From the NCBI GenBank assembly GCA_028283825.1, contig JAPWJW010000003.1, positions 2,480,501 to 2,544,500 of the forward strand: a DNA stretch of 64,000 nucleotides, given 5' to 3'. Shown here piece by piece: positions 1 through 64,000 of this stretch. The translations under genes and the position numbers were made by a program. How positions within the stretch are numbered: position 1 is the first letter of the stretch; every line of letters begins with the position of its first letter. This DNA is from Azospirillaceae bacterium (lineage in GTDB: Bacteria; Pseudomonadota; Alphaproteobacteria; Azospirillales; Azospirillaceae). The notes below the pieces were generated by a model. The model was not told where the DNA came from. It made no database searches and saw only the letters and a program-made list of their open reading frames with translations.

Positions 1-1
1 G

Positions 2-280
2 CTGCAGAGTTATTTCATCCATCCCGACCAGGGCGACATCCTGCTGAACCGCCAGATGCGGGCGCGCATCGACCAGGGCATCGCCGATGGCGACGACTTC
101 TACCTGCTGGTGGCGCATTGGGAGATTTGGACGATAGACCAGATTTTGCCACGCTATGGGCTAAAAGGTGCCGGAGAGCCCTGCCAGCCTGTCACGTCGA
201 CATTGGATGAGCCGATGATGCTGTGCCGCATCGTTTCGCTGCAACCTGCGGCGGACCATGATATGAACCCCGTGAACTGA
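2..280 (+). CDS. C-terminal part of an unidentified protein (5' end outside window)
   Basis: The reading frame is open from the left edge and stops 26 bases before the glycosyltransferase at 307, so only the last 92 residues are visible. The visible part is hydrophilic at first, then has a short aromatic stretch (FYLLVAHWEIW). I recognise no catalytic motif. Its position directly ahead of a GT2 glycosyltransferase and a GtrA protein, on the same strand, makes a third member of a membrane sugar-transfer set plausible (a large membrane glycosyltransferase ending in a soluble tail). That is inference from context only. Confidence 0.6.
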   Translation: MQSYFIHPDQGDILLNRQMRARIDQGIADGDDFYLLVAHWEIWTIDQILPRYGLKGAGEPCQPVTSTLDEPMMLCRIVSLQPAADHDMNPVN

Positions 281-306
281 GCCTATTCTTTAAGGACTTA
301 TCCGCG

Positions 307-1287
307 ATGGTCGATTCCACCGCCCTGGCCGATACCGCCGTCCGGCCCCCCGTCGTGGCCGTGCTGGTGCCCTGTTATAATGAGGAGGCGGCCATCGCCA
401 AGGTGGTGGCCGATTTCAAGGCCGCGCTGCCGGGCGCCACCGTCTATGTCTACGACAACAACTCCAAGGACCGGACGGTGGAGGTGGCGCGCGCCGCCGG
501 CGCCGTGGTGCGCAGCGAGCCCTTACAGGGCAAGGGCAACGTCGTCCGCCGCATGTTCGCGGACATCGATGCCGACGTCTACGTCATGGTCGACGGTGAC
601 GACACCTATCACGCCGCCAGCGCGCCGGCCCTGGTGGACAAGCTGGTGTCGGAAAAGCTGGACATGGTGAATGGCGCCCGCGTCACGGAGATCGAGGCGG
701 CCTACCGCCCCGGCCACCGCTTCGGCAACGTGCTGCTGACCGGCCTGGTGACCATCATCTTCGGCAAGCGCACCAACGACATGCTGTCGGGCTACCGCGT
801 CTTCTCCCGCCGCTTCGTGAAGTCCTTCCCAGCACTGGCCGGCGGTTTCGAGACGGAGACGGAACTGACGGTGCACGCGCTGGAATTGCGCATGCCCATC
901 GCCGAGGTGCAGACGGCCTACAAGGACCGTCCGCCTGGGTCGGTCAGCAAGCTGTCGACCTACAAGGACGGCATCCGCATCCTGTGGATGATCACCAAGC
1001 TGGTGAAGGAGGAACGGCCCATGCTGTTCTTCGGCGTGGCCGCCTTGCTGCTGGTCGCGCTGTCGGTGATCCTGGCCGTGCCCGTGTTCGTCACCTTTGT
1101 GGAGACGGGCCTGGTGCCCCGCCTGCCCACGGCGGTGTTGGCCACCGGCCTCATGACCCTGGGCTTCCTGTCGCTGACCTGTGGCCTGATCCTGGACACC
1201 GTGACCCGGGGCCGGCGTGAGATGAAGCGCCTGCGGTACCTGGAAATCCCGGTGCCGGATTTCGCGCCCGTCAGCCGCCGGGGCTGA
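307..1287 (+). CDS. GT2-family glycosyltransferase (dolichol-phosphate-mannose synthase / GtrB-like), membrane anchored
   Basis: The 326-residue protein has the GT-A fold signatures of family 2: VPCYNEE at residues 21-27 and the metal/nucleotide-sugar motif DGDD at 96-99. Two hydrophobic segments follow at about 240-262 and 275-297. This arrangement matches enzymes that move a sugar from a nucleotide donor to undecaprenyl phosphate at the inner face of the membrane. The next gene, 10 bases downstream, encodes a GtrA-family protein, the usual flippase partner of GtrB-type enzymes, so the two probably act together in decorating lipopolysaccharide or another surface glycan. The ATG at 307 follows an AGGA at 292. 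Donor sugar cannot be read from sequence. Confidence 0.88.
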   Translation: MVDSTALADTAVRPPVVAVLVPCYNEEAAIAKVVADFKAALPGATVYVYDNNSKDRTVEVARAAGAVVRSEPLQGKGNVVRRMFADIDADVYVMVDGDDTYHAASAPALVDKLVSEKLDMVNGARVTEIEAAYRPGHRFGNVLLTGLVTIIFGKRTNDMLSGYRVFSRRFVKSFPALAGGFETETELTVHALELRMPIAEVQTAYKDRPPGSVSKLSTYKDGIRILWMITKLVKEERPMLFFGVAALLLVALSVILAVPVFVTFVETGLVPRLPTAVLATGLMTLGFLSLTCGLILDTVTRGRREMKRLRYLEIPVPDFAPVSRRG

Positions 1288-1297
1288 GGGGCGTCCC

Positions 1298-1804
1298 ATG
1301 GCCTTGCCCCAGCCCGATACGCTGTCGCCCGACCAGGAAGTCGTGGAGATGACCGGCGGCCAACCGGAAGGGCGGCTGAAGGGCGTGCATCGGGAAATCC
1401 TGTCCTTCGCCATGGTCGGCGTCGGCGGATTGCTGATGGACATGGCGGCCTTGTGGGTCGCCATGAACCTGCTGGGCCTGGGGCCGCACAGCGCCGGTTT
1501 CTTCTCCTACTTCGTGGCGGCCAGCTTCACCTGGTGGCTGAACCGGACCTTCACGTTCAGGGGCGCCAGCCGCCGCGCCGCCCTGCGCCAGTGGGCCAAG
1601 TTCCTGGCCGCCAACGCCGTGGGCGGCGTCGTCAACCTGGCGACCTACAACCTGATCGTCTGGCTGGAGGCCCCGGCCTTCGCCGTCGCCCTCCTGCCGT
1701 GGCTGCCGACGTTGTGGCCCTACCTGGCCAAGGGGGCGGGCTCGGTGGCGGGCCTGGGCTTCAACTTCGTGCTGTCTCGCATGCTGGTGTTTGGTCGGAA
1801 GTAA
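1298..1804 (+). CDS. GtrA-family membrane protein
   Basis: The 168-residue protein is strongly hydrophobic, with about four membrane segments. It carries the pattern common in GtrA proteins, an aromatic/basic stretch WWLNRTFTF after the second segment and a repeated FAMVGVGG-like opening helix. GtrA proteins are thought to flip undecaprenyl-phosphate-linked sugars across the inner membrane. It starts 10 bases after the GT2 gene and probably shares its mRNA. The first 30 residues are polar and may be a cytoplasmic tail. The family call is confident; the substrate is unknown. Confidence 0.85.
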   Translation: MALPQPDTLSPDQEVVEMTGGQPEGRLKGVHREILSFAMVGVGGLLMDMAALWVAMNLLGLGPHSAGFFSYFVAASFTWWLNRTFTFRGASRRAALRQWAKFLAANAVGGVVNLATYNLIVWLEAPAFAVALLPWLPTLWPYLAKGAGSVAGLGFNFVLSRMLVFGRK

Positions 1805-1843
1805 TCTCGACGGTATGAAGGCGGGATCGTCATGCTGAGCGAC

Positions 1844-1873
1844 TTGACTGGTATGTGGTGCGTACCACATACT
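1844..1873 (+). promoter_or_regulatory. Promoter with embedded operator of the higBA pair
   Basis: A -35 box TTGACT (1844-1849) and a -10-like CATACT (1868-1873) are 18 bases apart. The spacer and -10 are covered by a perfect inverted repeat, GTATGTGGT (1851-1859) and ACCACATAC (1864-1872), with a 4-base centre. HigA antitoxins commonly repress their own promoter by binding such a palindrome, so this is most likely the autoregulatory operator. Confidence 0.7.
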
Positions 1874-1897
1874 GGATAAGAAAATCACGGAGCGGTG

Positions 1898-2221
1898 ATG
1901 GCGATCAAGAGTTGCAGGGACAAGGACACGGCAAGCTTTCTGGCCGGGAAACATGTCCGGCAGTTCCAGGCAATTGAGCGACAGGCCCAGAAGGCGCTCA
2001 CCAAGTTGACGGTTGTTTCCCGCCTCGTTGAACTCCGTAATCCCCCGTCCAATCGCTTCGAGGCGTTGGGCGGGGACAGGAGCGGCGAATACAGCATCCG
2101 CATCAATGACCAGTGGCGCGTTTGCTTCCGTTGGGAGTTTACCCAAGCCGATCCCGAGGGCACCGACCCACTGATGCGCCAGGGACAGCCATATGATGTC
2201 GAGATCACCGACTATCATTGA
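1898..2221 (+). CDS. higB: HigB-like toxin of the RelE/ParE superfamily
   Basis: The 107-residue protein has the HigB pattern: an N-terminal KSCRDKDTASF stretch, a central helix pair, LRNPPSNRFEALGGDRSGEYSIRI-type core (motif split here: LRNPPSNR then EALGGDRSG), and QWRVCFRW near residue 75. HigB toxins cleave mRNA on the ribosome. The toxin comes before the antitoxin, the order typical of higBA. I chose ATG 1898 rather than the GTG immediately before it. The stop overlaps the most upstream possible start of higA. The pair sits alone between unrelated genes, so horizontal acquisition is likely. Confidence 0.85.
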   Translation: MAIKSCRDKDTASFLAGKHVRQFQAIERQAQKALTKLTVVSRLVELRNPPSNRFEALGGDRSGEYSIRINDQWRVCFRWEFTQADPEGTDPLMRQGQPYDVEITDYH

Positions 2222-2235
2222 CCATTGGAGTCACC

Positions 2236-2562
2236 TTGACCGTGGAAAACCTGCCCCCGATCCACCCCGGCGAATTCTTGGCCGACGAACTCCAGGCCCT
2301 TGGGATGAGCGCCAGAAAGTTCGCCCAGCATATTGATGTGGCGCACAACGCCATCGGTGCGATCTTGGCTGGCCGGCGGTCCATCACCGCCCCGATGGCT
2401 CTCCGGTTGGGGCGCGTGTTCGGAACCGGCTTTCAATACTGGATGTCCCTTCAGGATCTGTACGACGCCAAAGTGGCCCAATTGACCCTTGGGGATAGCC
2501 TTGAGGCAATCGTTCCGCTCGTTCAACCGGGTCCCGCTGCCGCGCGGCGGGAAGTCGCCTGA
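2236..2562 (+). CDS. higA: HigA-family antitoxin (XRE-type DNA-binding)
   Basis: The protein begins with the HigA hallmark PPIHPGEFLADEL and continues into a helix-turn-helix (ARKFAQHIDVAHNAIGAIL), then ITAPMALRLGRVFGTG and a short C-terminal tail. HigA binds and neutralises HigB and represses the operon. I place the start at TTG 2236, because GGAG (2227-2230) lies five bases ahead. An in-frame TTG at 2218 overlapping the toxin stop is the alternative and would add six residues. No ATG is available in this part of the frame, so start choice remains uncertain. Confidence 0.85.
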   Translation: MTVENLPPIHPGEFLADELQALGMSARKFAQHIDVAHNAIGAILAGRRSITAPMALRLGRVFGTGFQYWMSLQDLYDAKVAQLTLGDSLEAIVPLVQPGPAAARREVA

Positions 2563-2658
2563 AATAAGGCTTACCCGACCAACCTGCGATGGGGGCAGGC
2601 CGGCCCTGCCGGGCACGGCCATGGACAGCGGGCGGATCGTCGCCATATAACCGGCGTT

Positions 2659-3504
2659 ATGGCGCGCCATTTTCTCAAGATGCACGGGCTCGGCAACGAC
2701 TTCGTCGTTCTGGACGCCCGCCGTGATCCCCTGTCGTTGACGGGCGCGCAGGCGCGCGCCATCGCCGACCGTCATTTCGGTGTCGGCTGCGACCAGCTGA
2801 TCATCCTGGAACCGCCGCAGTCGGCCGGCGCCGATGTCTTCATGCGTATCCTGAACCCCGACGGCAGCGAGTCCGGCGCCTGCGGCAACGCCACGCGCTG
2901 CGTCGCCGCGCTGGTGGCGACGGAAGGTGCCGGGCGGGATACCCTGACGGTGGAAACCATCAGCGGCCTGCTGCCCGCCGTCCGCCATGCCGACGGCACG
3001 GTGACGGTGGACATGGGGCCGGCCCGCCTGGACTGGCAGCAGATTCCCCTGGCCGAACCTGCCGATACCCTGTCGCTGGACGTTTCCGCCGGCCCGCTGG
3101 CCAACCCCTGCGTCGTCAACATGGGCAATCCCCACGCCGTCTTCTTCGTGGACGATGCCGAGGCGGTGGATCTGCCGACCTGGGGGCCGCAGCTGGAGCA
3201 CCACACCGCCTTCCCCCAGCGCGCCAATATCGAGGTGGCGAGCGTCATCGCCCCGGGCCGCGTGCGCATGCGGGTGTGGGAACGGGGGGCGGGCATCACG
3301 CTGGCCTGCGGCTCGGGCGCCTGCGCCACCCTGGTGGCGGCTGTGCGCCGGGGCCTGACCGACGCCAAGGCGGAAATCGTCATGGATGGCGGGGCGCTGA
3401 CCATCGAATGGCGCGCGGACGGACACGTCCTGATGACCGGCCCGGTGGCCACGTCGTTCAGCGGCGAACTGTCGGACAGCCTGCTGGCGGGCGGCCGGGA
3501 ATGA
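2659..3504 (+). CDS. dapF: Diaminopimelate epimerase
   Basis: This enzyme converts LL- to meso-diaminopimelate for lysine and peptidoglycan synthesis. The 281-residue protein opens with MHGLGNDFVVLD and has the two catalytic cysteines in their usual places, C75 in SGACGNATRC and C217 in ACGSGAC. Length is normal for the family. The stop overlaps the ATG of mtaB (ATGA at 3501), and mtaB in turn overlaps ftsY, so the three are translationally coupled. This is a conserved order in alphaproteobacteria. Confidence 0.97.
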   Translation: MARHFLKMHGLGNDFVVLDARRDPLSLTGAQARAIADRHFGVGCDQLIILEPPQSAGADVFMRILNPDGSESGACGNATRCVAALVATEGAGRDTLTVETISGLLPAVRHADGTVTVDMGPARLDWQQIPLAEPADTLSLDVSAGPLANPCVVNMGNPHAVFFVDDAEAVDLPTWGPQLEHHTAFPQRANIEVASVIAPGRVRMRVWERGAGITLACGSGACATLVAAVRRGLTDAKAEIVMDGGALTIEWRADGHVLMTGPVATSFSGELSDSLLAGGRE

Positions 3505-4835
3505 GTGCTGAGCACATCCACGGCGACCATGACCACGATCATGAGCATCGCCAGGAGGGCTCCGGCCCTGAGGTTTCCGGTGAGGCCGGCGGGCCGCAGG
3601 TCGTCACCTTCGGCTGCCGCCTGAACACCTATGAGTCCGAGGTGATGCGCGACCACGCGCGGGCCGCCGGCCTGGGGCCCGTGCTGATCTTCAACACCTG
3701 CGCCGTGACCTCGGAGGCCGAGCGCCAGGCGCGCCAGGCCATCCGCAAGGCGCGGCGTGAGAACCCCGGCACCCGCATCGTCGTCACCGGCTGCGCCGCC
3801 CAGGTCAACCCCGGCACCTTCGCCGCCATGCCCGAGGTCGACCAGGTCCTGGGCAACGACCTGAAGCTGAAGGCCGACAGCTGGACCAGCTTCGGCACCG
3901 GCCTGGCGGAGCGGGTGATCGTCAACGACATCATGTCGGTGCGTGAGACGGCCGGCCACCTGATCCAGGGCATGGAAGGCCGCGCCCGCGCCTTCGTCCA
4001 GGTGCAGAACGGCTGCGACCACCGCTGCACCTTCTGCATCATCCCCTACGGCCGGGGCAATTCCCGCTCCGTCCCCATGGGGGAGGTGGTGACCCAGGTG
4101 CGCACCCTGGTGGAGCAGGGCTACCGTGAGGTGGTGCTGACCGGCGTGGACGTCACCAGCTATGGCCCCGACCTGCCGGGCACGCCCAGCCTGGGCCAGA
4201 TGATCCGGCGCCTGCTGGCCCTGGTGCCGGAATTGCCGCGCCTGCGCCTGTCCTCGCTGGACCCGGTGGAGATCGACGACGACCTGTGGCGGCTGATCGC
4301 GGAGGAGCCGCGCCTGATGCCCCACCTGCACGTCAGCCTGCAGGCCGGCGACGACATGGTGCTGAAGCGCATGAAGCGCCGGCACAGCCGCGCCGACGCC
4401 GTGGCCTTTTGTGATCGCGCGCGCGCGCTGCGGCCCGACATGGTGTTTGGCGCCGACCTGATCGCCGGTTTCCCCACGGAAACCGACGGGATGTTCCAGA
4501 ACACCCTGGATGCCGTGGCCGATTGCGGCCTGACCTGGCTGCACGTCTTCCCCTACAGCCCGCGCCCCGGCACGCCCGCCGCGCGCATGCCGCAGGTGGA
4601 CAAGGCGGTGCGCAAGGACCGGGCGGCCCGTCTGCGCGCGGCGGGCGCGGTCGCGGTGCGCCAGCATTTGGCCGGCCAGCAGGGGCGCACCCTCACGGTG
4701 CTGGTGGAAAAGGGCCGCGTGGGCCGGACCGAACAATTCGCCGAGGTGCGGCTGGACCGCGACTTCGCGCCCGGCACGCTGGTCGATGCCCGCATTGTCG
4801 GGCTGGACGGGGACATGTTGATGGGTTGCTGCTGA
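3501..4835 (+). CDS. mtaB: tRNA (t6A37) methylthiotransferase MtaB, with His-rich N-terminal tail
   Basis: MtaB adds a methylthio group to t6A at position 37 of tRNA. The 444-residue protein has the first cluster cysteines at C39, C67 and C98 (UPF0004 domain), the radical-SAM motif C172-x3-C176-x2-C179 in NGCDHRCTFC, and a C-terminal TRAM-like region. The ATG at 3501 overlaps the dapF stop. The start is supported because the first 20 residues, although unusual, are followed directly by the family core. Those residues contain seven histidines and four aspartates (HIHGDHDHDHEH), not a general feature of MtaB and possibly metal-binding. The stop shares one base with the ftsY start. Confidence 0.93.
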   Translation: MSAEHIHGDHDHDHEHRQEGSGPEVSGEAGGPQVVTFGCRLNTYESEVMRDHARAAGLGPVLIFNTCAVTSEAERQARQAIRKARRENPGTRIVVTGCAAQVNPGTFAAMPEVDQVLGNDLKLKADSWTSFGTGLAERVIVNDIMSVRETAGHLIQGMEGRARAFVQVQNGCDHRCTFCIIPYGRGNSRSVPMGEVVTQVRTLVEQGYREVVLTGVDVTSYGPDLPGTPSLGQMIRRLLALVPELPRLRLSSLDPVEIDDDLWRLIAEEPRLMPHLHVSLQAGDDMVLKRMKRRHSRADAVAFCDRARALRPDMVFGADLIAGFPTETDGMFQNTLDAVADCGLTWLHVFPYSPRPGTPAARMPQVDKAVRKDRAARLRAAGAVAVRQHLAGQQGRTLTVLVEKGRVGRTEQFAEVRLDRDFAPGTLVDARIVGLDGDMLMGCC

Positions 4836-5980
4836 TGTTCGACTGGATCAAGCGTAAGAAGCCCGAAGCCCAGACCGCCCCCGCGCCAGCCCCAGTCACC
4901 ATCGAGCCCGTTGCGCAACCGGAACAGGTTCCGGAGCCTGTGGTCGAGATGCCGGTCGCGGAGGCCCCCGTGGCCGAGGTCGTCGCGCCGCCTGTGCCCA
5001 AATCCGCCCTGGTGCTGGACGCTGCCCCGGTGGCCCCGGTGGAAGAGGCGCCCCAGGGCAACTGGCTGTCCCGCCTGCGCAAGGGGCTGTCCAAATCCAC
5101 CAACCGGCTGACCGACGGCATCGGCGGCATCTTCACCAAGCGCAAGCTGGATGACGAGACGCTGGAGGAACTGGAGGAACTGCTGATCCAGGCGGACCTG
5201 GGGCCGGCCATGGCCGCCCGGGTGACGGCTGATCTGGCCAAAAGCCGCTTTGGCAAGGAAGTGTCGCCGGACGAGGTGAAGCGCTTCCTGGCGGATGAGA
5301 TCGGCAAGGTCCTGGCGCCGGTGGCCCGGCCCTTGGTGCTGGATGGCGGTCACAAGCCGCACGTGGTGCTGGTGGTGGGCGTCAACGGCACCGGCAAGAC
5401 CACCACCATCGGCAAGTATGCCCGCGAACTGAGTGCTGCCGGCAAGACGGTGTGGCTGGCCGCCGGCGACACCTTCCGCGCCGCCGCCGTCGCCCAGTTG
5501 CAGATTTGGGGCGAACGCACCGGCGCGCCGGTGATCGCCAAGGAAACCGGGGCGGACGCCGCGGGCCTGGCCTATGAGGCGCTGGAGAAGGCGCGTGCTG
5601 CCGGCGCCGACGTGCTGTTGATCGACACCGCCGGCCGCCTGCAGAACAAGCAGGGCCTGATGGATGAACTGCGCAAGATCGTGCGCGTCATCAAGAAGGT
5701 GGACCCCACCGCCCCCCACACCACCCTGCTGACCCTGGACGCCACCACCGGCCAGAACGCCCATTCGCAGGTGGAGGTGTTCAAGGAAATGGTGTCGGTC
5801 AACGGCCTGATCCTGACCAAGCTGGACGGTTCCGCCCGCGGTGGCGTGCTGGTGTCGCTGGCGCAGAAGTTCGGCCTGCCTGTGCACGCCATCGGCGTGG
5901 GCGAGGGCATCGACGACCTGCGGCCCTTCGACGCCCAATCCTTCGCCGCCTCCCTGGTCGGCCTGGACGAGACGCGCTGA
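4835..5980 (+). CDS. ftsY: Signal recognition particle receptor FtsY
   Basis: FtsY docks SRP-ribosome complexes at the inner membrane. The 381-residue protein has a Pro/Ala/Glu-rich N-terminal A region (about 1-75), the N domain (about 78-165), and a GTPase G domain with Walker A GVNGTGKTTT at 182-191, DTAGR, and TKLDGSARGG. The ATG at 4835 overlaps the mtaB stop by one base. In many relatives yciB follows ftsY directly; here two genes (6065-10281) lie in between. Confidence 0.97.
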   Translation: MFDWIKRKKPEAQTAPAPAPVTIEPVAQPEQVPEPVVEMPVAEAPVAEVVAPPVPKSALVLDAAPVAPVEEAPQGNWLSRLRKGLSKSTNRLTDGIGGIFTKRKLDDETLEELEELLIQADLGPAMAARVTADLAKSRFGKEVSPDEVKRFLADEIGKVLAPVARPLVLDGGHKPHVVLVVGVNGTGKTTTIGKYARELSAAGKTVWLAAGDTFRAAAVAQLQIWGERTGAPVIAKETGADAAGLAYEALEKARAAGADVLLIDTAGRLQNKQGLMDELRKIVRVIKKVDPTAPHTTLLTLDATTGQNAHSQVEVFKEMVSVNGLILTKLDGSARGGVLVSLAQKFGLPVHAIGVGEGIDDLRPFDAQSFAASLVGLDETR

Positions 5981-6064
5981 ACCTTCCGCGCCGGGTTCCC
6001 GGATAGTCGCGTTTCTGTATAGTCCCCCGGTATCCGCCCTCGACCAAGGCCAGGGGACCCGTCC

Positions 6065-8596
6065 GTGACCACGCTTGCCGACATTCTGCAGCAAGGCATC
6101 GCCCTGCATCAGGCGGGGCGCCTTGATGAGGCGGAGCCGCTGTACCGCCAGGTGCTGGCGGCCGTGCCGGGCCAGCCGGACACCTGCCGCCTGCTGGGTG
6201 CCTTGTACCTGCAAGGCGGGCGGCCGGCGCTGGCCATCGCCCCCTTGCGGGCCGTGCTGACGGCCAATCCCGACCATGCCGAGGCGCTGAACAATCTGCG
6301 CGTGGCCTATGCCGCCCTGGGCCAGGTGGATCAGGCTGTGGCCTTCCTGCGGGAATTGGTGGTGGCGCGTCCCCAGGCGGTGGCACCGGCCCTGGTGCTT
6401 GCCACCACCCTGTGGCAGGCGGGTCGCCCGGCGGAGGCGGTGCCCCATTTCCGCCAGGTCGTGGCCCTGGCGCCCGGCCATGCCGATGGCTGGGTCGGCC
6501 TGGCCCGCTGCCTGGATGCCGTCGGGCTGGAGGCCGATGACGGTGAGGAGGCCGACGCCGCCTATGGCCGGGCCATCGCCCTGACGCCGCAGCGCGCCGA
6601 CCTGCTGGCGGCGCGCGGCGGCTTGCGCGACCGGCAGGGCCGATTCGATGACGCCGTTGTGGATTTGGAGGCGGCGCTGGCGCTGGACGGCGGCGTGGCG
6701 CTTTACCATTACAATCTGGGCCATGCCTTGCAGGGGGCGGGGCGGTGGGATGCGGCGCTGACGGCGTATGAGCGTGCGCTGGCGCTGGACCCCGGCCTGT
6801 CCGATGCCCTGCTGAACCTGGCCAACACCCTGATGGCGGCCGGCCGCGCGCGGGAGGCGGTGGTCCGCTACCTGCGCTTGCTGGCCGGCGCGCCCGCCCA
6901 TGCCGAGGGGGTGCGGGGCCTGCTGCACGCCCTGCTGCTGACGCCCGAATTGCCGGATGAGGCCCGCCGTGCCCTGGAAACGGCGATCACGGCGGAACCC
7001 GGGAATGTCACCTGGCTGTCCGATTACGGCGCGCTGCTGCTGGAACGCGGGCTGCATCAGCCGGCGCTGGACCAGATCGCCGCCGCTTTGGCGCTGGATC
7101 CCGATTCGGTGCCGACGCTCAGCATGATGGGCGTCCTGCTGGACCGGGTGGGCAGGGTCGATGACGCGGCCGCCTTTCATGAACGCGCGGTCGAACTGGG
7201 CGGCGACCAGCCGGGCATCCTGAACAATATGGGCCTGCACCACCAGACGGCGGGCCGGGGGATGCAGGCGATCGCGTATTTCGCCCGCAGCCTGACCCTG
7301 GCGCCCAGCCCATCGGCGCACAGCAATTTGATCTTTGCGCATGATTTCGATCCCGCCATCGACATCGCCACCGGTCAGGCCGAACGCCGCCGCTGGTATG
7401 ACCTCTATGGTCCGGAGGCGGCCGGCGGGGCCGCGGGTCGCGGATCGGCCCCCTGGCCTCCGGCGCCTTGGGCCAACCTGCCTGATCCCGACCGTCCCCT
7501 GACCATCGGCTATGTCTCCGCCGACTTCCGATCCCATTCCGCCGCCGCCTGTTTCTCCCCCGTGGTCTGCGGCCATGACCGGGCGGCGTTCCGCGTCATC
7601 TGCTATTCCAACTATGTGGTGACCGACCAGGTGACGGACCGCATCCGGGCGGCGGTTGACGGCTGGCGCGTCATCGTCGGCATGGACGACGCGGCAGTGG
7701 ATCGCCTGGTGCGCGAGGACGGCGTTGACATCCTGGTCGATCTGTCCGGCCATTCGGGCGGCAACCGGCTGACCCTGTTCGCTGCTAAGCCGGCGCCCGT
7801 GCAGGTGTCCGCCTGGGGCCATGTCACCGGCACCGGCATTCCCGCCATGGACGCGCTGCTGGCCGATCCTGAGCTCATCCCGGCGGTGGAACGACCCTTC
7901 TTCGCCGAGCAAGTGATGGACCTGCCGTGCAGTCTCTGCTTTGAGCCGCCGCCCGATTGCCCGCCGGTGGCCCCGGGACCGGCGACGACGGGCGGACCGC
8001 TGACCTTCGGCTGCTTCAACCGCCTGGCCAAGGTGACGGACGACAGCCTGGATCTGTGGGCCATGGGCTTGCGGCTGCGTCCGGAAACCCGCCTGGTGAT
8101 GAAGGACACCTCACTGGAAAATCCGGCGCTGCGGGCCGACCTGACGGCGCGGCTGGCCCGGCGCGGCGTGGCGCCGGAACGGGTGGAGTTGCTGGGCCGC
8201 ACCTCGCGTGCCGACCATCTGGCCGCCTACGGCCGCATCGACGTGGCGTTGGATCCAGTGACCTATTCCGGCGGCGTCACCTCGTGCGAGGCCTTGTGGA
8301 TGGGGGTACCGGTATTGGCCCTGCCGGCTGGCCTGAGCACGGCGGCGCGCAGTACCGCCGCCATTTTGCGGGCGGTGGGAATGACGGATTACATCGTGCG
8401 CACGCCCGAGGCTCTTGTCGCCCGCATGGCGGAACTGGCCGATGATCCGATGCGGGTCGCCGCCGGGCGGCTGGACCGCCGCGCGCGCCTGGCCCGCACC
8501 CCCGTCTTCGATACGGCCGCCTACACCCGGGCGGTGGAGGGGGTGTACCGCCAATTGTGGCGCGACTGGTGCGAAGCCGGAGTCGTGGCAAATTAA
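6065..8596 (+). CDS. TPR-repeat protein with C-terminal SPINDLY/O-GlcNAc-transferase-like domain
   Basis: The 843-residue protein has about ten TPR repeats in roughly residues 1-430 (for example GRLDEAEPLYRQVLAAVPG near the start). A GT41-type glycosyltransferase half follows, with TIGYVSADFRSHS, DLSGHSGGNRL, PAPVQVSAWGH and a sugar-nucleotide region GGVTSCEALWMGVPV. GT41 enzymes attach GlcNAc or fucose to Ser/Thr of proteins; bacterial members often modify flagellin, adhesins or unknown targets. GTG at 6065 is the only early start. There is no signal peptide, so it acts in the cytoplasm. It sits between ftsY and yciB, apparently an insertion in a conserved block. The acceptor is unknown. Confidence 0.88.
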   Translation: MTTLADILQQGIALHQAGRLDEAEPLYRQVLAAVPGQPDTCRLLGALYLQGGRPALAIAPLRAVLTANPDHAEALNNLRVAYAALGQVDQAVAFLRELVVARPQAVAPALVLATTLWQAGRPAEAVPHFRQVVALAPGHADGWVGLARCLDAVGLEADDGEEADAAYGRAIALTPQRADLLAARGGLRDRQGRFDDAVVDLEAALALDGGVALYHYNLGHALQGAGRWDAALTAYERALALDPGLSDALLNLANTLMAAGRAREAVVRYLRLLAGAPAHAEGVRGLLHALLLTPELPDEARRALETAITAEPGNVTWLSDYGALLLERGLHQPALDQIAAALALDPDSVPTLSMMGVLLDRVGRVDDAAAFHERAVELGGDQPGILNNMGLHHQTAGRGMQAIAYFARSLTLAPSPSAHSNLIFAHDFDPAIDIATGQAERRRWYDLYGPEAAGGAAGRGSAPWPPAPWANLPDPDRPLTIGYVSADFRSHSAAACFSPVVCGHDRAAFRVICYSNYVVTDQVTDRIRAAVDGWRVIVGMDDAAVDRLVREDGVDILVDLSGHSGGNRLTLFAAKPAPVQVSAWGHVTGTGIPAMDALLADPELIPAVERPFFAEQVMDLPCSLCFEPPPDCPPVAPGPATTGGPLTFGCFNRLAKVTDDSLDLWAMGLRLRPETRLVMKDTSLENPALRADLTARLARRGVAPERVELLGRTSRADHLAAYGRIDVALDPVTYSGGVTSCEALWMGVPVLALPAGLSTAARSTAAILRAVGMTDYIVRTPEALVARMAELADDPMRVAAGRLDRRARLARTPVFDTAAYTRAVEGVYRQLWRDWCEAGVVAN

Positions 8597-8607
8597 CATG
8601 GCCGCGC

Positions 8608-8639
8608 TTGACAGCTTTTGCTGATTGGCGGACTATATT
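8608..8639 (+). promoter_or_regulatory. Candidate sigma70 promoter upstream of amn
   Basis: A consensus -35 TTGACA (8608-8613) is followed 17 bases later by GACTAT (8631-8636), which runs into TATATT (8634-8639). Initiation would fall at about 8642-8646, at the first base of the hairpin described next. Confidence 0.5.
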
Positions 8640-8644
8640 TAACG

Positions 8645-8685
8645 AAGCCGCACGCGGGGAAACCCGCTGCGGCTTTTGTATTTTT
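8645..8685 (+). terminator. Intrinsic terminator hairpin with GAAA tetraloop
   Basis: The stem is AAGCCGCA (8645-8652) with TGCGGCTT (8668-8675), then, after a bulged C, GCGGG with CCCGC closed by GAAA (8659-8662). The sequence TTGTATTTTT follows. It can terminate the glycosyltransferase gene that ends at 8596, or act on transcripts from the promoter just upstream. Confidence 0.8.
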
Positions 8686-8702
8686 AAAAGACTTTGCCGA
8701 CA

Positions 8703-8749
8703 AGGGTGACCGCCGGCGGCAATCCGGCCGCGGGCTGATCGGTCACCCT
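8703..8749 (+). promoter_or_regulatory. Hairpin in the amn 5' leader
   Basis: A perfect 9-bp stem AGGGTGACC (8703-8711) / GGTCACCCT (8741-8749) encloses a smaller stem GCCGG/CCGGC (8712-8716, 8724-8728). It ends about 10 bases before the AAGGAG ribosome-binding site of amn, a position suited to control of translation or mRNA stability. Confidence 0.45.
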
Positions 8750-8772
8750 AGAATAAAAAAGGAGTTGTTCCA

Positions 8773-10281
8773 TTGAACGCACCGGTTTCCCTGCAGGCTG
8801 ACAAGGTCGTCACCTTTACCGACGCGGACGCCGCCTACGCCCATGTGCAGTCGCTTTATGACGACGCCATCGGCCACTTGCGGGCACGCTTCCAGGACTA
8901 CGCGCGGGGGGAAGAGATCAAGAGCCGGGTGCGGCGCTTCTATCCCTTCGTGCAAGTGACGGTGGATCATGAGCCACGGGTGGACAGCCGCCTGGCCTAC
9001 GGCTTCGTTTCCGGCCCCGGCACCTACCGCACGACGCTGACGCGCCCCGACCTGTTCGCCTATTATCTGCGCCACCAGTTCCAGCAACTGCTGCGCAACC
9101 ACACCACCAGCATCGAGGTGGGGGTGAGCGACACGGCCATTCCCATCCAGTTCGCCTTCCCGGAAGGCATGCATGTCGAAGGCGACCTGTCGCCGGAGCG
9201 GCTGTACAAGCTGCGTGAGGTGTTCGACCTGCCCGACCTGGCGGTGATGGACGACAGCATCGTCAACGGCACCTACGACTGCCCCGCCGGCTCGCCCGAG
9301 CCGCTGGCCCTGTTCACCGGCCCCCGCGTGGATTACAGCCTGCACCGGCTGAAGCATTATTCCGCCACGGCGCCGGACCATTTCCAGAACTACGTGCTGT
9401 TCACCAACTACCAGTTCTACATCGATGAGTTCGTGCGCCGTGGCCTGGAGGCCATGGAACCGTCGGACGATCCCGAGGTGCAGGCCTACCGCGCGCAATA
9501 TGTGGCGTTCGTGGAACCTGGCGACCACGTGACTTTCAATCAGGGGCTGGAGCCCGGCCGCGCGGCGGAGGGCGAACGGGTGAAGCGCCTGCCGCAGATG
9601 CCCGCCTACCACCTGAAGCGGGCGGACGGCAACGGCATCACCATCGTCAACATCGGGGTCGGGCCCAGCAACGCCAAGACCATCACCGACCATATCGCCG
9701 TGCTGCGGCCCCACGTCTGGCTGATGCTGGGCCACTGCGCCGGCCTGCGGGAGACGCAACGCCTGGGCGACTACGTCCTGGCCCACGGTTACGTGCGTGA
9801 GGACAAGGTGCTGGACGCCGACCTGCCCACCTGGATCCCCGTGCCGCCCCTGGCCGAGGTGCAGGTTGCCCTGGAAAAGGCGGTGGGCCAGGTCACGGGC
9901 CTGGAGGGATGGGAGCTGAAAAGCCTCATGCGCACCGGCACCGTCGCCACCATCGACAACCGTAACTGGGAACTGCGCGACTATCACGAGCCGGTGCAGC
10001 GCTTCAGCCAGAGCCGCGCCATCGCGCTGGACATGGAATCGGCCACCATCGCCGCCAACGGCTTCCGTTTCCGCGTGCCCTACGGCACCCTGCTGTGCGT
10101 ATCCGACAAGCCGCTGCATGGAGAGTTGAAGTTGCCTGGCATGGCCAACCATTTCTATCGCGCCCGCGTCGACCAGCACCTGGCCATCGGCATGCTGGCC
10201 ATGGAACTGATGCGGGAGAACGGGCTGGAAAAGCTGCACAGCCGCAAGCTGCGCAGCTTCGTCGAAGCGGCGTTCCAGTAA
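8773..10281 (+). CDS. amn: AMP nucleosidase
   Basis: Amn hydrolyses AMP to adenine and ribose-5-phosphate and so lowers AMP pools. The 502-residue protein has the Amn N-terminal domain (FTDADAAYAHVQ, RRFYPFVQV) and a C-terminal nucleoside phosphorylase-like domain (GVGPSNAKTITDHIAVLRP, LMLGHCAGLR, ALDMESATIAANGFRFRVP). Length is close to the E. coli enzyme. The start is a TTG at 8773, eight bases after AAGGAG (8759-8764). No in-frame ATG lies nearby. The leader holds a promoter, a terminator hairpin and a second hairpin, which suggests control after initiation. The stop overlaps the yciB ATG by one base. Confidence 0.93.
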   Translation: MNAPVSLQADKVVTFTDADAAYAHVQSLYDDAIGHLRARFQDYARGEEIKSRVRRFYPFVQVTVDHEPRVDSRLAYGFVSGPGTYRTTLTRPDLFAYYLRHQFQQLLRNHTTSIEVGVSDTAIPIQFAFPEGMHVEGDLSPERLYKLREVFDLPDLAVMDDSIVNGTYDCPAGSPEPLALFTGPRVDYSLHRLKHYSATAPDHFQNYVLFTNYQFYIDEFVRRGLEAMEPSDDPEVQAYRAQYVAFVEPGDHVTFNQGLEPGRAAEGERVKRLPQMPAYHLKRADGNGITIVNIGVGPSNAKTITDHIAVLRPHVWLMLGHCAGLRETQRLGDYVLAHGYVREDKVLDADLPTWIPVPPLAEVQVALEKAVGQVTGLEGWELKSLMRTGTVATIDNRNWELRDYHEPVQRFSQSRAIALDMESATIAANGFRFRVPYGTLLCVSDKPLHGELKLPGMANHFYRARVDQHLAIGMLAMELMRENGLEKLHSRKLRSFVEAAFQ

Positions 10282-10865
10282 TGGCGCAACTGATCCGCCT
10301 GTTGCTGGAATGGGGTCCCCTGGTCGTCTTCTTCGTCGCCAACGCCAAGGGCGGCATCATGGTCGCCACCGGCGCCTTCATGGTCGCGGCGGTGGTGGCC
10401 CTGCCCATCTACCGCAAGCTGGACGGCAAGTGGCCGGTGATGCCGCTGGTCACCTGCGGCTTCGTGCTGGTGTTCGGCGGCCTGACGCTGTGGCTGAATG
10501 ACGCGACCTTCATCAAGGTCAAGGCCACCATCATCTACCTGCTGTTCGCGGTGGCGCTGGCCGTGGGCCTGGCCCTGCGGCGCAACCTGCTGGCCCATGT
10601 GCTGGTGGGGGTGGAGATGGACCCGGCTGGCTGGCGCCGCCTGACCGGCCGCTGGATGGTGTTCTTCCTGGCGCTGGCCGCCGCCAACGAGGTGGCCTGG
10701 CGCCTTCTCACCACCGACCAGTGGGTCGCCTACAAGTCCTTCGTGGTCATCCCCCTGTTCGTGCTGTTCAGCATGGCGCAGGTGCCGTTGATCCTGCGCC
10801 ACCAAGTGGCGGAACCGACGGGGGACGATGCCGGCCCGGCGGAGGCCAAGGGCGACGGGGCGTGA
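10281..10865 (+). CDS. yciB: Inner-membrane septation protein A (YciB/IspZ family)
   Basis: The 194-residue membrane protein has about five to six hydrophobic segments and the family pattern LLEWGPLVVFFVAN at the N-terminus, FIKVKATIIYLLFA in the middle and ANEVAWRLLTTDQWVAYK near residue 140. YciB is linked to cell-envelope synthesis and septation. The ATG at 10281 overlaps the amn stop (TAATG). Downstream the gene overlaps a possible GTG start of the next lipoprotein. Confidence 0.92.
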   Translation: MAQLIRLLLEWGPLVVFFVANAKGGIMVATGAFMVAAVVALPIYRKLDGKWPVMPLVTCGFVLVFGGLTLWLNDATFIKVKATIIYLLFAVALAVGLALRRNLLAHVLVGVEMDPAGWRRLTGRWMVFFLALAAANEVAWRLLTTDQWVAYKSFVVIPLFVLFSMAQVPLILRHQVAEPTGDDAGPAEAKGDGA

Positions 10866-10870
10866 GGGCG

Positions 10871-11902
10871 ATGGCGGCGGTGACACGGGTGTTCCGCCGG
10901 GCTGGCGCCGGCGCGATGCTGCTGGGGCTGGCGGCCTGCGCCGGCGGGGGCGCGCAGGAACGGGGGACCGCCCTGCACCACCTGGGTGGTCCGGCCGACG
11001 GCGTGATGCTGCCCGGTCCCGTGGCGGATGTGCCCGCCGCCGTGCCGGCCGGTGATCAGGTCAGCCCCACCCCGGCCGATCAATCTGATCCCGCCAGTGC
11101 TTCCCCGCCGCGCCGCGCCGCCGCTGTCCACCACCCGGCCGCAGCACCGCCCACGGCGGCCGGTCCGGTGGCCCCGCCGGCGGAGGCCCCCGTCCAGGAG
11201 GTGCTGGTCACGCCGCTGGACGTCAGCGGCTATTGGAAGATCACGGCCCGGTCCACCTTCGGCCTGGCGGAGTCCGCCTTCTACAAACGCTACGAGAACG
11301 ACAGCCACATCTGCCGCTTCGAACAGCGGCTCACCCGCTTGCTGGCCTATTGCCCGCTGCTGGACTCGGTGGGCGAGGGGGAACTGGACAACCATCACCT
11401 CAGCCTGTCGTGGAGCCTGGCGGGCGGCATCGCCTTCCATGTCGATGCGGAGGTCGAGGGCGTGCCGGGTGGGGAACTGTCCTTCACCGGCCAGGCGGCC
11501 GGCCGGTTGGTCGGCCTGTTGCCCATCACGGCCAAGGTGCCGGCGCAGGGCGCGCGCTTTCAGCCGCCGGCCGAGGACACGCCCGCCGCCACCCCGCCCA
11601 GCCTGGCCCCCCTGCGCCAGGCCTTGCGGGACTGGGACAGCGGCCAGCTGACGCCGGGGCTGTACACCCCCAACCTCCTGCCCCGGCTGACCAAGCTGCT
11701 GGCGCGGCCGGACCGGGCCGCCGGGCGCGGTCCGTTGCAGCAGTTGCGCTATCTGGGCAGCATCCAGCGCGCGCTGAACAAGAAGAACGATCCCGACGCC
11801 CGCGTGACCCACGATGTCTTTGAGGCCCGGTATGAGGCCGGCACCTGGCTATGCGTGGTGCATGTGGGCGACGACGGCAAGATCAGCGATTTCGCGTGCT
11901 GA
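10871..11902 (+). CDS. Hypothetical lipoprotein
   Basis: The product is about 343 residues. It starts with a basic segment and a hydrophobic helix ending in the lipobox LAAC at about residue 21, so it should be lipidated at that cysteine. Residues about 50-110 are a Pro/Ala-rich linker. A folded domain follows, containing SGYWKITARSTFGLAESAFYK (shortened: SGYWKITARSTFG) with two cysteines, and the C-terminus ends in a cysteine. I know no function. ATG 10871 is preferred; a GTG at 10862 overlapping the yciB stop is possible. Confidence 0.75.
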   Translation: MAAVTRVFRRAGAGAMLLGLAACAGGGAQERGTALHHLGGPADGVMLPGPVADVPAAVPAGDQVSPTPADQSDPASASPPRRAAAVHHPAAAPPTAAGPVAPPAEAPVQEVLVTPLDVSGYWKITARSTFGLAESAFYKRYENDSHICRFEQRLTRLLAYCPLLDSVGEGELDNHHLSLSWSLAGGIAFHVDAEVEGVPGGELSFTGQAAGRLVGLLPITAKVPAQGARFQPPAEDTPAATPPSLAPLRQALRDWDSGQLTPGLYTPNLLPRLTKLLARPDRAAGRGPLQQLRYLGSIQRALNKKNDPDARVTHDVFEARYEAGTWLCVVHVGDDGKISDFAC

Positions 11903-11916
11903 TCGTGGCGGCCCCG

Positions 11917-11950
11917 TTACCGGGCTGCCGCCGGTGTTACGGCCCGGTAA
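11917..11950 (+). terminator. Hairpin after the lipoprotein gene, possible terminator
   Basis: A perfect 9-bp stem TTACCGGGC (11917-11925) / GCCCGGTAA (11942-11950) lies 15 bases after the stop codon. No T-run follows, so a role as intrinsic terminator is uncertain. Confidence 0.4.
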
Positions 11951-12063
11951 ATTCGGGTAACCCCCCGGTTTCAAAGGCTGGCCGCGCTTCGCCCCCGGTG
12001 TAGGACTTAGAGGCAGGGCAGGTCCCGTTGGGCCTGGCACGACCGAACAAGGGGGTATGGGGA

Positions 12064-12399
12064 ATGCGCAAACTGGTGATGGCCGGCGCCGCCGTCGGCT
12101 GCGTGGCCTTGAGCGGCTGTGTCGCTTCCATCAATTCACATGATGACGACATGCACGTGTCCAACATGTCCCGCACCGCCACCAGCATCTGCCGGCGGGA
12201 GGTGGATCACGTCTACGACGACTATTACCGGATTTCCTTCGATATGCCGGTGCTGTCGACCGAGGCCGATGGCCGCCAGGTGGTGGTCCAGCCCTTCAAT
12301 CTCATGCCCCGCAAGGACATTGCCGGTGCCGCCGGCCACCACGTCACACGGTGTGTCGTGCGGGACGGCGCCTTGCTGACGATTAGCGAGGATCGCTGA
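12064..12399 (+). CDS. Small hypothetical lipoprotein
   Basis: The 111-residue product has a signal sequence MRKLVMAGAAVGCVALSGC with lipobox LSGC, so the mature protein should be anchored by its N-terminal cysteine. The remainder is short, soluble and rich in polar residues, with three more cysteines. The ATG at 12064 follows GGGGA closely. The frame stays open further upstream, but the signal peptide fixes the start. Its 3' end overlaps the convergent YfhO-like gene by 17 bases. Function unknown. Confidence 0.75.
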   Translation: MRKLVMAGAAVGCVALSGCVASINSHDDDMHVSNMSRTATSICRREVDHVYDDYYRISFDMPVLSTEADGRQVVVQPFNLMPRKDIAGAAGHHVTRCVVRDGALLTISEDR

Positions 12400-15133
12400 C
12401 AGCCGTCAGGGTGTCCCGGGAGGCACTCCAGCGGGGCCACCCGCGGCGTCGATGGTCAAGCCAGGCACCCACCAGGGTCAAGGCCAAGCCGGCGGCAAAG
12501 GCGGCATAACCCCAGCCCATATAGGGTGGCAGGAATCGGAACATGATTTCCGACCGGCCGGCGGGCAAGTCCACCCGCTGGAACAGGGGGGCATCGGGTA
12601 CCACTGGCCTGGCCTGCCCGTCCACGGTCGCGGTCCAACCCCGCAGGAAAAGCTCCCGGCGCCGCAGGGGGGCTGGCGCTGGGCAATTCGCCACCACAAC
12701 GTCGCGCGATTGCGGTCCCAACGTGCAACCCGGCGCGGAGAAATAGGGGGCAGGATTCGGCAACTCATAGATCGACATGATGGTATCGGTGTAGACGCGC
12801 TTGAACGCCGCACCGTCGTGGGTGCTGAGCGCCACCTTTACCTGGCGCCCCGGAACCGGCGCATCATTGACCCTCAGTGTGTAGCCGCTATCGCTCGGCG
12901 TGGGCCATCCCCACAGGGCGACGGGGTTGCTGCCCCCCATCTTGCGGACCGTGATCACCAGGTCATGCTGGACCGAAGGCAGGGGATGGTCGAGTTGGAA
13001 GGCGAGGAAGCGGTTGTCGCCGGCGGTATCGAGGCTGGCTTGCCCGGCCGCGCAGGCGTCGTCCGCACACGCCGTCAGGGTCATGGTGCCATCGCTCTTG
13101 CCGCCATAGGTGGCGATCAGCAACTTGACGCTGTCGACGACATCGCTCAAACCGGGGTTGGGCACGGTGATGATGGCCTGGTCGCCGTCGCCCAGGGCAA
13201 TGGGGATATTGCCGCCGTTGACGTTTTTCTGGCCGGACGGGAACCAGTCGAAGGGGTTGTCGGGGAAGGTGACAACGTAGCGCACACCCACGTCCTGATA
13301 GGCGTCAATGTTGCGCAGCAGGTTGTCCATCGCCGTCGGCCCATCGCGGTTCTGCCGGTCGAGGCCATCGAACACCTCTTTCAGGCTGTTGTCGTCGAGC
13401 CGGCTCATGACATGGTCCACCCAGGCCTGGGGGACGGGTAGATCATTGTGGTTGATGCTGGCGATGCCGAAATAGGACCCGTAATTCGGCTGGATGGCGC
13501 CCATGGTGAAGAAGCGTTGAAGCCCCAGGTTCTGTTGCAGGAAATGCACACCGCCCAGTTCCAGGTGGCCCTTCCGCGGGAAGCTGAAGGTCGGCACCAT
13601 CAAAAGCAGGATGGCCTCCGCTGAGATGACGGCGCCGACCACCTGTCCGCGCAGGCGCCCGGTGGCGGGGACGATGCCCATGACGATCAGGGTGAGCGCG
13701 CCGAACACGGCCAACCCGACGGAAGGCAGGAACGACCTGGGCTTGTCGGGAAAGGCGAAATGCTGTTGGGCAAGAACCACACCCACTGCGAGGATGATCG
13801 CCATGATGCCCAGGCCGGCCCAGTAAGGCCGGGCGGCCCGCACCCGCGTGCCCGCCGCCAGATCTTGAAGGGCGAGGCCGGAAAGCACGGCCAAGGCGAA
13901 ATCGATCGAGGGCGGCAGGTAACGGAAGAACGCTGCCGTGCCGACGCCCGGGACCGACGTCACCAGGGGGGTGATGATCGGCGCGCCATAGAGCGAGCCG
14001 CCGGCGATTACCGCCCAGGCCGCCAGCGCCCATCGCAAGGTACGATGGGGCCGACCCCACAGCCCCATTAGCGCCGTGGCCGTCAGGCCAAGGCCGGCAT
14101 ACCCGCCAACGCCGCCCCAGAAGAACGCGTCCTGGGGCAGCATGGGCTGCACCTGCAAACCGAACAGATAGGGGCTGAAGGCCCGGATGAAGTGGGTCGC
14201 GTCCAGATGGGCGTGACGGAACCCTTCCCCCCCATGCCCGCCAAGAAAGGCGTCGGGCAAATAAGTCAGGAAGGCGATCACTGGCGGGGCCGCCAGCAAC
14301 AGCCCAGCTACCGCGCCCAGGCTGACACGTGCCAGATAGGCGGCCCGGCGGGCGGCGGGGAGGGATGGCAGGCGGGCGAGGGTCCAGGCGCCGATGAGAA
14401 GGCCGTCCAAGTAAGCCATTTCCGGGAAACCGGCATATAGGGAAAGGGCGAGCCCTACGGGGATCCAGAACCATCCCCGGCCATTCCCGGCTTCAACGCC
14501 GGCCCGTGTGGCTTCCACGCCTAGAAGGACCATGGGCAGGAAGGGAATGGGGTTGACGACGGCGTTGGCCAGCCAGGCGAAGGTACCGTTGAATTCGAAC
14601 AGGATACCGGCGACCCCGGCGGCCAGCGCTGGCGCGCCCAGACGGCGCAACACCAGCACCGTGAACAGGCCGGCGATGAGCTGCAGCGACAGGTGCATGA
14701 AAAGCTGGCCGTTGGGAAGGGCCAGCAGGAGGTTGAGCGGGAACAGGGCGGCCGATTGCATTTCGCCCGCCAAGGGCGAACCGACGCCTTCGTAGGGGTT
14801 CCACCAGGGAATATGCCCCGATAGCCAATCCAGCGCCGCGCGGTGCCCCAGGGCGTGGCTTGTGAACGCGATGTTGGGATCCAGGGTGGGCAGGCCGTGC
14901 TGAACGATCCCGTTTGCCAAACCACTGTGGAGATACAGCGGATCGGCAATGAAAAAGCCCAGGATCAGGTGGAGCTTCGCTAGAAGAGGGGTGAGCAGGA
15001 CCGCGATGATCGCCCCCCGGTATGACCGCATTCCCCGTATTGGTTGGCCCGGTTCTGGCCGATCCGGTTTCGGCGGGACATCCTGCGACGTGGCGGCTGC
15101 GGGCGACGCGGAGAAGGCGGTGTTTGCGGTCAT
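12383..15133 (-). CDS. Large membrane protein, YfhO-like family (GT-C fold)
   Basis: The 916-residue protein has a polar N-terminal 38 residues, then about twelve membrane segments up to roughly residue 510, a large soluble domain (about 515-880) and a final membrane segment near the C-terminus (GWGYAAFAAGLALTLVGAWL). A loop after the first segments carries the features of YfhO-like proteins: DPNIAFTSHALGHRAALDW then GSPLAGEMQSAALFPLNL. YfhO-type proteins are thought to be glycosyltransferases using polyprenyl-phosphate sugars, for example in teichoic acid or polysaccharide decoration. It is monocistronic on the minus strand. The substrate is unknown. Confidence 0.8.
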   Translation of the reverse strand: MTANTAFSASPAAATSQDVPPKPDRPEPGQPIRGMRSYRGAIIAVLLTPLLAKLHLILGFFIADPLYLHSGLANGIVQHGLPTLDPNIAFTSHALGHRAALDWLSGHIPWWNPYEGVGSPLAGEMQSAALFPLNLLLALPNGQLFMHLSLQLIAGLFTVLVLRRLGAPALAAGVAGILFEFNGTFAWLANAVVNPIPFLPMVLLGVEATRAGVEAGNGRGWFWIPVGLALSLYAGFPEMAYLDGLLIGAWTLARLPSLPAARRAAYLARVSLGAVAGLLLAAPPVIAFLTYLPDAFLGGHGGEGFRHAHLDATHFIRAFSPYLFGLQVQPMLPQDAFFWGGVGGYAGLGLTATALMGLWGRPHRTLRWALAAWAVIAGGSLYGAPIITPLVTSVPGVGTAAFFRYLPPSIDFALAVLSGLALQDLAAGTRVRAARPYWAGLGIMAIILAVGVVLAQQHFAFPDKPRSFLPSVGLAVFGALTLIVMGIVPATGRLRGQVVGAVISAEAILLLMVPTFSFPRKGHLELGGVHFLQQNLGLQRFFTMGAIQPNYGSYFGIASINHNDLPVPQAWVDHVMSRLDDNSLKEVFDGLDRQNRDGPTAMDNLLRNIDAYQDVGVRYVVTFPDNPFDWFPSGQKNVNGGNIPIALGDGDQAIITVPNPGLSDVVDSVKLLIATYGGKSDGTMTLTACADDACAAGQASLDTAGDNRFLAFQLDHPLPSVQHDLVITVRKMGGSNPVALWGWPTPSDSGYTLRVNDAPVPGRQVKVALSTHDGAAFKRVYTDTIMSIYELPNPAPYFSAPGCTLGPQSRDVVVANCPAPAPLRRRELFLRGWTATVDGQARPVVPDAPLFQRVDLPAGRSEIMFRFLPPYMGWGYAAFAAGLALTLVGAWLDHRRRGWPRWSASRDTLTAVSDPR

Positions 15134-15295
15134 GGCTCGTCGTTTGATGAGGCGGAAGGTCCGTCAGCGAAAGCAGGCCCGGATGGGATGAAGGGGGCTT
15201 GCCGGTCAGCGGATGATCAGCTTATCCGCAGCCTGGATGGGCGATTCTGCGTGCATTTGCAACTTGGCATTCAATTTTGCGAAGGCCAAGAAAAA

Positions 15296-15323
15296 GGCCG
15301 CAGGGGATATTCCACCTGCGGCC
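15296..15323 (-). terminator. Terminator of the sdh operon
   Basis: Read on the minus strand, a perfect 9-bp stem GGCCGCAGG / CCTGCGGCC with a 10-base loop is followed by TTTTTC. It lies 39 bases after the sdhB stop. Confidence 0.85.
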
Positions 15324-15361
15324 CTTATCGGCCATGCCCTGTCTCAGGCTGCCGGCCAGTC

Positions 15362-16144
15362 TCAGCCGGCGCGGGCCACCATCAGCTTCTTGATCTCGGC
15401 GATGGCCTTCGCCGGGTTCAGGCCCTTGGGGCAGGTCTGGGTGCAGTTCATGATGGTGTGGCAGCGGTACAGCCGGAAGGGGTCTTCCAAATTGTCCAGG
15501 CGGTCACCCGTCATCTCGTCCCGGCTGTCGGCGATCCAGCGGTAGGCCTGCAGCAGGATGGCCGGGCCCAGATACTTGTCGCCGTTCCACCAATAGCTGG
15601 GGCAGCTGGTGGAGCAGCAGAAGCACAGGATGCACTCATACAGGCCGTCCAGCTTCTCGCGTTCCTCGGGGCTCTGCAGCCGCTCGCGCGAGGGGGCCGG
15701 GCTCTGGCTTTGCAGCCAGGGTTTGATCGACGTGTACTGGGCATAGATCGTGTTCAGGTCGGGGACCAGATCCTTCACCACCGGCATGTGCGGCAGCGGG
15801 TAGATCTTGACGTCGCCCTTCACGTCCTCGATCGGCTTCAGGCAGGCCAGCGTGTTCCGGCCGTCGATGTTCATGGCGCAAGAGCCGCAGATGCCCTCGC
15901 GGCACGACCGGCGGAAGGTCAGCGTGCTGTCGACGTCGTTCTTAATGTGGATCAGGGCGTCCAGCACCATGGGGCCGCACTTGTCGAGATCGATCTCGTA
16001 GCGGTCCTCGGTGGGGTTGGTGCCCTTGTCCGGGTCGTAGCGATAGATGCGGAAGGTCTTGGCCCGCTTGGTGGCGGACGTCTTCACCGACGTGGTCTTG
16101 CCGGCGTGAACCTTGGAATTGGCGGGAAGGGAGAACTCGGCCAT
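15362..16144 (-). CDS. sdhB: Succinate dehydrogenase iron-sulfur subunit
   Basis: SdhB carries electrons from the flavoprotein to ubiquinone. The 260-residue protein has all expected cysteine groups: [12 protein letters not shown] for the 2Fe-2S centre, [12 protein letters not shown] for 4Fe-4S and [14 protein letters not shown] for 3Fe-4S. The ATG at 16144 follows the sdhA stop by 18 bases. Last gene of sdhCDAB, with a clear terminator after it. Confidence 0.97.
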
Positions 16145-16162
16145 GGCATCGGATCCGTTCGG

Positions 16163-17960
16163 CTAAGGCGTCAGTAGACTGCGCTTCTTGGGCGGGATGA
16201 CGTCAATGTCACCGGTCAGGGTGTACATATGGACGGGGCGGTCACCGAGGGTGACGGCGCCCTTTTCATCCACCCAGGACGTGGTGTGCTTCATCCACTC
16301 GTGGTCGTCGCGGTCGGGGAAATCCTCACGGGCGTGCGCCCCGCGGCTTTCCTTGCGGTTGGCGGCCGAGTTGATGGTGACCACGGCCTGGCGCATCAGA
16401 TTGTCCAGTTCCAGCGATTCCACCAGGTCGGAGTTCCAGATCAGCGAGCGGTCGCTGATGGCGATGTCACCGCGCTTTTCCCACACGCCCTTCATCAGCT
16501 CCACGCCTTCCTCCAGCACCTCGCCGGTGCGGAAGACGGCGCAGTTGTTCTGCATGATCTTCTGCATTTCCAGGCGCAGGTGGGCGACGCGGGTGCCGCC
16601 CTTGGCGTTGCGGTGGTGGTCCAGGTGGGCCAGCGCCTTGTCCGTCACGTCCTGCGACAGGGTCTTGTGCGCGGCACCCTTCTTCACCGTCTCGGCGGCG
16701 CGGTTGGCGGCGGCACGGCCGAACACCACGAGGTCGAGCAGGGAGTTGGAGCCCAGGCGGTTGGCGCCGTGCACCGACACGCAGGCCGCCTCGCCGATGG
16801 CCATCAGGCCCGGGACCACGCGGTCCGGATCCTCGGCCGTCGGGTTGATCACCTCACCATGATAGTTGGTGGGGACGCCGCCCATGTTGTAGTGCACGGT
16901 CGGCAGCACGGGGATGGGCTCGCGCGTCACGTCCACGTTGGCGAAGACCTTGGCGGTCTCGGCGATGCCGGGCAGGCGTTCGTGGATGATGGCCGGGTCC
17001 AGATGTTCCACGTGCAGGTGGATGTGGTCCTTGCCCGCACCCACGCCGCGGCCCTCGCGGATTTCGACGGTCATGGAACGGCTGACCACGTCGCGGCTGG
17101 CCAGATCCTTGGCCGACGGGGCGTAACGCTCCATGAAGCGTTCACCCTCGCTGTTGGTCAGGTATCCGCCTTCGCCGCGCACGCCCTCCGTGATCAGGCA
17201 GCCGGAGCCGTAGACGCCCGTGGGGTGGAACTGCACGAACTCCATGTCCTGCATCGGCAGGCCGGCACGCAGCACCATGCCGCCGCCGTCACCGGTGGAG
17301 GTGTGGGCCGAGGTGCAGCTGAAATAGGCGCGGCCGTAACCGCCGGTCGCCAGCACCGTCTGGTGGGCGCGGAAGCGGTGGATGGTGCCGTCGTCCATGT
17401 TCAGGGCCAGCACGCCCTTGCACTCGCCGTCTTCCATCAGCAGGTCCAGCGCGAAATATTCCACGAAGAACTCGGCTTCGTGCTTCAGGCTCTGCTGATA
17501 CAGGGTGTGCAGGATGGCGTGGCCGGTGCGGTCGGCCGCGGCACAGGTGCGGCGAGCCTGGCCCTCGCCGAAGCGGGTGGTCATGCCGCCGAAGGCGCGC
17601 TGGTAGATCTTGCCTTCCGGGGTGCGCGAGAACGGCACGCCGTAATGTTCCAGCTCGATGATGGCCGGGATGGCCTCACGGCACCATGTACTCGATGGCG
17701 TCCTGGTCGCCCAGCCAGTCCGACCCCTTGACGGTGTCGTACATGTGATAGCGCCAGTCGTCCTCGCCCATGTTGCCGAGGGCTGCGGAAATGCCGCCCT
17801 GGGCCGCCACGGTGTGGCTGCGGGTGGGGAACACCTTGGTGATGCAGGCCGTCTTCAGGCCCTTTTCGGCCATGCCGAAGGTCGCGCGCAGGCCGGCACC
17901 GCCGGCGCCCACGACGACGACGTCGTACTGATGGTCGATGATGGGATAGGCGTTAGCCAT
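16163..17960 (-). pseudogene. sdhA: Succinate dehydrogenase flavoprotein subunit, broken by a +1 frameshift
   Basis: SdhA oxidises succinate to fumarate using covalently bound FAD. The first 93 codons (from ATG 17960) give a perfect SdhA start with the FAD motif GAGGAG at 18-23 and the flavinylated histidine H49 in SHTVAAQGG. At 17680-17681 one extra G on the plus strand changes the expected ATG GTG CGT GAG into ATG GTG CCG TGA, stopping the frame after DAIEYMV. From that point the other frame gives the complete remainder ([14 protein letters not shown], then [10 protein letters not shown] onward) down to 16163. With one base removed the protein would be 598 residues, the normal size. The flanking sdhC, sdhD and sdhB are intact, so this may be a sequencing or assembly error. 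If real, complex II would be lost unless a second copy exists. Confidence 0.9.
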
Positions 17961-17972
17961 GACAGTCCTTCC

Positions 17973-18371
17973 TCACGCCCCGAAGGCGATCTTGAGCACG
18001 GCGAACAGGCTGGCGGCGGCCAGCGCGAGGGCGGCGCCGTTCGTCAGCCCGATGGCGGCCAGGCGCGCCAGCTTGCCGTGGATGTAATCCTCGTACACTT
18101 CCCGCATGCCGAGGGCGGCATGGTGGAAGGTGGCGGTCAGGGTGATCAGCAGCAGGATCGCGTTCAGCGGCTGATGCACCCAGGCGACGGCGTCGGCATG
18201 CTCCGCCTTGGCCAGGCGGACGATGGAGATCAGGAACCAGATGGTCAGCGGCACCAGCAGCACCGCCACCATGCGGTAGCTCAGCCACTGGGCGCCGCCG
18301 CTCTTGGCGGAACCGAGGCCGCGCACGCGACCCAGGCGCGTGCGGAAGCCGTTGTCGGAATTGGAAGCCAT
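17973..18371 (-). CDS. sdhD: Succinate dehydrogenase membrane anchor subunit D
   Basis: The 132-residue protein has three membrane helices, with HHAALGMREVYEDYIHG between the second and third, the conserved SdhD segment that contributes to haem/quinone binding. It lies 12 bases upstream of sdhA and 16 bases after sdhC in the sdhCDAB operon. Confidence 0.93.
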   Translation of the reverse strand: MASNSDNGFRTRLGRVRGLGSAKSGGAQWLSYRMVAVLLVPLTIWFLISIVRLAKAEHADAVAWVHQPLNAILLLITLTATFHHAALGMREVYEDYIHGKLARLAAIGLTNGAALALAAASLFAVLKIAFGA

Positions 18372-18387
18372 GAATGCGCGCTCCGGA

Positions 18388-18786
18388 TCAGAGGGCGAAC
18401 GCGGCGATCCAGACGATCGCCGTCAGAACGATGGAGCCGCCAAACACGATGGCGGAGCTGCGCAGGGCGTTGGCGTTGGTGATGCCGACGCCCGTGTCCC
18501 AGATCAGGTGCGAAATGCCCTTCAGCAGGTGGTAGGCGAACGCCCAGGTCCAACCCAGCAGGCACAGCAGGCCGATGGGGCTGCTCAGCACGGTGTGCGC
18601 CGTGTCGTAATCGTCCGGACCACTGGCGGTCGCGATCAGCCACCAGGTCAGCACCAGCGTGCCCACGGTCAGGGCGATGCCGGTGATGCGGTGCGTGATC
18701 GACGATACGGCGGGCAGGGGTAGGCGATAGACCTGGAGGTGGGGCGACAGCGGCCGTGCCTTCTTGGCCACGCTGGTCTCGCTCAT
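18388..18786 (-). CDS. sdhC: Succinate dehydrogenase cytochrome b556 subunit C
   Basis: The 132-residue protein contains RPLSPHLQVYRLPLPAVSSI (family N-terminus), SITHRITG and HLLKGISHLIWD, the latter with the haem-ligand histidine, and three membrane helices. The start is the ATG at 18786 (MSETSVAKK); the open frame extends further upstream but that part has no family similarity. First gene of the sdh operon. Confidence 0.93.
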   Translation of the reverse strand: MSETSVAKKARPLSPHLQVYRLPLPAVSSITHRITGIALTVGTLVLTWWLIATASGPDDYDTAHTVLSSPIGLLCLLGWTWAFAYHLLKGISHLIWDTGVGITNANALRSSAIVFGGSIVLTAIVWIAAFAL

Positions 18787-19095
18787 GATTCGCGCGTCCT
18801 CGTCCTTTTGGATTATCAGGTGCCGGTGCCTCATTGGCCATTTGACGCACCCGACATGCGGGTCGGGACGCCGGCCGAATTGTTGCACCGCCGGGGGCGG
18901 ATAGGATGTGAAGTCAATTACGCCCCTGCCCCTTGTCCGTCAACGCCCTGTCTGGGGCTGACTTTTACGAATACAAGGGGTGGATGCATGGGTGCGTGAG
19001 GATTTCGGCATGGCTGGGGGAAGTATGGTTGCCAGGCGATATTTTGGCCGCGGGGGTGGGCCGACGCTGGGTCGGGTGACGGTTACGGTGCCGTC
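18787..19095. other. Divergent intergenic region between sdhC and the acetyltransferase gene
   Basis: 309 bases without a gene. On the minus strand a candidate sdh promoter is TTGACG (18943-18938) with TAATTG (18920-18915), 17 bases apart. The -10 is weak. A leader of about 120 bases to sdhC would result. No palindrome or riboswitch-like structure stands out to me. Confidence 0.35.
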
Positions 19096-19899
19096 ATGAC
19101 CGCGACTGGCCCCAACGTCCTTCCTGGACTGGATGATAACGCCTTGTGCCGCCTGCTGGAGGATCTGTGCCTGTCGGCTTGGCCGGCGCTGAAAACAATT
19201 TACGACGACGGCTGGGTGCTGCGTTTCGCGCAAGGGCACACGGGCCGTGCGAACTCCGTCAACTGCCTGTCGGCCGGGACCCTGGCCGTGGCGGACAAGG
19301 TGGATGGGGCGGAACGGGCATACACCCGCGAAGGCCTGCCCACCCGTTTCCGCATCACGCCGCTGGCGCCCGATGCCCTGGTCGCGGAACTGGACCGGCG
19401 CGGCTACGCCTGGCGGGAGGAAAGCCTGGTGCAGGTGGCGCCGCTGTCTGTTCCGCCTGTGGGGGCGGATGATTCCGGCCTGGACTGGCGCGTCCAGGAG
19501 GCCCCCGGTGAGGACTGGCTGGCGGGGTATGAGGCGGCAGCATCCGTGCCGGAGCGCGAACGTGCCGCCATGCGCGCCCTGCTGGCGGCCATCGCCCCGC
19601 CCACCCTGTATGTCAGCGCCTGGGACGGCGCCCGTTTCACCGCCGGCGCCCTGGGCGTAGTCGATCGCGGCTGGCTGGGCCTCTACAAGGTGCTGGTGGC
19701 GCCGCCGTACCGGGGGCGGGGCCTCGCCCCCATCCTCACCCAGCGCCTGATGGCGGCCGGCGCGCGGGCCGGCGCCACCCGGGCCTACCTGCAGGTGGGC
19801 GCCGCCAACCATCCGGCACTGGCCACATACGCCCGGCTGGGGTTCGGGACGGTGTATCGCTACCAGTATCGACAGGCACCGGTTGTGGCGAATTCTTGA
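19096..19899 (+). CDS. GNAT-family N-acetyltransferase
   Basis: The 267-residue protein has a C-terminal GNAT domain with the acetyl-CoA motif A, VAPPYRGRGLAPIL, at about residues 201-214, and the B-region YARLGFGTVYRYQYR at the end. The N-terminal half is a degenerate related fold, starting with LEDLCLSAWPALKTIYDDGW. Proteins of this two-part type acetylate small molecules or amino groups, but the substrate is not predictable. It stands alone, divergent from the sdh operon. Confidence 0.82.
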   Translation: MTATGPNVLPGLDDNALCRLLEDLCLSAWPALKTIYDDGWVLRFAQGHTGRANSVNCLSAGTLAVADKVDGAERAYTREGLPTRFRITPLAPDALVAELDRRGYAWREESLVQVAPLSVPPVGADDSGLDWRVQEAPGEDWLAGYEAAASVPERERAAMRALLAAIAPPTLYVSAWDGARFTAGALGVVDRGWLGLYKVLVAPPYRGRGLAPILTQRLMAAGARAGATRAYLQVGAANHPALATYARLGFGTVYRYQYRQAPVVANS

Positions 19900-19956
19900 T
19901 GGGTTCCGATCGTTCCGGTAGATTGCCTGTCGGGCAACTCTGGCGGGGCATTGGGC

Positions 19957-21009
19957 ATGGGCGTGGTGGCGGCGGCCAAGGGCGGCCTGTTCTTGGCCCT
20001 ATTGGGTCTAGGGGTGATGGGGGCCGCCCGCGCGGAGGCGGCGGAGCCGACATTGGAGTCGATCACCAAGATCGTCGAAACCTACCTTTTCACGGATGAC
20101 CCGGACGGTCGTGGCGGCCTGATCGAATTTCACGACGGTTACAAATTCGTCCAGTGCCGCCACCTGCCGCACCAGACATCCGTGGTCTGCGAAGCGGCCG
20201 GGACGCGGGGGCAGCCTTGGATGCGGCACCCCTTGACCAAGGAACGACGGGCGGCACTGAAGGAACTGGGGTTCGTCGCCGACCGCCAGACCGGCAACTT
20301 CATACGGCGGTGGGATCCGCCGCCCCAACCCGGTGTCCTGATGGGGTTCATGGTGCATGCCCTGGATGTCGGCTATGGCGGCAGCGGGCAAGATGACGAG
20401 CTGCAATACGGCTGGTTCCCCGCCACCGATTGCCCGCCGCGCGTCGCCGCCGGAAACGCCTATGGTGGGGCCGTGGCCTTCGAAGGCACCAAGCCGAGGA
20501 TCGCGGCGGGGTGTTCCCTGGAAGCCGTGGCGGAAGCGGAGGCGAAGCCGCTGCCGCGCCCGCCCGCCATGCCGGCCGATGCCGCCGACATCCTGGCCCG
20601 GCAGTCCCAGACCATCACGGAAAGCGTGGGCTGGATAAGCGGCGGTACGGGGCCGGAGCACCGGATCGCCATCTTCTCCTGGGGGGATTTCTACATCCAA
20701 TGCATGAAGGCGGAGGAACCGTCGATGCAGTGCGAGGTGGTGTCCGCCGATGTCGATCCCCATCTGAAACCCATGCTGAACGCCGCCGCCGGCCGCCGAC
20801 TGCAAAAATTGGGCTTTCTGGAGCCTGGCTATTCCATGAACTATGCCCAGGCATTTCCCCTGAAAGCCGGTGCCGGGGACGACGACACCAAGGCCATCGT
20901 CGGCACCTTGATGCGGGCGGCGCTGGAGGCATTCGGCACCTACACCTTCCTGCCGCTGGAGGTGAAGCGCCACACCACCTCGCACGCCGCCACCTCGCAC
21001 GCCGGTTGA
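19957..21009 (+). CDS. Exported protein of unknown function, first of a tandem pair, with internal duplication
   Basis: The 350-residue product has an N-terminal hydrophobic segment ending in ARAEAA, a likely signal peptide. Two similar halves follow. Around residue 60, FVQCRHLPHQTSVVCEA is followed by ALKELGFVADRQTGNF; around residue 235, FYIQCMKAEEPSMQCEV is followed by RLQKLGFLEPGYSMNY. Both halves thus share an (F/Y)-x-QC...CE strand pair and an LxxLGF...N(F/Y) helix. The pattern resembles TY-Chap / YbjN-like domains, but I rate that as inference. The paired cysteines in each half could form disulfides in the periplasm. ATG 19957 is preferred over TTG 19951. A close paralogue follows 24 bases later. 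Confidence 0.7.
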   Translation: MGVVAAAKGGLFLALLGLGVMGAARAEAAEPTLESITKIVETYLFTDDPDGRGGLIEFHDGYKFVQCRHLPHQTSVVCEAAGTRGQPWMRHPLTKERRAALKELGFVADRQTGNFIRRWDPPPQPGVLMGFMVHALDVGYGGSGQDDELQYGWFPATDCPPRVAAGNAYGGAVAFEGTKPRIAAGCSLEAVAEAEAKPLPRPPAMPADAADILARQSQTITESVGWISGGTGPEHRIAIFSWGDFYIQCMKAEEPSMQCEVVSADVDPHLKPMLNAAAGRRLQKLGFLEPGYSMNYAQAFPLKAGAGDDDTKAIVGTLMRAALEAFGTYTFLPLEVKRHTTSHAATSHAG

Positions 21010-21033
21010 TGGCACTGTTGTTGGCGCTTGGGA

Positions 21034-22068
21034 ATGACCCTGATGAGACTCAAGGCAACGATGGCGGGTTTGGTGGCGGCCTTGGCCCTGCCCCTGGCCG
21101 GGCTGGCGAAGGAAACCCCGCGCGGCGAATTGACGACGGCGCTGGCCGCCCTGTCACACGCTGACGAGATGGACGGGCGCGGCCCCGCCGTGGAGGCACG
21201 CGACGGCTATATGTTCGTCCAATGCCGGCGCATGCCTCATGAGGCATCCGTGACGTGCGAGGCGACGGGCCCGCGCGGGCAGCCCTGGATGCGCCATCCC
21301 CTGACCAAGGAGCGGCGGGCGGCGCTGAAGGAACTGGGCTTCGCCGCCGATCGGAAGACGGGCAATTTCATTGATCGGCTGGACGTGCCGCCGTCCGCCC
21401 AGGCGCTGGCCGATCTGATGATCGCGGCGCTGGTGCGCGGCTACGGCAGTGATGAGGCTGACATCAGGGTCGATACCGGTTCATTTCCGGCCGTGGCCTG
21501 CCCGCCGCGCTATCCCGCCGGTGGTCAGTTCGGGGGAGAGGTCATTGCCCGGGACCGGGGCCTGGGCGCGCCGGTGGAGGGATGCGAGGTCAAGGCGGTG
21601 AAGGCCGAGGCGCTGGCGTCCTCACGCTTGCCGCGCCCCCTGCCGGTGGCACCCATGGGGGCCGGCGATGCCCAGGATGTGATGGAAAGCAATGTCGCGG
21701 CGCTCACCGACGCGGTCGGTTGGCTGATGGACGGCACCCCCACGGGCACCCGGGTCGCAAGTTTCGATTGGGGCGATCTTTTCATCCGCTGCCTGAAGCC
21801 GCGCGACCCGGTGGTCGTGTGCGAGGTGGAGTCGGCGGAGGAAAACCCCAACCTGCGCCACATCCTGACACCGGCGGTGGGGCGCAAGCTGCAGGCCATG
21901 GGTTTCCGCGAACCCGGCTACACCATGAACTACTCAAGACGCTTTGCCGCCGACAAGGCGAAGACGCCGGAGGCGGTTAAGGTCCTGGCCCAGGCGGCGA
22001 TGGAGGCGTTCGGCGGCTATGTGCTGCTGCCGCTGGATGTGAAGCGCTACGTCTCCGCCGGCGCCTGA
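21034..22068 (+). CDS. Exported protein of unknown function, second of the tandem pair
   Basis: The 344-residue product is a paralogue of its upstream neighbour. The strongest identity is RGQPWMRHPLTKERRAALKE followed by LGF-ADR-TGNFI, and both end in a similar LPLDVKRY / LPLEVKRH tail. It has a signal peptide (MAGLVAALALPLAGLA). The two-half structure is kept: FVQCRRMPHEASVTCEA with ALKELGFAADRKTGNF, and LFIRCLKPRDPVVVCEV with KLQAMGFREPGYTMNY. The pair probably arose by local gene duplication and shares an mRNA. ATG 21034 is preferred over TTG 21028. Function unknown. Confidence 0.7.
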   Translation: MTLMRLKATMAGLVAALALPLAGLAKETPRGELTTALAALSHADEMDGRGPAVEARDGYMFVQCRRMPHEASVTCEATGPRGQPWMRHPLTKERRAALKELGFAADRKTGNFIDRLDVPPSAQALADLMIAALVRGYGSDEADIRVDTGSFPAVACPPRYPAGGQFGGEVIARDRGLGAPVEGCEVKAVKAEALASSRLPRPLPVAPMGAGDAQDVMESNVAALTDAVGWLMDGTPTGTRVASFDWGDLFIRCLKPRDPVVVCEVESAEENPNLRHILTPAVGRKLQAMGFREPGYTMNYSRRFAADKAKTPEAVKVLAQAAMEAFGGYVLLPLDVKRYVSAGA

Positions 22069-22076
22069 GGGCGGTG

Positions 22077-22961
22077 TCAGCCCCCGTTGGCTGCCGCGCT
22101 GATCGCTTCCGCCAGCGCCACCAGCCGATGGGCCTCGGCCACGTGCAGGGCCTCCACCAGCTTACCGTCCACCAGCACCACCGCCTTGCCCTCGGCCATG
22201 GCCTGGGCGTGGGCCTGGATGACGCGGCGGGCGCGGTCCAGGGACGCGGCGTCCGGGGCGAAGGCCCGGTTGGCGGCGTCCAGTTGTTTGGGGTGGATCA
22301 GGGTCTTGCCGTCGAAGCCCAGTTCCACGCCCTGGCGGCAGGCGGCCTCCAGCCCCTCGGCATCGTCCAGGTCCAGGTGCACGCCGTCCAGGATGGCCAG
22401 GCTGTGGGCGCGGGCGGCCAGCAGGCACAGGCCGAGCGCCGTGATCATGGGCAGGCGCATCGGCGTGTGATGGGCGTGCAGTTCCTTGGCGAGATCGGAC
22501 GTGCCCAGCACCAGGCCGGCCAGGCGCGGGCTGGCCGACGCGATCTCCTTGGCGTTCAGCATGCCCAGCGCCGTTTCCATCATGACCCACAGGGCCAGGC
22601 CGTCCGGCGCGCCGGATGCCGCCAGCAGGCGGTCGGCCTGGCGCACGGCCTCCGCCGACTCAACCTTGGGGATCAGCACACCGTGGGCGCCCGCCTTCGC
22701 GGCGGCGACCAGGTCGGCCTGGCCCCAGGGCGTGTCCAGGCCGTTGGTGCGAATCAGCAGTTCGCGCGACCCGAAACCGCCGGCCGCCACCGCCGCCAGC
22801 ACCTGCTCGCGGGCCAAATCCTTGGCGTCGGGTGCCACCGCGTCCTCCAGATCCAGGATCAGGACGTCGGCCGGCAGGCTTCTGGCCTTTTCCAGGGCAC
22901 GGGGGTTGGACCCCGGCATGTACAGGGCGGAGCGGCGGGGACGTATCGGGGCGGCGGGCAT
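22077..22961 (-). CDS. CoA-ester lyase, HpcH/HpaI aldolase family (CitE/Mcl-like)
   Basis: The 294-residue protein contains RPRRSALYMPGSNPRALEKA at the N-terminus, the Mg-binding LDLEDAVAP near residue 41, and METALGMLNAKEIA, then GFDGKTLIHPKQL near residue 225, all typical of CitE-like / malyl-CoA lyase-like enzymes. These cleave or form CoA esters such as malyl-, beta-methylmalyl- or citramalyl-CoA. ATG 22961 fits the family start. No partner gene of a specific pathway is adjacent, so the exact substrate stays open. It converges on the tandem exported-protein genes. Confidence 0.88.
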   Translation of the reverse strand: MPAAPIRPRRSALYMPGSNPRALEKARSLPADVLILDLEDAVAPDAKDLAREQVLAAVAAGGFGSRELLIRTNGLDTPWGQADLVAAAKAGAHGVLIPKVESAEAVRQADRLLAASGAPDGLALWVMMETALGMLNAKEIASASPRLAGLVLGTSDLAKELHAHHTPMRLPMITALGLCLLAARAHSLAILDGVHLDLDDAEGLEAACRQGVELGFDGKTLIHPKQLDAANRAFAPDAASLDRARRVIQAHAQAMAEGKAVVLVDGKLVEALHVAEAHRLVALAEAISAAANGG

Positions 22962-23189
22962 GCGGTGGCGTTCCAGCGGGTTGTCGGTGTCGGTGGCCCA
23001 CCATACCGCCAAGCCGAATACGGGCAACCCTGTGATGGCCGCGACGGCTGACGGGGTCCTGTCCGTGGTAACAGGCCAGCGGCCTCATGATACCGTCATG
23101 CGGCTTGCCCATCCGTGGCCGTGGGACTACCCCTAGGGCGGGGGTGGCCGACACCCCGAGGCCGAAATTCCTGCAGGAGCGTTTCCCCC

Positions 23190-23699
23190 ATGCGGTCGCG
23201 TACCCGTCGTTCTTCTGTTGTCCAGGGCATCGTTCCGGCCGTTCTGCTGATCCTGTCCGCCGCCGTGGCATCGGCGCAGGCGCCGGCCCCCCCCCAGGAC
23301 GGGGCGGCACCCGGCGCGGGGGAACCGGTGACCGCCAACCAGCCGCTGCTGCGCGATCCGCGCCTGGTGGGCAACGCCAAGGCGCCGCCGCGCGACGTGG
23401 AATGCGCCGTCTCGGCCGCCAGCCCGTGCGCCGGGCGCATGGATTTCAACGACGGCCGCAGCTTCGGCTTCAAGATCGCCGGCCCGGGTGAGGCGCTGTT
23501 CCACAACACCGGCAACCGCCGCTGCACCATGGAATACATCCTGACCGACAGCACCATGGCCACCGCCGGCCGCACCATGGATCTGGCGGCGGGCGGCGCC
23601 ACCACGCTGAAGGTACCCGACGGCCAGGGCATCCATGTCCGTCTGTCGGCGCGCGGCATGTCGCTGCCCACCTGTGAGTTGGAAGTGACCGTCCGGTAG
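23190..23699 (+). CDS. Hypothetical exported protein
   Basis: The 169-residue product begins with an arginine-rich N-terminus and a hydrophobic helix ending ASAQA, a clear signal peptide. The mature part starts with a Pro/Ala/Gly-rich stretch and then a small probable beta domain with four cysteines, two as CAVSAASPC, one as RRCTM, one near the end. I recognise no family. ATG 23190 follows AGGAG (23175-23179). It is monocistronic. Confidence 0.7.
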   Translation: MRSRTRRSSVVQGIVPAVLLILSAAVASAQAPAPPQDGAAPGAGEPVTANQPLLRDPRLVGNAKAPPRDVECAVSAASPCAGRMDFNDGRSFGFKIAGPGEALFHNTGNRRCTMEYILTDSTMATAGRTMDLAAGGATTLKVPDGQGIHVRLSARGMSLPTCELEVTVR

Positions 23700-23857
23700 G
23701 CTGGTTGCGCCGTTCCTTGGTGCGCACAGAACTGCGACCATTGGCCCATTGTCCGCAGTCAATCACTTGCGGTTTTTGGCTGTAAATTTCAGAACGATAC
23801 CGCTATCTGGTTGTTCCTTTTAGGGGAATCCCGGAACAACCGTGCTGCGGAACGACG

Positions 23858-24793
23858 ATGAAAGAATGGGAAAGGCAGTTCAACCGGCAGGGGTTCCTGC
23901 TTTTGCCGGGGTTTTATGCTGCCGCGGAAATGGACCGGATCGCGCAGGAAATCACCGACTGCAAGCGGGCACGACCCGGAAACGTGGTGGTGGATCTGCT
24001 GGACAACGGTGAGCGGACCGTCCTCGGACTGCTTTCCGAGGAAGAAATCTTCCGGCGGCGCATGAAGATCAACGACCTGTATCTGACGATGCCGTCGGTG
24101 CGGGAATTGGCCTTGTCCAGTCGGCTGGCACCAATACTGAAACGGCTGCTGGGGCATAAGCCCGCCTTGTGCAACAGCCTGTATCTGGAAAAGGGCAGTG
24201 CCCAGGCGCCGCACGTCGATGCCCTCTACATGACGCCGCGAACCGACAGCCACCTGATCGCCTCATGGGTGGCGCTGGAGGATTCGCACCCCGACGCGGG
24301 ACCGCTGGAATATTTCCCGGGCAGCCACCGCATTCCCCAGATGCGCTTCAGCAACGGCACCTACCATGCCGTTCCGGATGAGATGCCGGCCTGGGAACGG
24401 TACATGGCGGACCAGGTGCGGGCCGCCGGCCTTCAGAAGCTGCAATTCTCCGCCAGGAAGGGGGATGTCTTCATCTGGCATTCCAACCTGCTGCATGGCG
24501 GCGGGGCCATCAACAACCTGGAACTGACCCGTAAGTCATTGGTGTTCCATTACTACTCATTGAAGGACGCCAAGGCCATCGGTTGGGAGAGGGTGGCCTT
24601 GAACGGCACCTATTGGATGAACCGGGCGCCGCAACCGGTGCCGGACGTGGTTCAACGCCGGCTGACCTTCGATGAGACGGCGTATCTGAGATTGTATCCC
24701 GACGTGGCCGAGGCCGTACAGGCCGGGCAGTTCCCGTCGGGGAAGGCGCATTTCGAATTGTATGGCGCCGCCGAAGGCCGTTCCCCGGGTTGA
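23858..24793 (+). CDS. PhyH-family 2-oxoglutarate/Fe(II) dioxygenase with C-terminal PDV...EGR module
   Basis: The 311-residue protein has the phytanoyl-CoA dioxygenase fold: HVDALYM (iron ligands H and D, about residues 113-115), FPGSHRIPQ, the distal iron histidine in IWHSNLLHGGG, and an arginine in LTRKSLVFHYY suited to 2-oxoglutarate binding. The last 43 residues (FDETAYLRLYPDVAEAVQ, then HFELYGAAEGRSPG) form a separate short module seen at the ends of varied bacterial proteins, including glycosyltransferases. Such enzymes hydroxylate lipids, amino acids or small metabolites. Substrate unknown. Confidence 0.8.
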   Translation: MKEWERQFNRQGFLLLPGFYAAAEMDRIAQEITDCKRARPGNVVVDLLDNGERTVLGLLSEEEIFRRRMKINDLYLTMPSVRELALSSRLAPILKRLLGHKPALCNSLYLEKGSAQAPHVDALYMTPRTDSHLIASWVALEDSHPDAGPLEYFPGSHRIPQMRFSNGTYHAVPDEMPAWERYMADQVRAAGLQKLQFSARKGDVFIWHSNLLHGGGAINNLELTRKSLVFHYYSLKDAKAIGWERVALNGTYWMNRAPQPVPDVVQRRLTFDETAYLRLYPDVAEAVQAGQFPSGKAHFELYGAAEGRSPG

Positions 24794-24804
24794 TATCGGG
24801 CCAC

Positions 24805-24833
24805 CGCTTGGGGAACGGATGGTCCCCCAAGCG
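24805..24833. terminator. Bidirectional terminator-like hairpin between convergent genes
   Basis: A 9-bp stem CGCTTGGGG (24805-24813) / CCCCAAGCG (24825-24833) lies between the convergent dioxygenase and asd genes. No clear T-run is present on either side. Confidence 0.5.
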
Positions 24834-24844
24834 CGGCAGGCGTG

Positions 24845-25858
24845 TCAGCGCAGATGATCCTTGGCCAGGCGCTCGGCGATCTGCACCGCGTTCAGGGCGG
24901 CCCCCTTGCGCAGGTTGTCCGCCACCACCCACAGGTTCAGGCCGTTCTCCACCGTGATGTCCTCACGCAGGCGGCTGACGAACACCAGATCGTCGCCCGC
25001 GACCTCCACCGGGGTGACGTAACCCTCGTCGGCGCGGTGGTCGATCAGCGACACGCCCTTGGCCTTGCGCAGGACGGCGCGGGCCTCATCGGCGCTGATC
25101 GGGTTCTCGAACTCCAGGTTGATCGCCTCGGAATGGCCGATGAACACGGGCACGCGCACGCAGGTGGCCGTCACCTTGATGGACGGGCCCAGGATCTTCT
25201 TGGTTTCCACCACCATCTTCCACTCTTCCTTGGTGGTGCCGTCGTCCATGAAGACGTCGATGTGGGGAATGACGTTGAAGGCGATCTGCTTGCTGAACTG
25301 CCGCTTCTCGATGGGATCGTTCACGTAGATGGCGCGCGTCTGGGTGAACAGCTCATCCATCGCCTCCTTGCCGGCCCCCGACACCGACTGGTAGGTCGAG
25401 ACGACGACGCGGCGGATGCGCGCCAGGTCGTGCAGGGGCTTCAACGCCACCACCATCTGGATGGTGGAGCAGTTGGGGTTGGCGATGATGCCCTTCTTCT
25501 TGTAGCCGGCGATGGCCTCGGGGTTCACCTCCGGCACCACCAGGGGCACGTCCGGGTCCATGCGGAAATGGCTGGTGTTGTCGATCACCACCGCGCCGGC
25601 CGAGGCCGCCTTGGTCGCGAACTGGGCCGAGACCTTGGCGCCGGCGGACGACAGCACGATGTCGGTGCCGCTGAAATCGAACTTGGACAGGTCCTGGACA
25701 CGCAGGTCATCGTCACCGAAGCTGACCTCCGACCCGATGGAGCGTTCGGAGGCGAGTGCCACGACCTGGGTGACCGGGAATTCCCGTTCCGCCAGGATCT
25801 GCAGCATTTCGCGGCCGACATTGCCCGTGGCGCCCACGACGGCGACTTTGTAGCCCAT
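24845..25858 (-). CDS. asd: Aspartate-semialdehyde dehydrogenase
   Basis: Asd makes aspartate semialdehyde for lysine, threonine and methionine. The 337-residue protein opens with YKVAVVGATGNVGREML (NADP-binding) and has the catalytic cysteine in NPNCSTIQMV, at about residue 130. The ATG at 25858 fits the family; the frame extends upstream without family similarity. Monocistronic on the minus strand. Confidence 0.96.
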   Translation of the reverse strand: MGYKVAVVGATGNVGREMLQILAEREFPVTQVVALASERSIGSEVSFGDDDLRVQDLSKFDFSGTDIVLSSAGAKVSAQFATKAASAGAVVIDNTSHFRMDPDVPLVVPEVNPEAIAGYKKKGIIANPNCSTIQMVVALKPLHDLARIRRVVVSTYQSVSGAGKEAMDELFTQTRAIYVNDPIEKRQFSKQIAFNVIPHIDVFMDDGTTKEEWKMVVETKKILGPSIKVTATCVRVPVFIGHSEAINLEFENPISADEARAVLRKAKGVSLIDHRADEGYVTPVEVAGDDLVFVSRLREDITVENGLNLWVVADNLRKGAALNAVQIAERLAKDHLR

Positions 25859-26030
25859 GGTTCCGCTCCTTCGAGATCTTATACTGGGGTTGTGACCCGG
25901 GGGCCGGCCGCTTGCGGGGGCGGGGGGCACTCTGATCTAATCGGGCGGAGACTTAAGGTGCGCAACGCCGCTTTGCAAGCGCACAGGCGGCAGGGGCGCC
26001 CCGCGACCGGTCCAATAACGGGAGGGGAAC

Positions 26031-26393
26031 ATGGCGGCCGATACGGGAACAGATGGGGCGCCTTCAGCGCGCCTCTCCACTTATGAGGCCTTCTGGCCCT
26101 TCTATCTGGCGGAACACGGCAAACCCACCACCCGGGCCTGGCATTATGTGGGCACCGGCCTGGCCATGGCGGCCCTGGTCGCCGGCCTATGGACGGGCGA
26201 TTGGCGTTTCTTCGTGGCGGCGCCCGTTTCCGGCTATTTCTTCGCCTGGGTCAGCCACTTCTTCATTGAGCACAACCGGCCCGCCACCTTCACCTACCCG
26301 CTGTGGTCGCTGGTCAGCGACTATCGCATGTTCTTCCTGTTCCTGGGCGGCCGGCTGGGGACGGAACTGCGCCGCCACGGACTGGCCAGCTGA
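26031..26393 (+). CDS. Mpo1-like / DUF962 membrane protein
   Basis: The 120-residue protein has FYLAEHGKPTTRAWHYVGTG and, after two hydrophobic helices, SHFFIEHNRPATFTYPLWSL. The conserved histidines in these segments match the Mpo1/DUF962 family. Yeast Mpo1 is an Fe(II) dioxygenase acting on 2-hydroxy fatty acids, so a role in lipid oxidation is possible but unproven here. It is divergent from asd and may share an mRNA with the small gene downstream. Confidence 0.82.
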   Translation: MAADTGTDGAPSARLSTYEAFWPFYLAEHGKPTTRAWHYVGTGLAMAALVAGLWTGDWRFFVAAPVSGYFFAWVSHFFIEHNRPATFTYPLWSLVSDYRMFFLFLGGRLGTELRRHGLAS

Positions 26394-26436
26394 CGCCGTC
26401 CAGATCCAACCGCCTTATCGAAAAGGACCATGCACC

Positions 26437-26697
26437 TTGGCCGTGATCGTCGATACCATAGCCCAAGCGATCAAGCGGGCCGACAAGACGCTCTTTAACG
26501 AAAACTACACCAAGCAGGCCCAGGCTGTGATCGATGGCCTGCGCAAGGCCGGGTTTGAGGTTGTGCCCCTCAAGCCGCCGGAAGTACTGGTGGAATACGC
26601 GGTGAACAACATTCCCTTCGGGCGCCTGCGCCCGTCGGAACTGATCCGCACGCTGTATTCGACGATGGTGGAGAATTGCCGCAAGTTCGTTTCGTAA
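26437..26697 (+). CDS. Small hypothetical protein
   Basis: The frame encodes 86 residues starting at a TTG (26437) with AAAAGGA 9-15 bases upstream. The sequence AIKRADKTLFNENYTKQAQA, then GFEVVPLKPPEVLVEYAVNN and RLRPSELIRTLYSTMV, looks like a compact helical protein and uses codons like its neighbours. No family recognised. An in-frame GTG at 26443 is an alternative start. It follows the Mpo1-like gene by 43 bases. Confidence 0.65.
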   Translation: MAVIVDTIAQAIKRADKTLFNENYTKQAQAVIDGLRKAGFEVVPLKPPEVLVEYAVNNIPFGRLRPSELIRTLYSTMVENCRKFVS

Positions 26698-26844
26698 GCC
26701 TGTGTCTCGGGTTTCCGAAAATGACAGCATGTCGCATTGGCGGCCGGTGAATCCGCTTCAAAAAAGTACGATGGCGGTGCAACAATGTCGTCAGCACACC
26801 CATTTCGGGGTAGCGGCGGTGGTAATCCGGATGGCTAGGCGGGT

Positions 26845-28137
26845 ATGCAGCCTGAACGTCAGTACCAGGAAGGGTTCGTTTGGCCACGGGTGGCGCCGGC
26901 CGAGTTGATCGAGGCGGCGCGCCGTCATGAGCGCCTGATCGAGGGCCGCATCGGCGGCGCCCGGTTCGCCTTCGTGCTGCACGACCTGCGCGGCGCCATC
27001 CTCTCCTCCCTCAATCTCAGCGATGCCGACCTGACGGGCAGCCGCCTGGACCAGGCGCAGATGGTGGGCACGCGCCTGCGGGGCGCCTCGCTGTTCGCCT
27101 GCGATTTCCGCTTGGCTTGCCTGCGCCAGGCCGATTTGTCCAAGTCCGACCTGCGCGGGGTCAGCATGCGCGGCGCCGACCTGACCAAGGCCCGCATGCG
27201 CGAGGCCGACGTGCGCGAGGCGGTGCTGGCCGTCTATCGCGGCGGCAAGCCCCTGCCGGAAACCTTCGATGGCCGGGTGCCGGACCTGACATCGGCCATC
27301 GTGGTCGGCGCCGACATGGCCGACAGCCGCATGAACGGCGCCTGGACCCTGAACGCCGACTTCACCGACGCCAACCTGGCGGGCGTGGATTTGCGCGGCG
27401 CCGACTTGCGCGGCGCGGTGTTCAAGGGCGCCAACCTGCAAGGCGCCAACCTGTCGGAAAGCAAGCTGCAGGGTACCGCCTTTGCCGGGGCGCTGCTGAC
27501 CGACACCATCTTCAACGACGCGCTGCTGGAGGATGCCAACTTCCGCGGCGCCATCATGGAACCCACCCTGGCCGGCCGCCTGCGCGGCAAGGGCGCCATC
27601 CTGCCCGGTGAGGATGGGGCGGACGCGCGTCCGGTGGAGGACATCGTGGGGGATCACGCCACCTGGGTGGCCGCCGCCGGCCGGTCCGGCGCCCGCGCCG
27701 ACCTGTCGGGGCGCGACCTGTCGGACATGACCCTGTCGGGCCGCAACCTGACGGCGTCCAAGCTGGCCTTCGCCGTGGCCCGGCGCCTGGTGCTGACGGG
27801 ATCGTCCCTGGTGATGGCCGACCTGGAATGCATCGACCTGCAGGACGCGGTGATGGTGGGGGTGGATGCCCGCGGCGCCAATTTCGAACGCGCCCACCTG
27901 AACGGCGCCGATCTGCAGAAGGCCAATCTGGGCCTGCTGGAAAGTGCGGAGCAGCCGGACCGCAAATGGCCCGCCCGCCTGACCCGCGCCCGTCTGCGCG
28001 GTGCCAACCTGCGGGGCGCCAACCTGCGCGGTGCCATCCTGCGCGAGGCCGACCTGTCCGGCGCCGACCTGCGCGAGGCGCATCTGGAGGGGGTCGTGAT
28101 GGAAGGCGCGAATACCGCGCAGGTGCGGGCGCGGTAG
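26845..28137 (+). CDS. Pentapeptide-repeat protein
   Basis: After about 45 non-repetitive residues, the 430-residue protein consists of two blocks of A(D/N)LXX repeats (about 48-235 and 285-425), for example ANLQGANLSESKLQGTAF and RGANLRGANLRGAILREADL. These fold as a right-handed quadrilateral beta-helix. Some members mimic DNA and protect gyrase; most have no known role. The linker between blocks (about 236-285) is charged. No signal peptide, so cytoplasmic. A copy of the dispersed repeat described in this window begins 12 bases after the stop. Confidence 0.9.
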   Translation: MQPERQYQEGFVWPRVAPAELIEAARRHERLIEGRIGGARFAFVLHDLRGAILSSLNLSDADLTGSRLDQAQMVGTRLRGASLFACDFRLACLRQADLSKSDLRGVSMRGADLTKARMREADVREAVLAVYRGGKPLPETFDGRVPDLTSAIVVGADMADSRMNGAWTLNADFTDANLAGVDLRGADLRGAVFKGANLQGANLSESKLQGTAFAGALLTDTIFNDALLEDANFRGAIMEPTLAGRLRGKGAILPGEDGADARPVEDIVGDHATWVAAAGRSGARADLSGRDLSDMTLSGRNLTASKLAFAVARRLVLTGSSLVMADLECIDLQDAVMVGVDARGANFERAHLNGADLQKANLGLLESAEQPDRKWPARLTRARLRGANLRGANLRGAILREADLSGADLREAHLEGVVMEGANTAQVRAR

Positions 28138-28149
28138 TTTTTGGGTGTT

Positions 28150-28251
28150 CCCTCAGTCGCCGGGCGGCCACATCCGTGGCCTTGGCTTGTCCTCGATTTC
28201 CAGTCCGCCTTCGGCTCCCCAGAAATCTCCGGCGGCCGCGGTTGCGGCCTA
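28150..28251 (-). repeat. Dispersed structured repeat, copy A
   Basis: Canonical strand is minus. Invariant end CGCCCGGCGACTGAGGG lies at 28166-28150. Stems: H3 GGCCAC/GTGGCC with loop GGAT (28166-28181); H2 GATTTC/GAAATC (28195-28200 with 28222-28227); H1 GGCCGC/GCGGCC (28234-28249). The copy begins 12 bases after the pentapeptide gene stop. Confidence 0.85.
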
Positions 28252-28284
28252 CGGCATGAGAAACCTCATGCCGGCAGAAAAACA

Positions 28285-28320
28285 AAAGGCCCGGGAAGCG
28301 TCGCTGCTGCCCGGGCCTTT
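28285..28320. terminator. Strong bidirectional terminator between convergent genes
   Basis: An 11-bp perfect stem AAAGGCCCGGG (28285-28295) / CCCGGGCCTTT (28310-28320) serves the pentapeptide gene and leuB, which converge here. Confidence 0.88.
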
Positions 28321-28342
28321 CTCATTCCGTCGAGGGTATGCC

Positions 28343-29452
28343 TCAGGCGGCGAGTTTATCCAACTCACGCAGGATGCTGTCGCCCATCACGGAGGTGGAG
28401 CAGCGGGCCATGCCGGGGGACATGATGTCGGCCGTGCGCATGCCGCCCTTCAGGACGTTCTGCACCGCCCGGTCCAGCAGGTCGGCCTCTTCGCTGCGGT
28501 CGAAGGAGTAGCGCAGCGCCATGCCGAAGCTCAGCAGCGAGGCGATGGGGTTGGCGATGTCGCGGCCGGCGATGTCGGGGGCGGAACCGTGCACCGGCTC
28601 ATACAGCGCCTTGCGGCGGCCGGCGGCGTCGGTGGCGCCCAGCGAGGCGGACGGCAGCATGCCGATGGAACCGGTCAGCATGGCGGCCTGGTCCGACAGC
28701 ATGTCGCCGAACAGATTGTCGGTGACGATGACGTCGAACTGCTTGGGATTGCGCACCAGCTGCATGGAGCAGGCGTCGGCCAGCATGTGGCTCAGTTCCA
28801 CGTCGGTGTTGGCCTTCTGGTGCAGGGCGATCACCTCCTGCCGCCACAGCAGGCCGGATTCCATCACGTTGCCCTTTTCGCTGGAACAGACGCGGTTCTG
28901 GCGCTTGCGGGCCAGGTCGAAGGCCACCTGGGCGACGCGGTGGATTTCCGGGGTGGTGTAGACCTGGGTGTTCACGCCGCGACGGATGCCGTTGCCCAGG
29001 TCCTCAATGCCGCGCGGCTCACCGAAGTACACGCCGCCCGTCAGTTCGCGGACGATCATGATGTCCAGGCCGCGCACCACCTCGGGCTTCAGGGTCGAGG
29101 CGTCGACCAGGGCGTCGAACACCACGGCCGGGCGCAGGTTGGCGAACAGGTCCATTTCCTTGCGCAGGCGCAGCAGGCCGGCCTCGGGCCGCTTGTCGAA
29201 GCCGACATTGTCCCACTTCGGGCCGCCGACGGCGCCCAGCAGCACGGCGTCGGACGCCAGCGCCTGTTCCATGGTGGCGTCGGACAGGGGCACGCCGTGG
29301 GCGTCGATGGCGCAACCGCCCACCAGGCCTTCCGACACGGTGAATTCCAGGTCGCGGCGCTTGCCCATCCAGTCGATGACGCGTCGGACCTGGCGCATGA
29401 CTTCCGGCCCGATACCGTCGCCCGGCAGCATGAGAAGAGAATAAGCGGCCAT
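28343..29452 (-). CDS. leuB: 3-isopropylmalate dehydrogenase
   Basis: LeuB oxidises and decarboxylates 3-isopropylmalate in leucine synthesis. The 369-residue protein begins [19 protein letters not shown] and contains [34 protein letters not shown] and the NAD-binding [15 protein letters not shown] 29452 is the family start. It lies 212 bases downstream of leuD on the same strand; leuC is not in this window. Confidence 0.97.
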
Positions 29453-29664
29453 TGGATGAACCCTTTTCGTCGGATGGCGTGGCACGGGCCCCGTGGCCGC
29501 CGCCCGGCGCTGTCGCGGGAAGGGATGGCCGGCCGGGGCGTGCGGCGCGAACTGGCTAGGTGCCAAGTGAGTGCAAACTATCGGGGAGGGCGGTACCCTG
29601 CCAACCCCCCGTTTCGATCATCCCCTGTCGGGGGCGAAACCCCCACGGAATGGTCACGGGCGCT

Positions 29665-30279
29665 TCACCGCGCCCAGCGCCAGGGCTGGCCGGCCTGCTG
29701 CTGCGCCTCGAACGCGTCGATGCTGGAAACCTGCTGCAGGGTCAGGCCGATGTCGTCCAGGCCGTTCAGCAGGCAATGGCGGCGGAACGCCTCCACATCA
29801 AAGGCCACCGACTCGCCGTCCGGGGTGGTGATGACCTGCTTTTCCAAATCCACGGTGAAGGTGGCGTTGGCACCCTTCTCGGCCTCGGCCATCAGGCGGT
29901 TCACCACGTCCTGCGGCAGGGCGATGGGCAGGATGCCGTTCTTGAAGCAGTTGTTGAAGAAGATGTCGGCGAAGCTGGGCGCGATCACGCAGCGGATGCC
30001 ATAGTCCAGCAGGGCCCAGGGCGCATGCTCACGGGATGAGCCGCAGCCGAAATTGTCACCGGCCACCAGGATGCTGGCCTTGCGGTAGGCCGGCTTGTTC
30101 AGGACGAAGTCCGCCCGGTCGCTGCCATCGTCGTTGAACCGGAGGGAGGAGAACAGGCCGCTGCCCAGACCGGTGCGCTTGATGGTCTTCAGGTACCGCG
30201 CCGGGATGATCATGTCCGTGTCGATGTTCTGGATCGGCAGGGGGGCGGCGACGCCGGTCAGGATGGTGAACTTGTCCAT
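29665..30279 (-). CDS. leuD: 3-isopropylmalate dehydratase small subunit
   Basis: LeuD with LeuC isomerises 2- to 3-isopropylmalate. The 204-residue protein starts [20 protein letters not shown] and carries [13 protein letters not shown] and [20 protein letters not shown], the family signature. ATG 30279 is chosen on this similarity. The gap to leuB contains a GC-rich imperfect hairpin (GTTTCG/CGAAAC around 29611-29643). Confidence 0.96.
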
Positions 30280-30496
30280 GTGTCTCGTCCGGTGACTTCG
30301 ATTCAAGAGAAGGCTGCCCCTTTCTGCCACAAGGGCCTTGGGCGCAACAACCGTCCGCGCGGTCACGGGAACGCGCGCCAGCCCCCACCGAAACGCAAGG
30401 GAAGTACGGCGGCGGCCCATTTTCCGAACTTATATTGCGCGAAATAGGACAAGAGCGGCCCGCCGCAGGGGTGCGTTGAGGCTCCGTCGGTTGCCC

Positions 30497-30539
30497 GAAA
30501 CGGTGCGTTTCGATAAGAGGAAGCACCGTTTCCTCTTTT
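30497..30539 (+). promoter_or_regulatory. Attenuator-like leader of zapE
   Basis: Three helices exclude each other. CGAAAC (30496-30501) pairs with GTTTCG (30507-30512). GAAACGGTGC (30497-30506) pairs perfectly with GCACCGTTTC (30523-30532). AAGAGGAA (30515-30522) pairs with TTCCTCTT (30530-30537), followed by TT. The last looks like a terminator 20 bases before the zapE ATG, and the second would prevent it. Confidence 0.5.
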
Positions 30540-30558
30540 AAGAATTCCGGTTGCCGTC

Positions 30559-31683
30559 ATGACTGAAGGTCCCCTGTCCGTCTATCGCGCCCGGCGCGGC
30601 ACCGGCACCCTGAAGGCGGATCCCGCCCAGGAACTGGCGGCGGAAAAACTGCAAAGCCTGTGGCACGCGCTGAAGGACTATCGCCCGGCTTTGGGCCAGG
30701 GCGGCTGGCGCGCCCGCTTCGGCCTGACCCGGCGGCCCGACCCGGCCCCCCAGGGCCTGTACGTCTATGGCGATGTCGGCCGGGGCAAGTCCATGATCAT
30801 GGACCTGTTCTATGAGACGGCGCCGGTGCTGCGCCGCCGCCGCGTCCACTTCCACGCCTTCATGCAGGAGGTGCACCAGGCGCTGCACGGCCTGCGCCAG
30901 CGCCCGGACATGAAGAAGGGCGGCCCCGACGACTCGCTGCCCGAACTGGCCCGCCAGATCGCCGACCAGGCCTGGCTGCTGTGCTTCGACGAATTCCACG
31001 TCACCGACATCGCCGACGCCATGATCCTGGGCCGGCTGTTCACCCACCTGTTCGACCTGGGCGTGGTGGTGGTGGCGACCAGCAACTGGGCGCCCGATGA
31101 CCTCTACAAGAACGGCCTGCAGCGGGAGCTGTTCCTGCCGTTCATCGCCCTGCTGAAGGAAAAGCTGGACGTCCTGCACCTGGAAGGGGCGCGGGATTAC
31201 CGCCTGGCCCGCATCCGCGGCCGGCAGGTCTATTTCGACCCGCTGGGGCCGGCGGCCACGGCGGAACTGGAAAAGACCTTCCGCGACCTGACGGACGCGG
31301 AACCAACCGCCAGCCACCTGATCGTCCAGGGCCGCACCCTGCCGGTGCCCCGCCAGGCCAAGGGTGTGGCCTGGTTCACCTTTGATGAGCTGTGCCGCCA
31401 GCCGCTGGGGGCCGGCGATTACCTGGCCATCGCCACCCACTATCACACCGTGCTGCTGGACGGCGTGCCCATGCTGGACCCCAGCTTGCGCAACGAGGCC
31501 AAGCGCCTGATGACCTTCATCGACGCTTTGTACGAGCATAAGGTCCACCTGATCATGGCGGCGGAGGCGGCACCGGGCCAGCTGTACCCCGAGGGCGCGC
31601 ACGCCTTTGAATTCCAGCGCACCGTCAGCCGCCTGATGGAAATGCAGGCGGAGGACTATCTGGCGTCCGGCCATCTCACCTGA
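30559..31683 (+). CDS. zapE: ZapE/AFG1-family ATPase
   Basis: ZapE is a P-loop ATPase linked to cell division under stress; the AFG1 homologue acts in mitochondrial protein quality control. The 374-residue protein contains Walker [18 protein letters not shown] at about residues 72-88, Walker [19 protein letters not shown], and [20 protein letters not shown]. It precedes mdh and sucCDAB, as in many alphaproteobacteria. Its leader holds an attenuator-like set of hairpins. Confidence 0.93.
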
Positions 31684-31791
31684 CATTTAGCCTAACGTTT
31701 AGCCTATACCCCGCGTGGGGCACTTGAGTTCACCGTTGGCTGTCCGACATGGTAGCCTGTAGTGACGTTCGCCGCGCCCCCGGGGGAACCC

Positions 31792-33075
31792 TTGCCTTCG
31801 CCCACCTCGTCCAGCCACAGGCCCGCGATCGATTATGAAACCGCCAAGACGGTGGCCGCCGGCGGCGATGTGGACGCGCGCGTGCATCTGGCCGACAGCG
31901 CGGATACCCGGCCCGAATTGCTTTATTACCTGGCGGATGATGACGATGCCCGGGTGCGGGGGGCGGTGGTGACCAACGCCATGACCCCGGTGCGTGCCTA
32001 TGGTCGCCTGGCGCGCGACCCCAGCGACAACGTGCGCGCCCTGCTGGCGGAAAAGCTGGCCCGCCTGTTGCCCGACCTGTCGCGGCCGGAGGTGGGGGCG
32101 ATGCGCGACGTCGCCTATGCCGCGCTGGAACTGCTGGCGGCGGATCAGGTCATCCGCGTGCGCACCGCCCTGTCCAGCGCGCTGTCCGACGTGGAATGCG
32201 CCCCGCCCAAGCTGGCGGTGAAGCTGGCCCGCGACGTGGCGCGCGACGTGGCGGGGCCGGTGCTGCGCTGGTGCATGGCCCTGCCGGATGAGGAACTGCT
32301 GGACATCCTGTCCCGCCGGCCGGAGCCTTGGGTGGTGGAGGCGGTGGCCGGCCGGCGCACCGTGTCGCGCAGCGTGGGCGACGCCGTCGTGGCGGTGGGC
32401 GATCACGAATCCTGGGCTACCCTGGCCGGCAACCCCGGCGCCGACCTGTCGCCCAAGGCCCGCCGCCTGCTGACGGAAAGGGGCCATACGCCCATCGGCG
32501 GGGCGGGCGAGGGCGAGGCCGTTACCAATGCTGCCGACTCCACAGCACCCGGGACCACACCCGCCGGTCCGGCGGAGGTGACGCAGCGCCTGGCCAGCAT
32601 GCTGGAGGGCGCGCTGCGCGATGGCCTGGTGGGGCAGGCGGGCCTGGACAAGGCGGGGGTCGATGCGGTGGTGCAGGCGGCGGCGCGCCGGCTGGACTGG
32701 GCCGCCGGGTACGGCCGCAAGGAAGGGCCGGAGGACAAGGCCGCGCGGCTGGCGGCATCGGGCGGCCTGAATGAGGATGTAGTGTGCGATGCGCTCAGCT
32801 GGGGCGACCGGGAATTCGCCCAGGCCGCCGTGGCCCTGATGGCGCGGGTGCCGACGGATGTCGTGCGCCGCATCCTGTCGACCCAAAGTCCCCGCGCCGT
32901 GACGGCGCTGGCCTGGCGGGCGGGCTTCACCATGCGCGGTGCCCGTACGCTGCAGGCCCGTGGCGCCGGCATCGCCCCGCGCAAGCTGCTGAACGCCCGC
33001 CTGGGCACCGACTACCCGCTGAGCGAGGTGGAAATGCAGTGGCACCTGGAGATGTTCGACATCTTTTCCGCCTGA
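31792..33075 (+). CDS. DUF2336-family protein
   Basis: The product, about 427 residues, is mainly helical with HEAT-like repeats, for example ADTRPELLYYLADDDDARVR and LLAEKLARLLPDLSRPEV. DUF2336 proteins are common near TCA genes in alphaproteobacteria; their function is unknown. Start choice is open: TTG 31792 has GGGGGA four bases ahead; GTG 31762 is the alternative and lacks a ribosome-binding site. It lies between zapE and mdh. Confidence 0.78.
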   Translation: MPSPTSSSHRPAIDYETAKTVAAGGDVDARVHLADSADTRPELLYYLADDDDARVRGAVVTNAMTPVRAYGRLARDPSDNVRALLAEKLARLLPDLSRPEVGAMRDVAYAALELLAADQVIRVRTALSSALSDVECAPPKLAVKLARDVARDVAGPVLRWCMALPDEELLDILSRRPEPWVVEAVAGRRTVSRSVGDAVVAVGDHESWATLAGNPGADLSPKARRLLTERGHTPIGGAGEGEAVTNAADSTAPGTTPAGPAEVTQRLASMLEGALRDGLVGQAGLDKAGVDAVVQAAARRLDWAAGYGRKEGPEDKAARLAASGGLNEDVVCDALSWGDREFAQAAVALMARVPTDVVRRILSTQSPRAVTALAWRAGFTMRGARTLQARGAGIAPRKLLNARLGTDYPLSEVEMQWHLEMFDIFSA

Positions 33076-34492
<1,417 letters not shown>

Positions 34493-34520
34493 TCGATCGC
34501 TTTCCGGCTCAACCGGAGGT

Positions 34521-34552
34521 ATGGCCCCGCCCGCCCGTCGGCGCGGGGCCAT
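34521..34552 (+). terminator. Hairpin after mdh
   Basis: A 10-bp stem ATGGCCCCGC (34521-34530) / GCGGGGCCAT (34543-34552) lies 28 bases after the mdh stop, followed by only TTGT. It may partly terminate or stabilise the mdh mRNA ahead of sucC. Confidence 0.5.
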
Positions 34553-34720
34553 TGTCCGCCTGGGGCCGGGAAGTGGGTGTGCGCCGCACACCTCCTGTCA
34601 CTTTACGCGGTTGATCGGTCCGGCATTGCTCACTACAGTGCCCGCGGCGCGGGGTTGGCCCCGCGATCGGCCGCGATCTTTCCGAGGCCGTTTCCCAACC
34701 GGAAGCGGGCGATCCCCCGA

Positions 34721-35917
34721 ATGAATATTCATGAATACCAGGCCAAGGGCCTGCTGAAGAAATACGGCGTTGCGGTACCCCGCGGCGGCGTTGCCTACAC
34801 CCCTGAAGAGGCCGCGAAGGTGGCCGGCGACCTGGGCGGCCCCGTGTGGGTCGTGAAGTCCCAGATCCACGCCGGTGGCCGTGGCGCCGGGCGCTTCAAG
34901 GACAATCCGGAAGGCAAGGGCGGCGTCCGCGTCGTGAAGTCCGTCGATGACGTGACGTCCAACGCCAAGGAAATGCTGGGCCACGTGCTGGTGACCAAGC
35001 AGACCGGTCCGGAAGGCAAGGAGGTCAAGCGCCTCTATGTCGAGGAAGGCTGCGACATCAAGCGCGAGCTGTACCTGTCCCTGCTGCTGGACCGCGCCTC
35101 TTCCCGCGTCACCGTGATGGCCTCGACCGAGGGCGGCATGGAGATCGAGGAAGTGGCCCACAGCCACCCCGAGAAGATCGTCAAGGTCGCCATCGATCCG
35201 GTCAGCGGCCTGCAGGGCTTCCACGCCCGCCAGATCGCCTTCGGCCTGAAGCTGGAAGGCAAGCAGGTCAACGCCGCGGTGAAGTTCCTGACCGCCATGT
35301 ACAAGGCGTTCGTGGATCTGGACGCCTCGCAGGTCGAGATCAACCCGCTGGTCGTGACCGGTGCGGGTGACATCATCGCCCTCGACGCCAAGATGAACTT
35401 CGACGACAACGCCCTCTACCGTCACAAGGACATCGAAGAGCTCCGTGACGAGAGCGAGGAAGAGGCGTCGGAGACCGAGGCCACGAAGCACGGCCTGAAC
35501 TATGTGAAGCTGGATGGCAACATCGGCTGCATGGTCAACGGTGCCGGCCTGGCGATGGCCACCATGGACATCATCAAGTTGTACGGCGGCGAACCGGCTA
35601 ACTTCCTGGATGTCGGCGGCGGCGCCACCCGTGAACGCGTCACCACCGCGTTCAAGCTCATCCTGTCCGACCCGAATGTCGAAGGCATCCTGGTCAACAT
35701 CTTCGGCGGCATCATGCGCTGCGACGTCATCGCCGAAGGCGTGGTGGCGGCGGCCCGTGAGGTCAGCCTGCACGTCCCGCTGGTCGTCCGGCTGGAAGGC
35801 ACGAACGTCGAGCTGGGCAAGAAGATCCTGGCCGAGTCCGGCCTGCCCATCCTGTCCGCCGACAATCTGGCCGACGCTGCTGAAAAGATCGTCAAGGCCG
35901 TGAAGGAGGCCGCGTAA
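34721..35917 (+). CDS. sucC: Succinyl-CoA synthetase beta subunit (ADP/GDP-forming)
   Basis: The 398-residue protein starts [20 protein letters not shown] and has the ATP-grasp domain with [22 protein letters not shown], and the CoA-ligase part [14 protein letters not shown]-like segment ([16 protein letters not shown]) and [16 protein letters not shown] 34721 is the family start. It is followed by sucD after two bases, so the two are made together. Confidence 0.97.
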
Positions 35918-35919
35918 TC

Positions 35920-36795
35920 ATGGCCGTGTTGGTTGACAAGAACACCAAGGTGATCTGCCAGGGCTTTACCGGCGCGCAGGGCACCTTCCATTCCGAACAG
36001 GCCATCGCCTACGGCACCAAGATGGTCGGCGGCGTGACGCCCGGCAAGGGCGGCACCACCCACCTCGACCTGCCGGTGTTCGACACCGTGGCCGAGGCCG
36101 TGCACACGACCGGCGCCAACGCCTCGGTCATCTACGTGCCGCCGCCCTTCGCGGCCGACGCCATCCTGGAAGCCATCGACGCGGAAATCCCGCTGGTGGT
36201 CTGCATCACCGAAGGCATCCCGGTGCTGGACATGGTGACGGTGAAGCGCGCCCTGGTGGGTTCCAAGACCCGCCTGATCGGGCCGAACTGCCCCGGCGTC
36301 ATCACCCCGGATGAGTGCAAGATCGGCATCATGCCGGGCCACATCCACAAGCGTGGCAAGATCGGTATCGTCAGCCGTTCCGGCACCCTGACCTATGAGG
36401 CCGTGGCGCAGACCACCGCGGCCGGCCTGGGTCAGACCACCTGCATCGGCATCGGCGGCGACCCGGTCAACGGCACCAACTTCGTGGACAGCCTTCAGCT
36501 GTTCCTCGATGACCCGGAGACCGAGGGCATCATCATGATCGGTGAAATCGGCGGTTCGGCGGAAGTCGATGGCGCCGAGTTCATCCGCGACAGCAAGACG
36601 AAGAAGCCGGTCGTCGGTTTCATCGCCGGCCGCACGGCCCCTCCGGGCCGCCGCATGGGCCACGCTGGCGCCGTGATCTCCGGCGGCAACGACACCGCCG
36701 ACTTCAAGGTGGAGGCGCTGCGCGCCGCCGGCATCCATGTCGCCGACAGCCCGGCCAGCCTGGGCTCCACCATGCTGAAGGCCTTCAAGGGCTGA
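35920..36795 (+). CDS. sucD: Succinyl-CoA synthetase alpha subunit
   Basis: The 291-residue protein contains [17 protein letters not shown] (CoA binding), [31 protein letters not shown] and the phosphohistidine region [10 protein letters not shown] near residue 248. It completes the succinate-CoA ligase with SucC. A terminator hairpin follows. Confidence 0.97.
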
Positions 36796-37290
36796 GGCGT
36801 GGCGGCGGGGATGTTTCCCTGAGTGTTTGAAAGCGGCGGTTCCCGGCGACGGGGGCCGCCGTTTTCTTTTGGGGCAGGTCTCAACGCCCCGATATCGACC
36901 TCCCATCCGGCGCGATATGGCTGCGTCGTTTTTCCATGGCTGGCATGTCAGGCTTGCCCCCGCTTTGTCGCTTGACCCGCCGGGACGCTGGTGCCACCTC
37001 ACTATTGACGCCCAGTACCACATTTTTTGATGCCGGGCGCCGGCGTCCGTGATGATCGCCATGCGAGAGACCGCGCAACATTAAGTTCACTTCGGCAACG
37101 GCAGTGCCGGATTCGTTGCGTAAACTGGGCCTTTCCCATGCGTGGTAGGCGTTTTCCTGGCAACGGCCCCCGCGCCGTCGCATATTGAAGGCGCTGGTAT
37201 CATGGCGTAAAAGAACGCGAATTTCGGTCCATCGGGACGCCCCACTTGAATGCGGGCGCCCTATCCCTCCCAGATCAAGCGCAGAGCGCC
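36796..37290. other. Intergenic region between sucD and sucA
   Basis: 495 bases without a gene. It starts with the sucD terminator (36834-36861). The rest is less GC-rich than the genes around it and should hold the sucA promoter. A TTGACG at 37005-37010 has no convincing -10. I see no repeat copy here. Confidence 0.4.
36834..36861 (+). terminator. Terminator of sucCD
   Basis: Stem CGGCGG (36834-36839) / CCGCCG (36856-36861), extended inside by TCCC/GGGG pairing, followed by TTTTCTTTT. Confidence 0.85.
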
Positions 37291-40218
37291 ATGGTAACCG
37301 ATCAAAGCTCCCTGTTCTTCGCCGGCAACGCGACCTTCATCGCCGAGCTTCACGCCCGTTACCTGCAGGACCCGGCCTCCGTCGATCCTTCGTGGGGTAG
37401 TTTCTTCGCCGGCATCGATGACGATGCCCGCGCGGTCCTAGGCGAAATCAAGGGGGCGAGCTGGGCGCCCAACAAGGGCGCCGTCATCGGCGTGCCCGAT
37501 CCCGACGCCAAGCCCGCCGCCCCGGCCAAGGGTGCGAAGGGCGCCAATGGCGCCGCCGCCCCGGCCGCCAATGGCGCCGCGGTCGCCGGTGGCATCACCC
37601 CGGAACAGCTGCGCCAGGCGCAGCTGGACAGCATCCGCGCCCTGATGATGATCCGCGCCTACCGTGTGCGCGGCCACCTGCTGGCCAAGCTGGACCCGCT
37701 GGGCCTGGAGAAGCGCGGCGAGCATCCGGAGCTGGACCCCAAGACCTACGGCTTCACCGATGCCGACCTGGACCGTCCGGTCTTCATCAACAACGTGCTG
37801 GGGATGGAGACGGCTACCGTCCGCCAGATCCTGGACGCCGTGCGCCGCACCTATTGCGGCCACATCGGCGTGGAGTTCATGCACATCCAGGATCCGGACC
37901 AGAAGGCCTGGATCCAGGAACGCATCGAAGGCATCCGCAACCAGACCGACTTCACGGTCGAGGGCAAGAAGGCCATCCTGCAGCGGCTGACGGCCGCCGA
38001 GGGCTTCGAGCGCTTCCTGCAGCTGAAGTACACCGGCACCAAGCGCTTCGGTCTTGAGGGCGGCGAGGTCTGGGTCCCGGCCATCGAACAGATCCTGAAG
38101 CGCGGCGGTCAGCTGGGCCTGAAGGAACTGGTGATCGGCATGGCCCACCGCGGCCGGCTGAACGTGCTGGCCAACGTGATGAACAAGCCGTTCAAGGCCA
38201 TCTTCTCGGAATTTCAGGGCAACGCCGCCAATCCGGAGGACGTGCAGGGCTCGGGCGACGTGAAGTACCACCTGGGCACTTCCGCCGACCGCGACTTCGA
38301 CGGCAACACCATCCACCTGTCGCTGACGGCCAACCCGTCGCACCTGGAAGTGGTCAACCCGGTCGTTTGCGGCAAGGTCCGCGCCAAGCAGGTTCAGCGC
38401 TCCACCATGCCGCCGTCCGATGAGGCGCGCGCCGAGGTCATCGGCCTGCTGCTGCACGGCGACGCCGCCTTCGCCGGCCAGGGCCTGGTGCCCGAGACGT
38501 TGCTGCTGTCCGAACTGAAGGGCTACCGCACCGGCGGCATCATCCACATCATCACCAACAACCAGATCGGCTTCACCACCGCGCCGCAGTACGCCCGTTC
38601 CGGCCCGTACCCGACGGAAGTGGCGAAGGCCATCCAGGCGCCGATCTTCCACGTCAATGGCGACGATCCCGAGGCCGTGATCCACGTCACGCGCATCGCG
38701 GTGGAATTCCGCCAGAAGTTCCTGAAGGACGTGGTGCTGGACATCGTCTGCTACCGCCGCCAGGGCCACAACGAAGGCGACGAGCCGGCGTTCACCCAGC
38801 CGCTGATGTACAAGGCGATCCGCAACCACCCCACCACCCGTGAGCTGTACGCCAAGCAGCTGGTGGCCGAGGGCGTGATCACGGCCGAGGGCGCCGACGA
38901 CGTCGTCAAGGACTTCCACAAGGCGATGGACGCGGAGTTCGAGGCCTCCACCACCTACAAGCCGAACAAGGCCGACTGGCTGGAAGGCAAGTGGCAGGGC
39001 CTGAGCGCCGCCAAGAACGACGACCGCAAGGGCAAGACCGCCGCGTCCGACGACCTGCTGCAGGAAGTGGGCAAGGCCATCTCCGCCGTGCCGGAAGGCG
39101 TGGACGTGAATGCCAAGGTGGTGCGCCAGTTGAAGGCGAAACAGGAAATGTTCGCCACCGGCAAGGGCCTGGACTGGGCCACGGCCGAGGCGCTGGCCTT
39201 CGGCACCCTGCTGGTCGAAGGCGTGCCCGTGCGCCTGTCGGGTCAGGACGTGGGCCGTGGCACCTTCTCGCACCGCCACTGCGTGCTGGTCGATCAGACC
39301 ACCGAGGCCAAGTACGTGCCGCTGGACCATATCCGCGCCGACCAGGCCCGGTTCGAAGTGCACGACAGCCCCCTGTCGGAGGCCGCCGTGCTGGGCTTCG
39401 AATACGGCTTCACCCTGGCGGAGCCGCACGCCCTGGTCCTGTGGGAAGCGCAGTTCGGCGACTTCGTCAACGGCGCCCAGGCCATCATCGACCAGTTCAT
39501 CAGCTCGGGCGAAAGCAAGTGGCTGCGCATGTCCGGCCTGACCATGCTGCTGCCGCACGGCTATGAAGGCCAGGGTCCGGAGCACAGCTCCGCCCGTCTG
39601 GAGCGTTTCCTGCAGCTGTCCGGCGAGGACAACTGGCAGATCGTGAACTGCACCACGCCGGCCAACTACTACCATGTGCTGCGTCGGCAGGTTAACCGCG
39701 AGTTCCGCAAGCCGCTGGTGGTCTTCAGCCCCAAGTCGCTGCTGCGCCACAAGTCCTGCGTCAGCGACCTGGCCATGTTCACCGGCAGCGAGTCGTTCCA
39801 CCGCGTCCTCTACGAAGACGGTGTGGATCTGGTCGAGCCGACGAAGATCCGCCGCGTCGTCATCTGCTCCGGCAAGGTCTATTACGACCTGGCGCAGGAG
39901 CGTGACAGCCGGGGCATCAAGGACATCGCCATCCTGCGTCTGGAACAGCTGTACCCGTTCCCCGACGACGCGCTGAAGATCGAACTGGCCAAGTACCCCA
40001 ACGCCGATGTGGTGTGGTGCCAGGAAGAGCCGGCCAACATGGGCGCCTGGTCCTTCGTTGATCGCCGCATCGAGGGCGTGCTGAAGAGCCTGAACCACAA
40101 GGCGGGCCGTCCGTCCTACGCCGGCCGTGCGGAGGCCGCTTCGCCGGCCGCCGGCCAGCTGAAGCGCCACAACCAGGAACTGGCCAAGTTCCTGGACGAG
40201 GCGCTGACGGTCTCCTGA
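37291..40218 (+). CDS. sucA: 2-oxoglutarate dehydrogenase E1 component
   Basis: E1 decarboxylates 2-oxoglutarate with thiamine diphosphate. The 975-residue protein has the E1o N-terminus (SSLFFAGNATFIAELHARYL), GMAHRGRLNVLANVM, the thiamine-binding region around GDAAFAGQGLVPETL and NQIGFTT, and the C-terminal LEQLYPFPDDAL. I chose ATG 37291; an in-frame TTG at 37246 would add 15 residues without family similarity. A hairpin separates it from sucB. Confidence 0.96.
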   Translation: MVTDQSSLFFAGNATFIAELHARYLQDPASVDPSWGSFFAGIDDDARAVLGEIKGASWAPNKGAVIGVPDPDAKPAAPAKGAKGANGAAAPAANGAAVAGGITPEQLRQAQLDSIRALMMIRAYRVRGHLLAKLDPLGLEKRGEHPELDPKTYGFTDADLDRPVFINNVLGMETATVRQILDAVRRTYCGHIGVEFMHIQDPDQKAWIQERIEGIRNQTDFTVEGKKAILQRLTAAEGFERFLQLKYTGTKRFGLEGGEVWVPAIEQILKRGGQLGLKELVIGMAHRGRLNVLANVMNKPFKAIFSEFQGNAANPEDVQGSGDVKYHLGTSADRDFDGNTIHLSLTANPSHLEVVNPVVCGKVRAKQVQRSTMPPSDEARAEVIGLLLHGDAAFAGQGLVPETLLLSELKGYRTGGIIHIITNNQIGFTTAPQYARSGPYPTEVAKAIQAPIFHVNGDDPEAVIHVTRIAVEFRQKFLKDVVLDIVCYRRQGHNEGDEPAFTQPLMYKAIRNHPTTRELYAKQLVAEGVITAEGADDVVKDFHKAMDAEFEASTTYKPNKADWLEGKWQGLSAAKNDDRKGKTAASDDLLQEVGKAISAVPEGVDVNAKVVRQLKAKQEMFATGKGLDWATAEALAFGTLLVEGVPVRLSGQDVGRGTFSHRHCVLVDQTTEAKYVPLDHIRADQARFEVHDSPLSEAAVLGFEYGFTLAEPHALVLWEAQFGDFVNGAQAIIDQFISSGESKWLRMSGLTMLLPHGYEGQGPEHSSARLERFLQLSGEDNWQIVNCTTPANYYHVLRRQVNREFRKPLVVFSPKSLLRHKSCVSDLAMFTGSESFHRVLYEDGVDLVEPTKIRRVVICSGKVYYDLAQERDSRGIKDIAILRLEQLYPFPDDALKIELAKYPNADVVWCQEEPANMGAWSFVDRRIEGVLKSLNHKAGRPSYAGRAEAASPAAGQLKRHNQELAKFLDEALTVS

Positions 40219-40230
40219 TCAAAGTGAATG

Positions 40231-40260
40231 CATTCCGGGGCCCGTTGCGGCCCCGGAATG
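40231..40260 (+). terminator. Hairpin between sucA and sucB
   Basis: A perfect 12-bp stem CATTCCGGGGCC (40231-40242) / GGCCCCGGAATG (40249-40260) with a 6-base loop is followed by ATTTTGAG. It can terminate or attenuate transcription into sucB. Confidence 0.8.
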
Positions 40261-40325
40261 ATTTTGAGTAGAACGCTACTTCCTAAAACGAACCCTCTGT
40301 TAGAAACGAACCAAGGTCCCAAAAC

Positions 40326-41555
40326 ATGGCGACGGAAATCCTGGTGCCCACCCTCGGCGAGTCCGTGTCGGAAGCGACGGTCGCGCGGTGGCTGAAGAAG
40401 GTTGGCGACAGCGTCAAGGCGGATGAAACGCTGGTGGAGCTGGAGACCGACAAGGTCACCTTGGAAGTCAATGCCCCGGCCGCCGGCACGCTGGGTGAGA
40501 TTCGCGCCGCCGAAGGCGACAACGTCGGTGTCAACGGCGTCCTGGGTGTGATCACCGAGGGTGGCGCCGCCGCGGCTGCCGCTCCGGCACCGGCCAAGAC
40601 CGCCGCCCCGGCCCCGGTCGCCGCCCCGGCGCCCGTTGCTGCCCCCACTGCTGCCAACGGTTCGGCTGGCGTGATGCCCGCCGCCGCCAAGATCGCCGCC
40701 GACGCCGGCGTGGATCCGGCCGTCATCGCCGGCACCGGCAAGGACGGCCGCGTCACCAAGGGCGACGTGATCGACAGCCTGGCCGCCCCGAAGGCCGCGC
40801 CCGCCGCCGCCCCGGCGCCCATCGCCAAGGGCCCCGCTGGCCCGCGCGCCCGCGCCGACCGTGAAGAGCGCGTGCGGATGACCCGCCTGCGCCAGACCGT
40901 CGCCGCCCGCCTGAAGGACGCCCAGAACACCGCGGCCATGCTGACCACCTATAACGAGGTGGACATGACCAACGTGATGAAGCTGCGCGCCGAGCTGAAG
41001 GACCAGTTCGAGAAGAAGCACGGCGTGAAGCTGGGCTTCATGTCCTTCTTCGTGAAGGCGTGCCTGGTGGCCCTGAAGGAGCTGCCGGCCGTCAACGCGG
41101 AGATCGAAGGCACCGATCTGATCTACAAGAACTACTACGACATCGGTGTCGCCGTCGGCACGCCGACCGGCCTGGTGGTTCCCGTGGTGCGCGACGCCGA
41201 CCAGATGGGCTTCGCCAAGATCGAGCAGTCGATCAATGAGCTGGGCAAGAAGGCCCGCGACGGCAAGCTGTCCATCGCGGACATGACCGGCGGCACCTTC
41301 ACCATCTCCAACGGTGGTGTCTACGGCTCGCTGATGAGCTCGCCCATCCTGAACGCCCCGCAGTCGGGCATCCTGGGCATGCACAAGATCCAGGAGCGTC
41401 CGATGGTTGTCGGCGGCCAGATCGTCGTGCGCCCGATGATGTACCTGGCGCTGTCCTACGACCACCGCATCATCGACGGCCGCGAGGCCGTGACCTTCCT
41501 GGTGCGGGTCAAGGAATGCATCGAGAACCCGGAACGCATCCTGCTGGATGTCTGA
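40326..41555 (+). CDS. sucB: Dihydrolipoyl succinyltransferase E2 of 2-oxoglutarate dehydrogenase
   Basis: The 409-residue protein has one lipoyl domain with the modified lysine K43 in ETDKVTLEV, an Ala/Pro-rich linker, the E1/E3-binding domain ([20 protein letters not shown]), a second linker and a catalytic domain ending with the active-site histidine in [14 protein letters not shown]. It forms the core of the complex with SucA and Lpd. Confidence 0.97.
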
Positions 41556-41562
41556 TCCGACG

Positions 41563-41588
41563 ACGGGGGGCCTCTCGGCCCCCCGTTT
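41563..41588 (+). terminator. Terminator of sucB
   Basis: A perfect 10-bp stem ACGGGGGGCC (41563-41572) / GGCCCCCCGT (41577-41586) with loop TCTC, followed by TT, just after the sucB stop. Confidence 0.85.
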
Positions 41589-41690
41589 GCTGACTGCCTG
41601 AAGCGTACGCGTCATCCACGCACTTTCCAGACATTGATACGCCGGCCTCACGGCTTCCGCCCCAAGACCATCTCCCCGGAGCGCAGCGAC

Positions 41691-41788
41691 TATGCCCGTT
41701 GAGGGCGCCGCAGCGGCGGGGGAGCGGTAGCGGACCCGCGAGCGAGGATAAGCCAAGCGGGCGGATGCCCGCGCCCGGCGTCTGAGGG
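41691..41788 (+). repeat. Dispersed structured repeat, copy B
   Basis: Plus orientation. H1 is weak (GCCC/GGGC, 41693-41705). H2 GCGGG/CCCGC (41716-41720 with 41735-41739), loop GGAGCGGTAGCGGA. Linker GAGGATAAGCCAA. H3 GCGGGC/GCCCGC with loop GGAT (41757-41772). Invariant end CGCCCGGCGTCTGAGGG (41772-41788). Its last GAGGGG is placed as the ribosome-binding site of lpd. Confidence 0.85.
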
Positions 41789-41798
41789 GACAGAGAAC

Positions 41799-43211
41799 AT
41801 GACCACCGATACCCAATTCGATCTCGTCGTCATCGGCAGCGGCCCCGGCGGCTATGTCGCGGCCATCCGCGCGGCCCAGTTGGGCATGAAGACGGCTTGC
41901 GTCGAGATGCGCAAGACGCTGGGCGGCACCTGCCTGAACGTGGGCTGCATCCCGTCCAAGGCCCTGCTGGTGGCGTCCGAGAAGTTCGAAGAGGCCAACC
42001 ACAGCCTGGGCAACTTCGGCGTCAAGGTCTCGGGCGTGGAACTCGACCTGCCGACGATGATGAAGCACAAGGACGACGTGGTTAAGTCCAACGTCACCGG
42101 CGTGGAATTCCTGTTCAAGAAGAACAAGATCACCCGCTTCACCGGCAAGGGCAGCATCGCCGCCCCGGGCCAGGTGACGGTGACCAAGGAAGACGGCTCC
42201 ACCGAGACCGTCACCGCCAAGAACATCCTGATCGCCACCGGCTCCGATGTCATGCCCCTGCCGGGCGTGACCATCGACGAGAAGCGCATCGTCTCCTCCA
42301 CCGGCGCGCTGGAACTGGCAGGCGTGCCCAAGCGCCTGGTGGTCATCGGCGGCGGCGTCATCGGCCTGGAACTGGGTTCCGTCTGGCAGCGCCTGGGCTC
42401 GCAGGTCACCGTGGTGGAATTCCTGGACCGCATCCTGCCGACCATGGACGGCGAGATCTCCAAGCAGTCGCAGCGCATTCTGTCCAAGCAGGGCCTGTCC
42501 TTCAAGCTGTCGACCAAGGTCACCTCGGCCAAGGCGACGGACAAGGGCGTTACCCTGACGGTGGAGCCCGCCGCTGGCGGTGCGGCCGAGACCATCGAGG
42601 CCGACATCGTGCTGGTGGCCATCGGCCGCCGCCCCTACACCGAAGGCCTGGGCCTGGAGACGGTCGGTGTCGAGCTGGATGAGCGCAAGCGCGTCAAGAC
42701 CGACCACCACTTCCGCACCAACGTGCCCGGCATCTGGGCCATCGGCGACGTCATCGCCGGCGCCATGCTGGCCCACAAGGCCGAGGAAGAGGGCGTGGTC
42801 TGCGCCGAGGTGATGGCGGGCCAGTCCGGCCACATCAACTACGACGCCATCCCGGGCGTGGTCTACACCTGGCCGGAGATCGCCTCCGTCGGCAAGACGG
42901 AAGAGCAGCTGAAGGCCGCCGGCGTGAACTACAAGGTCGGCAAGTTCCCCTTCACCGCCAACGGCCGCGCCCGCTCCATGCAGGCGACCGAGGGTTTCGT
43001 GAAGCTGCTGGCCGACGCCCACTCCGACAAGCTGCTGGGTGCCCACATCATCGGCGCCTCGGCGGGTGAGATGATCGAGGAGCTGGTGCTGGCCCTGGAA
43101 TTCGGCGCCTCGTCGGAAGACATCGCCCGCAGCAGCCACGCCCACCCCACCCTGACCGAGGCCATCAAGGAAGCGGCCCTGGGCGTGCTGGGCCGCACCA
43201 TCCACATGTGA
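41799..43211 (+). CDS. lpdA: Dihydrolipoyl dehydrogenase E3
   Basis: E3 reoxidises dihydrolipoamide with FAD and NAD. The 470-residue protein has VVIGSGPGGYVAAIRAAQLG, the redox disulfide C45/C50 in GGTCLNVGCIPSKALL, a second nucleotide site GGGVIGLELGSVW, and the catalytic SHAHPTLTEA near the C-terminus. ATG 41799 follows the GAGGGG end of repeat copy B by 9 bases. Copy C follows six bases after the stop, so the gene is framed by two oppositely oriented copies. Confidence 0.97.
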   Translation: MTTDTQFDLVVIGSGPGGYVAAIRAAQLGMKTACVEMRKTLGGTCLNVGCIPSKALLVASEKFEEANHSLGNFGVKVSGVELDLPTMMKHKDDVVKSNVTGVEFLFKKNKITRFTGKGSIAAPGQVTVTKEDGSTETVTAKNILIATGSDVMPLPGVTIDEKRIVSSTGALELAGVPKRLVVIGGGVIGLELGSVWQRLGSQVTVVEFLDRILPTMDGEISKQSQRILSKQGLSFKLSTKVTSAKATDKGVTLTVEPAAGGAAETIEADIVLVAIGRRPYTEGLGLETVGVELDERKRVKTDHHFRTNVPGIWAIGDVIAGAMLAHKAEEEGVVCAEVMAGQSGHINYDAIPGVVYTWPEIASVGKTEEQLKAAGVNYKVGKFPFTANGRARSMQATEGFVKLLADAHSDKLLGAHIIGASAGEMIEELVLALEFGASSEDIARSSHAHPTLTEAIKEAALGVLGRTIHM

Positions 43212-43217
43212 TTGGTT

Positions 43218-43303
43218 CCCTCAGGCGCCGGGCGCCGGCATCCGCCGGCTTGGGCTTCCTCAGTTTCCAGTCCGCTCCGCTCCCCGGAAACTTCCGGCGG
43301 ACT
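43218..43303 (-). repeat. Dispersed structured repeat, copy C (H1 missing)
   Basis: Canonical strand is minus. Invariant end CGCCCGGCGCCTGAGGG at 43234-43218. H3 GCCGGC/GCCGGC with loop GGAT (43234-43249). H2 AGTTTCC/GGAAACT (43262-43268 with 43286-43292). H1 is absent or degraded. It begins six bases after the lpd stop. Confidence 0.85.
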
Positions 43304-43344
43304 AGGGGAGCGTCCTACAAGTTTTCCCGTTCGGGAGATACTGG

Positions 43345-43377
43345 AACGGCGCCGGGGCAACCTGGCGCCGTTTTCTT
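43345..43377 (+). terminator. Terminator of lpd
   Basis: A 9-bp stem AACGGCGCC (43345-43353) / GGCGCCGTT (43364-43372) is followed by TTCTTTTT. Confidence 0.88.
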
Positions 43378-43432
43378 TTTGGGCGCCGGCTGGCACCATG
43401 CTGGGCAACCTCTCGCCGGATTTCTCCCGCCC

Positions 43433-44065
43433 ATGCTCGACACGCCGTATTTTGATCCCGCCCTGCAGGGCTTCCTGCTGGGCGCCAGCCTGATTGTCGC
43501 CATCGGTGCCCAGAACGCCTTCGTCCTGCGCCAGGGTCTACTGCGCCAGCACGTACTGGCCGTCACCACGATTTGCTTCCTGTCGGACGCGCTGCTGATC
43601 TCCGCCGGTGTGGCCGGTCTGGGCAGCCTGATCCGTGAGGCGCCGATGCTGCTGCGGGTCATCACCCTGGGTGGGGCGGTGTTCCTGGCGGCCTACGGCA
43701 TCCTGGCCTTCCGGCGCATGCTGCATCCCGGGCAGTTGCAGGTGGGGGCGGGAGCAGGGTTGCCGCTGGGCCGGGCGGTCGCCACCTGCCTGGGCCTGAC
43801 CTTCCTGAACCCGCATGTCTACCTGGACACGGTCATGCTGCTGGGCGGCCTGTCCAGCCGCTTCGCCGGGCCGTTGCGCATTGCCTTCGGTGTCGGGGCG
43901 GCCACCGCATCCTGCCTGTGGTTCTACGGCCTGGGTTTTGGCGCCCGGCTGCTGGCGCCGCTGTTCGCCCGCCCGCTGGCCTGGCGCGTGCTGGACGGCA
44001 TCATCGCCGCCGTGATGCTGGCCCTGGCCGCCAGCCTGGCTTACGAGGGCGTCACGGGTTTGTGA
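43433..44065 (+). CDS. LysE/ArgO-family amino-acid exporter
   Basis: The 210-residue protein has about six membrane helices and the LysE signature GASLIVAIGAQNAFVLRQGL at residues 14-33, and FLNPHVYLDTVMLLGG in the middle. The family exports lysine, arginine or related amino acids across the inner membrane. ATG 43433 fits this N-terminus. The gene is alone, converging on the DUF2167 gene 7 bases away. Confidence 0.9.
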   Translation: MLDTPYFDPALQGFLLGASLIVAIGAQNAFVLRQGLLRQHVLAVTTICFLSDALLISAGVAGLGSLIREAPMLLRVITLGGAVFLAAYGILAFRRMLHPGQLQVGAGAGLPLGRAVATCLGLTFLNPHVYLDTVMLLGGLSSRFAGPLRIAFGVGAATASCLWFYGLGFGARLLAPLFARPLAWRVLDGIIAAVMLALAASLAYEGVTGL

Positions 44066-44072
44066 GGATGGC

Positions 44073-44996
44073 TCAGGACCAGGGGCCCTTGGGACCATCA
44101 TTCGGCGGTGGCGGTGGCGGTGGCGGTGGTGGGGGCGGCGCTTCCGCGGGTGGTGGTGCGGACGGCGGCGATGGTTTCGGCCCCAGGCGGCGGCGGACAT
44201 AGCGGGGCAGGAACAGCACCACCAGCACCGCCAGCAGAAAGACGAAATTCTGGCTGGTGATGCCGGACAGGATGTGGCGGAACAGGCCGCCCTTCACCAG
44301 CGTATCGCCGGCGATCAGGCCGCTGAGGCCCAGGGTCACCGACTGGTCGGCCAGGGGAACGTAGTCGCGATAGCCGCTGCCGGGGCTGAAACGCGCCATG
44401 GGCAGCAGGTTGGGCAAGCGTTGCTCAATGGCCGTCAGGTCGCTCATGCGGGCGGCGATGTCCATGCCCAGGGTGCCGCGCCGGCCCAGGATGCGGACGT
44501 GATAGTCTAGGCCGTCCACCGCGTCGCCACCGGCCTGGCGGCGCGTGGCCCAGATCAGCGTGTGGCTGGCGCCGTCATAGGCGGGCGGGCGGACCCAGCC
44601 GGCCAGGGCGCCAACGCCGTGGTCGTTCTCCCCCGACCGCAGCGCGTCCAGCAGGGCGTCCGGATCCAGTTGCCCGGCATCCATGTCGCTGACATGGCCC
44701 GTGCCATCGTAACTCAGCGCCACCAGCCAATCGGCGGCGGGGGCATCGTCTGTGGTGTCGTCCACCGGGACGATCAGGCCCAGCCCGGCGCCGCCCGCCA
44801 CCGGGCGTCCCTGCCAATGGCGGCTGAGGAAGCCCGGCACGTCGCCGCTGGCCACATAGCGAAAGTCCGGCGCCAGGTTGAGGGTGACGGCCTTGTCGGC
44901 CAACGCAATCGGCGTGGTGTCCGACGCCCGCGCGCCGCCTGCCGCCAGGACCAGGAACCCCGCCAGAAGCAGGGCGGCGATCTTTCCGAGGTTCAT
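44073..44996 (-). CDS. DUF2167-family membrane-anchored protein with 12-proline run
   Basis: The 307-residue product has a signal peptide ending GARA, a large domain of the DUF2167 type (GFLSRHWQGRP; WVRPPAYDGASHTLIWA), a membrane helix NFVFLLAVLVVLFLP at about 250-265, and a basic then proline-rich tail with twelve consecutive prolines encoded at 44103-44138. The domain should face the periplasm and the tail the cytoplasm. Function unknown. It starts eight bases after xerC ends, so the two likely share an mRNA. Confidence 0.82.
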   Translation of the reverse strand: MNLGKIAALLLAGFLVLAAGGARASDTTPIALADKAVTLNLAPDFRYVASGDVPGFLSRHWQGRPVAGGAGLGLIVPVDDTTDDAPAADWLVALSYDGTGHVSDMDAGQLDPDALLDALRSGENDHGVGALAGWVRPPAYDGASHTLIWATRRQAGGDAVDGLDYHVRILGRRGTLGMDIAARMSDLTAIEQRLPNLLPMARFSPGSGYRDYVPLADQSVTLGLSGLIAGDTLVKGGLFRHILSGITSQNFVFLLAVLVVLFLPRYVRRRLGPKPSPPSAPPPAEAPPPPPPPPPPPPNDGPKGPWS

Positions 44997-45004
44997 GGTG
45001 TTCC

Positions 45005-45967
45005 TCAGGGCCGGCCGCCGCGCCGGGCGCGGGGGTGCGCGGTCTCATAGACCGCCAGCAATTGTTCGGCGTCGACGTCGGTGTAGCGCTGGGTGGTGGA
45101 CAGGCTGGCATGGCCCAGCAGGTCCTGGATAGCGCGCAGGTCGGCGCCGCCGCCCAGCAGATGGGTGGCGAAGCTGTGGCGCAGGGCGTGGGGCGTGGCA
45201 GTGTCGGGCAGGCCCAGCAATTGCCGTAGCGTCTGCATGGCCAGGCGGGCCACGCGGTCGTTCAGCCGATCGCCGCGCACGCCCACGAACAGGGGGCCGC
45301 TTGCCACCAGGCCATGGGGACAGGCCGCGATATAGGCCGCCAGCGCCTGGCGCACGGCCGGCAGCACCGGCACGTCGCGCTGCTTGGACCCCTTGCCGGT
45401 CACGCGCAGGGTGTCGCTGTCCAGCGGTGCCTCACCCCGCATCAGGCGCAGGGCCTCATCCATGCGCAGGCCACAACCGTACAGCAGGGTGAACAGCGCG
45501 CGGTCGCGCAGGCCCACCCAGGGTGCTTCCGGGATATCCTGCGCCTCGGCCAGCAGGATGCCGGCGTCATCCACCGTCAGCGGGCGGGGGATGGGGCGCT
45601 TCACCTTGGGCGCGTTCAGCAGGCCGATGGCCGGGTTGTGCAGGCGGCCCGACCGGTCCAGCCAGCGGAACAGGTTGCGCACACCGGACACGGAGCGCGC
45701 CCGGCTGGCGGCGATGGCGCCCTCGCCGGCCCGCGCCGCCAGCCAGGCGCGGAAATCGCCCAGCTTGGCATCGGCCAAGTCGTTCAGGCTGGGCGCTCGG
45801 CCCTTATGCTCGGTCAGGAAGGACAGGAAGGCCGCCACGTCACCCTGGTAGGCCCGCAGCGTGTGGGGCGAGGCCGTCTTCTCCGACGTCAGCCACCGCC
45901 GCCAATCCTCCAGCGCCGCCGCCACGTCCGGCGCGCAGGAATATCCCAGGGCAGGAGGCTTGGTCAT
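45005..45967 (-). CDS. xerC: Tyrosine recombinase XerC
   Basis: XerC with XerD resolves chromosome dimers at dif. The 320-residue protein has an N-terminal SAM-like domain (SPHTLRAYQGDVAAFLSFL) and the catalytic set: R in GCGLRMDEAL, K in VTGKGSKQRDVPVL, HALRHSFATHLL, and LLGHASLSTTQRYTDV with the nucleophile Y. Start at 45967 (MTKPPALGYS), with an in-frame ATG nine bases earlier as alternative. Alphaproteobacterial XerC is often next to DUF484 and priA, as here. Confidence 0.93.
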   Translation of the reverse strand: MTKPPALGYSCAPDVAAALEDWRRWLTSEKTASPHTLRAYQGDVAAFLSFLTEHKGRAPSLNDLADAKLGDFRAWLAARAGEGAIAASRARSVSGVRNLFRWLDRSGRLHNPAIGLLNAPKVKRPIPRPLTVDDAGILLAEAQDIPEAPWVGLRDRALFTLLYGCGLRMDEALRLMRGEAPLDSDTLRVTGKGSKQRDVPVLPAVRQALAAYIAACPHGLVASGPLFVGVRGDRLNDRVARLAMQTLRQLLGLPDTATPHALRHSFATHLLGGGADLRAIQDLLGHASLSTTQRYTDVDAEQLLAVYETAHPRARRGGRP

Positions 45968-46005
45968 GGCACACACGCTCCAAACATCTTTTCAGTCCTT
46001 TCCCC

Positions 46006-46105
46006 TAGGCCGCGACTGCGGCCGCCGGAGCGTTTTGGGGAGCGAAGCGGACTGAAACGCGAGGACAAGCCAAGCGGGCGGATGCCCGCGCCCGGCGTTT
46101 GAGGG
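46006..46105 (+). repeat. Dispersed structured repeat, copy D (best full-length copy)
   Basis: Plus orientation. H1 GGCCGC/GCGGCC, loop GACT (46008-46023). CGCCGG (46023-46028 region) can close with CCGGCG near 46092-46097. H2 GCGTTT/AAACGC (46030-46035 with 46055-46060). Linker GAGGACAAGCCAA. H3 GCGGGC/GCCCGC, loop GGAT (46074-46089). Invariant end CGCCCGGCGTTTGAGGG (46089-46105). It ends five bases from the DUF484 stop on the minus strand. Confidence 0.9.
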
Positions 46106-46110
46106 CGCAC

Positions 46111-46821
46111 TTAAAGAGCCAACCAACCTCTAATGCACCGCTCCACCACCCGTGCCAGGAAACACAGCAGCTCGGTGCCCTGGCCGGCGTGGAACAGGTC
46201 GGCGTCGCGGGAGCCGAAGGCCAGCAGGCCGATCGGCGCCTCCGGCCCGATCTGCAGGCGCACCAGCGCTTCCGAACGGATGATGGGGGCGGCGGGGCCG
46301 TAGATTTCCGTCAGGCCCTGGATGTTGCCGCGCAGGATGACGTCGCGCTTGTTCAGCCAGCGATTGATGGCGCCGGCCTCCGCCAGTTGCAGGCCGGTGC
46401 GGTCATGGTGCAGGGCCAGGCGGCTGTCTTCGGGCTGTTCCACCACCAGGCAGGCCAGATCCAGGTCCAGCAGGACGGCCAGGTCGGTGGTGATGGTCTG
46501 GATGAGGTGTTCGAAGTTCTGCGCGTCCATCAGGAACAGGGCGGCGGCGTGCACCCGGCTCTGGTTGTTGATGTTGGCGCGGGCGGTCGCGATCAGCTCT
46601 TCCTGCTGGGCCGTCAGGTCGGCCACCTCGCGGCGCAGTTTCAGCAGCATGAAGTGCTGCAGATCCGCCACCCCGTTGCCACGGTCTTCCGCCGGTGGGA
46701 CCAGGTGGTGGATCAGGTCGGGATGCTGTTGCAGGAAATCGGGGGTCTCGCGCAGGTATGTCGCGACATCCTCCGCGGTCAGGGCATCACCCAGGGCGCT
46801 GTGCGGCGTCTTGTTGCCCAT
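46111..46821 (-). CDS. DUF484-family protein
   Basis: The 236-residue protein begins with a helical segment TAEDVATYLRETPDFLQQHP, the DUF484 hallmark, then a coiled region and a GAF-like domain (about 95-230). DUF484 genes are commonly next to xerC. Function unknown. The start ATG 46821 has GGAAGGGAAG upstream; the frame continues further but runs into the transaldolase terminator. Confidence 0.9.
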   Translation of the reverse strand: MGNKTPHSALGDALTAEDVATYLRETPDFLQQHPDLIHHLVPPAEDRGNGVADLQHFMLLKLRREVADLTAQQEELIATARANINNQSRVHAAALFLMDAQNFEHLIQTITTDLAVLLDLDLACLVVEQPEDSRLALHHDRTGLQLAEAGAINRWLNKRDVILRGNIQGLTEIYGPAAPIIRSEALVRLQIGPEAPIGLLAFGSRDADLFHAGQGTELLCFLARVVERCIRGWLAL

Positions 46822-46884
46822 GCTGTCTTCCCTTCCTGCCGTGGCCCGATTGCGGCGGGCGGCGGCCGTGGCCTGAAAACGCAA

Positions 46885-46912
46885 CCGGCCCGCCCATCGC
46901 TGGGCGGGCCGG
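46885..46912 (-). terminator. Terminator of the transaldolase gene
   Basis: A perfect 12-bp stem CCGGCCCGCCCA (46885-46896) / TGGGCGGGCCGG (46901-46912) with a 4-base loop. On the minus strand TTGCGTTTT follows. Confidence 0.88.
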
Positions 46913-46940
46913 AAAGGCATCCGCTGGAACGCGAAGGGTA

Positions 46941-47621
46941 TCAGCGGGTCGGCAGCGGCTGATCCAGGATAGTCTGCCCGGTCTTGGCCCAGTCCGCAAC
47001 GAACTGCGCCAGGCCCTTGTCGGTCAGCACGTGGTTGAACAGCTGGCGGATGATGGACGGCGGCATGGTGGCCACGTGGGCGCCCATCTTGGCCGACTGG
47101 GTGACGTGGATGGGGTTGCGGATGCTGGCGACCAGGACCTCGGTGGTGAAGTCCGGGTACTGGTCATAGATGGTGACGATCTCTTCGATCAGGGCCAGCC
47201 CGTCCTGGCCGATGTCGTCCAGGCGGCCGACGAAGGGCGACACGAAGGTGGCGCCGGCCTTGGCGGCCAGGATGGCTTGGGCGGCGGAGAAGCACAGGGT
47301 CACGTTGACCATGGTGCCTTCCTGCGACAGGTGGTGGCAGACCTTCAGGCCGGCCTGGGTCAGGGGCACCTTCACCGCCACGTTGGGGGCGATCTTGGCC
47401 AGGTGCTTGCCTTCCTTCAGCATGGTCTCGAAGTCGGTCGAGGCGACCTCGGCGCTGACCGGGCCCTTCACCACGTCGCAGATCTCGGCGATCAGGTCGA
47501 TGAAGCTGCTGTGACCGGACTTGGCGACCAGCGACGGGTTGGTGGTGACGCCGTCCAGCAGGCCGGTGGACGCCAGGTCGCGGATGTCGTTGATGTCGGC
47601 GGTATCGACGAAGAACTTCAT
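46941..47621 (-). CDS. tal: Transaldolase / fructose-6-phosphate aldolase family (TalC-like)
   Basis: The 226-residue protein starts [20 protein letters not shown] and has the Schiff-base lysine in [12 protein letters not shown] and [13 protein letters not shown]. Small transaldolases of this length transfer dihydroxyacetone units in the pentose phosphate pathway or act as fructose-6-phosphate aldolases; sequence alone does not settle which. Monocistronic by its terminator. Confidence 0.92.
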
Positions 47622-47783
47622 GGGGGAAACCCTCAGGATCTGGATGGAACCGGGGCCCGCCCCGGGTTGGCCGGCACTCTAACCAAAGGCACCGTGCGGT
47701 GCACGGGCTGAAATGGCTAGGGCGGGGATAGGGGGCATGCGGGGATGGCGCACCGGTGGCCGTCGGTGGTAACAGCAATCCCC

Positions 47784-50012
47784 ATGGATCTGTTGTCGGC
47801 AAGCGGGATTGAAACGGGGCCTCCGCCGGTGCGGCGGGTGCGCGTGCTGCTGCCCTTGCCGCTGGCCAGCCCGTACGACTACCGCGTGCCCGACGACATG
47901 GAACTGGAGGCCGGCGCCTATGTCGAGGTGCCGCTGGGCCCGCGCCATGTGTTCGGCGTGGTCTGGGCCGTGGGCGGCGATGAGGACGGCGTGCCGGCCA
48001 AGCGGCTGAAGACCGTCATCCGCCGCTTTGACCTGCCGCCCATGCCCGAGGTGTCGCGCCGCTTCATCGATTGGGTGGCGGCCTACACCCTGTCGTCCAC
48101 CGGATCGGTGCTGCGCATGGCGGTCAGCGTCTCGGCGGCGCTGGAGGATCCCAAGCAGTTGCTGGCCTATCTGCCGTCAGGCGAGGCGCCGCCGCCCGGC
48201 TTCAAGATGACCGATGCCCGCCGCCGCGTCCTGGCGCTGATGGAGGCGGACGGGCCGCCCCGCACGCCGGCCGACCTGGCGCGCGACGCCGCCTGCGGCA
48301 TCGGCGTCATCCGCGGCCTGGCGGAATCGGGGCTGCTGACGCCCATCGCCCTGCGCGCCCAGCCGCGTCCGCCGGTACCCGACGCCCATAAGCCGGGCCC
48401 CGACCTGTCGCCGGACCAGGCCCTGGCCGCCGACGTCCTGCGCGCGGCGGTGGACGCCCGCGCCTATTCCGCCACCCTGGTGGACGGGGTCACCGGCTCG
48501 GGCAAGACGGAGGTTTATTTCGAGGCCATCGCCGCCTGCCTGAAGCAGGGCCGGCAGGCGCTGGTGCTGCTGCCGGAGATCGCCCTGTCCAGCCAGTGGC
48601 TGGATCGCTTCGCCCGGCGTTTCGGCGTGCGGCCGGTGGAATGGCACTCGGAACTGGCCGGCGCCCACCGCCGCGCCGCCTGGCGGTCCATCGTCAATGG
48701 CGAGGCCACGGTGGTGGTGGGCGCGCGTTCCGCCCTGTTCCTGCCCTATCCCGATCTGGGCCTGATCGTGGTGGATGAGGAGCATGAGGCCGCCTTCAAG
48801 CAGGAGGACGGCGTCATCTACCATGCCCGCGACATGGCGGTGGCGCGGGCCTTCCTGGGGGGCATTCCCATCGCCCTGGTCTCCGCCACCCCGTCGCTGG
48901 AGACGTTGACCAACGCGGAGACGGGGCGCTACGCCCGCATCGACCTGCCGGCCCGCCACGGTGGCGCCAGCATGCCGGATGTGACGCTGATCGACCTGCG
49001 CCGACCGGACAGCCGCCCGCCCGCCCGCCATTGGCTGTCGCCCATCCTGACGGCCGCGATGACGGAGACGCTGGCGGCGGGGGAGCAGGGCATGCTGTTC
49101 CTGAACCGCCGGGGCTATGCGCCCCTGACCCTGTGCCGCACCTGCGGCCATCGCCTGCAATGCCCCAACTGCACCGCCTGGCTGGTGGAGCACCGCCTCA
49201 GCCGCCGGCTGCAATGCCACCATTGCGGCTATACCGACCGCCTGCCCGAGGTCTGCCCGTCGTGCGAGGCGGAACATTCCTTCGTCGCCTGCGGCCCCGG
49301 CGTGGAAAGGGTGGCGGAGGAGGTGGCGCAGCTGTTCCCCGACGCCCGCGTGGCGCTGATGACCAGCGACACGCTGGTGGGGCCGCAGGCCATCCAGACG
49401 GTGATCGACGAGGTGCGGGCGCACAAGGTGGACCTGCTGATCGGCACGCAGGTGATGGCCAAGGGCCACCATTTCCCCATGCTGACCCTGGTGGGGGTGG
49501 TGGATGGCGACCTGGGCCTGGGTGGCGGCGATCTGCGCGCGGCGGAGCGCACCTTCCAGATGCTGCACCAGGTGGCGGGCCGGGCGGGGCGCGAAAGCCG
49601 GCCGGGCCGCGTCTTCCTGCAAACCCACATGCCGGAACATCCGGTGATGCAGGCGCTGGCCATCCATGACCGCGACGCCTTCCTGGCGGCGGAGGCCGAT
49701 GCCCGCCGCGCCATGGACCTGCCGCCCTACGGCCGGCTGGCGGCCCTGATCGTATCGGGCGAGGATGAGCGCCAGGTGGACAAGCTGGCCCGCGACCTGG
49801 CGCGGGTGGCCCCCCAGGGCGACGACGTCATGGTGCTGGGCCCGGCACCCGCCCCCCTGGCCCTGCTGCGCGGCCGGCACCGCCGCCGCCTGCTGCTGAA
49901 AACGGCGCGCGGGGTGGCGGTGCAGCCCCTGCTGCAAGCCTGGCTGGCGTCCCTGCCCATACCGGGGACGGTGCGGGTGCAGGTGGACGTGGATCCTTAC
50001 AGCTTCATGTAG
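47784..50012 (+). CDS. priA: Primosomal helicase PriA
   Basis: PriA restarts stalled replication forks. The 742-residue protein has the 3'-DNA-binding domain ([20 protein letters not shown]), Walker [16 protein letters not shown], Walker [20 protein letters not shown], and the zinc-binding cysteines in [13 protein letters not shown] and [20 protein letters not shown] 47784 is chosen; an ATG at 47745 would add 13 residues. The 3' end overlaps the next minus-strand gene by 8 bases. Confidence 0.96.
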
Positions 50013-50895
50013 GCGGCGCGACGCTCAGCCAATAGGCATGGCGCATCACCAGCGGCTGGCCATCGGGCGCGCTCTGGGTGCTGAAGGACAGGGTGCCGCC
50101 CCGGCGGGCCAGGATCAGGCGCAACTTGACCCCCCGGCCGTTCTCCTCCCCCCGGCCCTCGGCTACCAGGGTGACGTCCGTCGGCCCCGGCCCCGACCGG
50201 TATTCAACGATGCGGTGGCAGTGGGCCGGGCCATCACCGGCGATGCACCAGACTCGCCGGCCGACATCCAGCGACCAGGTTTCCCGTGACCGCACGGTCT
50301 TGCCCGGCCCGTCGTCGAAGGTGAAGGTCAAGGCGGGCACGCGTCCGCCCGTGACCGATAGCCCCGTGGGCAGGATCACCCGGCGGTCGGTGCCATAGTC
50401 GCGATAATCCAGGGTGCCGGTCCAAGTGCCGGCCAAGGCGGCACCCAGGGCGGCGGCGTCCGCATGCTTGCGGGTGCGATGCGTGGTCGCGGCCGATGTC
50501 CAGTCGATCAGGATGGGGATCGCCGCGCTCCGGTGGTTGTCGCTGCCGGGTGCACTTGTCGGCGGGAAAAGGTCTGATCGGGTGAGGCGGAGGTCGGCCG
50601 GGTGCTTCCATTCGACGGCCCATCGGTCGGGGGAGCCGAAACCGGTAGGCCAGCATTCGCCCGGGCTGTCATCCCGGGTGGCGGCCAGGATCCGGGGGGC
50701 CGGCTGGCCGTTGACGGCGATGATTTCCGACCCGGGCGGCGGTGCCCCGGGCTGGTCGTCGCTGGAGATAACGATCATCCGGCCTTCCACCGCAGTGACA
50801 CAGAAAGGCGGGCGGGGGGCAAGGGCGTCGGCTAGGGCGGGCCGGGCCGGGACGGATGCCAGGATAAGGGCGGTGAGAAAGTGGGGAACGCGCAT
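50005..50895 (-). CDS. Hypothetical exported protein
   Basis: The 296-residue product has a signal peptide ending PALADA. A short PDZ-like segment ([16 protein letters not shown]) lies near residue 57-72, and a C-terminal half of beta character contains [17 protein letters not shown] do not recognise the family. It follows the AraC gene on the same strand by 50 bases and overlaps the end of priA. Confidence 0.65.
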
Positions 50896-50945
50896 CAGGG
50901 GCCTCAGGGTCCATGCGGCCGGCGTCGCCCGGCCTTGTGGCCCAG

Positions 50946-52043
50946 CTAGACGGCCTCGCCGCCGGCCGTCGCCTCATTCCCCGTAAATCCACCGTTTTCC
51001 GGATTTTGAGCCGCACGCCAGCCGCTGGGGCTCATGCCCGTGCGTTCGCGGAACACCCGGTTGAAGCTGGCCTTGGAGGCGAAGCCGCAATCCAGCGCCA
51101 GGGCCAGCATCTCGCCGGGCTCGGCCTGGCGCAGGCGGGCCTGGACCGCTTCCACCCGCAGGCCGTTGATCAGGCCGCTGAAGGTGCAGCCCAGGCCCTG
51201 GTTGATGGCGCGCGACAGATAAGTCTCGTTGGTGCCCAGGCGCTGCGCCACCTGGGGCAGGGTCAAGTCCGGTTCCCGCCACCAGCCTGCCTGGCGGATG
51301 GCGGCGCGCCAGCGGTCCGCCTGGACCGTCCAGTCGCGGTCGCGCGGGGGCTTTGGCGTACCGGTGATCGGGGGCGGGACGGCGCGGCCGGCCTGCCGCC
51401 AGCCCTCCAGGCCCAAGCCCAGGATGATGGCGGCGAACGCCAGGTACTGCGGGAAGCGGTCATGGTAACTGAGGGGGACCAGCAGGCTGTCGATCGCATC
51501 GAAAGCCACCGCCACCAACAGCCACAACGCCAGGGCCGCCAACAGGGTACGCAGCCAGGGGTGGCCGGGTTGGCGGAGCCGGAGGGCGGCCACCAGGTAG
51601 ACGGCCAGCGACAGGGTGGCGGCCCAGGTCTGCACCGGGTCGATCCAGCGGACGTGGACGGTGTCGTTCCATCGCATCTTGGCCGCCAGCGGCAGGGCGA
51701 AGGCCCACAGGGTGTAGGCCAGGTTCAGGGCGGCGGGGGCGAAGTGCCAGGCCCAGCCGCGTGGCAGGTGCGGTGCCGCCAGCCGCCGTACATACAGGTA
51801 AAGCAGCGGCCCGGTGGCCAGGCCCAGGTTGAAGGGGGCGAAGGATAGCCAGGGATAGATGTCGTAAAAGCCGGCGTAACCCAGGACGTAGGGCATCAGG
51901 CGCAGCACCGCCACGCCCAGCAGGGCCGCCAGCAGGCGGTTGGCGGTGCGGTTGCCGGGGGCGGCCAGCAGCAGCAGGGCCACCAGCGCGCCGAAGCCGG
52001 CCGCCATGCCCAACATCGTACTCCAGGGACCGAAGCGGATCAT
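50946..52043 (-). CDS. AraC-family regulator with N-terminal membrane domain
   Basis: The 365-residue protein has six or seven hydrophobic segments in the first 225 residues and then a C-terminal AraC DNA-binding domain: LTLPQVAQRLGTNETYLSRAIN as first helix-turn-helix and LALDCGFASKASFNRVFRER as second. Membrane AraC regulators of this layout are presumed to sense envelope or extracellular signals. Start ATG 52043; an ATG 18 bases earlier is possible. The exported protein gene downstream could be in the same operon. Confidence 0.88.
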   Translation of the reverse strand: MIRFGPWSTMLGMAAGFGALVALLLLAAPGNRTANRLLAALLGVAVLRLMPYVLGYAGFYDIYPWLSFAPFNLGLATGPLLYLYVRRLAAPHLPRGWAWHFAPAALNLAYTLWAFALPLAAKMRWNDTVHVRWIDPVQTWAATLSLAVYLVAALRLRQPGHPWLRTLLAALALWLLVAVAFDAIDSLLVPLSYHDRFPQYLAFAAIILGLGLEGWRQAGRAVPPPITGTPKPPRDRDWTVQADRWRAAIRQAGWWREPDLTLPQVAQRLGTNETYLSRAINQGLGCTFSGLINGLRVEAVQARLRQAEPGEMLALALDCGFASKASFNRVFRERTGMSPSGWRAAQNPENGGFTGNEATAGGEAV

Positions 52044-52254
52044 GGCGCCTCCGCCGGACAATCTAGGGGCGAACGCGCCTCATCAGAAGCGCATTCGGCT
52101 ACAAATCCGCCCGCCATGAACGGCGGCCATGGACGCGGCGTCCCCGGCTGCCCTACGGTCGCCACGATCGGCGTCATAGTGTCGCTGGTACGAAATTCCC
52201 AACCCGGCGGCCCTTTGAGGTGCCGCCCAAGCATCGGAAGAAATGAGGGCCATC

Positions 52255-52950
52255 ATGAAGCGCTCTTCCCGTCTCATCGCCGCCGCCGCGACCGCCGTCG
52301 TGGCTTTGGGCGCCACCGTTCCCGCCTGGGCGGAGCCGCCGCCCTGGGCCGAGGCGTCGGGCTATCGTTATCATGACGACCGCCGTGGGGACGATCACCG
52401 GGGTGATGACCGCCGGTATGATGACCATCGGGGCGACGATCATTGGCGCGACGACCATCGCGGCCCGCCGGCCCATTACGTCGACCACCGCTCCGCCCAC
52501 TATCGCCAGTTCTACGGCGCGGACGTGGGCATCGACGCCGGCCGCTGTGACCGTGGCGCCGTCGGCATCAACCTGGGCACGGTGGTGGGCGCCCTGCTGG
52601 GCGGCATCGCCGGATCGCAGTTCGGCCACGGCGGCGGCAAGGCGGCCATGACCGGCGCCGGCGTGCTGCTGGGCGCCCTGGCGGGCAACGCCGCCTTCAA
52701 CCGCATGGACGACAGCGACCAGGGCTGCTTCGCCCAGACCATGGAAAAGGCGCCGGACGGCCAGCCCATCGTCTGGAACAACCCCGACAACGGCGCCCAG
52801 TACCAGATGACCCCGGTCAAGACCTGGGAGGAATCGCCCGACAACTACTGCCGCGAATACCAGAGCGTGGCCACCGTCGGCAGCCGCCCGCAGACGGTCA
52901 CCGGCACCGCCTGCCGCCAGCCCGACGGCCAGTGGAAGATCGTGAACTGA
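52255..52950 (+). CDS. Exported glycine-zipper protein with Asp/His/Arg repeat region
   Basis: The 231-residue product has a signal peptide ending PAWAE, an Asp/His/Arg-rich stretch of tandem RGDD-H units (about residues 40-70), then a glycine zipper (LGTVVGALLGGIAGSQFG, GAGVLLGALAGNAAF) and a C-terminal domain with paired cysteines (SPDNYCREYQ, GTACRQPDGQW), resembling the 17-kDa surface antigen family. It is likely an outer-envelope protein. GAGGG five bases before ATG 52255 supports this start over ATG 52243. Divergent from the AraC gene. Confidence 0.8.
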   Translation: MKRSSRLIAAAATAVVALGATVPAWAEPPPWAEASGYRYHDDRRGDDHRGDDRRYDDHRGDDHWRDDHRGPPAHYVDHRSAHYRQFYGADVGIDAGRCDRGAVGINLGTVVGALLGGIAGSQFGHGGGKAAMTGAGVLLGALAGNAAFNRMDDSDQGCFAQTMEKAPDGQPIVWNNPDNGAQYQMTPVKTWEESPDNYCREYQSVATVGSRPQTVTGTACRQPDGQWKIVN

Positions 52951-52956
52951 TACGCG

Positions 52957-52986
52957 TGGGCCTTCGTCGATGAGGGCGAAGGCCCA
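52957..52986. terminator. Bidirectional terminator between convergent genes
   Basis: A 10-bp stem TGGGCCTTCG (52957-52966) / CGAAGGCCCA (52977-52986), followed by TTTC, seven bases before the hydrolase stop. Confidence 0.8.
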
Positions 52987-52992
52987 TTTCGC

Positions 52993-54039
52993 TCATGCGA
53001 AGCCGTGCCGTTTCAGCCAGCGGCGATAGAGGTCCGGCCAGGGTTCGGCGGAGCGGCCCTCGATGCTGCGCAAGGCGAAGCCGTGGCCGCCCGATTCGAA
53101 GACATGCATTTCGGCCGCCACGTCCTGGCGGCGCAGGGCCTGGAACATGGCCAGGCTGTTGCCCACCGGCACGGCGCCGTCATCGGCGGCGTGGACCAGG
53201 AAGGTGGGGCAGGTGCCGGTGCGCACGTTCTGGTCCGGTGAATAGGCCGTCACCTGTTCCGGCGTGGGATGGGCGCCCAGCAGCTGTTGCTTCGACCCCG
53301 GGTGGGTCAACCCGTCCTGCATGGAGATGACCGGATAGGCCAGGCCGCCCAGTTGCGGGGCTGCCGGCAGGCTGTCGGCCCCGTCCACCGGGGCGTAGAC
53401 GGGGGCGTCGTGGCGGGTGATCAGGCTGGCGGCCAGATGGCCGCCGGCGGAAAAGCCCAGGACGCCGATGCGGTTGCCATCCACCGACCACTCCCTGGCA
53501 TTCTGCCGCAGCAGGCGCATGGCCCGCTGGGCGTCCTGCAACGGCGTGTCGGGTCCCCCCTTCCAGCCGGCGGCCGGCAGGCGGTAGGTCAGTACGGCGG
53601 CGTGCAGGCCGCTGCCCGACAGCCAGCGGGCGACGTCGTAGCCCTCCTTGTCGAACCAGACATCGACATAGCCGCCGCCGGGGATCACCAGCACGGTGCC
53701 GCGCGGGCCCGGACTGGTGCTGCGGAAAAAGGCCAGGCTGGGGCTGGCCACGGACTCGGCGGTGCGGTCGCTGGGGCCGCCGGCCGGGCCGTGGTCGATC
53801 ACCAGGTCCTTCACCGTCAGGCCCTCGCCGCCCGGCGGGATGCCGGGCCACAGCGGCACGACCGCGTCCGGCGCCCTGCGCTGCCGGGATAGGCGCACGG
53901 CCTCCATCATGCCGGCGTCGTTGGCCGGGCCAACCGGGGCGGCCCCTTGCGCGGCGCCGGCCTCGCGGGTGCCCCGCAACAGGGCGGCGGTGGCCAGGGC
54001 CGCGGCGGCGATCCCCCGGCGGCTGATCTGGATGGTCAT
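52993..54039 (-). CDS. Exported alpha/beta hydrolase (acetyl-esterase/xylanase-like)
   Basis: The 348-residue protein has a twin-arginine-like start (ISRRGIAAAALATAALL), then the esterase fold: oxyanion region VLVIPGGGYVDVW, nucleophile GFSAGGHLAAS, acid in FLVHAADDGAVPV and histidine in FESGGHGFAL. Relatives include carbohydrate acetyl-esterases. ATG 54039 is preceded by GGGAGAA; an earlier in-frame ATG would spoil the signal peptide. Export through Tat is inferred. Confidence 0.85.
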   Translation of the reverse strand: MTIQISRRGIAAAALATAALLRGTREAGAAQGAAPVGPANDAGMMEAVRLSRQRRAPDAVVPLWPGIPPGGEGLTVKDLVIDHGPAGGPSDRTAESVASPSLAFFRSTSPGPRGTVLVIPGGGYVDVWFDKEGYDVARWLSGSGLHAAVLTYRLPAAGWKGGPDTPLQDAQRAMRLLRQNAREWSVDGNRIGVLGFSAGGHLAASLITRHDAPVYAPVDGADSLPAAPQLGGLAYPVISMQDGLTHPGSKQQLLGAHPTPEQVTAYSPDQNVRTGTCPTFLVHAADDGAVPVGNSLAMFQALRRQDVAAEMHVFESGGHGFALRSIEGRSAEPWPDLYRRWLKRHGFA

Positions 54040-54100
54040 GTTTTCATTCTCCCTGATGGACGAGAATACCGGCGGCATGAAGCCCTGGCTCATGCCGCCG

Positions 54101-54199
54101 TAGGCTGCGACCGCAGCCGCCGCAGGTTTCCGGGGAGCGTCAGCGGACTGGAAACCGAGGAAGCCTAGCCGCCGGACGGCGGCGCCCGGCGCTTGAGGG
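54101..54199 (+). repeat. Dispersed structured repeat, copy E
   Basis: Plus orientation. H1 GGCTGC/GCAGCC, loop GACC (54103-54118). H2 GGTTTCC/GGAAACC (54125-54131 with 54150-54156). H3 GCCGCC/GGCGGC, loop GGAC (54168-54183). Invariant end CGCCCGGCGCTTGAGGG (54183-54199). It ends 12 bases from the pmbA stop on the minus strand. Confidence 0.9.
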
Positions 54200-54211
54200 A
54201 AAAAGGAAAAC

Positions 54212-55564
54212 TCAGGTGCCGGCCACCGTCATGCCTTCCACCCGGACGGTGGGGCTGTCCACGCCGTGGCGGAATTCCAGGTTGTTGGCTGGCCGCAGGG
54301 TCAGGAACATGTCCTTCAGATTGCCGGCAATGGTGATCTCGGCCACCGGGTAGGCGATCCGGCCGTCCTCGATCCAGAAGCCGGAGGCGCCGCGGCTGTA
54401 GTCGCCGGTGATGCCGTTGACCCCACTACCCATGAGGGAGGTGACGTAGAAGCCGCTGCGGATGTCGGCCAGCAGTTCCTCCGGCGTCTCATCGCCCGGC
54501 GCCAGGTAGACGTTGGTGGCGCCGGGGCCGGGCGGGCCGCCGGTCCCGCGTGAGCCGTGGCCGGTGGAGGTCAGGCCCAGCTGACGGGCGGAGCGGCAGT
54601 CCAGCAGCCAGGTGGTCAGCACGCCGTTGTCGATCAGGTTGCGGCGCCGGCCCGGTTGGCCTTCCGCGTCGAAGGGTTTGGAGCGCAGGCCGCGCCGGAT
54701 GTGTGGGTCGTCCACGATGGTGATGGTGGGGGCGAAGATGGTTTCGCCCATCTTTTCCTTCAGGAAGCTGGTGCCGCGCGCGATGGCGGCACCGGAGATG
54801 GCGCCCGTCAAATGGCCCACCAGCCCGCCGGCGACGCGCGGGTCGAACACCACGGGTACCGCCTGGGTCGCCACCTTGCGCGGGTTCAGGCGCGCCACCA
54901 CGCGTTCACCGGCACGGCGCCCGATGGTGACAGGCGACTCCAGGTCACCGGCGTAGACGGTGGAGTGATAGTCGTAGTCCCGTTCCATGCCCGTGCCGCT
55001 GCCGGCCAGGACGGAAACGGACAAGCTGCGGCGGCTGACGCTGTAGCCGCCGGAAAAACCGTTGCTGGCCGCCAGTGTGACGGTGGAGCGTGACCAGCCG
55101 GCGTCCGCCCCTTCGGAATTGCTGACGCCGGGCACGGCCAGGGCCGTTTCCTCCAGCTCCGCGATCTGGGCCAGCAGGTCCTCCGCCACCGGTTCGGACG
55201 GGTCGCACAAATCCAGGTCGGGCCAGTCGCGGGCCAGGCTGTCGGGGTCGGCCAGGCCGCAATAGCCATCCTCCGGCACCAGCCGGGCCATGGCGACGGC
55301 ACGTTCCGCCAGTTCCTTCAGCATCGCCGGGCTGCGGTCGGTGGAGGAGACGATGGCCTGGCGCTTGCCCACGAAGACGCGCAGGCCCAGATCGCCCGAT
55401 TCGGCGCGTTGCACCTCCTCCGGCTTGCCCAGGCGCTGGCTCATCGACATGGACGCGCTGTCGACCAGCAGGGCGTCGGCGGCGTCGGCACCCGCCTTGC
55501 GCGCCAGGGTCAACAGGTCGTCCAGGATGCTGGCGGCGGTGGCGTCGGGGGGAAGGGGCGGCAT
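54212..55564 (-). CDS. pmbA: Metalloprotease-related protein PmbA (TldE)
   Basis: PmbA/TldE pairs with TldD to degrade unfolded peptides and mature modified peptides. The 450-residue protein lacks the HExxxH zinc motif, as expected for the E subunit, and has the family pattern SMSMSQRLGKPEEVQRAES, LGLRVFVGKRQAIVSSTD, GVNGITGDYSRGASGFWIED at the C-terminus. The tldD partner is not in this window. Confidence 0.94.
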   Translation of the reverse strand: MPPLPPDATAASILDDLLTLARKAGADAADALLVDSASMSMSQRLGKPEEVQRAESGDLGLRVFVGKRQAIVSSTDRSPAMLKELAERAVAMARLVPEDGYCGLADPDSLARDWPDLDLCDPSEPVAEDLLAQIAELEETALAVPGVSNSEGADAGWSRSTVTLAASNGFSGGYSVSRRSLSVSVLAGSGTGMERDYDYHSTVYAGDLESPVTIGRRAGERVVARLNPRKVATQAVPVVFDPRVAGGLVGHLTGAISGAAIARGTSFLKEKMGETIFAPTITIVDDPHIRRGLRSKPFDAEGQPGRRRNLIDNGVLTTWLLDCRSARQLGLTSTGHGSRGTGGPPGPGATNVYLAPGDETPEELLADIRSGFYVTSLMGSGVNGITGDYSRGASGFWIEDGRIAYPVAEITIAGNLKDMFLTLRPANNLEFRHGVDSPTVRVEGMTVAGT

Positions 55565-55922
55565 GCGGCGCAGGCTCCGTCTTTCTTATCAGATGCGGAA
55601 ATACTGTAGCGCTTGGGGTTAGCAGGATGCCAGCGGCGTGGGAACCCGGCCATTCGGCGACCGTCCCGGAGAAATGTTTCCCAACTGCAACCGGGCGGGC
55701 GATTGAAACGGATTGTTTCGCGGCGGGGCGGTCACCGACATGAGGTGGTTACGGGGCCGGCTCAAGATCGCCCGTGCCGATGCTGCGGGCCGCCCCGTTC
55801 GCCGCATCCGGCCGGTCCGGATCGAAGGCATGCCGGGGATCTGCCTCCCCCCGTCGATCCGGTGCCTTGCCGTCACCCCCGTGCCCCGGGGAACGGCGGA
55901 ATGTCGTCCATCTACCCTTCGC

Positions 55923-55960
55923 AGGGCCGTGGGGCACCAACCCCCACGGCCCTACTTCTT
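55923..55960 (+). terminator. Orphan intrinsic terminator
   Basis: A perfect 12-bp stem AGGGCCGTGGGG (55923-55934) / CCCCACGGCCCT (55942-55953) with a 7-base loop is followed by ACTTCTTTG. No plus-strand gene precedes it. Confidence 0.75.
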
Positions 55961-56001
55961 TGCGTCCGGACATGATAGGACCACCGGGACGTGCTTGGGC
56001 G

Positions 56002-56029
56002 TTGACAATGCAATGCCCGCACGTACGCT
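56002..56029 (+). promoter_or_regulatory. Promoter of the sugar-asparagine ABC operon
   Basis: TTGACA (56002-56007) and TACGCT (56024-56029) are 16 bases apart. The -35 lies within an imperfect inverted repeat GGGCGTTG / CAATGCCC (55997-56004, 56011-56018). Initiation would fall inside the operator described next. Confidence 0.5.
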
Positions 56030-56042
56030 GAAACCGATTTCA
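56029..56042 (+). promoter_or_regulatory. LacI-family operator
   Basis: TGAAACCGATTTCA matches the LacI-family pattern TGNAANCGNTTNCA at every fixed position and is symmetric around the central CG. It covers the expected transcription start of the ABC operon, so a bound repressor would block it. The LacI-type gene at 59856-60890 is the obvious candidate. Confidence 0.75.
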
Positions 56043-56058
56043 TATCCCGGATCCGCCC

Positions 56059-56730
56059 TTGCCCCTGGACCCCACGGTGCTGCTGCCCCATCTCGACGCG
56101 CTGCTGGACGGCGCGGTGATGACGGCCGAGGTGTGCGCGCTGGGGATCGCGGGGGCGTTCACGCTGGGAACGGGGGTGGGGCTGGCGGCGGTGTCGCGAC
56201 GCTGGCCCGGCCGGCTGGCGCGGCTGTACGTGGACGTGTTTCGCAACGTGCCCTTCATCGTGCAGGTGTTCTTTCTTTATTACGGCCTGCCGGAGGTGGG
56301 GGTTTACATCGACGCCTTCCGGACGGGCGCATTGGCGCTGTCGCTGGCGGGGGGCGCCTATGCCTCCGACGTGGTGCGCAGCGGCATCCTGGCCATCGAT
56401 CCCGGTGTGGTGGAGGCGGCCCGGGTCAGTGGTCTCACGCGCACCGCCACCTTCCGCCTGGTCATCCTGCCCATCGCCCTGCGCACCGCCATCCGGCCCC
56501 TGGGTTCCATCTTCGTGAACCTGGTGCTCAGTTCCTCCATCCTGTCGATGATCACCCTGGATGAACTGACGGGCATGGCCAAGGGGGTGGCCGCTGAAAC
56601 CTATCGCCCGTTCGAGGTCTACGGCTTCCTGCTGGTGGCCTACGCCGTGCTGACCTATGCCGTTTCCCTGGGTATCACCGCGCTGCACTGGCGGTTGAAC
56701 CGCCACCTGCCCCAGGGAGGGCGGGCGTGA
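56059..56730 (+). CDS. Polar amino-acid-type ABC transporter permease
   Basis: The 223-residue membrane protein has the HisM/GlnP layout: YVDVFRNVPFIVQVFFLYYG and the ATPase-coupling EAA loop GVVEAARVSGLTRTATFRLV. The start is a TTG at 56059, since a stop lies at 56029 in frame and no ATG or GTG occurs before the conserved part. It opens a five-gene operon (permease, permease, ATPase, glycosylasparaginase, binding protein) in which neighbours overlap or nearly touch. The LacI operator lies 17 bases upstream. Confidence 0.88.
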   Translation: MPLDPTVLLPHLDALLDGAVMTAEVCALGIAGAFTLGTGVGLAAVSRRWPGRLARLYVDVFRNVPFIVQVFFLYYGLPEVGVYIDAFRTGALALSLAGGAYASDVVRSGILAIDPGVVEAARVSGLTRTATFRLVILPIALRTAIRPLGSIFVNLVLSSSILSMITLDELTGMAKGVAAETYRPFEVYGFLLVAYAVLTYAVSLGITALHWRLNRHLPQGGRA

Positions 56731-57401
56731 TGCGGCACGGTGGCTTCAGTTGGCATGATGTGGTGCTGGTGGGGCAGGGGCTGGGCGTCAGTCTGGCGCT
56801 GTTCCTGGGCACTTTCGCCGTGGGTTTGGTCCTGGGCTCGGCGGCGGCGGCCGCGCGGCACTTCCGCGTGCCCGTGGTGGGGGCGTTCCTGCATGCGCTG
56901 CTGGAGCTGCTGCGCAATTCGCCCGTGCTGGTCCAGCTGTTTCTGGTGTTTTTCGGCGTGCCGGCGCTGATCCACATGGCGCTGACCCCGGTCGTGGCGG
57001 CCGGCCTGACCCTGTCGGCCAACACGGCGGCCTTCGTCTATTTCATCGCCCTGGCCGGCCTGGACGCGGTGGCGGGCGACCAGGTGGAAGCGGCACGGGT
57101 CAGCGGCCTCAACCGCCGGCAGATCCTGCGCCATGTGCTGCTGCCGCAGGCGGCGGCCTTCGCCGTGGGCCCGCTGGTGGGGCTGGCGGTCAACCAGTTG
57201 CAGGTGACCTCGCTGGTGTCCGTCATCGGCGTGGTGGATCTGACCAAGGCCGGCGACATCCTGAACCTGCGCACGCTTCGCCCCTTCGTGGTGTGGACCC
57301 TGGTGGGCGCGCTTTATTTCGCGGCGGCCAAGGCGGTGGCGCTGCTGGGTCATTACTGGGAAGGGCGGCTGCGGCGGCATGCCGCCCCGCTGGGACTATG
57401 A
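56730..57401 (+). CDS. Polar amino-acid-type ABC transporter permease, second subunit
   Basis: The 223-residue protein is of the same family: FLHALLELLRNSPVLVQLFL near residue 50 and the EAA loop GDQVEAARVSGLNRRQILRHV. ATG 56730 shares a base with the previous stop; a GTG directly before it is possible. With the first permease it should form a heterodimeric membrane channel for an amino acid or conjugate. Confidence 0.9.
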   Translation: MRHGGFSWHDVVLVGQGLGVSLALFLGTFAVGLVLGSAAAAARHFRVPVVGAFLHALLELLRNSPVLVQLFLVFFGVPALIHMALTPVVAAGLTLSANTAAFVYFIALAGLDAVAGDQVEAARVSGLNRRQILRHVLLPQAAAFAVGPLVGLAVNQLQVTSLVSVIGVVDLTKAGDILNLRTLRPFVVWTLVGALYFAAAKAVALLGHYWEGRLRRHAAPLGL

Positions 57402-57411
57402 AGGTGGGGCG

Positions 57412-58158
57412 ATGATCCGTGTCGAGGGGGTGGTCAAGCGCTTCGGTGGCCAGACGGTGCTGGATGGCGTCAGCCTGGTGGTGGCCCCGGGCGAGGTGGT
57501 GACCATCCTGGGCTCCAGCGGGTCGGGCAAAAGCACCCTGATCCGCTGCATCAACGGGCTGGAGGCTTTGGACGGCGGCCGCATCACGGTGGATGGCCTG
57601 GACGTGGCGGCGCCGCGCCAACTGGCCCAGGCGCGGCGCCTGTCGGCCACGGTGTTCCAGCTGTTCAACCTCTACCCCCACATGACCGCGCTGAAGAACG
57701 TTACCCTGGCGCCGGAGGTGGTGCTGAAGCGTCCGCGCGCCGAGGCGGAGGCCCAGGGGCGGGACCTGCTGGCCAGCGTGGGCCTGGCCGACAAGGCGGA
57801 CGCCTATCCCGCCCAGCTGTCGGGCGGCCAGCGCCAGCGGGTGGGCATCTGCCGGGCGCTGGCCATGAACCCGCGCTACCTGCTGCTGGATGAGGTGACC
57901 AGCGCGCTGGACCCGGAGATGACGGCGGAGGTGCTGGTCATCCTGGCGCGCCTTGCGGTCCAGGGCACCACCATGGTGTTCGTGACGCACGAGGTGGAAT
58001 TCGCCCGCAACATTTCCACCCGCATCGTGTTCCTGGACCAGGGCCGGCTGGTCGTGGACCTGCCCACCGCCGATTTCTTCGCCGAGGCCGGGGGGCTTGC
58101 CCATCCCCGGGTGCGGCAGTTCCTGTCCAAAATGACGCCTGTTGGGGGACCGTCGTGA
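57412..58158 (+). CDS. Amino-acid-type ABC transporter ATPase
   Basis: The 248-residue protein has Walker A GSSGSGKSTL, FQLFNLYPHMTALKNVTLAP (Q-loop, GlnQ type), signature LSGGQRQRVGICRA, Walker B YLLLDEVTSALDPE and switch histidine VFVTHEVEF. The usual proline after DE is valine here (DEVTSALDPE). Start ATG 57412 has AAGGTGGGG upstream. The stop overlaps the GTG of the next gene. Confidence 0.93.
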   Translation: MIRVEGVVKRFGGQTVLDGVSLVVAPGEVVTILGSSGSGKSTLIRCINGLEALDGGRITVDGLDVAAPRQLAQARRLSATVFQLFNLYPHMTALKNVTLAPEVVLKRPRAEAEAQGRDLLASVGLADKADAYPAQLSGGQRQRVGICRALAMNPRYLLLDEVTSALDPEMTAEVLVILARLAVQGTTMVFVTHEVEFARNISTRIVFLDQGRLVVDLPTADFFAEAGGLAHPRVRQFLSKMTPVGGPS

Positions 58159-59072
58159 TCCTGATCGCCAATTCCGAGGCCTGGCCCGGCTTCCAGACCA
58201 CCATAGACCAGTTACGGGCGGGGGAACGGGGGCCGGCGCCCCTGGTGGCCGGCATCGCGCATGTGGAGCGTGAGGCCAGCGTGCGCAGCGTGGGCTACGG
58301 CGGCTGGCCCAACATGCTGGGGGAGATGGAGTTCGACGCCGGCGTCATGGACGGCACCACCCGCCAGGTGGGGGCCGTGGGCGCGCTGCGCGACGTGGTG
58401 TCGGCCAGTGCGGTGGCGCTGGAGGTGATGCGCCGCCTGCCGCACATCCTGCTGACCGGCGACGGCGCCCGCCGCTTCGCCCTGGAATGCGGCTTCCAGG
58501 TGGAGCCCACCCTGCTGGACGAGTCGCGCCGGGTGTGGTGGGAACGGCTGGAAAAGGAACTGTCGCCGGCCGACCTGGCGGCCTTCCCCAACATCCCCCT
58601 GGCGCCGCTCAGCCGCACCATCACCGATCCCGAACGGGTGCGCGACACCACCGTGTTCCTGGGCCGCGACATGGGCGGCGGGCTGCATGCCGCCACCAGC
58701 ACGTCGGGCTGGGCGTGGAAGTACCCCGGCCGCCTGGGCGATTCGCCCATCGCCGGCGCCGGTTTCTACGCCGATAGCCGCTTTGGCGCCGCCGCCTGCA
58801 CCCACACCGGTGAGATGACGGTGCGCTGCGGCACCGCGCGGTCCATCGTGCTAGCCCTGCAACTGGGCCGGACGCTGCGCGAGGCGGTGGACATGGCGGT
58901 GGCCGACCTGGCCCAACTGGACGAAGGTTTCCTGGCCGGCGTGGTCATCCATGCCTTGGATGCCCACGGCAACCATGAGGTCGTCAGCTTCCGCTGCGGC
59001 CCCGCCATCCGGTATTGGTACTGGGACCCGTCGCTGCCCGCGGCGGAGGAACGCACCGCCCGCGTCGCCTGA
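58155..59072 (+). CDS. Glycosylasparaginase (N4-(beta-N-acetylglucosaminyl)-L-asparaginase family), cytoplasmic
   Basis: The enzyme family splits GlcNAc-asparagine into aspartate and the 1-amino sugar. The 305-residue protein shows the N-terminal pattern SVGYGGWPN, DAGVMDG, LPHILLTGDGARRFALECGF, and the autocleavage site D164-T165, where T165 is the expected nucleophile. TSTSGWAWKYPGRLGDSPIA and GAGFYAD follow, with THTGE further on. It has no signal peptide, unlike lysosomal or periplasmic relatives, so it should act after uptake by the transporter encoded around it. GTG 58155 overlaps the ATPase stop. A plain isoaspartyl peptidase is the main alternative, but the residues around the site favour the glycosylasparaginase branch. 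Confidence 0.87.
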   Translation: MILIANSEAWPGFQTTIDQLRAGERGPAPLVAGIAHVEREASVRSVGYGGWPNMLGEMEFDAGVMDGTTRQVGAVGALRDVVSASAVALEVMRRLPHILLTGDGARRFALECGFQVEPTLLDESRRVWWERLEKELSPADLAAFPNIPLAPLSRTITDPERVRDTTVFLGRDMGGGLHAATSTSGWAWKYPGRLGDSPIAGAGFYADSRFGAAACTHTGEMTVRCGTARSIVLALQLGRTLREAVDMAVADLAQLDEGFLAGVVIHALDAHGNHEVVSFRCGPAIRYWYWDPSLPAAEERTARVA

Positions 59073-59089
59073 TGATCCGGAGATCCTCC

Positions 59090-59866
59090 ATGCTGCGTAA
59101 GCTGTTGTCCTGCCTGGCCGTCCTGCTGATCGTCACGCCCGCCTGGGCCGGCAAGCTGGAGGATATCCGCCAGCGCGGCGTGCTGCGGGTGGGCGTATCG
59201 CTGGGCGGGGAGCCCATCGGCTTCCGGGATGAGCGCAACGCGCCCGCCGGCTACGACGTCGATGTGGCCAAGCGCCTGGCGGACAAGCTGGGCGTGTCGG
59301 TGGAATATACCGACGTGTCCGGCGACGCGCGGGTCAGCATGCTGGTGTCGGGCCAGATCGACGTGGCGGTGGCCAACCTGACGGCCACGCCGGAACGGGC
59401 GCGCGCGATATCCTTCACCATCCCCTACAACCGCGTGGGCCTGCGCGTCATCGTGCAGAAAAGTGCCGGCATCAACCAACTGTCGGACCTGGTGGGCCGG
59501 AAAGTGGTGGTGGGCCGGGGCACCACGGGCGACGCCTTCCTGCGCCAGGCGGTGCCGGGGGCGAAGCTGGTCTATACCGACACCTTCGCGCCCGACGGCG
59601 TGCTGCTGCTGACCCAGCGGCGGGTGGATGCTGGCATTGAGGATTCGTCCATGATGGATTACCTGGCCAGCACCACGCCCAGCCTGAAGACCCTGCCGGA
59701 TCTCTATTCCAACGCCCCCATCGCCATCGGCCTGGCCCAGGGCGATCCGGATTTCCTGCGCTGGCTCAACGGCTTCGTCACCGACTACATCAAGTCCGGC
59801 GCCTATGAGGCCAACTACCGCAAATGGTGGGGCAAGGACGCCGCCGTGCCGATGCTCAACCCGTAA
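59090..59866 (+). CDS. ABC transporter substrate-binding protein (family 3)
   Basis: The 258-residue protein has a signal peptide (LLSCLAVLLIVTPAWA) and the family 3 pattern RGVLRVGVSLGGEPIGFRD, GYDVDVAKRLADKLGV, IDVAVANLTATPERA. It should deliver an amino acid or conjugate to the permease pair. Start ATG 59090 has GGAGA 9-13 bases upstream; ATG 59072 overlapping the previous stop is possible. Its 3' end overlaps the convergent LacI gene by 11 bases. Confidence 0.9.
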   Translation: MLRKLLSCLAVLLIVTPAWAGKLEDIRQRGVLRVGVSLGGEPIGFRDERNAPAGYDVDVAKRLADKLGVSVEYTDVSGDARVSMLVSGQIDVAVANLTATPERARAISFTIPYNRVGLRVIVQKSAGINQLSDLVGRKVVVGRGTTGDAFLRQAVPGAKLVYTDTFAPDGVLLLTQRRVDAGIEDSSMMDYLASTTPSLKTLPDLYSNAPIAIGLAQGDPDFLRWLNGFVTDYIKSGAYEANYRKWWGKDAAVPMLNP

Positions 59867-60890
59867 GCCGCGGGTGGAAGCGGGTGGGCAGGGTCAGCGG
59901 CCAGGGGCCCGTGGCACGGCCCGTCAGCACGGCGATGACCGCATCGACATAAGCCTGCTTGTCATAGCCGATGGAGGAGATGGGGTAGGCGTCGAAATCC
60001 GTCAGCGACAGATTGTCGAAGCCGTACAGTCGCGTGGCCGTTGGACGTCCGTCCGGAAACTCCGCCCGCAGGCGGTCCAGCACGCCCATAGCCATGGCGT
60101 CTGAGGTGCAGAACACCGCGTTCGGCCGGGCACCGGCGGCCAGCGTGGCGCCGGCCTGCCGCCCGCTGGCGTAGGAATAATCGCCCTGCAGCGTGGTGGT
60201 CAGCCGGATGCCGTGGGCGGTCAGCGCCGCGTGGTAAAGGCGGATGCGTGCTTGCTCAAGGGCGGAGGTCGGGCGGCCGGTCACCAGGGCGGCCGAGCGC
60301 ACGCCCCGGGATGCCGCATGGGCCACCGCCTCGCGGATGCCCACGCCCTCGTCCGGGATGACGGCGGGGGAGGATTGGTCGTGCCGGCCGTTCAGCATCA
60401 GCACCTGGTCGCTGCGGAACAGCGTGCGGGCGGTGGCGGCGTCGGCGAAGTCGGAAAAGACGATGGCCGCGTCCACATGATAGGCCACACCGGTGCGCAG
60501 GAAGGATTCCACCCGGTCGCTGGACCCGACGCGGATGAAGATCACCTGCTTGCCCGTGGCCTGCACGGCGGCCAGCAGGGGGTCGAACAGGTCCAGGTCG
60601 CTCAAATCATGGATATGGTTGACGACGACAGCCACCAAGTTGACGCTTTTGGTGGTCAAGCTGCGGGCCAGTAGGTTAGGACGGAATCCCAGTTCTCGTG
60701 CGGCTTGCAGCACGCGTGCCTTTTTCTCGGCCGACACCGGGCGCTGTTCATCCGACAGGGCCCGTGACGCCACCGCCCGCGACACGCCGGCCCGCTCGGC
60801 CACGTCGCTGATGGTGGGGTTGGCCGGCAGGGGTAAACCCGTGCGGTCGCTGGTATCCTCTTTCACGTTAGGCTCGTCCAATCCAGGCAT
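59856..60890 (-). CDS. LacI-family transcriptional regulator
   Basis: The 344-residue protein has the helix-turn-helix TISDVAERAGVSRAVASRALS at about residues 26-46 with the hinge LLARSLTTKSVNLVAVVVN, followed by a periplasmic-binding-protein-like sensor domain. It probably represses the transporter operon at the operator 56029-56042 and may respond to a GlcNAc-derived effector. Start ATG 60890 follows GGGGG. It is divergent from the ROK kinase gene. Confidence 0.92.
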   Translation of the reverse strand: MPGLDEPNVKEDTSDRTGLPLPANPTISDVAERAGVSRAVASRALSDEQRPVSAEKKARVLQAARELGFRPNLLARSLTTKSVNLVAVVVNHIHDLSDLDLFDPLLAAVQATGKQVIFIRVGSSDRVESFLRTGVAYHVDAAIVFSDFADAATARTLFRSDQVLMLNGRHDQSSPAVIPDEGVGIREAVAHAASRGVRSAALVTGRPTSALEQARIRLYHAALTAHGIRLTTTLQGDYSYASGRQAGATLAAGARPNAVFCTSDAMAMGVLDRLRAEFPDGRPTATRLYGFDNLSLTDFDAYPISSIGYDKQAYVDAVIAVLTGRATGPWPLTLPTRFHPRLTG

Positions 60891-60968
60891 ATCCCCCACC
60901 CCCTGATCGCCTTTAAATCGCCGCGCCCACCGATTCTGGTTCAGTCCCATCAAAACCAGGCTTCGCCA

Positions 60969-60988
60969 CGAAAGAAGATTTCAATCTT
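60969..60988. promoter_or_regulatory. Palindromic sequence between the LacI and ROK genes
   Basis: AAGATT-TC-AATCTT (60975-60988) is a perfect palindrome touching the TTG start of the kinase. An overlapping CGAAA / TTTCA pair (60969-60973, 60979-60983) resembles the upstream operator with one extra central base. Either could be a second regulator site. Confidence 0.35.
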
Positions 60989-61940
60989 GATATACTGTTT
61001 CGATATCGGCGGGTCATTCATTTCCCTGGGGGTAGCCAGTACAGATGTCGCCTCGACAGGCCGCGTGGATGTGGTGGGGCGTGTGCCCACGCCGGCGCGC
61101 GACCATGCCGATTTCGTCGCGGCCCTGGCCGATTTGATCGCCCAGGCACCGGGTCCCGCCGGTGCGCCGGTGGCCCTGGCGCTGGCCGGCAGCGTCGACC
61201 CCGCCACCGGCATCGCCAGCTGCGCCAACATCCCCTGCCTGACGGGCCGCCCCCTGGTGGCCGACCTGGCCGCGGCCCTGCGCCGCCCGGTGGTGGTGGC
61301 CAACGATGCCGCCTGCTTCGTGCTGGCGGAGGCGACGGTGGGCGTGGCGCGCGGCCAGGACGTGGTGTTCGGCATCATCCTCGGTACCGGCGTGGGCGGC
61401 GGCCTGGTGGTGGACGGGCGGCTGGTGCGCGGTGCCGGCGGCGTCATCGGCGAATGGGGCCATGGCGCGGTGCTGAAGCAGATCGCCGGCGATCCCCCCG
61501 TCACCTTGGCGCGCCTGCCCTGTGGCTGCGGTCGCGCGGGCTGTGTCGATACGGTGGGCGGCGCCCGTGGCCTGGAACGGCTGCACCAGGCGCTGCACGG
61601 CGTCCAGCTGGACAGCCACGCCCTGCTGAACGCCTGGGGTGACGGCGAGACAGCGGCGGTGTGCACCATCCAGATCTACCTGGACCTGGTGGCCGATCCG
61701 CTGGCGGTAGTGGTGAATGCCATCGGCCCGGGCTTGGTGCCGGTGGGCGGCGGGTTGTCGTCCAATCCCGCCCTGATCGCCGCATTGGACCGGACGGTGC
61801 GCGACCGCATCCTGCGGCCCACGACCGGGCCGCTACTGGTGCCCACGGTGCTGGGCGGCCGTGCCGGCCTGCTGGGGGCGGCCATCCTGGGACAGGCCTG
61901 GTTGAATGCTAACGGTGGGGAAGGGGGGACGCGGGCATGA
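60987..61940 (+). CDS. ROK-family sugar kinase (probable N-acetylglucosamine kinase)
   Basis: The 317-residue protein has the ATP-binding DIGGSFISLGVAS at residues 6-18, the catalytic region VANDAACFVLAEA, GIILGTGVGGGLVV, EWGHGAV and the zinc motif CGCGRAGCVDT. ROK kinases of this type phosphorylate glucose, GlcNAc or ManNAc. Next to a glycosylasparaginase, GlcNAc is the best guess. The start must be TTG 60987, because the DIGG motif begins five codons later. Its stop overlaps cutC (ATGA). Confidence 0.87.
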   Translation: MIYCFDIGGSFISLGVASTDVASTGRVDVVGRVPTPARDHADFVAALADLIAQAPGPAGAPVALALAGSVDPATGIASCANIPCLTGRPLVADLAAALRRPVVVANDAACFVLAEATVGVARGQDVVFGIILGTGVGGGLVVDGRLVRGAGGVIGEWGHGAVLKQIAGDPPVTLARLPCGCGRAGCVDTVGGARGLERLHQALHGVQLDSHALLNAWGDGETAAVCTIQIYLDLVADPLAVVVNAIGPGLVPVGGGLSSNPALIAALDRTVRDRILRPTTGPLLVPTVLGGRAGLLGAAILGQAWLNANGGEGGTRA

Positions 61941-62680
61941 GCCGGGGGGATCTGCATCGCATGAAGCTTGAGGTGTGCGTGGACAGTCCGGCGGGCGTGG
62001 CCGCCGCCATCAAGGGCGGTGCTGACCGGCTGGAGCTGTGCTCCGCCCTGGCGCTGGGTGGCCTGACGCCGTCGCGCGGCCTGATGGCGCTGGCGGCATC
62101 CTGCCCCCGGCCGTCCTACGCCATGATCCGGCCGCGCGCCGGCGACTTCGTCTATGGCCGGTCCGACCTGGACGTCATGGGCGACGATATCGACACCGTG
62201 CGGGCGCTGGGCCTGTCCGGCGTGGTGCTGGGCGCCAGCCTGCCCAATGGCGAACTGGACGTGGCCGCCCTGTCCATCCTGGTGGACCGAGCCGACGGCC
62301 TGGGCAAAACCCTGCACCGCGCCATCGACCTGACCCCCGACCCGATCGAGGCGCTGGAGGCGGCGATCGAGCTGGGCTTCGAACGGGTGCTGACCTCCGG
62401 CGGCGCCCGCACGGCGGTGGAGGGGATGGAGACCATCGCCGACCTGGTGGACCAGGCCCAGGGCCGCATCAGCATCATGGCCGGCAGCGGCGTGAACGCC
62501 GACAACGCCGTTGACCTGATCCAGCGCACCGGCGTGACGGAGGTCCACGCCTCCTGCGGCATGGCGCCGGCGGTGGTGGATGAACAGCTGGTGCATTTCG
62601 GCTTCGTCCAGCGCGGCGCGCGCGAGACGGACGCGGCCACCGTCATGTGGCTGGCCGCGGCGATCCGGGACATCTACTGA
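61937..62680 (+). CDS. cutC: CutC-family protein
   Basis: The 247-residue TIM-barrel protein has the family N-terminus [20 protein letters not shown] and [30 protein letters not shown], and [13 protein letters not shown]. CutC was named for copper tolerance in E. coli, but its real biochemical role is disputed. Overlap with the ROK kinase and proximity to a glycosylasparaginase point to a role in amino-sugar metabolism here. ATG 61937 is coupled to the kinase stop; ATG 61961 matches the family start better and has GGGGGA upstream. Confidence 0.9.
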
Positions 62681-62686
62681 GGCGGA

Positions 62687-62998
62687 TCACTGATTCGGAA
62701 TGTCGTCCCGCATCACGGCTTCATGGTCCCGTGCACCATGAAGGACATGCAGGATCTCGACCGTCCCGGATGTCTGGACCCGGTAATAGATGACGTAGTT
62801 CTTGTGCGGAAACCGAAGAAGACCGGCGGCGATATGGTCACATCGCTTGCCGCTCGCCGGAAACTGCGCCCGTCGTCGGCACGCCGCTTCCAATCCCTCG
62901 ACAAAGGCCAAGGCCCGGTCGGGATTGTCATCTGAAATGAAGTCGGCGATGTCATCGAAATCGCGGCGAGCGAAGGGATGAAAGATCACTGGCCGCAT
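62687..62998 (-). CDS. ParE/RelE-superfamily toxin
   Basis: The 103-residue protein shows the ParE pattern: FHPFARRDFDDIADFISDDN, LEAACRRRAQFP, LLRFPHKNYVIYYRV, VEILHVLHGARDHEAVM. Such toxins act on gyrase or on mRNA. Its antitoxin gene lies five bases upstream on the same strand, the usual parDE order. Confidence 0.87.
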   Translation of the reverse strand: MRPVIFHPFARRDFDDIADFISDDNPDRALAFVEGLEAACRRRAQFPASGKRCDHIAAGLLRFPHKNYVIYYRVQTSGTVEILHVLHGARDHEAVMRDDIPNQ

Positions 62999-63003
62999 GC
63001 GCT

Positions 63004-63243
63004 TCAGCGGCTCTGCGCCTTTTTCTTTGCCAAGATGCGCGCCTTCGCCTCGGCGAAGACTACATCTGCCGGAATACCAGGCAGGCCATCATTCATCCGG
63101 GCGTGCACCAACGCTTGAAGGTGTGCGTCCTCTTCCTCCTCCGTCGCGTCAATCACCCTTACCTCCACCCGGCGGTTGCCGGCGAAGGGCGCGAGTTCGT
63201 CTGACAGTTTGTCGACGGTGGTACGGATGACGGTTCCAGCCAT
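63004..63243 (-). CDS. Antitoxin of the ParE-type pair
   Basis: The 79-residue protein is acidic in the middle (ATEEEEDAHLQ) and basic at both ends (AKARILAKKKAQSR), with an N-terminal strand GTVIRTTVDKL suited to dimerisation and DNA binding. Identification rests mainly on its position directly before the ParE-like toxin; the family itself is not certain. The start is ATG 63243. Confidence 0.7.
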   Translation of the reverse strand: MAGTVIRTTVDKLSDELAPFAGNRRVEVRVIDATEEEEDAHLQALVHARMNDGLPGIPADVVFAEAKARILAKKKAQSR

Positions 63244-63288
63244 GCCTATAGTTTACGCCGCAGGCGGCCGTCGCACCAGTGGCAAGCC

Positions 63289-64000
63289 TCACTTCCAGAT
63301 CGGCTTGCCACTGCCCGGCAGGCCGTAGCTGGCCCATTTGCGGGTGACCTCGTCCACCACCGACTGGTCCATGGCGATCTTCTCGCCCCATTCGCGGTGG
63401 GTTTCGGGCGGTAGCTTGTTGGTGGCGTCCAGGCCGACCTTGCCGCCTAATCCTGACTCGGGGCTGGCGAAGTCCAGGTAATCGATGGGCGTGCCCTCGA
63501 TGACGGTGATGTCGCGTGCCGGGTCCATGCGGGTGGACACGGCCCACATCACGTCCTTCCAGTCCCGCGCGTTGATGTCGTCGTCCACGACGATCACCCA
63601 CTTGGTGTACATGAACTGCCGCAGGAAGGACCATACGCCCATCATCACGCGCTTGGCGTGGCCGGGGTAGGCCTTGCGCATCGACACCACGGCGATGCGG
63701 TAGGAACAGCCCTCCGGCGGCAGCCAGAAATCGATGATCTCCGGGAACTGCTGGCGCAGCAGGGGGATGAACACCTCATTCAGCGATTCGCCCAGCACCG
63801 ACGGTTCATCCGGCGGGCGGCCGGTGAAGGTGGACAGATAGATGGGGTCGCGGCGCATGGTGATGGCCGTGACCTGGAAGACGGGGAAACGCTCCACGGA
63901 GTTGTAATAGCCGGTGTGGTCGCCGTAGGGCCCCTCGTCCGCGTATTCGTCCAGCGAGACGTAGCCCTCCAGGATGATCTCGGCATGGGCCGGCACCTTC
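63289..64000 (-). CDS. ubiD: UbiD-family decarboxylase, C-terminal part (5' end outside window)
   Basis: The visible 237 residues match the second half of UbiD (3-octaprenyl-4-hydroxybenzoate decarboxylase of ubiquinone synthesis): [61 protein letters not shown] and [15 protein letters not shown]. The enzyme uses prenylated FMN. The gene continues beyond the right edge. Confidence 0.93.

Follow-up and report, generated by a model that had tools for sequence, protein, structure and literature searches.

The window, i.e. the whole stretch of 64 kb that was analyzed, stems from a genome taken as Nitrospirillum (G000, 99.99% complete) and harbors six copies of a structured repeat (c1 to c6), all of them located between genes. 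A preliminary description of this DNA had listed these copies; each was found again on its strand and at its position, but the two minus-strand copies proved slightly longer according to our covariance model. The window contains the tail motif CGCCCGGCGNYTGAGGG exactly six times. All six copies are remnants without complete ends, and the following features can be distinguished:

28150-28252, minus strand: copy c1, without TACC end and without hairpin H4
about 28253-28274: 5' hairpin H0 of c1 (GGCATGAG..CTCATGCC)
33109-33199, plus strand: copy c2, short-H2 form
41691-41788, plus strand: copy c3, tail ending 10 bp upstream of the ATG (41799) of an lpdA-like gene
41772-41788, plus strand: tail of c3, in Shine-Dalgarno-like position
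43218-43318, minus strand: copy c4, with 6 bp between its tail and the stop of the ORF 41799-43211
46005-46105, plus strand: copy c5, core only
46008-46023, plus strand: hairpin H1 of c5, GGCCGC GACT GCGGCC
46030-46060, plus strand: hairpin H2 of c5, long form with internal loop GGGGAGC..GCGGAC
46069-46071, plus strand: linker GCC of c5, proposed partner GGC at 46094-46096
46074-46089, plus strand: hairpin H3 of c5, loop GGAT
46089-46105, plus strand: tail of c5, CGCCCGGCGNYTGAGGG
54100-54199, plus strand: copy c6, without right end; upstream of it an H0 hairpin with TACCGG left end (54067-54099)

The family reaches far beyond the window. It had been anticipated that a covariance-model search would return tens to hundreds of intergenic hits, which was borne out: the model found 61 copies in a stretch of 424 kb of which the window is a part, all 61 of them intergenic as judged by our own simple gene caller with overlaps of up to 40 bp tolerated, and the exact tail motif is present 280 times in the whole source genome versus zero times when read backwards, which excludes chance for this motif. 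Rough extrapolation leads to a genome-wide total of about 600 to 1000 copies. Hence, the notion of a repeat family was correct, but its size of six was understated, since its members number in the hundreds. Similarly, the near-constant end applies to all six window copies, but the exact 17-mer was detected in just 25 of the 61 unselected copies; 50 of these 61 end with TGAGGG or TGAGGA. GTAG is often found before H1, and deletion, tandem and mosaic copies occur in the family. The model (R1) retains our first structure drawing, in which 5' GCCGG pairs with CCGGC of the tail, and was trained on an alignment of 33 copies from which the mosaic or odd copies L010, L022 and L023 were excluded; the training copies were picked by the exact tail, so that structure statistics derived from them are biased toward good copies. 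The later copy counts and the covariation analysis use model hits, with rows fitted to the model and part of the loci in the covariation set also picked by tail or score. Mobility, spread across orders and the orthologous copy upstream of lpdA were absent from the preliminary description.

The core is composed of H1, H2, the segment AGCC-AA-H3-GCCC-GGC and finally the tail. With about 100 nt and three covarying hairpins it is larger than REP/BIME units, as had been stated before. Among the model hits 97.9% of the cells are paired, and 436 two-sided changes were observed versus 110 in shuffles; none of 500 shuffles reached the observed number, and one of the 500 reached the observed 17 pairs with two-sided changes. 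When distinct H3 hairpins from the named genomes were compared, 66 of 84 were fully paired, whereas re-dealt arms averaged 4.2. Our alignments thus indicate that the hairpins change their sequence and keep their shape. The H3 loop contains GGA in 64 of these 84 hairpins, and among 112 copies of the source genome it reads GGAT 93 times and GGAC 9 times. The initially drawn pairing of 5' GCCGG with CCGGC of the tail was abandoned, because it is broken by 8 of the 112 copies, in which the linker C is changed to G together with a tail G changed to C; these copies support the pairing of the linker GCC with GGC of the tail. A strand test for RNA gave 126 G-U versus 15 A-C cells, but two helix-end pairs account for 110 of the 126, leaving 16 versus 15 without those.

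The copies show a positional bias relative to their neighboring genes. In the 424-kb stretch, 28 of 61 copies are situated in convergent and 2 of 61 in divergent gaps, whereas the available gaps comprise 41 of 245 convergent and 64 of 245 divergent ones (chi-square p 3e-10). Of 116 copies from the named genomes, 11 have a coding-like start 5-16 nt after the tail, and 45 have no start and no convergent stop within 120 nt of it. The copy c3 was found at the same place in all six relatives compared at orthologous sites (G001-G006), i.e. it is kept in 7 of 7 species including the source genome. Identity at this locus amounts to 57% upstream, 70% in the element and 95% in the gene, and four H3 arm sequences exist among the seven species; H1 and H3 nevertheless fold in all of them, with one mismatch in H3 of G006. 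TGAGGG is situated 9-10 nt before the lpdA-like ATG in all seven species, and in G001 and G006 this TGAGGG represents a second tail behind an element ending with TGAGGC.

The other sites differ among the relatives. No element was found at the c1 site in four of four relatives with both flanks matched, at the c2 site in five of five matched relatives and at the c6 site in six of six; near the c1 site of G004 two weak model hits represent degenerate copies. The c4 site could be matched in G004 and G006 and has no element in either, and there is a model hit at this site in G002. The c5 element is present at the same place in G001, G005 and G006, G002 has a deletion derivative, G003 has none and G004 contains other DNA.

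Core and tail show a patchy distribution with 25 of 385 alphaproteobacterial genomes, while a strict reversed-pattern control gave 0 of 385. The surveys indicate that the family is present in Nitrospirillum and some other alphaproteobacteria of several orders; as the cross-order surveys were queried with the exact tail, they demonstrate its recurrence and not the extent of its variation. With the short tail, the reversed control produced one hit each in 7 of 82 family genomes; hence, family genomes with one hit may be due to chance. A burst is apparent in a Rhodospirillales MAG (G055) with 555 exact tails, versus 0-6 in the four other genomes of its group. A search of 72,556 plasmid records with c5 gave one partial match, in Azospirillum lipoferum, which covers 38% of the query; phages gave no match. 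An origin from plasmids or phages was discarded on these grounds.

Recent copies outside the source genome possess inverted ends TACC...GGTA and a duplicated TNA target, and full copies have 142-181 bp where measured. In Azospirillum endophyticum (G020) one 23-base pattern with up to 3 mismatches fits both ends and gave 23 hits versus 0 for the reversed control, and the TNA duplication was found in 8 of 9 copies (7 of 9 before start correction). In the MAG 9 of 14 copies showed it, and for each of six offsets shifted outward the count was 0-1 of 14. Most Nitrospirillum copies examined are without one or both ends; a single copy in the Nitrospirillum stretches satisfied the strict both-ends rule, and its flanks are unequal (TGA/TCA, duplication 0 of 1). 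The insertions in G020 are at TAA or TGA stop codons in 8 of 9 cases, with 332 of 3137 available TNA sites at stops in Nitrospirillum. Stop-codon targeting as a general rule was rejected with 0 of 16 in G055 and 4 of 14 at other loci, counts that depend on a codon model trained on Nitrospirillum, which may fail elsewhere, and the 14 other sites are not independent because they include loci of the MAG and of G020 under public names. Terminal inverted repeats, target-site duplication and a short, non-coding sequence in high copy number are characteristics of MITEs, and the inverted ends together with the TNA duplication imply that the family spreads like a MITE. The insertion at TNA with duplication also points to a DDE transposase.

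An autonomous partner was searched for at several places. The 19 DDE_Tnp_1 loci inspected in G000 and G055 and a scan of 2.17 Mb of DNA did not reveal one, and no TACC ends were among the best inverted repeats at 7 DUF4096 loci of G020 and G030. One search step yielded 10 candidates, none of them convincing. The insertion sequence at L142, which starts with the left end of the element, had looked like the partner, but it belongs to the IS1182 family and has inserted into the H0 hairpin of one copy. The loci L136 and L091 contain transposase remnants beside or touching elements, and no complete element with shared ends was seen there; two stretches of G020 that partly match the right end likewise revealed no insertion sequence with such ends.

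Collectively, the family is likely a non-autonomous, MITE-like transposable intergenic repeat whose core would act as a folded transcript segment. In a full copy, inverted ends with the left hairpin H0 and the right hairpin H4 would enclose the structured core of about 100 nt, and the copy would insert at TNA with duplication by means of a DDE transposase supplied in trans; the ends and the duplication are observed, and the transposase is deduced. Most ends would have been lost by decay in Nitrospirillum, with the core (H1, H2, the helix AGCC...GGC around H3 and the tail) retained in many copies. This core is proposed to have an RNA role: it may act mostly as a 3' structure next to gene ends, and at some loci such as lpdA possibly as a leader, with TGAGGG as putative ribosome-binding site.

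A purely selfish MITE without any benefit for the host, in which pairing is kept since only foldable copies transpose or since template switching corrects the hairpin arms, has in our view somewhat less than an even chance. The patchy spread with bursts such as that in the MAG, the fast change of the H3 arms at the orthologous c3 site and the existence of deletion, tandem and mosaic copies would suit such an element. However, c3 persists without ends in all seven species, and most distinct hairpins retain GGA in their H3 loop, which pairing alone does not need.

It appears rather unlikely that the repeats are a regulatory RNA or 3'-UTR element of the host, whose beneficial copies were propagated chiefly through recombination and selection and not by their own transposition. 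The preference for convergent gaps with scarcity in divergent ones and the tail in ribosome-binding position at lpdA as well as at the 11 copies elsewhere are consistent with this idea, but promoter avoidance alone could yield the positional bias. Moreover, recent copies have target duplications and inverted ends, and the sites of c1, c2, c4 and c6 carry no element in the matched relatives, apart from the c4 hit in G002 and the degenerate copies near c1 in G004. Another reading, with about the same probability, regards the core as a true RNA module of several alphaproteobacterial orders in a transposon shell, which would be recognized by a protein or the ribosome via its constant loops and tail; copies would have been adopted as lpdA-type leaders with built-in ribosome-binding site or as 3' ends, with stems drifting freely.

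It is quite improbable that the family corresponds to an already named repeat. RIME, Bru-RS and the Caulobacter intergenic repeats (CIR) are likewise alphaproteobacterial, intergenic and about 100 bp long, but no Rhizobium, Brucella or Caulobacter was among the record titles of the matches listed. At gathering score, Rfam 15 gave nothing in the window and no match on any element in 18 of the 119 named loci, where the sole hits, a riboswitch and an SRP RNA, lay outside the elements, and a known Rfam RNA was discarded on this basis. A scan of five loci with permissive E-value revealed a tRNA next to one element and otherwise weak matches far below gathering scores, some of them on elements. Among the papers searched, none contains the tail in any of six spellings, and the listings of keyword searches named no such family. 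The preliminary description had known of no named family and suggested the Rfam comparison, and its assessment stands: the large family is apparently hitherto undescribed, with RIME, Bru-RS and the Caulobacter repeats compared by description.

REP/BIME elements moved by a RAYT, a Y1 tyrosine transposase, represent a very improbable explanation. A REP unit is a single imperfect palindrome of 20-40 nt. Intergenic palindromes near gene ends, the GTAG before H1, the mosaic and tandem copies and a Y1_Tnp match in 7 of 24 element-bearing genomes, including the MAG, speak for it. However, Y1_Tnp is absent from 17 of these 24 genomes and present in 4 of 16 others, and the multi-hairpin core and the 3-bp target duplication do not fit. 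G020 has no Y1_Tnp (PF01797) match, and as none exists in the source genome either (0 candidates), a RAYT/REP origin was rejected for Nitrospirillum, unless a RAYT acted there and was lost afterwards. Finally, CsrA binds GGA in hairpin loops, which the predominant GGAT and GGAC loops of H3 would offer, but a CsrA decoy has a practically negligible chance, because CsrA (PF02599) is missing in G000, which contradicts this role for Nitrospirillum, as well as in G020, G055, G066, G067 and G069, and it occurs in 6 of 24 element-bearing versus 4 of 16 other genomes.

With hundreds of copies in one genome, several orders and paired substitutions around conserved loops and tail, the family provides an unusually clear natural experiment on the question whether repeats are kept folded by transposition, hairpin mutation or host function, and the fast-changing orthologous copies of Nitrospirillum allow these three causes to be compared directly. 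Should the core prove to be a functional RNA, it would represent an unrecognized regulatory module arriving by transposition.

Among known systems, the RIME/ABC mosaic elements of Rhizobium are intergenic mosaic repeats with palindromes; they resemble the family by their general description, and no rhizobial genus was among the scan matches listed. The IS1031 and IS427 groups of the IS5 family produce TNA target duplications and thus share the 3-bp duplication type, with none having TACC ends among the loci examined. REP/BIME elements with their RAYTs (PMC2817692) share the intergenic palindromes, mosaics and tandem copies, whereas the family has a larger multi-hairpin core, the TNA duplication and a source genome without Y1 transposase. 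Bacterial MITEs (review PMC10969869) are also short, non-coding, foldable and intergenic, with many copies, terminal inverted repeats and a short target duplication. MITEs are typically AT-rich according to this review, whereas the present family is GC-rich, had no related insertion sequence in the loci searched and has mostly lost its ends in Nitrospirillum, and it is distinguished by covarying hairpins in its core and by a near-constant tail, which several orders have in common.

All six copies of the element (c1 to c6) that the preliminary description had placed in the window are present at their positions, and the conserved 17-nt 3' end, called the tail (CGCCCGGCGNYTGAGGG), was counted exactly six times there. 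The whole source genome (G000), with the window on its contig 3, contains 280 tails (138 forward, 142 reverse) and 0 matches to the reversed tail used as control. A covariance model, which had been suggested as a check of the repeat family, was trained on 33 copies and matched 150 of 150 scored candidates, drawn from 15,970 first-look candidates, at E values of 2.3e-15 or better. When a 424-kb stretch chosen independently of the motif was searched, the model recovered 61 copies with E values up to 0.01, all six window copies among them. The same 424 kb hold 27 exact tails; the exact 17-mer end is found in 25 of the 61 model copies and a TGAGGG or TGAGGA end in 50. Extrapolation by arithmetic gives about 1030 copies genome-wide by density scaling versus about 630 by exact-tail scaling.

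The motif occurs in all seven genomes of the own genus, called Nitrospirillum by inference, with 59 to 280 copies each. Family-wide, the tail was found in 33 of 82 genomes, including 11/11 of genus g11 (12-117 copies), 3/5 of genus g4 (555, 6 and 1 copies) and 10/45 of genus g3 (1-11 copies), with two single matches in the rest of the family; the reversed tail gave one match each in 7/82 genomes. A stricter core-plus-tail pattern was detected in 25 of 385 genomes sampled class-wide (20 of 277 genera), its reversed control in 0 of these 385. The scan of named genomes revealed at least 119 matching stretches, and Rhodospirillales, Acetobacteraceae and Sphingomonadales (Erythrobacter, Qipengyuania, Croceicoccus, Sphingomonas) are among the matches listed. 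In several genera, two or three elements stand in tandem at spacings of about 105-135 bp (L114:8520-8838, L099:799-1040, L272, L248). Mosaic copies were also seen (L010:1415-1517, L023:1413-1517): one form combines the tail with a shortened copy in inverse orientation, and in another H0-H1 leads straight into the tail.

The full element was delimited in a genome assigned to Azospirillum endophyticum, where it measures 159 bp in seven of nine automatically measured copies and is arranged as TACC-H0-H1-H2-AGCCAAG-H3-tail-H4-GGTA (H0 to H4 being hairpins), with both ends fitting one 23-base pattern. A TNA stands on each side and is equal in 8 of the 9 two-ended copies (10 cores found); the flanks at L082 are unequal (TGA/TAA), and five more loci, whose copies are divergent, yielded no end pair that could be measured. 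Since the TNA is direct and not inverted, it represents a target duplication and not longer inverted ends. In the genome assigned to the Rhodospirillales MAG C5coas_bin-2163 (G055), both ends were found in 14 of 40 cores and flanking 3-mers matched in nine of these 14, compared with 0, 1, 1, 1, 1 and 0 at the next six offsets; a laxer end rule gave 11/16. Among the Nitrospirillum stretches one copy qualified under the strict rule, with unequal flanks, while equal TNA flanks were recognized by eye at L012, L048 and L060, and the Nitrospirillum iridis copy L224 is flanked by TGA/TGA. It is well supported that recent copies moved as a MITE, i.e. a short, non-autonomous, end-framed transposable element. 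In A. endophyticum (L081-L090), eight of nine insertions lie precisely at a stop codon (TAA or TGA), and the duplication restores this codon where both duplicate copies agree; this pattern was not seen in the MAG.

Other features were noticed around the elements. An IS1182-family insertion sequence lies within H0 of one source-genome copy (L142 ~820-2340, G000:C3 near 215 kb), and L143 carries this 1508-bp stretch again at 99.8% identity, with no adjoining element seen there. A transposase remnant and, judged by eye, a YefM/YoeB-like antitoxin-toxin pair stand between two elements at L136 (G055:C252), and the C-terminal part of a putative IS5-like transposase, also judged by eye, runs straight into an element without H0 at L091:1845-2000 (G023:C23). 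A different repeat with TAGAGCATTTTGAAATAAGGCTGAATCGG follows two elements (L127 after 9954, L128 after 3428), and another with GATCGCATCTTGCTCTA or TAGAGCGGATTTACA-like letters occurs near elements at L010, L013 and L025.

Six relatives (G001 to G006) share synteny with the window region. Where both flanks were matched, no element was seen at the sites of c1 (4/4 relatives), c2 (5/5), c4 (2/2) and c6 (6/6); these intergenic regions have diverged and hence are not letter-for-letter empty sites. The c4 site of G002 gave a covariance-model match, and near c1 in G004 two weak matches (E 0.009) appear degenerate by eye. The c5 site carries the element in three of six relatives and a deletion derivative in one more; the c3 site carries it in all six. 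The c3 copy lies upstream of an lpdA-like gene (the names odhB and lpdA were taken from plasmid records matching the same stretch), and in all seven species TGAGGG ends 9 or 10 nt 5' of its ATG; in G001 and G006 this TGAGGG is a second, short tail after an element ending TGAGGC. All seven species retain foldable H1 and H3, with one mismatch in H3 of G006 and four different H3 arm sequences among the orthologues. Mean identity is 94.6% for the gene's first 600 nt, 70.2% for the element and 57.1% for the 100 nt upstream of it.

Pairing holds in 97.9% of cells across 112 distinct own-genome copies, in an alignment that is model-fitted and thus biased toward pairing. Two-sided changes occur in 17 of 29 pairs and in 436 cells, versus 110 after shuffling (none of 500 shuffles reached the observed value) and at most 76 when the alignment was slid by 1-3 columns. 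The 5' arms exist in 20 (H1), 39 (H2) and 28 (H3) distinct versions; GGAT forms the H3 loop of 93 copies and GGAC that of 9, and at least 103 copies have GAC and one further base as H1 loop. In a model-free count of named-genome copies picked by AGCCAA plus tail alone, 66 of 84 distinct H3 hairpins have a full 6-bp stem (re-dealt arms: mean 4.2, maximum 10) and 64 keep the central GGA. A linker C->G coincides with a tail G->C in 8/112 own-genome copies, and this exchange supports a predicted pairing of the linker AGCC with the tail GGC, which would enclose H3.

The proposed intergenic location was borne out by all 61 model copies, with gene positions from our own simple caller (374 genes in 424 kb, rough starts). 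Convergent gaps hold 28 copies, tandem gaps 31 (12 sense, 19 antisense) and divergent gaps 2. Available gaps at least 80 bp long number 41, 140 and 64, respectively (chi-square p 3e-10 by number, 9e-8 by length), a control weakened by the elements lengthening their own gaps. In 47 of the 61 copies the tail points to a convergent gene's end, with a median distance to the stop of 12 bp. Of 116 named-genome copies, 33 have a coding-like start as the nearest feature within 120 nt behind the tail, 38 have a convergent stop and 45 have neither. The start follows at 5-16 nt in 11 copies; in seven the distance is 9 nt, and four belong to Paramagnetospirillum or Magnetospirillum.

Three observations favour a putative role of the core (H1, H2, AGCC-AA-H3 and tail) in transcripts: it is kept without the ends at c3, its loops are conserved and it takes a ribosome-binding position at some genes. 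A strong rival explanation, to which the fast hairpin change and the copy bursts lend weight, is that the core is selfish and its hairpins are maintained by transposition or hairpin-directed mutation. We are more confident of the transposon part of this interpretation than of its RNA part. Identity with REP/BIME fails in the source genome, which has no Y1 transposase. In line with the preliminary description, which knew of no named family, the Rfam search of the window and 18 related loci gave no family match on an element, and the element did not turn up among the papers listed from 5.39 million open-access ones, a set with few subscription journals. On the strength of these comparisons with REP/BIME, Rfam and that literature, we call the element a probably new family; other intergenic repeats of alphaproteobacteria, some 100 bp long, are RIME, Bru-RS and the Caulobacter repeats.
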